The position numbers were made by a program, and so were the translations under genes. The notes below the pieces were generated by a model. It was not told the DNA's origin, ran no database searches, and worked only from the letters and a program-made list of their open reading frames with translations. Shown one piece after another: positions 1 through 38,490 of a stretch of DNA of 38,490 bases. The stretch comes from an uncultured Microcaldota archaeon (GTDB lineage: Archaea; Micrarchaeota; Micrarchaeia; Norongarragalinales; Norongarragalinaceae), in assembly GCA_903893865.1 (NCBI GenBank), contig CAITNU010000016.1, forward strand, positions 1-38,490, in the 5' to 3' direction. Within the stretch, counting starts at the first letter, position 1. Every line of letters begins with the position of its first letter.

Positions 1-321
1 CCTTCTTTCGCCCGTTTTCCGGCTGAAGTTTGGATTGTTCCGCGCAAGCAATTCGATTCATTCACGGATTTCGACGAAACTGAAACGCGCGACTTCGCCT
101 TGCTACTCAAAGACTGCGTGCGCCGCGTCGCCTCGCTCTCGCCCGAATACAACTTCGTTTTCCACTGCGCGCCGCTCGGCAGAGAATTCTGGTTCCACTG
201 CGAAATTTACCCGCGCAGCACCAACGTTTGGGCTGGAGTCGAACTCGGCGCAGGCGTTATAATCAATCCGCAGAGCGCAAGCGACGCGCTGGAAGCGCTC
301 AAGAACGCGGCGAAAAAATAA
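1..321 (+). CDS. galT: Galactose-1-phosphate uridylyltransferase-like protein, C-terminal part (truncated by window start)
   Basis: Frame 1 open from base 1: PSFARFPAEVWIVPRKQFDSFTDFDE...FHCEIYPRSTNVWAGVELGAGVIINPQSAS; the H-x-E-x-YPR and G.ELG.GV.INP.S pattern is typical of archaeal GalT C-termini. Confidence 0.75.
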   Translation, partial: PSFARFPAEVWIVPRKQFDSFTDFDETETRDFALLLKDCVRRVASLSPEYNFVFHCAPLGREFWFHCEIYPRSTNVWAGVELGAGVIINPQSASDALEALKNAAKK

Positions 322-336
322 GAAAAATAATAAAAA

Positions 337-1083
337 CTAATAACGCGGCCGCGCGAATTGCAAGAGCGAGTAGCGCGCGTCGTAACGCAACGGCAAGCGC
401 CAGCCCGCTTTGTGCTCTGCTGCGTCGAGCGCAGTTGAAAACGCGACTACGCTCGCGGCGATGCCGAGTGCGAAGAAGCCGCGTTCGAAGGCAGTTACGG
501 GTACGAGCGTCATCCACGTGGCGGCAGGAATGTTGAAAGCCCAAATGAACGCCGTCGCGCCTACGGCGTGTGCGGTGAAAGTCGCGCCGAGAGCGCGCGC
601 GATTAAACTCTTTTCAAACCACAACGCGGCGACTGGCGGAATCAACCAGAAGAGCGAGTAAAACCACGCCTGACGTCCCTCGGGGTGAAGAACGAACAAA
701 ACCATGCAAGCGAGGGGAACGAGCAAAATCGCTCTGTGGCGCACTTTGTGGCGCAAATTGTTTTCTTTCTTGTTTTCGCTGAGCTTGAAGCCGAAATACG
801 CGGCGGCGAAAGCCATTGGAAAGAAGCGGAGAAGCGTTATTCCGTCGAGCACTTTCCCGCTTAACGCGAAATTCAGGACTTCTACGACTAGAACGCTCGC
901 CACGCCGAGAGGCACGCTGAACAATTGCGAGCCGATTGGGCCGAGGAATTGGAAGAACGAGAACGACTCCGACGGAACGCCGAGAATCGTGGAGAAACGC
1001 AGTTGGTAAGCGGCGAGCGCGAGAACGATGAATGCGCCCAAAAACAAGGCTTTGCGTTTGTCAATCCAATTCAACACCAACAC
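337..1083 (-). CDS. Multi-pass membrane protein of unknown function
   Basis: 248 aa, multiple hydrophobic segments; GTG at 1083 or, better placed after a GAGGTG SD-like motif, TTG at 1074 (MNWIDKRKALFLG...). Confidence 0.6.
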   Translation of the reverse strand: MLVLNWIDKRKALFLGAFIVLALAAYQLRFSTILGVPSESFSFFQFLGPIGSQLFSVPLGVASVLVVEVLNFALSGKVLDGITLLRFFPMAFAAAYFGFKLSENKKENNLRHKVRHRAILLVPLACMVLFVLHPEGRQAWFYSLFWLIPPVAALWFEKSLIARALGATFTAHAVGATAFIWAFNIPAATWMTLVPVTAFERGFFALGIAASVVAFSTALDAAEHKAGWRLPLRYDARYSLLQFARPRY

Positions 1084-1129
1084 CTCTTGATACGCAGTAA
1101 AAGAATCGCTAGAATGAAGACTCGCGCGA

Positions 1130-2503
1130 TTAAAAAACTTTGTGCCACCGCTGCCGCCGCTTGAGTTCGCCGATTAAGTAAAGCGAACCGCAAACGATCA
1201 CGCAGCCATTGCTTCCCGCAAGTTTTTTCGCTTCCGCCAACGCCTCGCCCGCGTTTTCAACAACAAAAACATTTTTGCAAAAACGCCTCGCCGCTTTTTT
1301 GATTTCTTCAGCGCTCGCGCTGCGCTCGTTGCCCGCCACGCTCGTCGCGACAATCGTTTTCGCTAAAGGTGAGAGCGTCTTCAAAACCGAAGCATAATCC
1401 TTGTCGCGCATGGCGGCGAAAACGAGCGTCCAAGCGCGTTCGCGTTTCGGCCACAACTGCTTTAGGGATTTCGCCAGCGCTTTCGCGCCTCCGGGATTGT
1501 GGCAGCCGTCGAAAACAACGAGAGGCGAGCGCGATTTACATTCAACGATTTCCAGCCTGCCGGGCCAAGTCGCAGACGCGATTCCTTTCCGAATTGCCGC
1601 ATCAGTTATTCGCGAGTCTTGCCTCTGCAAAATTTTTGCTGTCGTCCACGCGAGCGCTGCGTTCTCCGCCTGGTGCGCTCCCAAAAGCTTTGTCTCAAGC
1701 CTTGTTCTCCCGAAAACGCCGCTTAACTCGAAAATCGTGCCTCGCGGCGTGGCCTTGACTTTTTTTATCACGACGTCGGCACCGCGACTCGCGCCGACGA
1801 CGAAAAGCGGCACCCCCTCTTTTTTAGCTCTGGCTCGCAAAACCGAAAGCGACGCGGCGCCGCTTTCGAGCGCGATCGCCGCCGCACAGCCCCGCTTGAT
1901 GATTGCCGCTTTTTCCCGCGCGATTTTTGAAACGGTTTCGCCGAGTTCGGCAGCATGGTCGATTGAGATTCGCGTGATAACCGCGACCTTGTTTTTCGAC
2001 GAGAGAGCGTTCGTCGAGTCGAGTCTCCCGCCCATTCCGGTTTCGACGACGGCGTAATCGCAGCGCCGCGATTCGAAAAACTTTAGGGCGAGCGCGGTGC
2101 CCGCTTCGAACTCGCTAATTTTTTCTCCGCGCCGCGCATTCCGTTTTTTGGTGAATAATTGTGTTTTCCGCCATAGCGCAGACAACTCGGCATCACTTAT
2201 TTCAACGCCGTTCACGCGCACGCGCTCGTTGAAGCGCGCGAGGTGCGGCGAAGTGTAAAGCCCGCTGCGTAAACGTGCAGTTCGCAGAATCGAGTCGAGG
2301 AACGCGGCAACACTGCCTTTGCCGTTCGTGCCGGCAACGTGTACCGCGCGGAAACGCTGCTTGAATTTTAGGGTGCGGAGGAGCGCGCGAGTGGGGCGCA
2401 GAGTCCAACGCGTTTTCTTTGGGAACGACGCGCTGAATTTTTCGTAATCGAATCCGCTGAGACGGGGCATTGCTTGTTTTTCGCCCCCAAACCAGTTTTT
2501 CAA
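1130..2503 (-). CDS. folC: Folylpolyglutamate synthase / dihydrofolate synthase family (Mur ligase fold)
   Basis: AVHVAGTNGKGSVAAFLDSILR, GLYTSPHLARFNERVRVNG, VVETGMGGRLDSTN, DGCHNPGGAKAL motifs; TTG start overlapping upstream stop (TTGA). Confidence 0.9.
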   Translation of the reverse strand: MKNWFGGEKQAMPRLSGFDYEKFSASFPKKTRWTLRPTRALLRTLKFKQRFRAVHVAGTNGKGSVAAFLDSILRTARLRSGLYTSPHLARFNERVRVNGVEISDAELSALWRKTQLFTKKRNARRGEKISEFEAGTALALKFFESRRCDYAVVETGMGGRLDSTNALSSKNKVAVITRISIDHAAELGETVSKIAREKAAIIKRGCAAAIALESGAASLSVLRARAKKEGVPLFVVGASRGADVVIKKVKATPRGTIFELSGVFGRTRLETKLLGAHQAENAALAWTTAKILQRQDSRITDAAIRKGIASATWPGRLEIVECKSRSPLVVFDGCHNPGGAKALAKSLKQLWPKRERAWTLVFAAMRDKDYASVLKTLSPLAKTIVATSVAGNERSASAEEIKKAARRFCKNVFVVENAGEALAEAKKLAGSNGCVIVCGSLYLIGELKRRQRWHKVF

Positions 2504-3498
2504 AGCTTGTAGTAGTAAACGACTAGCGCAACGAGCCCGCAGGCTACGTAAAGCGCGAGCACGGTGAGAACGAGCGCTGTTTCGCGCATAGGCTTCTTGC
2601 TGAGAATCCAGTAGAAAAGCGTGTAATGCTCCGCGCCTTTAGGCGGCGAAAGCCTTCCGTCGCCAGCGATGTGCGGGTCGTGACACAACGCTCTGCGCTT
2701 GATGCCTTGCGCGCCGTAATACAACGTGGAAAAAAGTTCGAAAAACGCGGGCAAAAACAAAATGAGCCCGTACTTTTCCATGTTTCCCAATATCACGCCC
2801 GCGGCGATGCACGCGCCGATAACGAGCGTTCCAACGTCGCCTGGAAAAATGCGCGCGGGATTCCAGTTGAAGTAGAGAAACGCAAGGCAAGCGCCGAAAC
2901 AAGCGGCGAGAATCGCGGCTGCAACCCAGTTTTGAGTGCTAACCGCGATTGCGAGCAGAAAAACGCTGATCACCGCACCGATGCCCGCTTCGACGCCGTT
3001 GTAGCCGGCAGTCATGTTCATCGCGTTCGCCGCGCCAGTAACGCCGATTGGAATGAGAACGAAAGTGTAAAACAATCCCAAGTCGATTGCTCCAACGAAA
3101 GGAAGGCTCATCGTCGTACTCCCGGCCTTGATTGCGACTAGCGGGAAAGAAGCGAGGACAGGCGTCAACAACTTCGTTTTCCAAGTGAGCTTGAACAAGT
3201 CGTCGAAAACGCCGACGAGCGCGATTATCGCGATTGACGCGAGCGCTGCGATGAGGAGCGAAAGCGAGTACGAATCCTTATCGTTGAAAGTCGTTACGAG
3301 CACGGCGAGCGAGAGCGCGCATACTACGCCGAGAAAAATCGCAAACCCCCCCATTTCCGCGACTTCAGGCCGCCCCGGCTTGTTGACGTCCCTGCCGACG
3401 ATGCCTTTGCGCCGCGCGCTGCGGACGAGGAACGGCGTTGAAAAAAGCGTGACGAGGAACGCGCCGAAAGCGAGTGCGAGCGTAAAAATCAAAGGCAT
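2500..3498 (-). CDS. GPT-type UDP-GlcNAc:(dolichyl/polyprenyl)-phosphate GlcNAc-1-phosphate transferase (GT4 / MraY-WecA superfamily)
   Basis: Polytopic; NAMNMTAGYNGVEAG, IFPGDVGTLVIG, DDLFKLTWKTKL; ATG start with GGTGAGAG SD-like motif. Confidence 0.88.
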   Translation of the reverse strand: MPLIFTLALAFGAFLVTLFSTPFLVRSARRKGIVGRDVNKPGRPEVAEMGGFAIFLGVVCALSLAVLVTTFNDKDSYSLSLLIAALASIAIIALVGVFDDLFKLTWKTKLLTPVLASFPLVAIKAGSTTMSLPFVGAIDLGLFYTFVLIPIGVTGAANAMNMTAGYNGVEAGIGAVISVFLLAIAVSTQNWVAAAILAACFGACLAFLYFNWNPARIFPGDVGTLVIGACIAAGVILGNMEKYGLILFLPAFFELFSTLYYGAQGIKRRALCHDPHIAGDGRLSPPKGAEHYTLFYWILSKKPMRETALVLTVLALYVACGLVALVVYYYKL

Positions 3499-3557
3499 TT
3501 TCTCTCACCGTTCGAAATAATTTCGATTTCACCAAGATTATTTCAAATTTTTAATTT

Positions 3558-6500
3558 TCACGGAGTCGGAGTTGCAGAAGCGGTCGGAGTAGCGGAAGGT
3601 TGCACGGAAGGTTGCGCTGAAGGAACCGCGCTCGGTACGGCGCTCGCGCTCGGTTCAATGCTAGGCACAATGCTCGGCGCGGCGCTTGGCGCTGCGCTCG
3701 GCGTTGAACTTGGTTCGGGCGTGGCGTTTTCAGGCGACGCGATAGGCGAAGCGACAGGAGAAGCGGTTGGGGAAGGCGATTCAATTGGAATGTTCAGGAA
3801 AGGATTTTGGGTTTGCGCTGGCCTGCCGAGATACTCGAATATTTTTACTTGCCCGCGCGGGGAGGAGTAGACGGACTTGAAGCCCGGCAAGTCTCCGAAG
3901 AAGAACAAACGCGTGAATTCAGAGTAGAAAACGCTGTTGTTGAGTCCTGCGTAAGACAAATCAGGGTTGACGTTGATGAATTGGCCTTGCGCTATCGGGA
4001 ACAAGTAACTCACGTTCGATTCGAGTTGGGTTACTTCTTCCTGGCCGATTATCTTGTAAGCGCGCTTGTAGTTCTCGTCCAACGTGCCGCCTTGCGTCAA
4101 GCGGAACAACTCGTTTTGGCCTGCGCAGTACATGGCTCCGAAACCGCTTTGCAGCGCTGGAAGCGAAACTGGCGAAGCGCTCAACGGGCATTGCCCGACG
4201 ACGCTTAGATATTCGTAATAGTGTTCCGCCTCGTACTTGCTCGAGCCGGGCCCAGCGCGCCAATCGATTTCAGGCGTTTGCGGGCATACTGGCGACTGGT
4301 TGGAGTTGCACGTGCCGCTTAGAAAAACGAGTGCCCCCCATTTTCCTACGAGATCGGCATCTACGAGGATGTGAGTCGCGTTGTGGTATTCCATTCGCGA
4401 GTACAAATCGTTCGCATCGCCGTCCACGAACGAGCGCGCCACGCCTTGGTCGAAATCCGCGTACCGGTTGCTCGGATCGAGCACAGTCGCGCGCTCTCCG
4501 AAGAAAGTCGTCCAATGCCCGTAATCCCACCACGACATTATCCGTGCGTCTTTCGGCGTGTTTTCAGCCATCCACTTGTAGGCGCCGACCCAGTCGTCCG
4601 TCATTCGCGTTTGCTGCAGTCCGTTCATGGAAGCGTCCACCGTGCGCGCCTGCAAGCCGACAAAGATGATTCCGAGTAGGAAGATTCCGACGAGCGAGTA
4701 GGTCGAGAGCGTCTTCTTTTCGGAAACCGAGAATAATTCCGCGCCCAGTTCGATCGCGCGAAGGGCTTCGCCGAGAATGTAGCCAGCAGCTATGCAGAGC
4801 GCGACCGCCAAATGCAGCATGTACTTGAGCTTGTTCAGTCCGATGTAAGCGATTGGAAAGAACACTAGGATGAAGAGAACCGCCGAACGGTTTTTCTTTT
4901 CAGCCGCGAGGTACGAGATGCTCGTCGAAAGCAGCGCTATCAGCATGTAGATGAAAACGTCGTTGTTCACGAAGAAGGAAACCGCGCTTACGATTGAGGC
5001 GCTTCCAGTGCCTGCGGCTAGCCAATTGAGAACAGAATCCACCTGCGCGTTCAAAAGCACGATTACGAAGACCAGCAAAACTAGCGCGACTGCTCCGCGC
5101 TTCATTTTTCTTATAAGCAAGGAGATGGTTGCCGAGGCTGCGGAGAGCAGTGCCGCAAGCTTCAAGGCGTTGGAAGGCTCGAACGCTCCGTTGAAAACGC
5201 CGAATGACGAGGCGAACAGTTCGGAAGTCGTTCCTCCTTCCTCTTGAATGGTTTTGCCCAGCGCGCTGCCGGCTGTTGCGTAACCCGTCATCGAGGAGGC
5301 GTAGCCTAACACGTTGGCGCCTATTGGAGTGAAGGCAACCGCAAGCGCCGAAACCAGGATTATCGCGCACGCCCACGACACGCGTTCCGTGAACTTATTT
5401 AGGGTGACGAAGCGCGTGATTCCGTAGAGCAGCGCGGAAAACAGGAACGCTGCAAGCCAAAGCAGGATCGAGTTCTGCGGGAAAGGCGTGTAAGTCCCTT
5501 CCTGGAACAAGTACATCACAGCGTTCGCAGCCAGTGCGCCTACCACTACGATGGCATTGATTTTTACTAGCCGCTCGTCTGTTTCACCTGAAAGAAAATC
5601 GAGTACCGCCTGAATCGCCACGTACGCGCCAAGAACGGCGAACGGCCAAATGTACTGCTGGCTTCCAAGCAGGTTTGCCGCGGCGGCGATTGCCGCTAGA
5701 ACCGCGAGGCGGTAACTCCTGCGGTTTACCGCCAAAAGGAATACGGCGAAAAGCAGGACCGCCGCGAATATTCCCCAAGGTTGTTGTTCGTTAACGCCAG
5801 CCGCGAGCTTGGTTATCAGCTGCGGCGTGAAAGCGAAGAAGGCGGCTGGAATGAGCGCGATGTACTCGTTGTACTCTTCGCGAATGATGAGGAAGGCGAG
5901 GAACGAGAGAAGCGCTCCGACGAAGGGAGTGTAGAGTTGCGCCGTCAGAATCAACGCGTCTTTCGAGTACGCCGCGCCGAGAATGTTTTGGTAAAGCAGG
6001 TACCAGCCGCCAGTCAGGTAATGAATAATCGGCGCCCATCGCATGAACGACTGCTGCGGGAAATACGACTCCGGCGTAAACAACGGAATAAACCCTTTCT
6101 GCACGAGTCGTTCAGTTACTTTATCGTAGTAATAAGGGTCGAACTCGAAGAAATTCGTGGCCCAAGAACCGGCAAAACGAATGTAGAAGCCGACGAGGAT
6201 TAGCGCTACGACGACGCAGGCAACCCAGTTGCGCTTCACCCAAGCTTCCGCGCCAGCTGGCGTTAACTCGAAACTCGTTTTCGGAAGCGAGAACTGCAGC
6301 GACTCGAGCTGCTTCTGCCTGTACAGGATTGCGAGCGAAACAACCGCGACGAGCAAGGAATTCAGCACGAAGATGGTTGTGCTGTAATAAACGCGCAGGA
6401 AAGTGAATTCGAGGACGCTTAGCACCGGTGCGGCTATGGCGCCTAGCACGAGGCCGAACAAGAATTTTGACAATCTTCCAAGTTTCACGCCGCGGAGCAG

Positions 6501-6581
6501 TGCGAAGGACAAGAGGATTCCTGGAACGAAGGTTACGAGTGCAACCATGAGCGCGGCGACTAGTTCAGAAATCAATTTCAA
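3558..6581 (-). CDS. aglB: AglB/STT3-type oligosaccharyltransferase with Pro/Ser/Thr/Ala-rich C-terminal tail
   Basis: MSWWDYGHWTTFFGERATVLDP (WWDYG motif), FEFDPYYYDKVTE acidic loop motif, GGTTSELFASSFG (SVSE/TIXE-like), about 12 TM segments; start TTG at 6581 or, better spaced from AGGTGG, TTG at 6575. Confidence 0.95.
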   Translation of the reverse strand: MKLISELVAALMVALVTFVPGILLSFALLRGVKLGRLSKFLFGLVLGAIAAPVLSVLEFTFLRVYYSTTIFVLNSLLVAVVSLAILYRQKQLESLQFSLPKTSFELTPAGAEAWVKRNWVACVVVALILVGFYIRFAGSWATNFFEFDPYYYDKVTERLVQKGFIPLFTPESYFPQQSFMRWAPIIHYLTGGWYLLYQNILGAAYSKDALILTAQLYTPFVGALLSFLAFLIIREEYNEYIALIPAAFFAFTPQLITKLAAGVNEQQPWGIFAAVLLFAVFLLAVNRRSYRLAVLAAIAAAANLLGSQQYIWPFAVLGAYVAIQAVLDFLSGETDERLVKINAIVVVGALAANAVMYLFQEGTYTPFPQNSILLWLAAFLFSALLYGITRFVTLNKFTERVSWACAIILVSALAVAFTPIGANVLGYASSMTGYATAGSALGKTIQEEGGTTSELFASSFGVFNGAFEPSNALKLAALLSAASATISLLIRKMKRGAVALVLLVFVIVLLNAQVDSVLNWLAAGTGSASIVSAVSFFVNNDVFIYMLIALLSTSISYLAAEKKNRSAVLFILVFFPIAYIGLNKLKYMLHLAVALCIAAGYILGEALRAIELGAELFSVSEKKTLSTYSLVGIFLLGIIFVGLQARTVDASMNGLQQTRMTDDWVGAYKWMAENTPKDARIMSWWDYGHWTTFFGERATVLDPSNRYADFDQGVARSFVDGDANDLYSRMEYHNATHILVDADLVGKWGALVFLSGTCNSNQSPVCPQTPEIDWRAGPGSSKYEAEHYYEYLSVVGQCPLSASPVSLPALQSGFGAMYCAGQNELFRLTQGGTLDENYKRAYKIIGQEEVTQLESNVSYLFPIAQGQFINVNPDLSYAGLNNSVFYSEFTRLFFFGDLPGFKSVYSSPRGQVKIFEYLGRPAQTQNPFLNIPIESPSPTASPVASPIASPENATPEPSSTPSAAPSAAPSIVPSIEPSASAVPSAVPSAQPSVQPSATPTASATPTP

Positions 6582-6693
6582 ACCACCTTGCCTAACCCAG
6601 CCAAAAACGGAATTCGAGTTTCGGATTTCGAATTCGAAGTGTTTTAAAAGCTTTATTTTAACGTCGCGCCCTTAAAAAACCCTGCCGTTTTTC

Positions 6694-6716
6694 CGTTTTC
6701 ACGTTTTCACGTTTTT
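6694..6716. repeat. 8-bp tandem repeat CGTTTTCA x 2 plus partial
   Basis: cgttttca-cgttttca-cgttttt. Confidence 0.6.
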
Positions 6717-6747
6717 CGAAAACGCCCACAGTAACAGCCAACCGAAA

Positions 6748-6781
6748 GTTCTTAGGTCTTACAGTTCTTACAGTTTTTACA
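6748..6781. repeat. Degenerate 8-9 bp tandem repeat (about 4 units, consensus GTTCTTACA)
   Basis: gttcttag-gtcttaca-gttcttaca-gtttttaca. Confidence 0.7.
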
Positions 6782-6864
6782 GACGTTTAAAAAACAGGGC
6801 GTACCTAATTCTGCGTTAGTCGCATTCAATTGCATTCCGATTAAGTCGACGGCGTTGAAGTGTC

Positions 6865-8127
6865 ATGAAAGTTTTGGTTACCGACGCGTCCAAGCGCGCG
6901 TCCCTCGCGATAATCCGGTCGCTGGGCAAAAGAGGCGTCGCGGTCGATGCAGTCGGCGCCGAGCGCTTCTGCGCCGGTTTTTTGTCGAAGTATTGCGCGG
7001 AAAAATTCGTTTTGCCCGACGCGCAGCGAGACAGCGGCGCTTTCACCGACGAAATCGAGGAATTGGTGTCGCCAGGAGGTTACGACGTCTTGATTCCAGT
7101 GCACGACTTCAGTTTGATTCCCATTCTAAAAAACAAGCGGCGCCTCGAAAAGCACGTGCGAATTCCTTTCGTCGACTACGCTACGTTGGCAAAAACGCTC
7201 GACAAGGCGGAAACGCTTAAGCTCGCAAAAAGAATCAACGTTCCAGCGCCTAAAACCGTCGAACCGCGAAGCTTGAGCGAAGCGCTTTCCTTTGCCGGCG
7301 AACTCGATTACCCCGTGGTGATAAAACCGCGTTCTCAGACGAACGCTGGAAGCGCGGGAGGCAGCGCTGGAAGCAACACGGGAAGCCGCGCTGGAGGCGA
7401 GAAATTCGCGGCTTTTACTACGGCTTACGTTTCCGCTAAAAACTACTGCAACGACGCGGCGGAATTCAAGGCGCGCTACAAGGAAATAAACGCGCGGAGT
7501 CAGCTGCCCCTGATTCAGGAATACGTTACGGGGAGGGGCGTGGGCGTCGCCGCGTTGTACAACCGCGGCAGGCCGCGCGCGCTCTTCAGCTACAAGCGGT
7601 TGCGCGAATATCCCGTCAGCGGCGGGCCGAGCACGCTGCGCGAAAGCACGGACGACCCGCTGCTTAAGAAATGCGCGGCGAAGCTTTTGACTGCGCTCAA
7701 ATGGCACGGGCTGGCGATGGTGGAGTTCAAGCAGCGCGAAGACGGAAGCGTTTCACTCATGGAAATCAACGGCCGCGTCTGGGGAAGCATCGCACTGCCC
7801 ATCGCTGCTGGCGTCGACTTTCCTTTCATGCTTTGCAAGCTGGCTGTCGACGGCGACGTGGAAGAAATCAAGCAATACAAGGTCGGCGTTAAGCAGAAGT
7901 GGCTCATCCCCGGCGATTTGCTTCACTACTGGCAACGGTTGCGCGAGCAACCGCGCAAGCTGCGCACGGCACGCGAATTCTTCAAGTCGCTCGGCGAAGA
8001 ATGCGAAGAAGACTATTTGTCGTCCGACGACCCTCTTCCCGCGCTGGGAGCAATAAAAACCAGCGCCGAGTATTTCACTTCGTTCCTGGCAGGAAAAAGA
8101 TCGTTAAGCGGTGAATACCTTGGATGA
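6865..8127 (+). CDS. ATP-grasp domain protein (carbamoyl-phosphate synthase-like), with Gly/Ser-rich insertion
   Basis: MKVLVTDASKRASLAIIRSLGKRGVAVDAVG; YPVVIKPRSQT; LPLIQEYVTGRGVGVAALYNRG; GLAMVEFKQREDGSVSLMEINGRVWGS. Confidence 0.88.
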   Translation: MKVLVTDASKRASLAIIRSLGKRGVAVDAVGAERFCAGFLSKYCAEKFVLPDAQRDSGAFTDEIEELVSPGGYDVLIPVHDFSLIPILKNKRRLEKHVRIPFVDYATLAKTLDKAETLKLAKRINVPAPKTVEPRSLSEALSFAGELDYPVVIKPRSQTNAGSAGGSAGSNTGSRAGGEKFAAFTTAYVSAKNYCNDAAEFKARYKEINARSQLPLIQEYVTGRGVGVAALYNRGRPRALFSYKRLREYPVSGGPSTLRESTDDPLLKKCAAKLLTALKWHGLAMVEFKQREDGSVSLMEINGRVWGSIALPIAAGVDFPFMLCKLAVDGDVEEIKQYKVGVKQKWLIPGDLLHYWQRLREQPRKLRTAREFFKSLGEECEEDYLSSDDPLPALGAIKTSAEYFTSFLAGKRSLSGEYLG

Positions 8128-8818
8128 ATTCAGCGCGGATAAACTCGGCGGATTGAAACGAGGAGAACTCAACTTTTTCGACTTGCACGTTCACTCGAAA
8201 TACTCTTTCGATTCCTTGACTTCTCTCGATTCGATAGTCGGAAAAGCCGGGAAAATAGGCTTGCACGGTTTCGCTTTGACTGACCACGACTCTTTTGCCG
8301 GCGCGGAAAAAGCGGCCAAACTGGCGGAAGACGCTTGCCTGGTTTTCATTCCGGGAATGGAAATCGAAACCGAATGCGGCGACTTGATAGCCTTGTTCTT
8401 GAACGAACCAGTTGCGGCTCGCTCGTTCGCCAGCGCGGTCGACGAAGTCAAGGCGCAAGGCGGCGTCGCGGTCGTCGCGCATCCCTTCAAGCGAATCGGG
8501 AAAGAAAGCGATTTCAAGGCATCGATGCTTCCGCTTCCGAAAGGTGTGGGAGTTGAGGCCGCCAACGGCCGAATCAGCTTAGAGAAAAACGAGTTAGCGA
8601 TTAAAACCGCTTCCCGCTTCAATTTTTTCTTCACTGCCGGCAGCGACGCGCACTTTTCCTCTGAAATGGGCAGCGCCTTCCTTGCCTCGAAAGCGGGCGA
8701 CGCCGAAGAGCTTCGCAAGGCGATTGTAAATAAGCAGTGCGCGCCGGTTTGGGTTGGACGCAGGTACAATCCGCTGAGCAGGGGAATAAGACTAGCGAAG
8801 CGCATTACGCGCATCTGA
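8111..8818 (+). CDS. PHP domain metal-dependent phosphoesterase
   Basis: FFDLHVHSKYSFDS, GFALTDHDSFAGAEKA, FIPGMEIETE, VVAHPFKR, AGSDAHFSSEMG; GTG start overlapping the ATP-grasp 3' end by 17 bp. Confidence 0.9.
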   Translation: MNTLDEFSADKLGGLKRGELNFFDLHVHSKYSFDSLTSLDSIVGKAGKIGLHGFALTDHDSFAGAEKAAKLAEDACLVFIPGMEIETECGDLIALFLNEPVAARSFASAVDEVKAQGGVAVVAHPFKRIGKESDFKASMLPLPKGVGVEAANGRISLEKNELAIKTASRFNFFFTAGSDAHFSSEMGSAFLASKAGDAEELRKAIVNKQCAPVWVGRRYNPLSRGIRLAKRITRI

Positions 8819-8879
8819 TTCCGCAAATCCAATTAAGCGCGTCTGAGTCCGCGCATCTAATTCCGCACACCTGATTTTT
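8810..8879. repeat. 14-bp degenerate tandem repeat, 5 units, spanning the PHP stop codon
   Basis: cgcatctgattccg / caaatccaattaag / cgcgtctgagtccg / cgcatctaattccg / cacacctgattttt. Confidence 0.85.
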
Positions 8880-8906
8880 ACCGGCGTTGTTTTTGCGTTA
8901 TTCGCG

Positions 8907-10076
8907 CTATTTTACTGGTTCCAGCTTCGCTTCAGGCGTTATGACGCTTGCGATGTCGGCGTATTTTTCGCTCACGCGCTCGAGCACTCGCCTGTAAATC
9001 TTGATTCCTTCAGTCGAGCCAGAGTCTTTCTCGTCCGGGTGAGTCAGGAAATTGAAGACACCGTTGTTTGAAACGACGAAGTCGAGACGCGAAGCATAGT
9101 ATTCGAACATGCGTTGTTGGGTCGAACGGAAAATGGTGTAGAATGCGTAGTCCTGGTACGCCGTAACCGGATACTCGACGAAGGAATGGAAACCGCGGCG
9201 CTTGAAATTGAACGGCTTGAAAGGAATTATTTCTCCGCAGCCGCCGGGGCTCATGAACGGCGTGAAGTTCTCGAAAGACGGAACCGAGGAATCGTGCGCG
9301 ACGCCAGCTGCTTGCAGGCAATCGAACATTTCAGGCGAATAGTGCAGCCAAGGCGCGCGAAAGCCGCGGTTCACCGAGTTTTTCTTGATTTCCTCGCTGA
9401 GCGACGCGGGTGAGCGGTTAACTTCCTCAAGCAACAAACAGGAATGGTTTAGTCCGTGCATGAAACTGCGCTTGCGCAATTCGGGAAACTCGTCGAAAAA
9501 CGCGTTCTTGGCTTCGTTCACAACGTACCAGTTCGACTCCAGATCGAGAGACTCCTCGGCATCGAGCATTCTGCGGATTCCTTCAAAACCAAGCGCGTTG
9601 TCCACGTCGTGAGTCAATACTACCGCGGGCCGCGGGGGCTTCAAAACAATGCGCGGGCTGAAGAAATCGAAGAACTTCCTGCGAAGCTCAAACGCCTCGT
9701 CTCGGTGCGGAGGGATTTCCTTTTGCCGCCGCAAGAAATTTAGCCTTGACAAGTACCGCCTGACGCCGGCTCTCGTCAAAAAACAGAACGCGCCGTAGGT
9801 CGTGCTGAGCTTGCGCCGCGAATTCGCTTTCCGCAGGTAGCCTTCGAAGTCCACGCCCGCAGCGGCCGCTTCGCTCGCGAAAACGATTTCCCCGCTTCCG
9901 TGCTTCGCCTCGAAATCCTCGAATTTTTTTTCGGAGTCGCTGCAGACGACGTTCAAGTCGGCGTCTCCGTTGATTTCAGAGGAAATCCTGGTTTTTTGCC
10001 CGTAAACTTGAAACAGGGACGCAGCGCTTAACGCCTCGACGCTTTTTTCTTTTTCAGCGGAAACAATCGTTATCAC
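8907..10076 (-). CDS. Polysaccharide deacetylase-like (CE4/NodB fold) protein with N-terminal extension
   Basis: VVLTHDVDNALGF, FMHGLNHS (HxxxH), GFRAPWLHYS; N-terminal domain of about 130 aa of unknown function. Confidence 0.75.
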   Translation of the reverse strand: MITIVSAEKEKSVEALSAASLFQVYGQKTRISSEINGDADLNVVCSDSEKKFEDFEAKHGSGEIVFASEAAAAGVDFEGYLRKANSRRKLSTTYGAFCFLTRAGVRRYLSRLNFLRRQKEIPPHRDEAFELRRKFFDFFSPRIVLKPPRPAVVLTHDVDNALGFEGIRRMLDAEESLDLESNWYVVNEAKNAFFDEFPELRKRSFMHGLNHSCLLLEEVNRSPASLSEEIKKNSVNRGFRAPWLHYSPEMFDCLQAAGVAHDSSVPSFENFTPFMSPGGCGEIIPFKPFNFKRRGFHSFVEYPVTAYQDYAFYTIFRSTQQRMFEYYASRLDFVVSNNGVFNFLTHPDEKDSGSTEGIKIYRRVLERVSEKYADIASVITPEAKLEPVK

Positions 10077-10098
10077 GCCAACAACCCCCTAAATCCTG

Positions 10099-10118
10099 AA
10101 TTCGCGAGCTCGCGAATT
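10099..10118. promoter_or_regulatory. Perfect 20-bp palindrome AATTCGCGAGCTCGCGAATT
   Basis: Two perfect 10-bp arms, no spacer, intergenic, 22 bp upstream of the 10076 start on the minus strand. Confidence 0.65.
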
Positions 10119-10129
10119 GCCACCATTTC

Positions 10130-10180
10130 AATATTACTTCACAGTAATTTTTACTTCATCGTCATTTTTACTTCGCCGCC
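10130..10180. repeat. 17-bp tandem repeat, 3 units, spanning the stop codon of the minus-strand glycosyltransferase
   Basis: aatattacttcacagta / atttttacttcatcgtc / atttttacttcgccgcc. Confidence 0.8.
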
Positions 10181-11277
10181 AGTTCCACGTACTGCGAAGC
10201 TGCGCGCTCCCAAGAAAACTTTTCAGCTGTCTTGCGCGCGTTTTCCCCCAGTTTTTTAGCCAGCGTTTTGTTGTTCAACAATCGCCGTAAAGCCTCGCGA
10301 AGCGCTGCGGCGTTTTTCGGCGGCACTGCGAGCGCGTCGAAATTTTTCGTCACAGGCAAACCTATATCCGTAACAATGCAAGGCTTGCCCGCAGCCATCG
10401 CCTCGAGAAGCACGAGCGGTAGCCCTTCGGAAAGCGAGGGAAGCACAAAGACGTCCGCGATTGAGAGGAAGCGTTCCACGTCGCTCCTCCAGCCTACGAA
10501 CAATGCGTCAACGCCTTCTTTTCCGGAAAGCATTTCGAGTTCCTTCCTCAAAGGCCCGTCGCCCACTACGACGAGCGTTGCCTTGATTCCCTTCATCGCT
10601 TTTATCAAGTATTCGACGCCTTTCACTTCGAGCAACCTTCCCGCGAACAAAACTACCTTCTTGCGCCGCAGGCCGAGTTCGGCCCTGAGTTTCTCTCCAT
10701 CAGCAACTCTCGTTTTCTTTATTTTGACTCCCGTTGGTATCACCGAATAGTTTCTCGGGAGGAAACCCATTTTCGTTAAAAACTGTTTTTTTTCTTCCTC
10801 GGAAAAAAACACTACGCGCTTCGGCAGGCGGTAGACTACTGACTCCGTTAGGCGGAAGAACAAGCGCGAGAAAGCGTTGTACTGAGGTTGAACCCAGCAT
10901 ATTCCCGCGGGGCAGGCGATGACTTTCCTGCGCTTCAAAAAACCTAGAAGGCAAGCGAAGAAAATAGCCACGAAGCCTTGCGCCACTACCACGTCGAACT
11001 CCTCGCGCAGCGCGGCTAGGAAAGCGAAGAAATTCAGCGAAGGGTTGCGCAAGCCGCCGGCTACCCACCGCACTCTCACTACGCGCACGCCGCCGGCCTC
11101 CTCTTTTTTCGGCAATCCCTTGAAAGCGCGCGTGATTATCGTGACTTCGTGCCTTTTTTCTGCTAGGCTTTCCGCAAGCGCGGCTGCGTAAACCTCGAAT
11201 CCGCCAGGCGGCAGCTCGTCTTGCCCGCGGCTGGAGTGCACTGGGTATTCTTTCGAACCAAGAATCAAGAAGCGCAT
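10168..11277 (-). CDS. Glycosyltransferase family 4
   Basis: SSRGQDELPPGGFEVYAAALAESLAEKRHEVTIIT; RKKVVLFAGRLLEVKGVEYLIKAM; FVLPSLSEGLPLVLLEAMAAGKPCIVTDIG. Confidence 0.92.
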   Translation of the reverse strand: MRFLILGSKEYPVHSSRGQDELPPGGFEVYAAALAESLAEKRHEVTIITRAFKGLPKKEEAGGVRVVRVRWVAGGLRNPSLNFFAFLAALREEFDVVVAQGFVAIFFACLLGFLKRRKVIACPAGICWVQPQYNAFSRLFFRLTESVVYRLPKRVVFFSEEEKKQFLTKMGFLPRNYSVIPTGVKIKKTRVADGEKLRAELGLRRKKVVLFAGRLLEVKGVEYLIKAMKGIKATLVVVGDGPLRKELEMLSGKEGVDALFVGWRSDVERFLSIADVFVLPSLSEGLPLVLLEAMAAGKPCIVTDIGLPVTKNFDALAVPPKNAAALREALRRLLNNKTLAKKLGENARKTAEKFSWERAASQYVELAAK

Positions 11278-11300
11278 GGCGTGATATTAGCATTCGCGGT

Positions 11301-11310
11301 ATTTTAAATA
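11301..11310 (-). promoter_or_regulatory. Putative archaeal TATA box for the GT4 gene (minus-strand TATTTAAAAT)
   Basis: Centre about 29 nt upstream of the ATG at 11277, compatible with a leaderless transcript. Confidence 0.55.
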
Positions 11311-11378
11311 ACTGCGCGGCAGCGGCTTTAAAGCGGTTTGTCGAAAATGAAAACCGCCTTTGTCTGGATTTGGATGGA

Positions 11379-12791
11379 TTAGATTCGCAAGATTTTCCTT
11401 AAAACGCGTTTTATCACGTGCAGGTCGCTCTCGCGCAGCGATTCGGTGGCAAGCAGGAGGACGAGAGCGGGAGCCAGCAGCAGCACGCCGGCGACGCCGG
11501 AATAGTACGCCGCCGCGACGGCGAGAGGCGAAGCGTAGACGAATGTTTTGCTCTTGCGCGGGAGCTTCAAGTCGGACAAGTAAAACGCTACCACGCCCGC
11601 CGCGAGAGTCGCCGCACAGATTCCAAGCAACCCGAAGAACGGTATGAGCGCGAAATCAAGCGCGACGTTTATTCCAGCCGCTACCGCGATGCTCTTCAAG
11701 CCTTTCTCTGGTTTCAAGTGCGCAGTAATTTGGGTTATATACAGCATGTAAAGCGAGTAAAACAGCGTGCTGGCCGTGAGTATCGCGACGAATAATTCGG
11801 TTCCAACGTACTGCTTGAAGAATACGCGCATCAAGGGATGGATTAGCGCCGCGAGAGCCATGGCCGCCAGCAGGTTGAACGAGAACGCGATTCGCACGCT
11901 TCGAAGGAATACTGCTTCGCTTCTTTTTTCGCCGAGTTCCGCGCTCCGCGTGAGCAGGAACATGGATATGCTCATGGAAATCGCGGTCAATATTCCAGCT
12001 ATCGCGGAAGCGATGTTGTAGCGCGCCACGTTCTCGAAAGTCGAGAGAACGCCGAGGATGACGGAATCGCCTTTTCCGAGCACGTCGAACGAAAGCAGGA
12101 CGACGAGCAGGCCGAGCCCCTTCAGCCAGTAACTCTTGACGAACGAAAAATCTATTCGAGGCTTGCCGGCTATTCGCGCGATTTTTTCGCGAGTCATCCA
12201 AACGCTGGCTGCTGCCGACAGGAACGTAGCGGCGGCGAGCGCGTAAACTATGCCAACGTCGCCGAGTCCGCGCCAGTAAAAGACGAACGCGAGGTCAGAA
12301 AGAACGAAAAACATTTCCGTAAGCTGAAGCAAGTGGTACTTGTGTTCCGCGCGCAGGATGCACTTCGCCGGCAGAGCGAGCCACGAGAAAACGAAGCACA
12401 ATGCGAGAGGCCACACGAGCGAGTACTTCAATCCGACGAAGAGGGTTCCCAAGGCGAAAGCGAAGGTAACCGCGCCCGAGAAAAAGAACAGCGACGAAAC
12501 GTCTTTTTTCTTTATGTATGCTGGAACGAAAAGCGTGCCCAATCCTGGGAAAACGAATGCGGACGCGATGGTGTAAATCATTATCGCGAAGCTCGCCTGC
12601 CCGTAATCGCTGATGCTGAACAAGTTCGCGAACGCGACGAGGAGGAAGTAGGTGATTCCTTTGCTGGCGACGTTCAACGCGAAGTAATAAACGGTTTCCT
12701 TCTTGCCGACGGTTTCCTCACTGATTTTCCCGACTTTTTCCACCGCGTTTTCCGCTCGGTCCTTCTTATTCATGTTCGCACACTTTTTCAT
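11379..12791 (-). CDS. Wzx-type oligosaccharide flippase (polysaccharide biosynthesis/MOP superfamily)
   Basis: 470 aa, about 12-14 TM segments; KGITYFLLVAFANLFSISDYGQASFAIMIYTIAS; KPEKGLKSIAVAAGINVALDFALIPFFGLLGICAATL. Confidence 0.85.
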   Translation of the reverse strand: MKKCANMNKKDRAENAVEKVGKISEETVGKKETVYYFALNVASKGITYFLLVAFANLFSISDYGQASFAIMIYTIASAFVFPGLGTLFVPAYIKKKDVSSLFFFSGAVTFAFALGTLFVGLKYSLVWPLALCFVFSWLALPAKCILRAEHKYHLLQLTEMFFVLSDLAFVFYWRGLGDVGIVYALAAATFLSAAASVWMTREKIARIAGKPRIDFSFVKSYWLKGLGLLVVLLSFDVLGKGDSVILGVLSTFENVARYNIASAIAGILTAISMSISMFLLTRSAELGEKRSEAVFLRSVRIAFSFNLLAAMALAALIHPLMRVFFKQYVGTELFVAILTASTLFYSLYMLYITQITAHLKPEKGLKSIAVAAGINVALDFALIPFFGLLGICAATLAAGVVAFYLSDLKLPRKSKTFVYASPLAVAAAYYSGVAGVLLLAPALVLLLATESLRESDLHVIKRVLRKILRI

Positions 12792-12995
12792 TGTTGCTAG
12801 AGCGTTACCGACTCTGGCGCCGCATAACGCCGCTAATGTTCTTAAGACACTACTTTTAAATGCCTGGTTTTTAAAAACTATCCCGACGAATTAAACCGGG
12901 CAGAAAGCGGCTAAAGCAGCAAAAGAGGCGAAAGCAAAGAAAGCAGCGAAAGCGGCGAAGGCACTTGAAAACGTGTTACGGTTTGTTTTAGCGGG

Positions 12996-13065
12996 ATTTG
13001 CTTAATGGAAAGAGATTGCTTAACAGAATTGTTTAACGGAATTGCTTAACAGGATTGCTTGAAGG
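12996..13065. repeat. 13-bp degenerate tandem repeat (4 contiguous units 13014-13065 plus an outlying unit 12996-13008)
   Basis: atttgcttaatgg ... gattgcttaacag / aattgtttaacgg / aattgcttaacag / gattgcttgaagg. Confidence 0.85.
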
Positions 13066-13078
13066 GGTTGAAACGGTC

Positions 13079-14344
13079 TTGAAGATTTGCGTCGTTGGTT
13101 TGGGATACATAGGTTTGCCTGCGGCGTGCCTGTTCGCGGACGCCGGCGAGCGAGTAGTCGGAATCGACGCTTCGAGCGAGCGAGTGGCGCTCGTCAACGA
13201 AGGCAAACAGCCGTTTCCCGAGCCAGGCCTCGAACAAATTCTTTCGCGCAACGTTTCAGCGAAGCGATTGCGCGCCTCAACGGACTACAAGGAATGCAAA
13301 GACGCCGATGCAGTGCTGCTCTGCCTGCCGACGCCGATTACCGACAAGAAAATGGATTCGTCGTTCCTGCGCGCGGCGTGCGCCTCACTCGCGCCTCGCT
13401 TGCGCGCCGGCTGCCTCGTGGTGCTCGAATCGACCGTTTCGCCCGGAACGACGCGCGGCTTCGTGCGCGAATTGCTCGAACGCGGCAGCGGTCTCAAGGC
13501 GGGAAAAGACTTTTTCCTCGCGCACTGCCCTGAGCGCGCGATTCCCGGGAACACGTTGCGCGAAATGCGGGAGAACGAGCGCGTCGTCGGCGGAATAAAC
13601 GCGGAGAGCGCTGCGAGAGCGAAAAAACTCTACTCGTTGATTTGCAAGGGCGAAATCGCTGAAACGAATTGCACGACTTCGGAATTCGTCAAGCTCGCGG
13701 AAAACATTTACCGCGACGTCAACATCGCGCTCGCGAACGATTTCGCTCTCGCCGCGGAGCGGCTCGGCGTAAGCGTTTTCGATGTCGTGCGCCTCGCGAA
13801 CAAGCATCCGCGCGTGCATTTGCACGCTCCCGGAGCCGGCGTGGGCGGGCACTGCATTCCCTTGGACTCGTGGTTTCTCATGGAAGCGTACGGCGACTCG
13901 CGCTTGCTGCCTTTGTGCAGGCAAATAAACGATTCAATGCCGCTGCACGCGGCGCGCCTGCTGAAGCAAGCGCTTGGCGGCGGTTCGCTGAAGGGAAAGA
14001 AAATCGTTTTGCTCGGCGTTTCGTTCAAACCGGAAATAGACGACCAGCGCGCTACTCCCGCCGAGCCGCTCGCCCTCGCCTTGAAAAAAGAGGGCGCGGC
14101 AGTCGTCGCGGTCGACCCGTTCGTGAAAAAATGCGTTTTCGCCGAGCTCGCGCCGCTTGACGCCGCAGCGGAAGGCGCGGACGCGGTTGCGATCGTCACG
14201 GCTCATTCGGCGTTTCAGAAAATCAAGTGGAGCGACGTGAGAAAGAAAATGCGCGGAAACGTAATCGTCGACGGCAGGGGCGTGCTGAAGAAAGCGCCTG
14301 AAGGATTTGTTCTGCGCGGCGTAGGAAGAGGCGACTTGAATTGA
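13079..14344 (+). CDS. wecC: Nucleotide-sugar dehydrogenase, UDP-N-acetyl-D-mannosamine dehydrogenase-like (WecC/WbpA family)
   Basis: KICVVGLGYIGLPAACLFADAGERVVGID; CLPTPITD; LESTVSPGTTR; CPERAIPG; EFVKLAENIYRDVNIALANDFA; GVGGHCIPLD; GVSFKPEIDDQRATPA. ORF track starts at 13055; TTG at 13079 gives the canonical N-terminus. Confidence 0.9.
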   Translation: MKICVVGLGYIGLPAACLFADAGERVVGIDASSERVALVNEGKQPFPEPGLEQILSRNVSAKRLRASTDYKECKDADAVLLCLPTPITDKKMDSSFLRAACASLAPRLRAGCLVVLESTVSPGTTRGFVRELLERGSGLKAGKDFFLAHCPERAIPGNTLREMRENERVVGGINAESAARAKKLYSLICKGEIAETNCTTSEFVKLAENIYRDVNIALANDFALAAERLGVSVFDVVRLANKHPRVHLHAPGAGVGGHCIPLDSWFLMEAYGDSRLLPLCRQINDSMPLHAARLLKQALGGGSLKGKKIVLLGVSFKPEIDDQRATPAEPLALALKKEGAAVVAVDPFVKKCVFAELAPLDAAAEGADAVAIVTAHSAFQKIKWSDVRKKMRGNVIVDGRGVLKKAPEGFVLRGVGRGDLN

Positions 14345-15636
14345 GTAAACGCAGTCTACGCGGTTTAAGAGTTTTAAGCGTCGTGTCGACGCGGCCAGAA
14401 CTAATTAAAATGGCGCCAGTGCTGAAAGAATTCGAGCGCCGCGGCATCGAAAGCGTTTTCGTCACTACGGGACAACACTACGACCGCGAACTCTTCGAGG
14501 AATTCGTCTGCGAACTCGGACTCCGGCCGCCGGACGAGAACCTCGCCGTAGGCTCCGGAAGCCAGGCGTTTCAAACCGGCGAATCACTAAAGCGACTTGA
14601 AGCGGTTTTTCAAAAACACGAGCCGAGCGTCGTTCTCGCGGAAGGAGACACGAATTCCATTCTCGCAGCCGCGCTGGCTGCTCAGAAACTCCTCGTTCCG
14701 TTCGGGCACGTGGAAGCCGGGCTGCGCAGTTTCGACCGCCGCATGCCTGAAGAAATCAATCGCGTCGTGGCAGACCACTGCGCCGAACTGCTTTTCGCTC
14801 CCACCAAGCTTTCCGCGCTGCAGTTGCTGCTCGAGAAAATCCCGAAGCACAAGGTTTTCGTTACGGGCAACACGGTCGTCGACGCTTGCCTGCAGAATCT
14901 GCCGCTCGCGAGAAAGAAATCCGTAATTCGCCGCAGCCTCCCGAAAAAATATTTTTTGCTCACGGTGCACCGCAAAGAAAACACGGACTCGCCAACTCGG
15001 CTCAAGCAAATCTTCGCAGCCGCGGCGAGGCTCGAAGCGCCAGTCGCGTTCCCGTTGCACCCGCGCACGAAAGCGTTCATAGGCAAGTACGGAGTCAAGA
15101 TGGAAAACATCGTCGTGCTTCCGCCGCTCGGTTACTTCGATTTTCTCGCGCTAGAGGAAGGAGCGGCCGCCGTGCTGACGGATTCAGGCGGGGTGCAGGA
15201 GGAGTGCGCGGTGCTCGGAAAGCGGTGCGTCGTGCTGCGCGAAAACACCGAGCGCCCTGAAGCGCTCGGGCCCAACTGCGTTCTCGCGGGCGCGGACTCG
15301 CGCAAAATCGTTGCGGAAGCGCGCAAGCGCGCCGTGCGCGCGCCTTGCCCGTTCGGCGACGGCAAAGCGGCGCGGCGAATCGTTTCAATTCTCGAGCGCG
15401 GTTTCGAACGCCGCTCTCTCGCAGTCGAGTCCTCGTCGTTCGTGGGCGCGGGCTCGCATTATCCTGAATTCGAATTGGTTTCCGCCGCGAAGCACGCGGG
15501 CAAAACAATTGCGGCGTTTGAGCGTTGCGAAAAATGCGAGGCAAACGTGCTTTTCGAAGGCGCGCGCGGCGCAGCGCGTTATCCGAATCCAGAACGTGTG
15601 CTGAAAAAAACCGATTTCCTGCTGGTGAAACGTTGA
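14341..15636 (+). CDS. wecB: UDP-N-acetylglucosamine 2-epimerase (non-hydrolysing, WecB family) with C-terminal extension
   Basis: VVSTRPELIKMAPVLKEF; VFVTTGQHYDRELFEEF; GHVEAGLRSFDRRMPEEINR; LLTVHRKENTDS; LTDSGGVQEE; VLRENTERPEAL; TTG start overlapping the upstream stop (TTGA). Confidence 0.93.
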   Translation: MSKRSLRGLRVLSVVSTRPELIKMAPVLKEFERRGIESVFVTTGQHYDRELFEEFVCELGLRPPDENLAVGSGSQAFQTGESLKRLEAVFQKHEPSVVLAEGDTNSILAAALAAQKLLVPFGHVEAGLRSFDRRMPEEINRVVADHCAELLFAPTKLSALQLLLEKIPKHKVFVTGNTVVDACLQNLPLARKKSVIRRSLPKKYFLLTVHRKENTDSPTRLKQIFAAAARLEAPVAFPLHPRTKAFIGKYGVKMENIVVLPPLGYFDFLALEEGAAAVLTDSGGVQEECAVLGKRCVVLRENTERPEALGPNCVLAGADSRKIVAEARKRAVRAPCPFGDGKAARRIVSILERGFERRSLAVESSSFVGAGSHYPEFELVSAAKHAGKTIAAFERCEKCEANVLFEGARGAARYPNPERVLKKTDFLLVKR

Positions 15637-16358
15637 AAACGCTGAAGACGCGCGAATGCGGGCACTCCGAGCAAGAAGCGGCGGCGTGGGCGAAAACGAG
15701 TTTCAAAACGCAGCCGACGGTTGACGCAGTTAAACAATTGATTCGCGCGGAAAAAAACAAGCGAAGCAGGCGAAGTAGAGGAAAAGCGGTTGACCTCGGC
15801 TGCGGCGCCGGAAAGTTCCTGCCCGACCTGTCCGCCTCTTTCGTTGAAGTCGTCGGAGTTGACTTGTCGGACGCGGCGCTGTCGCTCGCGCGAAAACAAC
15901 GCGTTAAAAATTCGAGGCTCAAGCTAATCAAAGCCGATTATTTCGACACGCGTTTGCCGCCCGCTTATTTCGATTTCGCTCTCGCCGTAGGCCCGTCGAT
16001 AATGGGAACGAGCGATTACCCCAAGGGCTTGCGCGAACTGGCGCGCTTGCTGAAGCCGGGCGGCCGCGCTCTGCTTGAAATAAAAAATCCGTTGCACGCG
16101 AGTTACTGGCTTCCAGTGCCTTGGCACAACTTCCGCGAAAAAAAGAAGTGCGCAATTTGGCCGTGGCAGGCGCGCAGCGCTTTAGAGCGCGGCGGCTTCG
16201 TAGTCGAGCGCATTGAAACCGTGAACTACGTTCCTCCGGCGTGCCCACGATTCGCCGCACGATTTTTTTACTGGTTGGGCGGCGCGCTTCGCGGCTTTCC
16301 GTTTTTGGGTTGGTTCGGCCGGTCCACGCTGGCAGTCGCAAGAAAACCGCCAAAATGA
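15633..16358 (+). CDS. Class I SAM-dependent methyltransferase
   Basis: KAVDLGCGAGKFLPDLSASFVEVVGVDLSDAALSLARK; KPGGRALLEIKNP; start placed at TTG 15633 (TTGA overlap) rather than the track start 15525. Confidence 0.85.
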   Translation: MKTLKTRECGHSEQEAAAWAKTSFKTQPTVDAVKQLIRAEKNKRSRRSRGKAVDLGCGAGKFLPDLSASFVEVVGVDLSDAALSLARKQRVKNSRLKLIKADYFDTRLPPAYFDFALAVGPSIMGTSDYPKGLRELARLLKPGGRALLEIKNPLHASYWLPVPWHNFREKKKCAIWPWQARSALERGGFVVERIETVNYVPPACPRFAARFFYWLGGALRGFPFLGWFGRSTLAVARKPPK

Positions 16359-16389
16359 CGCTTCGCAACGCTTCGAATTTATTTTGTTA

Positions 16390-16411
16390 GGAGCCTTAGG
16401 CTCCGTTTTTT
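16390..16411 (+). terminator. Stem-loop plus T-tract between convergent genes
   Basis: GGAGCC-TTA-GGCTCC-G-TTTTTT; 6-bp perfect stem, 3-nt loop; overlaps the stop codon of the minus-strand GT at 16396. Confidence 0.55.
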
Positions 16412-17514
16412 CCTTCCAGGAAAAGCGCGAGTTTTTCGCCGACAACGCGGTAATCCGATTTCTTTGCGGTTGCAGCCGCGTTCTTTCGCAACGAAGCGAG
16501 TTTTCCAAGGTTTTCCAGAGCGAAAATTATTTTTTCTGCGAGCGCGCCAGATGAAGCCTCGCACACCAGCGCGTTCTCGCCGTCGCGCGCTAGCCACGCC
16601 ACGCCGCCCACGTCCGTCGCTAGAACCGCGCATCCAGCCGCGAAAGCTTCGACGAGTTTGATTGGAGTCGCATACTCGGCAGTAGCGTGGTGCGGACGCG
16701 GAATCACGAACAAGTCGAACGACTTAAGCAGCGAAGGAATTTCCTCGTTTGGAACAGGCTTGAAGAATTTGGCCCGTGGATCGCCCGCGAAAAACTTTTT
16801 CCGCTCCTCGCTCACGCTTCCGTAAGCCCGCAACTCTATTTTTTCGCTGCTTTTTTCGCTGCCGACTTTTTTGAGCGCGTCGGCGAGCAAGTCGAGCCCC
16901 TGCCATTCGTCGCCCGAACCGACGTAACCCAAGACGAATTTTTTTTCTTTCCTACCTTTTTCTTTCGCTTTTTCTTCCGTTTTTCCTTTCGCCGGTTTGG
17001 CTCGCGCGAATTTCTCTAAATCAACGCACAACGGGTAAACGAAAACGCGCGAGGCGCCTCGAGAGCGGCAGTAAGCGGCAAGGTGAGGCGAAATCGTCGC
17101 CACGCCGCCGTTCGACAGGCGAATAGCGAGATCTTCCGAGATTTTAACGAGCGGGCGCGCGAGCGCGTCGCACTCGAACTGCTTTAGCGCAGCCACGTTG
17201 AGAAAAACTTTTTTTCCGAGCAGCCGCGAAAGCAGCACGGGAACCAGCGGCAAGCCGCTTCGGATGAAAACTGTTTTTTCCCGGGCGGCGAACGGTGCTT
17301 TAAGCAGCCAAAGCGCTTGCGGTGCCTTCAGCGAGTCGAACGAAACGATTTGCGCGTCTACGCCAGCGTAACGCAGCGCCTTCGCGAGATTCAACGAGTG
17401 CACGGTTGCGCCGTTGATGCGGCGCAAGTCCATTCCGAACAACAGCGAAACTCCGAAACAAGCGCCGAACCCCCCGCGTTTTACTGTTTTTTTAGGCGTG
17501 CTTGTATTAGGCAT
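16396..17514 (-). CDS. Glycosyltransferase (GT4-like, GT-B fold)
   Basis: LLFGMDLRRINGATVHSLNLAKALRYAGVDAQIVSFDS; FVLGYVGSGDEWQGLDLLADALKK; DLFVIPRPHHATAEYATPIKLVEAFAAGCAVLATDVGG. Confidence 0.85.
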   Translation of the reverse strand: MPNTSTPKKTVKRGGFGACFGVSLLFGMDLRRINGATVHSLNLAKALRYAGVDAQIVSFDSLKAPQALWLLKAPFAAREKTVFIRSGLPLVPVLLSRLLGKKVFLNVAALKQFECDALARPLVKISEDLAIRLSNGGVATISPHLAAYCRSRGASRVFVYPLCVDLEKFARAKPAKGKTEEKAKEKGRKEKKFVLGYVGSGDEWQGLDLLADALKKVGSEKSSEKIELRAYGSVSEERKKFFAGDPRAKFFKPVPNEEIPSLLKSFDLFVIPRPHHATAEYATPIKLVEAFAAGCAVLATDVGGVAWLARDGENALVCEASSGALAEKIIFALENLGKLASLRKNAAATAKKSDYRVVGEKLALFLEGKNGA

Positions 17515-17535
17515 GTTTGTAATTACTCGGAATAG

Positions 17536-17543
17536 TTAAATAA
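17536..17543. promoter_or_regulatory. Single TATA-like element TTAAATAA shared by divergent genes at 17514(-) and 17566(+)
   Basis: Centre about 25 nt from the minus ATG and about 27 nt from the plus ATG; no other TATA-like motif in the 51-bp spacer. Confidence 0.5.
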
Positions 17544-17565
17544 TCAGCTTGGTTGAAGTCTCTCC

Positions 17566-18726
17566 ATGAACACAAGGGAATCGCAGGAAACGCAGCAAAT
17601 GCAGCAAACGCTGGTTCGCACCGCTTTTGCTGGGCTGGCAAAGCTTTGGGACGAGGAGCGCGGCGGATTCAAAGACGCGCTGCGCGAATCCGGCGAGGGA
17701 TTAAGCGTTGTCGAGTCGAAAAAACTGAATTACAACTGCGCTTGCCTCATTGCGCTGCTCGACTATCTGCGCGATTCGAAGCGCGCTGGCGAAGCAGAGC
17801 GCTACTGCAGAGCGCAAGCGCGTTACCTGCTTTCGCGCTTCGAGAAAACCGGTTTTCCCGTTCCATCTTTTGAAAACGCAACGCAGCGAGACGCTACCGT
17901 AGGCGAGCAAGGATTGCTGTTGTGGGCATTGTCGAAATCACTGGCTGCGGGCGTGGCGCCGAAAAACGCCGCACGACGCGCGTGCGAGGAACTCGCGGAA
18001 AAAATCGCTCGTGCAATCGATGAACGCGACGGAGTCCCGCAAACGCTCGGTTCGCGTTATTTCGTTCCAATGGACAACGCTTTCTGCTTGCGCGGCTTGA
18101 TTGAAAGCGAGCGCGCGGGAGTAAGCGGGAAAGGAGAAACCGCTGCCGACGCCATCGCCAGCGCGCTAATCGATGATGCCGCAACGCCGCCAGTTTTTCG
18201 GGTCACCAAAAACCGCGAGACGACGAACCGAATTTCTTTCAATAATCTCGTTTATCCGTTGTATTCGCTTTCCGACTACGCGTCGACGCGAAAAAATGCT
18301 GGCGCGCGTGCGCGCGAAACAGTCGCAGCGTGCGCGGAAGCGCTTGCCGCCGAGCAAGGGCCGCTGGGGCAGTGGTGGTGGACTTACGACCGTTTCGGCG
18401 GCATCGCCATGCGTTACCCCGTATACGGCGTTCACCAAGACGGAATGGCGCCCATGGCGCTCAAGCGCGCGAGTGCAGCGCTGGGCTCGCCAACGCGGTT
18501 CGATGCCGCGATTGAAAAGAGTTTGCGCTGGGTTTTCGGCGAAAACGAGTTGCGTGCGCGCCTAGTCGACGAAGAACGCGGAGTCGTATGGCGCAGCATA
18601 CGCTGTCCATGGCTCGTGCAAAAACTGCGGCAAGTAACAGGTTTCACTCCAGAAGTTTTTCTGCGCGTGAAGAAGGAGTGCCGCTCGTACCATTTGGCGT
18701 GGATTCTGCACGCGGCGAAATGCTGA
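17566..18726 (+). CDS. Hypothetical protein, probable (alpha/alpha) toroid fold, of the type found in exopolysaccharide clusters
   Basis: Helical repeats; conserved-looking GPLGQWWWTYDRFGGIAMRYPVYGVHQDGMAPMAL. Confidence 0.65.
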   Translation: MNTRESQETQQMQQTLVRTAFAGLAKLWDEERGGFKDALRESGEGLSVVESKKLNYNCACLIALLDYLRDSKRAGEAERYCRAQARYLLSRFEKTGFPVPSFENATQRDATVGEQGLLLWALSKSLAAGVAPKNAARRACEELAEKIARAIDERDGVPQTLGSRYFVPMDNAFCLRGLIESERAGVSGKGETAADAIASALIDDAATPPVFRVTKNRETTNRISFNNLVYPLYSLSDYASTRKNAGARARETVAACAEALAAEQGPLGQWWWTYDRFGGIAMRYPVYGVHQDGMAPMALKRASAALGSPTRFDAAIEKSLRWVFGENELRARLVDEERGVVWRSIRCPWLVQKLRQVTGFTPEVFLRVKKECRSYHLAWILHAAKC

Positions 18727-18748
18727 TGCGCCGACTCGCTGGCGCCGC

Positions 18749-20233
18749 CTAGTCGATGAATTCATCGCTTGCAGGGTGCAACGAAGAGTTGACGAAAAAC
18801 TTTACTCCGCCGGTTATTTGCTGCAGCGTCAAATCGCCTGATTTAACGTGCAACACCAGCGCGTCGAGCAATCGTTTTGGGCTTGAATAAAATTGGCGTT
18901 GGGCTTTCGCTTGGATTTTGAGCATTTTCTCGTAATCGAACAACGGCGTCTTGATGAGCGCGAGGCCTTCGCCAACTATCTTGTCTATCATTCCATGCTT
19001 TTCGACGTACTCATAAAACGCTGAAGCGGGAAACGCCTTGAAAATATTGAACCAGGCGAAATCTATGCCGACGTTTTTCGCGAAATCGACCGTCTCTTGC
19101 ATCATCTCGAAATTCTCGTTAGGCAAACCCAGGATAAAGCTTCCCCCGCAGCGGATTCCAGCTTTCTTGCACGCCTGCACGGCTTTCTTCGATTGTTCGA
19201 GCGTAATGCGTTTGTTGATGAAGTCTAGCGTGTCCTGGCGTCCCGATTCCATGCCGAACCAAATCGTGCAACAACCTGCGCCGCGCATTGCACGCGTCAT
19301 TTCCTCGTCAATGGTGTCCACGCGGCTCTCGCACAACCACTGCAGGTCTAGCTTGCGCTTCTTGATTTCCGCGCAAATGTCGAGCACGCGTTGCTTGTTT
19401 ATCGTGAATTCGTCTTCCCTGAAGCAGACGCCGCGAGCACCGTACTCGCTCGCGAGGAACTCAAGCTCGTCACCAACGCTTTTTCCCGAGCGCCCGCGGA
19501 ACCCGCGCCCGAAAACCATGTGCGTGGTGCAGAAACGGCAGTTGAACGGACAGCCGCGCGAAGTGCTCACGCTTTCGACGGGCGTAACCGGAATTTGTGC
19601 CACGTGCTTGTCGTACTTGTTCATTGGAAACAAGTGCCTGGCGGGCCACGGGAGCGAGTCGAGGTCGCGAATCGGCGGGCGCGCTTCGTTCACGAAGATT
19701 CTCGGTTGCCCCGTTGCTGCGTCGCTCTTCTTGAAAGCTATGCCCTTGATTTTAGCTAGCTCGTCCGCGTTGACTTCAGCGCCGCCGCCAACCTTGTTGA
19801 ACAAATTCCAAAGCTCGATTGAGGTTTCTTCTCCTTCTCCGCGGACGGCGTAATCAAAGCTTTCGAAGCCGAGCGTGCGTTCCGGCCACAGACTCGGGTG
19901 CGGACCGCCGACCACTACTTTTATTGCAGGGTCGACGCTCTTGACGACGTCCGCCACTTCCTTCGCCGAATCGTAGTAGAACGTTCCGACTGTGATGCCG
20001 ACGACTTTCGGATTTTGCTGCGAAACGAAGGAACGCAGTTGCTGCAAATCGAGTTTTTCGATTACGTTGTCGAGCACCACGACCTCGTTTCCGCTTTTTT
20101 CCAGGGCCGCGGCGACGTAGGCCAAGCCGAGCGGTATCACTGGAGGATAGGGCTTGACGAAGTGCGCTATGCTTCCTTTCGTCGGCTGGTGCGGGTTCAC
20201 GAGCAAAGTCTTCAAAGAAAAAACCTGCGACAT
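18749..20233 (-). CDS. B12-binding domain / radical SAM protein
   Basis: KTLLVNPHQPTKGSIAHFVKPYPPVIPLGLAYVAAALEKSG; STSRGCPFNCRFCTTH (CxxxCxxC); GGSFILGLPNENFEMMQETVDFA. Confidence 0.92.
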   Translation of the reverse strand: MSQVFSLKTLLVNPHQPTKGSIAHFVKPYPPVIPLGLAYVAAALEKSGNEVVVLDNVIEKLDLQQLRSFVSQQNPKVVGITVGTFYYDSAKEVADVVKSVDPAIKVVVGGPHPSLWPERTLGFESFDYAVRGEGEETSIELWNLFNKVGGGAEVNADELAKIKGIAFKKSDAATGQPRIFVNEARPPIRDLDSLPWPARHLFPMNKYDKHVAQIPVTPVESVSTSRGCPFNCRFCTTHMVFGRGFRGRSGKSVGDELEFLASEYGARGVCFREDEFTINKQRVLDICAEIKKRKLDLQWLCESRVDTIDEEMTRAMRGAGCCTIWFGMESGRQDTLDFINKRITLEQSKKAVQACKKAGIRCGGSFILGLPNENFEMMQETVDFAKNVGIDFAWFNIFKAFPASAFYEYVEKHGMIDKIVGEGLALIKTPLFDYEKMLKIQAKAQRQFYSSPKRLLDALVLHVKSGDLTLQQITGGVKFFVNSSLHPASDEFID

Positions 20234-20320
20234 TCAAGAATAGCTTTAAATTTTAGCGACGTTCCGCCGACTGCGTCCGCTACTAAAAGTATCTCACAAG
20301 GTAACTTATACGGTCACGCA

Positions 20321-20329
20321 TTTAAATAG
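20321..20329 (+). promoter_or_regulatory. Putative TATA box TTTAAATAG upstream of the 20359 nucleotidyltransferase
   Basis: Centre about 34 nt upstream of the ATG. Confidence 0.45.
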
Positions 20330-20358
20330 TTCGCTCGTAACAAAAACGTTGAGAAAAA

Positions 20359-21096
20359 ATGAGTGAACTCAGGACGGTGATTTTAGCTGCCGGACAAGGG
20401 AAGCGGTTACTGCCCTTGACCGCTGAAACGCCGAAGAGCCTACTGGATTTGAACGGTAAAAGCGTTCTAGAGCGGATTCTCGACAACGCGGCCGAATGTG
20501 GCGTGCGCGAAGCGGCAATAGTCGTTGGCTTCCGCGAAGAAAAAATCCGGAGCGAAATAGGCGGCGAATACAACGGAATAACGATCACTTATATTTCGAA
20601 TCCTTTGTATCAGACTACCAACAATATTTATTCCGTCTGGCTCTCCTATGATTACGTGGATGCGGGGGGCAACGGTTTCACGCTTATAAACGGGGATGAC
20701 TACTTCGACGCGCGAATTCTGCGCGCTCTCCTCGAGTCGTCACATGCGGACGCCGCGGTAATAGACTTAGATAAGAAGAATCTTCCAGACGAGGCGATGA
20801 AAGCGAAGGTGCGTGACGGGCGCTTAGTCGCCGTAAGCAAAAAGATTCCTTCGGCGGAAGCGTCGGGCGACGCCATCGGAATATACAAGTTTTCGAAGCG
20901 CGGCGCCGCTGAATTTTTTGCCGAAATCAACGGTTTGCTCGACGAAGGACAGAACAACGTTTTTTATCTCATGGCGCTGGACAAGCTCGTGAAGAGGTAT
21001 GATTTCTTCGTGTCTCCGACGAACGGCTTGATGTGGGGCGAAATAGACGACGCGAACGATTACGAGTGCGCGTTGAAAAGCTATCAAAACTATTAA
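20359..21096 (+). CDS. Sugar/alcohol-phosphate nucleotidyltransferase (LicC / inositol-1-P cytidylyltransferase-like)
   Basis: VILAAGQGKRLLPLTAETPKSLLDLNGKSVLERILDNA; NPLYQTTNNIYSVWLSYDYV; LINGDDYFD; WGEIDDANDYECAL. Confidence 0.85.
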   Translation: MSELRTVILAAGQGKRLLPLTAETPKSLLDLNGKSVLERILDNAAECGVREAAIVVGFREEKIRSEIGGEYNGITITYISNPLYQTTNNIYSVWLSYDYVDAGGNGFTLINGDDYFDARILRALLESSHADAAVIDLDKKNLPDEAMKAKVRDGRLVAVSKKIPSAEASGDAIGIYKFSKRGAAEFFAEINGLLDEGQNNVFYLMALDKLVKRYDFFVSPTNGLMWGEIDDANDYECALKSYQNY

Positions 21097-21211
21097 ACGT
21101 GCTAGCCGTTTTTAGCGGCATTGGCGGGTGTTTCCGGGTTTTCGGCATATTTTATTTGATTTTGTTTGTTTTTGATTTAATCGCGTGTTGTGTGTTAAGG
21201 GGTTTTTGAAG

Positions 21212-23158
21212 TTGTGCGGAATATGCGGGTTCAACTGGATTGACGCAGACATCCTAAAAAAAATGGTGAGTTCGCTTGAGCACAGGGGGCCTGATGCAAG
21301 CGGTAAATTCGTTGACGGCGACGCTGCAGGCGGCGGAATCTCGCTCGGGCACACCCGCCTGAAAATAATCGACTTGAGCGAAAAGGCGGCGCAACCAATG
21401 ACGAACGAGGACGGTTCACTGCAGATAGTTTTCAACGGCGAAATCTACAATTTCCGGGCGCTCCGAGCTTCGCTCGAGGCGAACGGGCATCGGTTCAAAA
21501 GCAGTACCGACACGGAAGTCATCGTTCACGCTTACGAGGAATATGGCACCGCTTGCGTTGCGCGCTTCGAAGGAATGTTTTCCTTCGTGCTGTGGGATTC
21601 CGACAAAAAAATCTTTTTCGGGGCGCGCGACCACGCGGGAATCAAACCGTTGTATTATTATTTCGATGATTATTTTGATGGCGGCAGCTACGAACGCAAA
21701 CGCGACCGCGGAAAATTCGTTTTCGCGAGCGAGATCAAGGCGATTCTGCAGTGCGACGCGGTCAAGCGGGAAGTCGACGAAGGCGCGCTTTCCTCGCTCG
21801 TCGACAACCTCTTCGTTACCGGCAACCGAACCCTGTTCAAAGGCGTGCGCGAACTCCCTCCCAGCAGTGTGTTCGTCTTCGACGCGAAAAACAAATCCCT
21901 AAAAATTTCTCGTTATTGGCATCCGGAGCTGCGCGTTCAGCAATTGCTTTCGCTCGAAGCCGCCTCACGCGTTCTAGAATCGTCGCTCGCGAAGTCGGTC
22001 GAAAGCACGCTCGTAAGCGACGTCCCGCTCGGCGTCGCGCTTTCGGGAGGACTCGACTCGAGCACCGTCGCAGCGCTTGCGGCGAAAGCGGACGCGAAAC
22101 TCAAGACGTTCACCGTGGGCTTCGGAGTCGAGACGGACGAATTCGCTTTCGCGCGGAAAGTCGCGGAACACATCGGCTCCGACCACGAGGAGCTCCACGT
22201 CGAGCTCGGCGGGCTAAGCGAAAACATTCCCGAAATCGTTTGGCACTTGGAATCCCCGCCAACGCGGACGGCCGTCGCGCCGACGTTCCTGCTGGCGAGA
22301 AAAATCAAGAAGAGGGTTACGGTCGAGCTTCTCGGCGAGGGAGGCGACGAATTGTTCGGAGGCTACGAACGCTACAAACAGTTCGAAAAAATTCCGTTTA
22401 AAGGAAACGAAGCTCGCCTCCAAGAAACTTTCTTCAAGCGCGGAAGCAAAAACGATTACTTTACGCTGACTGAAAGCTCGAGAAGCCCAGTAGACGAAGC
22501 GGCTGAGATTCAGACGGAAACTAAAACTAAAACGAAAACGAAATCTGAAACGGAATCTAAAACGAAAAACTACCCTGCCGGTGAGAGCGTCAACTGCGCG
22601 CTGCTCTACGATTTCAATAACCAGCTGCCGGGCGTTCAACTAAACCGCGTTGACAAAATGACTATGGCGAGTTCCGTAGAGGCGCGCGTGCCCTTCCTTA
22701 ACAAGTCGGTTATCGAAACCGCGTTCGAAATCCCGTCCGCGCTGAAAATCAGTGGCGGAAACGTGAAATTCGTCTTGAAACACGTCGCTGCGCGCCACCT
22801 CCCAAAGGAAATAATTTCTAGAAAAAAAGTCGGGATGCAAACGCCGCTTGACGAGTGGTTCAAGTCCGAGTTCGTCGGCGTGGCCGAATGCGTCCTCGAT
22901 GAAAAAAACATCCGCGGAATAACGTACCTGAAGTCAGGCGGAGTCAAGCGCCTAATCGAAAAAAACAAGCTGTTGCGAAGCGCAGCGGCGCCTTTCGGCA
23001 GGCTCGGCGGAAGCGCGGGACGCGGCGCGCGCAGACTAGAGAATTATTATTCGGGCAGGTTGTGGTTTCTTTCAATGCTCGCGGTGTGGCACAAGCTTTA
23101 TGTCGAGCCTAATATTCTCCAGAAACCCGGAAACCGCTCTCTCAAAAGCTTGTTTTAG
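21212..23158 (+). CDS. asnB: Asparagine synthase, glutamine-hydrolysing (AsnB family)
   Basis: TTG-TGC-GGA start gives M-CGICGF with catalytic Cys2; SLEHRGPDASG; SLGHTRLKIIDLSEKAAQPM; IVFNGEIYNF; GVALSGGLDSSTVAAL; GEGGDELFGGYERY; KMTMASSVEARVPFLNK. Confidence 0.95.
   Translation: MCGICGFNWIDADILKKMVSSLEHRGPDASGKFVDGDAAGGGISLGHTRLKIIDLSEKAAQPMTNEDGSLQIVFNGEIYNFRALRASLEANGHRFKSSTDTEVIVHAYEEYGTACVARFEGMFSFVLWDSDKKIFFGARDHAGIKPLYYYFDDYFDGGSYERKRDRGKFVFASEIKAILQCDAVKREVDEGALSSLVDNLFVTGNRTLFKGVRELPPSSVFVFDAKNKSLKISRYWHPELRVQQLLSLEAASRVLESSLAKSVESTLVSDVPLGVALSGGLDSSTVAALAAKADAKLKTFTVGFGVETDEFAFARKVAEHIGSDHEELHVELGGLSENIPEIVWHLESPPTRTAVAPTFLLARKIKKRVTVELLGEGGDELFGGYERYKQFEKIPFKGNEARLQETFFKRGSKNDYFTLTESSRSPVDEAAEIQTETKTKTKTKSETESKTKNYPAGESVNCALLYDFNNQLPGVQLNRVDKMTMASSVEARVPFLNKSVIETAFEIPSALKISGGNVKFVLKHVAARHLPKEIISRKKVGMQTPLDEWFKSEFVGVAECVLDEKNIRGITYLKSGGVKRLIEKNKLLRSAAAPFGRLGGSAGRGARRLENYYSGRLWFLSMLAVWHKLYVEPNILQKPGNRSLKSLF
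22511..22570 (+). repeat. 6-bp simple-sequence tract inside asnB encoding QTETKTKTKTKSETESKTKN
   Basis: cagacggaaactaaaactaaaacgaaaacgaaatctgaaacggaatctaaaacgaaaaac. Confidence 0.85.
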
Positions 23159-23181
23159 TTCGGTTGCGCAATTTTTTAAGT

Positions 23182-23958
23182 TCAGTCGCGCGTTTTGTGG
23201 TACTTAAAAACGCGTCCCACCCAAACAACGTTAGCCCAAACCGCCATTATCACGAGCACCGCGAAGTGCAGCGAAAGCAGCGCGCCGAGGGCAAACAAAA
23301 GCACTTGCACGCCGTGACTGAAGCTTCTCGCAATCGAAAACAACGTGATTCGCTGAGGCGCCATAGGCTTTTTGTTAGCCGCAGTCGCGCGCCTAGCGGC
23401 TTCGGCTTTTGCTTTTGCTTTAGCGTAAACTAATTCGCCGTACTGGTAACTTAATTTCGCGGTAAAGAAGCCTACCTCGGCTAGAAAGCCCACGACGTAA
23501 CCGATTTGGCCCAGCGCGGACGCAGCCCGCAGGCTGAACGCGAAAATCAGCAATCCAGTAGAAACATTGTCCGTCACTCCGTCGAACCACTTGCCGAAAT
23601 CGCTTTTCATTCCCTTCAGCCGCGCGAGTTCCCCGTCCGCGCAGTCGAGAATGATGTATAATTGTATTAGCAATGCGGCGGCGACGGCGCCTGCCAGCGA
23701 GTGCGAGAAAACTACCAACAGGGAGGCTGTGACTGCTGACAAAAGCGCTGCGAGCGTTACCTGGTTGGGCGTCACGCGCGTGTTCGCGAGGCGCGTCGAA
23801 ATCTGCCGCGAGAACGGACGAACGATTATTATGTTGACTGGATCGCTGTTGGGCTTGAGGAGCTTGGCCGACGGGTTTTCCTCGCTTTCGTTTGGTTTAC
23901 TCGATTTACTCAATTGCAACACCTTCAATTTTTTTTCCGCCTCAAAAAATCGTGTCAT
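23182..23958 (-). CDS. CDP-alcohol phosphatidyltransferase family membrane protein
   Basis: DCADGELARLKGMKSDFGKWFDGVTD matches DG(x)2AR(x)8G(x)3D(x)3D; TRVTPNQVTLAALL preceding. Confidence 0.9.
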   Translation of the reverse strand: MTRFFEAEKKLKVLQLSKSSKPNESEENPSAKLLKPNSDPVNIIIVRPFSRQISTRLANTRVTPNQVTLAALLSAVTASLLVVFSHSLAGAVAAALLIQLYIILDCADGELARLKGMKSDFGKWFDGVTDNVSTGLLIFAFSLRAASALGQIGYVVGFLAEVGFFTAKLSYQYGELVYAKAKAKAEAARRATAANKKPMAPQRITLFSIARSFSHGVQVLLFALGALLSLHFAVLVIMAVWANVVWVGRVFKYHKTRD

Positions 23959-25130
23959 TCGAAAGCATTCGAAACGGCTTCAACGACGCGCTCGAATTCA
24001 TCGTCGGACAAAGACGGGTACAGCGGCAGCGAGACGCTCGCACGCGTCAAGCGCTCCGTTTTTTCGAAGCGCTGCCCGGGCAAAACGAATTTCTTGAAGA
24101 ATGCGAGCTCGTGAATAGCGGGAAACAATACGCTCGCGCCCACTCCGCCGCGCAAAAGTTTCGCGACCACGCTTTCCGCGCTTTTCTTTCCAGTCAAATG
24201 CAATACGTAGTGATGGAAAACGCTTTTCGCGTCGGCCGGCTCGCGCGGCAACTCAACGATTCCTTTTTTCTCGAGTTCTGCGAACCCAGCCGCATACTCG
24301 CCGGCTAGTCTACGGCGCGCCGCGATGAACGAGCCGAGTTTCTTCAACTGCTCGATTCCCATTGCGGCTTGCAAGTCCGTCATCTTGTAATTCGCTTTCA
24401 GCACGTCGCTCTCGCGTACGCTGAAAGAGCCTTTCCTCATCGCGTCGGCGCGCTTCCAATCGCACGAACGCGTTTCGCGCACGCGCTCAACGAGTTCCTC
24501 GTCGTTGCTCGCAACGGCTCCGCCTTCGCCGGTGCAAATTATTTTCGTAGCGTAAAAACTGAAGACGCTCGCGTCCCCGAACGCGCCGACTCGCTTGCCG
24601 TCGTACTCGGCACCGATGGCTTGAGCGCAGTCTTCGATTAAGAATAATCCTTCTTCCGAGCAAAGCTTCTTGATTTCGCGCAACCGCGCAGGCGTTCCGT
24701 TGTTGTGCACCGCGATTACCGCTGCGGTATTCTTGCGGATTAGAGGCGCGAGCGATTCCGGCGAAAGGTTTCCGTACTCGTCGCAGTCAACGAAGCGCGG
24801 CGTGTTCCCGCTTCGCAGAACGGCGTAAGCCGGCGCGGGGCAACAGTAAGAAGGCATTGCGACTTCTTTTCCGCGGATGCCGCGGGCTTCCAAGAGCAGT
24901 TGAATCGCTGTGGTTCCCGAGTTCACGCACGCCGCGCCGCGCGCGACGACGTGCTTCGCTAGCGCGGCCTCGAACTCCGCGACTTTGTCGCCGTAAGCGA
25001 CGAGCCCGCTTTTGATTACCGCGCGCACCGCTTTCTCTTCTTCCTCGTCGAGCGTGGGCCGCGAATGCGGAATAAACGATTGCGAAACTAACGATTTAAC
25101 GCCCGTGCCCGTTTTACTCAATTCAATCAC
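23955..25130 (-). CDS. DegT/DnrJ/EryC1/StrS-type PLP sugar aminotransferase (1)
   Basis: FIPHSRPTLDEEEEKAVRAVIKSG; VNSGTTAIQLLLEA; IEDCAQAIGAEYDGKRVGAFGDASVFSFYATKIICTGEGGAV. Start uncertain (GTG 25130 or TTG 25121; track start 25241 overlaps the upstream gene). Confidence 0.9.
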   Translation of the reverse strand: MIELSKTGTGVKSLVSQSFIPHSRPTLDEEEEKAVRAVIKSGLVAYGDKVAEFEAALAKHVVARGAACVNSGTTAIQLLLEARGIRGKEVAMPSYCCPAPAYAVLRSGNTPRFVDCDEYGNLSPESLAPLIRKNTAAVIAVHNNGTPARLREIKKLCSEEGLFLIEDCAQAIGAEYDGKRVGAFGDASVFSFYATKIICTGEGGAVASNDEELVERVRETRSCDWKRADAMRKGSFSVRESDVLKANYKMTDLQAAMGIEQLKKLGSFIAARRRLAGEYAAGFAELEKKGIVELPREPADAKSVFHHYVLHLTGKKSAESVVAKLLRGGVGASVLFPAIHELAFFKKFVLPGQRFEKTERLTRASVSLPLYPSLSDDEFERVVEAVSNAFE

Positions 25131-25138
25131 TTGCTCGA

Positions 25139-26623
25139 TTAGTCGTTTTTTGTTCGAAGCTTGAACACGTAATAGCAGTCGTTCTCGAATATTTTCTTCG
25201 CCGAACCCATATTCAAAGCTTTCGCATTCTCCGCACCGCACTTTTTTTTCGACGCGACAAGCAACTGCACTCCGAATTCGCTTGCCGCGCGCTTCGCGAG
25301 GCGAGGCACGTCCTTCGTTTCAGGTGCGATGACGAAGAAGGGGTATTTGCGCCACATGGTCGGCGAACCGCTCCCGAGGATTCTCTTGCCTGTAAACCAA
25401 GCGATCATCGAGCTCGCGCCGCTCAAGCACCAGATTTTTTTTTCGCGGCGACCGCGCAGGAATTCGATGCACTCAAGCAGCGAGTCGTCGCGCGCAAGTC
25501 CCTCCGCCTGTTTCATCTTGTCCCAAACTTTCTTGGTCGCAACGCCGGTCAAAGCAAACGCGGCTAGCGCAGCAGCCTGTACCCAAAAACCGTTGCTGAC
25601 TATGAACAAAGCGGCTGCGGGAAAAGACGCTAGAAACGAGTATTGAAGATAGCGGTGGTTTTCGCCCAGGAACGCGAACGGCTTCAGCGCCGTGAGAACG
25701 AAGAACGCGACGCTCGCGGCCAGCACGGTGCGCAACAAAGCGAATTCAGGCGTGAGCGCAGCCGCCGCTGGCGCCGTAACGTAGGGCGTCGTAACGTAAA
25801 AAGCCGCTGCGAAAAACACCCACGGATTGAAAACTATTTTCGCGAGCGAAAAGGCGAGCCAGCCCGCGAAGCCTAGGGTGCGGCGTTTCGAAATGTTGCG
25901 CCTCCAGAAATCGAGTATCGCCACGTGCGACTTCAAGATTTTGAAGTAAAAACCCCCGCTCGCGACTGCGGCGAGAACGAAGCCGCCAGCCAGAACGAGC
26001 GCATACGCCGCACTCCATTCGGCAAGGGACAGAATGACGAGTGAGAAGAAGGAAAACTGCGCAGCCATCTTGTGCCCCAAGAGGATTAACGCGAAAAGAA
26101 CTGCCGCAGCCAAGTAAAACCACGGGTTGTGCAACGCGGCGAGAAGGCAAAACAACAAAAACGAGTAAAGCAAAGCCGAAAACGGGCGCGCAGTAAGAGT
26201 GAAGGAGTCGCTGACCGCCGCAGCGGTGAAGACGAAGAAAGAGCCGGCGAGCAAGCTCGCTGCAACGTTTTGAGTCAGCCAAAACGTCGCGGCGATTACG
26301 AGCAGCGCATGCACCGCGTCGAGCGCGGGAGAAACGAAGCGCACTCGGGATGCGACGTTTTTTTCAGGCAGGAGCGCGAGCAAGTAGTGAAAAAGCGGCG
26401 GGTAATCGAAGGGTTCTTCGAGAACGCGCGTCTTCATATGTTCAGGCAGCTTCCAATTGTTTTCCTTTATTTCCTTCGTGTCCAAGAGAAAACCCCAAGT
26501 GTCGTTGCCGAAGAACGCGTGCTTGCGGCGCGGCCAAAGCCTAGCGAAGAAAATTGCGATTACGATTGCGGCTGCGCCCGCAGTCAGCTGTAAAAACGCT
26601 TGTTGAGTGACGCCGGAAAACAT
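25139..26623 (-). CDS. Polytopic membrane protein, probable GT-C type glycosyltransferase
   Basis: About 10 TM segments; FFGNDTWGFLLDTKEIKENNWKLPEHMKTRVLEEPFDYPPLFHYLLALL near the N-terminus, resembling the acidic first loop of GT-C enzymes. Confidence 0.6.
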   Translation of the reverse strand: MFSGVTQQAFLQLTAGAAAIVIAIFFARLWPRRKHAFFGNDTWGFLLDTKEIKENNWKLPEHMKTRVLEEPFDYPPLFHYLLALLPEKNVASRVRFVSPALDAVHALLVIAATFWLTQNVAASLLAGSFFVFTAAAVSDSFTLTARPFSALLYSFLLFCLLAALHNPWFYLAAAVLFALILLGHKMAAQFSFFSLVILSLAEWSAAYALVLAGGFVLAAVASGGFYFKILKSHVAILDFWRRNISKRRTLGFAGWLAFSLAKIVFNPWVFFAAAFYVTTPYVTAPAAAALTPEFALLRTVLAASVAFFVLTALKPFAFLGENHRYLQYSFLASFPAAALFIVSNGFWVQAAALAAFALTGVATKKVWDKMKQAEGLARDDSLLECIEFLRGRREKKIWCLSGASSMIAWFTGKRILGSGSPTMWRKYPFFVIAPETKDVPRLAKRAASEFGVQLLVASKKKCGAENAKALNMGSAKKIFENDCYYVFKLRTKND

Positions 26624-26626
26624 AGC

Positions 26627-26653
26627 ATTTAATTCTCAGTGGGATTATAAAAA
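26627..26653. promoter_or_regulatory. Crossed divergent TATA-like elements in a 36-bp intergenic region
   Basis: TTTAATT centre about 29 nt before ATG 26660(+); minus-strand TTTTTTATAA centre about 25 nt before ATG 26623(-). Confidence 0.5.
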
Positions 26654-26659
26654 AGCGTC

Positions 26660-27961
26660 ATGTGCGCCTTCAACGACTCAGTGCTTGAAGCCGCGCGCGA
26701 GTTTCACGGGCGCGCGCGCCTTCCGCTGCCGCGAGCCGAAGGCCCCGTCGTCGAAGTAGCTCACCAACCGCTTTTCCTTCCTTCGCCTGGTTTCTTCGAG
26801 AAAATCGCTTTCGGGTGCTGGCTCGCGCAACGCCGCGGCGGCGTTTGCGCGTTCGGGTTTGTAGACGACGATTACGCGTTATTCCCGTCAATGTGGAGCG
26901 CGCGCTTGCCTGCGCGCAACAAGAACGGTTACGAGAAAATCGGTTTCGCCGTCGAGCCCCAGCGCAAATCTTTCTTCGTGTTGCCGAAGCCGAGCCTCGA
27001 GGAAGCGAACGCCGCCGCTGAAAAAACCGGTTTCGGTTTTTTGGTTGATTGCTGGAATAAAAGCGATTCGCTTTCCGACTTCAACGCCTTGACCGCCGCT
27101 AAAATCTGCGGTTTGCTGGGATTGAACGCGTTGTTTTTCGAGTACTCGCGTCTGCCTTCGGCAGCGCTCGATAAACAATTAACGTTCTTCGATGAACACC
27201 AACGCGAATTCGTTTCGGCGTTCAATGCCTCGCTGCGCAAGCGAAGGCTCGCCGGCGCCAAACCGATGGCTGAAAACGAGCTGCCGTTGTGGCGCGTGGA
27301 GCGAGATGGCACGAAAAAACAATTGCTGGTTGGAGAGAAGGCGGCGCAAGGCGAGCGCATCGCATTCAAGGCGGTGGCGCGCAACATCGCGTTCGCTTCG
27401 CTTCTCGGCTCGGGAGTTTACGTGTCGGGCGGCGGAGCGTTGTCGGAAGAACGCGGTTACGCGGGCGTAGCGCACGACGTTGCACAAGCACTCGGCGCAG
27501 TCGAACCGGAAACCGTTGTTTGGCGGAACAAGGACGTTTACCGTTCAAGCGAAGCTAGGGAAACTAGGGACTTGAACGGCCTCGAAAAGCAGGTGAGCGA
27601 ACTCAAGGCGTTGCTGCGCGCGGCAAAGGAAAAAGAGTCGGCGTTCCTTGCGGAAACGCGCGGAAGCGAAAGCGAAAACAAAAGCAAAAACGCGGGACTG
27701 GAAGCAGACTTCGAGACGCGGCGACAAACGTTGTTCGAAGAAAAAAAGAGGGCGGAACGCGAGTTCCAGAAAAAGCAGGTAAAATTCCTGGAAGTTAAGC
27801 GCGCGGCAAAAACCGAGAACTCGATTTTTTCCATTGCGGATTTGTTGAGAGTCGTAGACGCAGGACGCGTAAAGCGCGAGTGGTTTGCTTCGCTTGATGC
27901 GGCGAAGCCTGCGCGCAAAGAGTTTTACTTGGAATACGCGACTATGACGCGGTTCTTTTGA
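26660..27961 (+). CDS. Hypothetical protein; possible remote BshC-like (cysteine-adding enzyme-like) architecture with C-terminal coiled coil
   Basis: VVEVAHQPLFLPSPGFFEKIAFGCWLAQRRGGVCAFGFVDDDYALFP resembles the BshC TGQQ.GL...K...A....DHD pattern; C-terminal LEKQVSELKALLRAAKEKESAFLAE...EEKKRAEREFQKKQVKFLEVKR coiled coil. Confidence 0.4.
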   Translation: MCAFNDSVLEAAREFHGRARLPLPRAEGPVVEVAHQPLFLPSPGFFEKIAFGCWLAQRRGGVCAFGFVDDDYALFPSMWSARLPARNKNGYEKIGFAVEPQRKSFFVLPKPSLEEANAAAEKTGFGFLVDCWNKSDSLSDFNALTAAKICGLLGLNALFFEYSRLPSAALDKQLTFFDEHQREFVSAFNASLRKRRLAGAKPMAENELPLWRVERDGTKKQLLVGEKAAQGERIAFKAVARNIAFASLLGSGVYVSGGGALSEERGYAGVAHDVAQALGAVEPETVVWRNKDVYRSSEARETRDLNGLEKQVSELKALLRAAKEKESAFLAETRGSESENKSKNAGLEADFETRRQTLFEEKKRAEREFQKKQVKFLEVKRAAKTENSIFSIADLLRVVDAGRVKREWFASLDAAKPARKEFYLEYATMTRFF

Positions 27962-28017
27962 CTCGCACGCGCTTTCAACTTTCTGAATTTTCTGCTTGCC
28001 GTAAACCTGCGACTTTG

Positions 28018-28848
28018 CTACAACCAGCAGTGCATCGAGTACTGCGCGAAAAGCGGCGCCAAGCCCGCGCTATGGTACAACCGCGTGGCGGGGTTCTGCG
28101 TCTGCGTTCCAACCAGCACGAAACTCGTTTTGCCGTGGAACCAGGACAATGCGCCTTCGACCAGCCGTCGCCCGATTCCCTTGCGCGGCGTTTTGACTGC
28201 AATCAAGTCTATTCGCCCGAAGTGAAGGAACGAGTCGAACCCGCACGTCACGAATCCCTCAACTCCGCCGCTGGTGCGTTGTCCGCGTTCCCCGCGTTCG
28301 ACGAGCACGGTTTTTTTGTGCAGGCAGTCCGCAGCCCACTCCGCGAACAAGGAGTCGCTCTTAGTCTTCGGGAAGCGCGAATCCGCGTGAAAGTGGTCGA
28401 ACTGAAATGCGTTTGCTGCAATCGAGCGTATGCCGCGCTCGTCCGCCTGCGACGCCGCCCCGATTTTCGCCGCCTCGTTTGCCGTCTCCTCGAACTCAGC
28501 ACCATCGCGCGGCGCTCCTCCGAAAGTTGCGAGGCAATCCATTACTCTGAAACCAGCTTTCTCAAGCAACGCAGTTAGGCTAGCGTCGGACGCCGGCGGC
28601 CTAGCGAAAACGCATTTTGCCCCGTTCTTTTTCAGCCACTCCAACGCCGTATTCAAGTCTTTGGCGTTGGCGCGTGAATCCAAGTAGTCAATCGAGCCGA
28701 CGCCGACTCCGAAGTGCTTCGAATCCCACTCCCGCATTCGCGAGAAAAGCGTTCCGTTCGCGTGCAGTTTCGCGCACTCTTTTTTCAGGAACGCGGAAAC
28801 CAGTGCCGGCTTGGCTCCCGGGACGCGATAATACGCGGAGTCGATCAC
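28018..28848 (-). CDS. GNAT N-acetyltransferase, WecD/RffC-like
   Basis: REWDSKHFGVGVGSIDYL; LEWLKKNGAKCVFARPPASDASLTALLEKAGFRVMDCLATF; IDLIAVKTPRKGIGRRLVEGALSWF; GTQTQNPATRLYHSAGL; GTGA overlap with the upstream aminotransferase stop. Confidence 0.82.
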   Translation of the reverse strand: MIDSAYYRVPGAKPALVSAFLKKECAKLHANGTLFSRMREWDSKHFGVGVGSIDYLDSRANAKDLNTALEWLKKNGAKCVFARPPASDASLTALLEKAGFRVMDCLATFGGAPRDGAEFEETANEAAKIGAASQADERGIRSIAANAFQFDHFHADSRFPKTKSDSLFAEWAADCLHKKTVLVERGERGQRTSGGVEGFVTCGFDSFLHFGRIDLIAVKTPRKGIGRRLVEGALSWFHGKTSFVLVGTQTQNPATRLYHSAGLAPLFAQYSMHCWL

Positions 28849-30002
28849 GCGCGCCGCCTCTTAACGCGTTTAATCGCGCCAACGACTTTGCGCACCCCTG
28901 CTTCTCCAAGCGTTGGGTAGAGCGGTAGCGACGCCACGCGGTCGTAGACGCGTTCTGCAACCGGGAAGTCGCCGCGCCTGTAGCCGTACTTTTTCGCGTA
29001 GAACGGCTGTAAGTGCAATGGAATGAAGTGCACGCTGCACGCGACGCCTTCGGCCGCCATTTCCTCCACGAATCTTCCGCGCTCCATGAATTCCACGAGA
29101 ACTGGATACAAGTGCCACACGCGCTCGACGTTTTTGCGTTCGACGGGCAGCGTGAACCCGCCTACGTCGCCGAGCAGCTCCGAGTAAAGCGCCGCGAGGC
29201 GCGCGCGCTCTCGATTGAATTGGCGGAGTCTTTCTAGTTGCACGAGTCCGAGCGCCGCCTGCACGTCCGTCATGTTGCACTTGAACCCGGCTTCAGTCAA
29301 ATCGTAGTACCAAGAACCTTTCTTGTCGTAGCGTTTGAGCGCGTCCTTGCTTAATCCGTGCAGGCGCAGGCGTTTCGCGCGCTCAGCGAGAGCGCCGTCG
29401 GCGCACGTGAGCATCCCGCCTTCACCAGTAGTCATGTTTTTCGTCGCGTAGAAACTGAAGGCGGCGGCGTCGCCGAGAATGCCGACGTTTTTGTTCTCGT
29501 ACTTCGCGCCTACCGCGTGAGCGGCGTCCTCGAGCACGAAGAGTCCGTCGCGCTTCGCGAACGCGTTTACAGCGTTCATATCGCACGGGTGTCCCGCGTA
29601 GTGCACCGGAATCACGGCGCGAGTTTTTTCGGAAACTGCTTCCTTCGCCAGCGCGGCGTCGATGTTGAAAGTGTCTTCCTCTATGTCGCAGAACATGGGC
29701 TTCGCCCCAACGTGTTCTACTACGTTTGCTGTCGAAGCGAACGTGAAAGGAGTCGTGATTACTTCTTCGCCTCTTCCAATGTTCTTCGCCGCTAGCGCGA
29801 TGTGCAGCGCCGCCGTGCAGGAACTCAATGCCACCGCGTGATTTGCGCCGACGTACCTGCGGAATTTTTCTTCGAACTCCGCGGTGCGCGGCCCGGTAGT
29901 GAGCCAGCCCGAACGCAGTACTCTCGCGACTGCCGCCAGTTCCCTTTTTCCTATGGATGCCCTGCAGAATGGTATGTATTGCTTCAAAGCTTTCAACCCC
30001 AC
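28845..30002 (-). CDS. DegT/DnrJ/EryC1/StrS-type PLP sugar aminotransferase (2)
   Basis: IPFCRASIGKRELAAVARVLRSGWLTTGPRTAEFEEKF; LSSCTAALHIALAA; VLEDAAHAVGAKYENKNVGILGDAAAFSFYATKNMTTGEGGML. Confidence 0.93.
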   Translation of the reverse strand: MGLKALKQYIPFCRASIGKRELAAVARVLRSGWLTTGPRTAEFEEKFRRYVGANHAVALSSCTAALHIALAAKNIGRGEEVITTPFTFASTANVVEHVGAKPMFCDIEEDTFNIDAALAKEAVSEKTRAVIPVHYAGHPCDMNAVNAFAKRDGLFVLEDAAHAVGAKYENKNVGILGDAAAFSFYATKNMTTGEGGMLTCADGALAERAKRLRLHGLSKDALKRYDKKGSWYYDLTEAGFKCNMTDVQAALGLVQLERLRQFNRERARLAALYSELLGDVGGFTLPVERKNVERVWHLYPVLVEFMERGRFVEEMAAEGVACSVHFIPLHLQPFYAKKYGYRRGDFPVAERVYDRVASLPLYPTLGEAGVRKVVGAIKRVKRRRA

Positions 30003-30970
30003 GGAACGTAGTTGTTGTACTTCCGCGACGACGGATCTGGGAACGCGCCTGCCTCTAGCGCCGCCTTCGTCTCGAGTATGCCGTCGGCGAGCCCTTTCGT
30101 CTTCTTAAAACCTAATGCCTTCTCGAATTTCACGAACGACACGCGGTACGAGCGCTGGTCCTTCGTTTCGTTGAGGTATTCGACCTGCGTGCCCGGAACG
30201 TTTTCAGCGATGAGTTCGCCGAGCCGCTTCAAGCGATAATTCTCGTTCGTGAAACCCACGTTGTACGTCTGGAACGCGACTTTGTCTATGGGCGCGTCGA
30301 GAACGTTCAGAAACGCGCCGACTATGTCGTTCACGTGCACGAACGGCCTCCAGCAAGCGCCGTTGAATATCTTGATTTTCTTTTGCGCGAGCGCCTTCCA
30401 AGTCAAGTAGTTGACGACTAAGTCAAAGCGCATGCGCGGCGACAATCCGTAAAGCGTGCCGAGCCGCAGTATCGTCGGCGAGAATCCTCCTGTGTCGAAA
30501 GCTAGCAGCACCTTCTCGCAGTCAATCTTGGTTTCCGCGTAAAGCGAAACCGGATTGAGCGGCGATGTCTCCGTTATTTCGGAGTCGCCTTCGCTCGCGC
30601 CGTAGACGCTGCAAGTGGACGCGAAAACGAAGCGCTCAATCTTTTTTTCACGGCACAAGCGCGAAAGCCGCAGCGTTGAAATCAGATTCGTTTCAGTCGC
30701 GGTGTCGGGCTCGGCTGCGCAGGCGGGGTCGCCGACTATGGAGGCTAAGTGCACAACCGCGTCGACTTTTTCAAGCGAGCGCGTTATGTCCGCGTAATTC
30801 ATGATGTCGCCTGCCTGCAACTCGAAGTGCTTGTTTCCAACGAGGTTTTTTACGGGCTCGACGCCGAACATCAGCTTGTCCACTACCAGCACGTCGTGGC
30901 CGGCTTCGAGAAGGCGCCGCGAAAGAATCGAGCCTATGTACCCTGCGCCGCCTGTAACTAGAACGCGCAT
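29993..30970 (-). CDS. NAD-dependent epimerase/dehydratase (extended SDR)
   Basis: MRVLVTGGAGYIGSILSRRLLEAGHDVLVVDKL; FASTCSVYGASEG; YAETK catalytic motif. Confidence 0.92.
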   Translation of the reverse strand: MRVLVTGGAGYIGSILSRRLLEAGHDVLVVDKLMFGVEPVKNLVGNKHFELQAGDIMNYADITRSLEKVDAVVHLASIVGDPACAAEPDTATETNLISTLRLSRLCREKKIERFVFASTCSVYGASEGDSEITETSPLNPVSLYAETKIDCEKVLLAFDTGGFSPTILRLGTLYGLSPRMRFDLVVNYLTWKALAQKKIKIFNGACWRPFVHVNDIVGAFLNVLDAPIDKVAFQTYNVGFTNENYRLKRLGELIAENVPGTQVEYLNETKDQRSYRVSFVKFEKALGFKKTKGLADGILETKAALEAGAFPDPSSRKYNNYVPWG

Positions 30971-30978
30971 GCGAAGAC

Positions 30979-31034
30979 ACCTTTCAGGAAATACTTTTCA
31001 AGAAACGCTTTCCAATAAACACTTTCCAAGAAAT
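30979..31034. repeat. 14-bp degenerate tandem repeat, 4 units, upstream of the minus-strand SDR gene
   Basis: acctttcaggaaat / acttttcaagaaac / gctttccaataaac / actttccaagaaat. Confidence 0.85.
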
Positions 31035-31126
31035 GAGTCGGCGAAGTTTAAATAGCTAGCGGAGCGTAGCGAGCAACGGGCAAACGCATTAAAAAGAACG
31101 CGGGATAATATAACGAGGTGGAAGCC

Positions 31127-31816
31127 ATGCCTTGCAACTTTTCGTACTCGCACTACGAGAAAATACTGAAGGACGCGAAGCGCCTCGGTTATCGCATCGT
31201 AACCTGCGGGGACTTCGCTAAAAAACAGCCTAAGCCGCCGTACATCGTTTTGCGCCACGACATCGAGTTTTATCCCGACCGAGCGGCGGAGTTGGCGAAA
31301 ATAGAACGCAGGCTAGGCGTCAAATCCACGTATTTCGTGCGCTTGCACGCCAACGAGTACAATCCTTTTGGTTACAAGACTTACGACGCGCTCAAAATCA
31401 TTGCTTCCTGCGGACACGAGATCGGGTTGCACGAGGAGTCCACTGATTTTTCCAGAATTTTCCGCGAGGACCTCGCAGGCGTACTGCGCCGCGACAAAGC
31501 GGTTCTCGAACTCTTGCTCGGCAAGAAAGTGCGGGGATTCTCTAGCCATCGCGACTTCACCGGCTACGACAACCTGGCGCTTTGGCGTAAGAACAACCCG
31601 AAAAAATACGGCTTCGAATACCACGCATACGAGGACCGCTTCTTCAAAGGCGCCACTTACGTAAGCGACAGCCTCGTTTCATGGAAGTCCTACGAGAACG
31701 GCAGGCTCACGCACAGGAAAGACTGTCTTTGCAAGTACGTCGCGGAACGCAAGCCGCGCATTTACGCGCTCGTGCACCCGCGCGGTTGGCACCAGCACTC
31801 GTACCACACGCGCTAG
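31127..31816 (+). CDS. Polysaccharide deacetylase-like protein (CE4-like, divergent)
   Basis: PPYIVLRHDIEFYPDRAAELAKIERRLGVKSTYFVRL; CGHEIGLHEESTD; ATG 31127 preceded by GAGGTGG SD-like motif (track start GTG 31118 lies inside that motif). Confidence 0.7.
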   Translation: MPCNFSYSHYEKILKDAKRLGYRIVTCGDFAKKQPKPPYIVLRHDIEFYPDRAAELAKIERRLGVKSTYFVRLHANEYNPFGYKTYDALKIIASCGHEIGLHEESTDFSRIFREDLAGVLRRDKAVLELLLGKKVRGFSSHRDFTGYDNLALWRKNNPKKYGFEYHAYEDRFFKGATYVSDSLVSWKSYENGRLTHRKDCLCKYVAERKPRIYALVHPRGWHQHSYHTR

Positions 31817-31825
31817 GCTTTGGCT

Positions 31826-32353
31826 TCAGCCAGCCGCCGCGGCATCGGGAGCTTCAGTTTCAGCTTCAACGAAATAGCGCGAGAGCAGCGGCGACGCGAT
31901 GAAAGCGAAGCCGACGCCGCCGAGCAAGTGCATTGCCGTAAAAGGAATTTGCGCGAGCGCAGTAGCCCACAAAGGTTGCCCGAACTGCAGTCCGAATGCG
32001 AGCGCGGTAACTGCATCGTACGCAACGACTCCGACCGCGGCGAAGCCTGCGAAGCGCCAGCGGCTTAGCGCGTGCTTAGGCAAATATTTTCCAGCGGCGA
32101 ATCCAAGCGCGGCGTAAGCGAACCCGCAGTAAAGCGTCCAAAGCCCAACGCGCCCCGTCACGAAATCGATGCTCGCAAGCGCGAGTAAAGCGAATAACGC
32201 GCCGACTGCTGCACCGTACTTTTTCGCGTAAGGAAGCATGACGCCCATTATCGGCTCGACGTTAGGCAACGGCATCAACGCCAAACGCGCCGCAATGCAC
32301 AATACGAGTCCGGAAACGATTTTAGCCGCGTCTCTAAACTTAACGAACTGCAT
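31826..32353 (-). CDS. ECF transporter S-component-like membrane protein
   Basis: ARLALMPLPNVEPIMGVMLPYAKKYGAAVGALFALLALASIDFVTGRVGLWTLYCGFAYAALGFAAGKYL; about 5-6 TM segments. Confidence 0.65.
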   Translation of the reverse strand: MQFVKFRDAAKIVSGLVLCIAARLALMPLPNVEPIMGVMLPYAKKYGAAVGALFALLALASIDFVTGRVGLWTLYCGFAYAALGFAAGKYLPKHALSRWRFAGFAAVGVVAYDAVTALAFGLQFGQPLWATALAQIPFTAMHLLGGVGFAFIASPLLSRYFVEAETEAPDAAAAG

Positions 32354-32396
32354 TTTTTCAACACCTTTTTCTGGAGGAGTAAAAAAAGCTGGGCGA

Positions 32397-32409
32397 GTAT
32401 TTAATATAC
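32397..32409. promoter_or_regulatory. TATA-like near-palindrome GTATTTAATATAC between divergent genes 32353(-) and 32460(+)
   Basis: Contains TTTAATATA (+) and TATATTAAA (-). Confidence 0.45.
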
Positions 32410-32459
32410 CAGCCTGAATTAAAACCTACTCTCACGACTTTACGAAGGCGTTTTTTCTT

Positions 32460-33437
32460 ATGGCTAAAACAGTTGTTACGGGCGGCGCGGGCTTCATAGG
32501 CTCGCACGTCGCGGAACTCTTGGCACAGCGAGCGCTAGGCGGCGAAGCAGGCGAAGCAAGCGAAGTAGTCGTAGTCGACGACTTGTCTAGCGGCAAGCGC
32601 GCGAACCTGCCTAAAACAAGCAAAAGCAAAATCAAGCTAGTCAACGCGAATTTCGCTAGCGCGACCGCACTGAAAGAATTGAACGACGCGGAAAGCGTTT
32701 TTCACTTGGCGGGCATAGTCGGCGTCCCATATTCGCTCGAGCACGCGGAGGAAACGCGCCGAATCAACGTCGACGGCACCGCCGCGCTGCTTGAAGCGTG
32801 CGAAGCCGCTGGCGTGAGCTCGTTCGTTTTCGCGAGCAGCGCGAGCGTCTACGGAAACGCGGCGGCGAGCGCGGGAAAACCAAAACGAGAACAGAAGCAA
32901 AAGGAGTCGGATGCGCTGCGCCCCGAATCGCCTTACGCGGAATCGAAAGTCGAGGGCGAGAAGCTCGTTGCGCGGGCTTCAAAGAAAATGCGCGCTTGCT
33001 CGCTGCGACTCTTCAACGTTTACGGCCCGCGCCAAACGCCGGGCGGAGCTTATGCGGCCGCGATTCCTACTTTCATCGACGCCGCGCTGCGCGGCGCAGA
33101 CGTCGCCGTTTACGGCGGCGCTCAAACGCGGGACTTCGTTTTCGTGCGCGACGTCGCGCGCGCTTTCGTTCTCGCAGCTGAACGCGGAGGAAACGGAAAG
33201 GCGTTCAACGTTGCGACCGGCAAAAGCGTTTCGGTTATCGAGCTCGCGGGCGAAATCGTCTCCATCGCGGGTAGCCAGTCCAAAATCGTTTTCAAGCCCG
33301 AGCGTAACGGAGAAGTGCGTTTCAGCGAAGCGGACGTTTCGCTCGCCGCGGCCGAACTCGGTTTTCGCGCCGAATGCCCACTTGAAGCTGGGCTGAAGGA
33401 AACGCTTGCATACTTTAAAAAACTTGGAAAAAACTAA
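32460..33437 (+). CDS. NAD-dependent epimerase/dehydratase (UDP-glucose 4-epimerase-like extended SDR)
   Basis: KTVVTGGAGFIGSHVAELLAQ; FASSASVYGN; YAESK; LRLFNVYGPRQTPGGAYAAAIPTFIDAAL. Confidence 0.92.
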   Translation: MAKTVVTGGAGFIGSHVAELLAQRALGGEAGEASEVVVVDDLSSGKRANLPKTSKSKIKLVNANFASATALKELNDAESVFHLAGIVGVPYSLEHAEETRRINVDGTAALLEACEAAGVSSFVFASSASVYGNAAASAGKPKREQKQKESDALRPESPYAESKVEGEKLVARASKKMRACSLRLFNVYGPRQTPGGAYAAAIPTFIDAALRGADVAVYGGAQTRDFVFVRDVARAFVLAAERGGNGKAFNVATGKSVSVIELAGEIVSIAGSQSKIVFKPERNGEVRFSEADVSLAAAELGFRAECPLEAGLKETLAYFKKLGKN

Positions 33438-33455
33438 CTTTGAAGGTGGAAATTC

Positions 33456-34067
33456 ATGGCTGAATATTACGCGCATCCGACTGCGGACGTTTCGCCGAAA
33501 GCGAAAATCGGAGCAGACACAAAGATTTGGCACCAGGCGCAAGTGCGCGAGGACGCCGTAATCGGAAGCAAGTGCGTCATCAGCAAAAACGTTTACGTCG
33601 ACTTGCGCGTCGAAATCGGCAGCGGCTGCAAAATCCAGAACAACGTCAGCATTTATTTTCCAGCTAAAATCGAGGACGACGTTTTCGTGGGTCCGAGCGT
33701 TACGTTCACGAACGACTTGTACCCGCGCGCTTTTCTTTGGGACGACTCTCGGCATTCGCCGCTCACGATAGTGCGCAAGGGCGCGAGCATCGGCGCTGAT
33801 AGCGTGATAATCGGCGGAGTGGAAATCGGAGAGTACGCGCTCGTCGCCGCGGGAAGCGTCGTCACTCGCAGCGTTCCGCCGTACGGGCTCGTTGTTGGGA
33901 ATCCGGCGCGTTTGCGCGGTTTCGTTTGCAAGTGCGGCTTCAAGCTCGACCTCGAAAAGGCGAAGAAGGAAAAAGGCGGCGTGAGCGCGAAATGCATAAA
34001 GTGCGGGAAAACAGTGAAAATTCCAGCTTCGGATTATGAGAAACTGGCTGAAACAAAGCGAGCGTGA
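33456..34067 (+). CDS. Left-handed beta-helix sugar N-acetyltransferase (WbpD-like) with C-terminal Cys-pair module
   Basis: Hexapeptide repeats, VFVGPSVTFTNDLYPRAFLWDDSRHSPLTIVRKGASIGADSVIIGGVEIGEYALVAAGSVVTRSVPPYGLVVGNPARLRGFVCKCGFKL...CIKCGK. Confidence 0.88.
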   Translation: MAEYYAHPTADVSPKAKIGADTKIWHQAQVREDAVIGSKCVISKNVYVDLRVEIGSGCKIQNNVSIYFPAKIEDDVFVGPSVTFTNDLYPRAFLWDDSRHSPLTIVRKGASIGADSVIIGGVEIGEYALVAAGSVVTRSVPPYGLVVGNPARLRGFVCKCGFKLDLEKAKKEKGGVSAKCIKCGKTVKIPASDYEKLAETKRA

Positions 34068-34073
34068 TTTGAC

Positions 34074-35168
34074 TTGATTTCAATAGCAAAACCCATGATT
34101 AGCGAAGCAGAAATCGCTCGAGTCGTTGAAGTAATGCGCAGCGGGCAACTCGCGTTCGGACCAATCGTCGAAGAATTCGAGCGCTCGCTGGCGGCGTATT
34201 CCGGTTACAAGCACGCGGTTGCGACGACGAACGGTACGACGGCGTTGCATACGTCTATGGCTGCGCTAGGCATCGCACGCGGAGACGAAGTCGTTATTCC
34301 GGATTTCACGTTCATTGCCACGGCGAACACGCCGCGCTTCGTTGGAGCAAAGCCGGTTTTCGTTGACGTGGATGCGCGCTCGTTCAACGTCAGCGCCGAA
34401 GCGGTGCGCGCCGCGATTACGCCGAAGACGAAGGCAATCGTTGCCGTCTCGCTTTACGGCCAGGCTTACGACGTGGATGCTATTCTCGCAGTCGCGAAAG
34501 AAAAAAATCTTAAAGTCGTGAGCGACAACGCGCAAGCCATCGGCGCAAAGTGGCGCGACAAGCGCAACTTCGGCGAAGACTGCGCGATTCTCTCGTTTTA
34601 CCCGACGAAAAACGCTACTACGGGCGAGGGCGGAGCGGTTCTCACGGACAGCGACGAAATCGCCGCGCGCGCACGCGAGTTCCGCAACCACGGGCAAGGC
34701 GTGCAATACGATTACAAGGGTTTCGGCCACAATTTTCGAATGACGAGCTTGTGCGCGGCAATTGGAATCGAGCAACTAAAGCGCGTCGACGGATTCAACG
34801 ACGCGAGGCGTCGCAATGCGAAGCAGTACAACGAGCTCTTAGCGCCGGTAGCCGCGAAAAACAAAATCGAGTTGCCGAGCGAGGATGAGCGGTGCTACCA
34901 CGTTTACCACCAATACACGATAAAATGCAAGCGTGGCACGCACGACCGCGACGCGTTGCGCGAATTCCTGAAGCAAAAACAAATCGGGAGCGGAATTTAT
35001 TACCCGGCGCCGTTGCACTCGCTGCCGACTTTTGCCGCGCGCGCGAAAACGCCGGTTACGAAGGAACTCTGCAAGCAAGTGCTTTCTTTGCCGATTCATC
35101 CCGGCCTCAGCGAGGAAGACGTTCGCACGGTCGCAACTGCGATAAAAGAATTCTTCAAGGTAAAATGA
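34074..35168 (+). CDS. DegT/DnrJ/EryC1/StrS-type PLP sugar aminotransferase (3), WbpE-like
   Basis: ISIAKPMISEAEIARVVEVMRSGQLAFGPIVEEFE; TTNGTTALHTSMAALG; VVSDNAQAIGAKWRDK; SFYPTKNATTGEGGAV; TTG start. Confidence 0.93.
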   Translation: MISIAKPMISEAEIARVVEVMRSGQLAFGPIVEEFERSLAAYSGYKHAVATTNGTTALHTSMAALGIARGDEVVIPDFTFIATANTPRFVGAKPVFVDVDARSFNVSAEAVRAAITPKTKAIVAVSLYGQAYDVDAILAVAKEKNLKVVSDNAQAIGAKWRDKRNFGEDCAILSFYPTKNATTGEGGAVLTDSDEIAARAREFRNHGQGVQYDYKGFGHNFRMTSLCAAIGIEQLKRVDGFNDARRRNAKQYNELLAPVAAKNKIELPSEDERCYHVYHQYTIKCKRGTHDRDALREFLKQKQIGSGIYYPAPLHSLPTFAARAKTPVTKELCKQVLSLPIHPGLSEEDVRTVATAIKEFFKVK

Positions 35169-35183
35169 GGATAAAGTGATGAA

Positions 35184-36236
35184 TTGACGCGCGTCAGTCA
35201 AAGCAAACTCGAAACGTTCGTTTCTCGCCTTCTCGAGTCTTACGGCGCCAAGCCCGCGCAAGCGCGAACCACCGCGAAAGCTATGGTTGCTGCGGACGCG
35301 CGTGGTCACCCGACGCACGGCGTCAGCCGATTGCCTTTTCTCATCAACGGCATCAGGCATCGCAACTGCGTTCCGAGCGCTGAACCAAAAGTGGTGAAGA
35401 ACCACGGAGCCGTTGCAGTCATCGACGGCAAGCGCGGTTTAGGCCATTACGTTGCCGTTCGCGCCATGCGGGAAGCAGTTCGCCGAGCGAAACGGTTCGG
35501 AGTCGGCGCGGTAGCGGTCCGCAACTCGAATCATTTCGGCAGCGCGGCGTACTACGCTGAAATCGCGGCACGCGCTAACTGCGTTGGACTCGTTTTCTGC
35601 AACGCTGAAGCTATTGTTCCCGCTTTCGAAGGCAAACACAAAGTGTTCGGCACGAACCCGGTTGCAGCTTCTTTCCCGAGCGCGAAAACGAAAATAAATC
35701 CTCAAGGATTCCTCACGCTCGATTTAGCCACGTCTTCGGTTACTAGGGGCTTGCTTTTGGAAAGCGCGCGCCGCGGCGTCGCGTTGTCGGAAGGCTTCGC
35801 GGCAGACAAGAACGGCGTTCCCACGCGCGACGCGCGAAAAGCACTCGACGGATTAATTTTGCCGTTGGGCGGCCTCGGAAAGGGCTACAAAGGCTTCGCG
35901 CTCGCGCTCCTCGTCGACGCGCTCAGCGGAGCACTGGCCGGCGCCTCTACCGCAACGCGCGTGCGCGGCTCGACGACGACTGCGGACGCATGCACGAAAG
36001 GTGATTTCTACATCGCGCTCGACGTCAACGCGTTTCGTTCCATCACCGCCTTCAAGAAAGAGATAGCTGGCTTGACTTTCGACGTCAAAAAAAGCGGAAG
36101 CCGCGCTCTCTACCCAGGCGAGAAAGAATGGCGCGCGGAGCGCGAGCGGCGCGCGCGGGGAATTCCGCTTGATGCAAAAATGATTGCGCGCCTGCGCGAG
36201 CTCGGTGCGGAGCGCGGCATAAAAACTGGTTTTTGA
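35184..36236 (+). CDS. Malate/L-lactate dehydrogenase family (Ldh2/ComC/YiaK) oxidoreductase
   Basis: VAADARGHPTHGVSRLPFLINGI; VAVRNSNHFGSAAYYAEIAA; GLVFCNAEAIVPAFEGKHKVFGTNPVAASFPS; GGLGKGYKGFALALLVDALSGALAG; TTG start. Confidence 0.9.
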   Translation: MTRVSQSKLETFVSRLLESYGAKPAQARTTAKAMVAADARGHPTHGVSRLPFLINGIRHRNCVPSAEPKVVKNHGAVAVIDGKRGLGHYVAVRAMREAVRRAKRFGVGAVAVRNSNHFGSAAYYAEIAARANCVGLVFCNAEAIVPAFEGKHKVFGTNPVAASFPSAKTKINPQGFLTLDLATSSVTRGLLLESARRGVALSEGFAADKNGVPTRDARKALDGLILPLGGLGKGYKGFALALLVDALSGALAGASTATRVRGSTTTADACTKGDFYIALDVNAFRSITAFKKEIAGLTFDVKKSGSRALYPGEKEWRAERERRARGIPLDAKMIARLRELGAERGIKTGF

Positions 36237-36250
36237 ATCGAGTGCGGCAG

Positions 36251-37255
36251 TCAAAAACTGATGTTCGTTTTCTTTCCGCTTTGCGCGGCTTCGTGCCCTG
36301 CGACTACGGCGGCAAGCGCGCGCAACCCAGCTTCCCCGTCTGCGACGGGTTTCGCTTTCCCGCGAACGCAGTTGAGGAAATTCTCGAGTTCGACGCGCAG
36401 CGGCTCCTGCTTCACGAAATACGGCTTCAGCTCTGCGCCGCGCCCCACGCGCAGCACGAGCTCGTCAAAAGAACTGTAGCGTGCGGGCGGCTTCTCGTCG
36501 CTAGTCGCGATAACTAGGTCCTGCGTAATGTAATCTAGTTTAGCGCTGCCTTTAGTTCCGCAAATAATGAGTTCGCGAGTTTTTATCGGCGTAGCGCGGT
36601 TCGCCTCAACGCTCGCAGTAAATCCGTCGAACTCGTAAAGCGCCGCGCAACAATCGTCACTCTTCTTGTCCACGAATCTGCGTTCGACTGCTTGAACGCT
36701 CTTCGGGAAACGATCTAGCAAAAACGATATTACGTCGATGTCGTGCACCGCTTGGTCTATGAACGACGGACCAACGTCGCGGTCAGTAGGCATTCCGAAC
36801 CTGTGCGCGCTCGCGTGAACCGGCGTGCCGAGCGCGGCAACGTGCTTCTTCAACGCTTGCACCGCCGGGTTGCAGCGTTCGATGTGCCCGACTGCGAGAA
36901 CGAGTTTCGCGCGCTTCGCTTTCTCGACGAGCTTGCGCCCTCCCGCCAGTTCGTCCGTAATCGGTTTTTCGATGAGAACGGGCAGTCCCGCGTCGAGGAG
37001 TTGTTCGGCAACAGCGTAATGCAAGTGCGTCGGAACCGCCACGATTGCAGCGTCGAATTTATCTTTTTTTAGCGCTTCGTTCGTGCTCGAGTAAAAAACC
37101 GCTTTCTCGAAACCGCGTTCGCGCAGCTTCGCGAGCGCTTGCTCGCTCGGGTCAACGCACGCAACGCGCTGAACGTCGTTCATTTCGTTGAGCGTGCGGC
37201 AGTGGTTCGCGCCCATCACGCCCGCTCCGACTATTAAAATATTCACGACAGCCAA
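36251..37255 (-). CDS. Gfo/Idh/MocA oxidoreductase, WbpB/GnnA-like UDP-HexNAc 3-dehydrogenase
   Basis: VNILIVGAGVMGANHCRTLNEM; AAIVAVPTHLHYAVAEQLLDAGLPVLIEKPITDE; AVGHIERCNPAVQALKKHV; DQAVHDIDVISFLL. Confidence 0.87.
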   Translation of the reverse strand: MAVVNILIVGAGVMGANHCRTLNEMNDVQRVACVDPSEQALAKLRERGFEKAVFYSSTNEALKKDKFDAAIVAVPTHLHYAVAEQLLDAGLPVLIEKPITDELAGGRKLVEKAKRAKLVLAVGHIERCNPAVQALKKHVAALGTPVHASAHRFGMPTDRDVGPSFIDQAVHDIDVISFLLDRFPKSVQAVERRFVDKKSDDCCAALYEFDGFTASVEANRATPIKTRELIICGTKGSAKLDYITQDLVIATSDEKPPARYSSFDELVLRVGRGAELKPYFVKQEPLRVELENFLNCVRGKAKPVADGEAGLRALAAVVAGHEAAQSGKKTNISF

Positions 37256-37283
37256 CTCCGCATCTAAGAAAATAACGACACTA

Positions 37284-38490
37284 TTAACTGATTACTTTCG
37301 ATGCAGGGGGTTTAAATCGTTTTCCCGCCCCCATGCGCCACGCGCTTTTCATAAAGTTTTGCTTAATCGAAGGCGGATTGCGCGAAAAATACGCGGCGAG
37401 CGCCCGCTTGGTGTGCGCGCGTTCTAGAATTCTTCCGCTTCCTCCTCGCACGCCAGAAACAGGCAACCCCGTTACCTTCGCTTCAGCCAGTCTCGTCGCG
37501 CCCAAGCCGCCAGCCCACTTTATTTTATTGAATAACGAAAGCGCCGACATGGCGAGATACGCAAGCGCGAGGAGAGTGTAAAGCGCGGGACCGAGGATGA
37601 AGAAATTGTTGGCGTGCTCGAAGAAAGCGAACGCAGTCACTCCCGCGCCGAACGCGGTCAGCGCGAGTCCCGTGAAAGCGTTGGCTGCCGCGCCGGGAAT
37701 TCCTGATATTCGCGCGTACGTCGAGTCGCACCGCAGCGAGTGAGCGATTATTCCGTGCACGAGCTGCTTGAGTTCGACGAGAATGCGGAACAACGGCCAG
37801 ACGACGAAGAGCGAAGCGATGACGCCGAGCGAAATTTTGCCGAGAAACGGAAAATTCGCGGAACTGTATGCTACGAGCGAGCTCAAGTAAACAATTGCTA
37901 GCGCGGTCACGAAATTAATGGCGATGTTGCTCAGCACGCGGCCGTAACCGACTCGAAAAACGCGTTCCTCGGCTTCGCTCGCCGCGCCAGCGTTGCAGGC
38001 AATCGTGTGAAGAAACGCGCGCGCTTGAGGCGGGTAAATGCGGGCGAAAAGCGACGCAATCGCTTCGCGCTTCGAGTAAAACAGCGGTCCGATGATGCAT
38101 GTCGTGATACAGAGAAGAAAAGCAAGCGCAATCAACTCTTGCCCGCGCTGTGCTGTTGAAGCGAGGACCGCACCTGCTCCGGCGATTATTATGCTGAATT
38201 CACCTATGCTCGTCATGAGCGTTCCGACGGTTACGGCCGAATTCGTGCCGATTCCGAGGGCTGAACCGACGACGCTGTAAATCAATATTTTCAGCACGAA
38301 GTAAAACGCGAGAATCCCGAGCAGAAGAGGAAGAACTGCGACTGCGCCGCCGAGACTAACGGTTGTGCCGAAGCTCACGAAGAAGAACATGAGGAAGAAT
38401 TCGCGGAAGAAGCCGAGCTCGCGCTTTATGCGTTTTCCGTAGTGCGTTTCCGCGAGAGCGAAGCCGGCGAAGTAAGCGCCGAGAAGCGGC
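37284..38490 (-). CDS. Kef/NhaP-type cation:proton antiporter (CPA2), C-terminal part (gene truncated by window end)
   Basis: Open frame to the window edge: PLLGAYFAGFALAETHYGKRIKRELGFFREFFLMFFFVSFGTTVSLGG; SVVGSALGIGTNSAVTVGTLMTSIGEFSIIIAGAG. Confidence 0.8.
   Translation of the reverse strand, partial: PLLGAYFAGFALAETHYGKRIKRELGFFREFFLMFFFVSFGTTVSLGGAVAVLPLLLGILAFYFVLKILIYSVVGSALGIGTNSAVTVGTLMTSIGEFSIIIAGAGAVLASTAQRGQELIALAFLLCITTCIIGPLFYSKREAIASLFARIYPPQARAFLHTIACNAGAASEAEERVFRVGYGRVLSNIAINFVTALAIVYLSSLVAYSSANFPFLGKISLGVIASLFVVWPLFRILVELKQLVHGIIAHSLRCDSTYARISGIPGAAANAFTGLALTAFGAGVTAFAFFEHANNFFILGPALYTLLALAYLAMSALSLFNKIKWAGGLGATRLAEAKVTGLPVSGVRGGSGRILERAHTKRALAAYFSRNPPSIKQNFMKSAWRMGAGKRFKPPASKVIS

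Follow-up and report, generated by a model that had tools for sequence, protein, structure and literature searches.

The window, a 38,490-nt stretch that makes up an entire contig of a 1.0-Mb, 102-contig, 78% complete archaeal genome, probably that of a small DPANN-type archaeon, mainly holds glycan synthesis genes, including one for archaeal AglB/STT3, and it carries a series of short tandem arrays that we located by combining TRF with a self-lag segment scan (Table 1). A first-pass annotation had listed six of these; five were recovered at or near the positions it gave, the 22-bp pair at 23152 proved marginal, and four others had been missed. That annotation placed the arrays at gene edges, and several do cross or adjoin an edge, but 6754–6782 lies at least 82 bp from a gene and 12904–12962 about 92 bp from a start. 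In the array over the PHP-domain gene stop, the stop triplet reads TGA/CAA/TGA/TAA/TGA across consecutive units, and in the array at the glycosyltransferase 3′ end GAAGTAA occurs in every unit; the period of both is frame-shifting. The asparagine synthase gene contains an internal Lys-rich repeat of 6/12/18 bp (22514–22568, TRF).

Table 1. Short tandem arrays in the window, with the method that detected each and whether the first-pass annotation listed it.
Position	Unit and copies	Identity	Context	Detection	First-pass annotation
6685–6715	8 bp × 3.9, T-rich, low complexity		mid-spacer	TRF + self-lag scan	not listed
6754–6782	9 bp × 3 (TCTTACAGT)	90%	mid-spacer, 82 bp from nearer gene	TRF + self-lag scan	listed
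8795–8876	14 bp × about 5, degenerate	63%	spanning PHP-domain gene stop (TGA, 8816–8818)	TRF + self-lag scan	listed
10134–10184	17 bp × 3	79%	spanning 3′ end of glycosyltransferase gene (minus strand)	TRF + self-lag scan	listed
12904–12962	9 bp × 6.6 (AAAGCAGCG, Lys/Ala-like codons)		mid-spacer, ~92 bp from nearest start	TRF + self-lag scan	not listed
13015–13070	13 bp × 4.3	79%	immediately 5′ of UDP-glucose dehydrogenase start (TTG, about 13079)	TRF + self-lag scan	listed
14344–14381	9 bp, in-frame		N-terminal extension of epimerase gene	self-lag scan	not listed
17577–17611	9 bp × 3.9, in-frame		N-terminus of unknown gene	TRF + self-lag scan	not listed
23150–23196	22 bp × 2, marginal		between convergent gene ends	self-lag scan (score 13); not reported by TRF	listed
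30979–31033	14 bp × 4	80%	upstream of epimerase gene 29993–30970 (minus)	TRF + self-lag scan	listed

We extended the scan to 364 kb of unmasked stretches from the same genome, which contain 267 spacers (38.7 kb, median length 85 bp), with gene starts taken from a simple caller that may be some codons off. At a score of at least 14, the spacers hold 40 arrays vs about 1.4–1.5 in dinucleotide shuffles, and 16 vs about 0.05 once a complexity filter has dropped low-complexity arrays; shuffling in 50-nt blocks, which preserves local composition, yields 3.8 unfiltered and 0.25 filtered. T-rich low complexity accounts for part of the unfiltered excess. Within the window, 1.9 kb of spacer carries nine arrays at a score of at least 12 (0.1 in dinucleotide shuffles), a higher density than in the remaining genome sample (50 in 36.8 kb). 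Identity between units is mostly 0.70–0.90 and almost no array is perfect. Excess matching extends over nearly all lags from 8 to 25 with no single period, which rules out a helical-phase or histone-type periodicity. The arrays share no common sequence beyond chance, with a shared 9-mer in six array pairs vs 6–16 in shuffles, so that the earlier view of them as differing in sequence and forming no dispersed family holds and a shared dispersed repeat is ruled out.

Arrays inside genes are filtered by reading frame, 74 of 79 having a period that is a multiple of three. When the range of lags is widened (n = 90) they cluster at C-termini, where 19 fall in the last 60 nt vs 5.9 expected; the first 60 nt contain 9 vs 5.9 expected. 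The genome has a 16S gene fitting the archaeal model, and in this gene (L103, G000:C47) we noted a ~72-nt AT-rich insertion at about 931–1002, containing a 15-bp tandem pair at 93%, without which several relatives align. Separately, 16S matches split across several kilobases in G006, G013, G017 and others suggest that rRNA genes in this order contain introns or large insertions.

For comparison, we ran the gene caller and the scan unchanged on stretches from 19 genomes of the same order, on 19 stretches from the same class and on 50 kb of E. coli; the total sampled per relative ranged from about 4 to 213 kb, so zeros from the smaller samples are weak when taken alone. Filtered spacer arrays number 16 in 38.7 kb here vs 3 in 159 kb of the pooled others (22-fold, P about 2e-9), those with a period that is not a multiple of three 11 vs 1, and spacer arrays reported by TRF 53 vs 41 (5.3-fold), while arrays in genes are 2.9-fold denser by the TRF measure. 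In homologous genes of the comparison genome G007, an array was present at none of the four syntenic gene edges compared; none lies upstream of its STT3 homologue or its UDP-glucose dehydrogenase orthologue, the array in the epimerase N-terminal extension is missing from the G007 orthologue, and the segment translated here as ESQETQQMQQT (17577–17611) has a G007 orthologue without the repeat. A small sample of G006 hinted at the same trait, which a larger sample did not confirm. The excess of short tandem arrays is real, strong and, within the sample, lineage-specific. The local duplication process proposed in the first-pass annotation is supported by arrays that are private, mutually unrelated, without a preferred unit length and far above both shuffles and relatives.

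The same annotation had suggested that this process acts at gene ends, or that selection favors duplicated stop or initiation signals, and these parts fared less well. Edge crossing does not exceed uniform placement within the same spacers, either for filtered arrays at score 14 (5 vs 4.3 expected) or for all arrays at score 12 (21 vs 24.6 expected). Among filtered arrays at score 14, 12 of 17 lie within 15 bp of an edge vs 6.7 expected, a count that includes the window that prompted the test; leaving the window out gives 8 of 13 vs 4.4 expected (P 0.035, uncorrected). Outside the window, closeness to edges is at the null for looser scores or a 5-bp cut-off, so any edge enrichment there is weak and threshold-dependent, appearing only at the combination of score 14 and 15 bp (P 0.02–0.035, uncorrected). 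Because spacers are short, most arrays lie near an edge anyway, and a gene-edge or signal-duplication reading is not supported beyond that shortness. As for the signals themselves, stop triplets do recur in the units, mostly at frame-shifting periods: arrays over a called stop codon have such a period in 11 of 12 cases, which puts the following stop copy out of the gene’s frame. The 16S 3′ end reads GATCACCTCCA, and in three 5′ arrays (30979, where the motif reads AAGGTG, L048:13531 and L023:2443) the Shine-Dalgarno match AGGTG is restricted to the gene-proximal unit; the array at L044:2427 retains GGAGA in both units. Duplicated stop and initiation signals are not maintained.

We consider it probable (roughly 0.7) that the arrays are private tandem duplications left by a genome-wide error process, with a net rate raised in this lineage and with protein constraint as the filter. 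A general replication error of slippage or microhomology type would tandemly duplicate 6–25-bp units throughout the genome; selection would purge nearly all frame-breaking arrays, so that spacers keep any unit length and genes keep multiples of three, with survival in genes favored in weakly constrained C-terminal tails. The copies would later diverge by substitution. A duplication over a stop or start may be tolerated because one working copy remains, and nearness to such sites would be mostly a by-product of short spacers. We infer slippage as the mechanism, and a raised birth of arrays over a slower loss. Several observations count against this explanation: perfect arrays are all but missing, whereas slippage still under way would be expected to leave some fresh identical copies; the window has a higher array density than the remaining genome, which a uniform process fails to explain; and T-rich low complexity contributes to the unfiltered excess.

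In an alternative explanation, duplication proceeds at an ordinary rate and small insertions in spacers are removed less efficiently in this lineage, through relaxed selection or a weak deletion bias, so that old arrays accumulate. Most copies are indeed degenerate and look old, and the spacer excess (5- to 22-fold) exceeds that in genes; but in-frame arrays in genes are also raised, and a coding density of 0.87 sits inside the relatives’ range of 0.82–0.96. We regard slower removal as rather unlikely. Much less probable is that stop or initiation signals duplicated at gene ends are kept by selection: stop triplets repeat in several arrays and several arrays adjoin starts, yet edges are crossed as often as under random placement, closeness to them is weak outside the window, stop copies are mostly out of frame and distal copies have lost the Shine-Dalgarno match in three arrays. 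We would give equally little credence to artefacts of composition or assembly, which a 102-contig metagenome-assembled genome with some T-rich arrays might invite, as shuffles, including those in 50-nt blocks, fail to produce the arrays, and genes are almost free of frame-breaking arrays whereas random assembly error would ignore frame.

Turning to what might raise the rate of private duplication, the genome encodes FEN1, NucS/EndoMS, RNase HII, PolB and the small subunit of PolD, which rules out loss of any of the first four as the cause; when FEN1 was aligned with that of one relative and inspected by eye, its acidic residues looked intact. All relatives searched lack MutS, as does this genome, so its absence does not set this genome apart; no DinB (IMS) was found here or in two same-order genomes searched. 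In DP1, the proofreading subunit of PolD (L023, about 130–150, minus strand), the genome has GESHKTSC where relatives have GHVHKNGY, at a site only some 130–150 nt away from a contig end. In Pyrococcus DP1 both GHxH histidines serve as metal ligands (PMC4996933, PMC10721889). The GHxH comparison covers the ten of 19 relatives in which a DNA pattern built on the motif and its context found a match; the pattern did not match this genome, and two of the nine unmatched relatives gave no DP1 match. The remaining ligand motifs (DLH, GDCCD, GNHD and YHG) are retained here, and Glu can still bind metal. This property, together with the finding that an exonuclease-deficient PolD showed slippage similar to that of the wild-type enzyme in one in vitro assay (PMC4134008), leaves the DP1 change as a lead. 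It seems improbable that PolD has a lost or altered DP1 proofreading site (first His of GHxH to Glu, and other changes following) and that the genome would record the duplications and substitutions arising from this. Pyrococcus abyssi PolB and PolD do slip between short direct repeats in vitro (PMC4134008), but that assay follows hairpin-assisted deletion rather than duplication.

Among known repeats, the arrays resemble prokaryotic minisatellites, which are rare in most species, abundant in few and often unique in sequence (PMC6749651). Like these they consist of head-to-tail copies with units of about 6–25 bp or more, each array with its own sequence, and in genes with periods that are mostly multiples of three; unlike these they are short, degenerate and densest in spacers, and of the 16 spacer arrays left after filtering, 11 have a period not divisible by three. 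Their identity falls mostly below the 90% expected of copies in typing databases. The TAACTGA direct repeats of marine Beggiatoaceae are likewise short and located in spacers, many just 5′ of start codons, but they are a single heptamer used genome-wide and mostly pointing towards starts (PMC4679880), whereas each array here has its own sequence; as a direct-repeat family with one unit at many loci would not, the arrays share 9-mers no more than shuffles do.

A lineage with about 20 times its relatives’ short spacer duplications is a natural case for comparison when asking how small archaeal genomes stay clear of them, and its genes show that gene-end tails and N-terminal extensions can lengthen through in-frame duplication. 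If the DP1 change is real and functional, it would tie the proofreading site of a replicative polymerase to genome-wide repeat load in nature.
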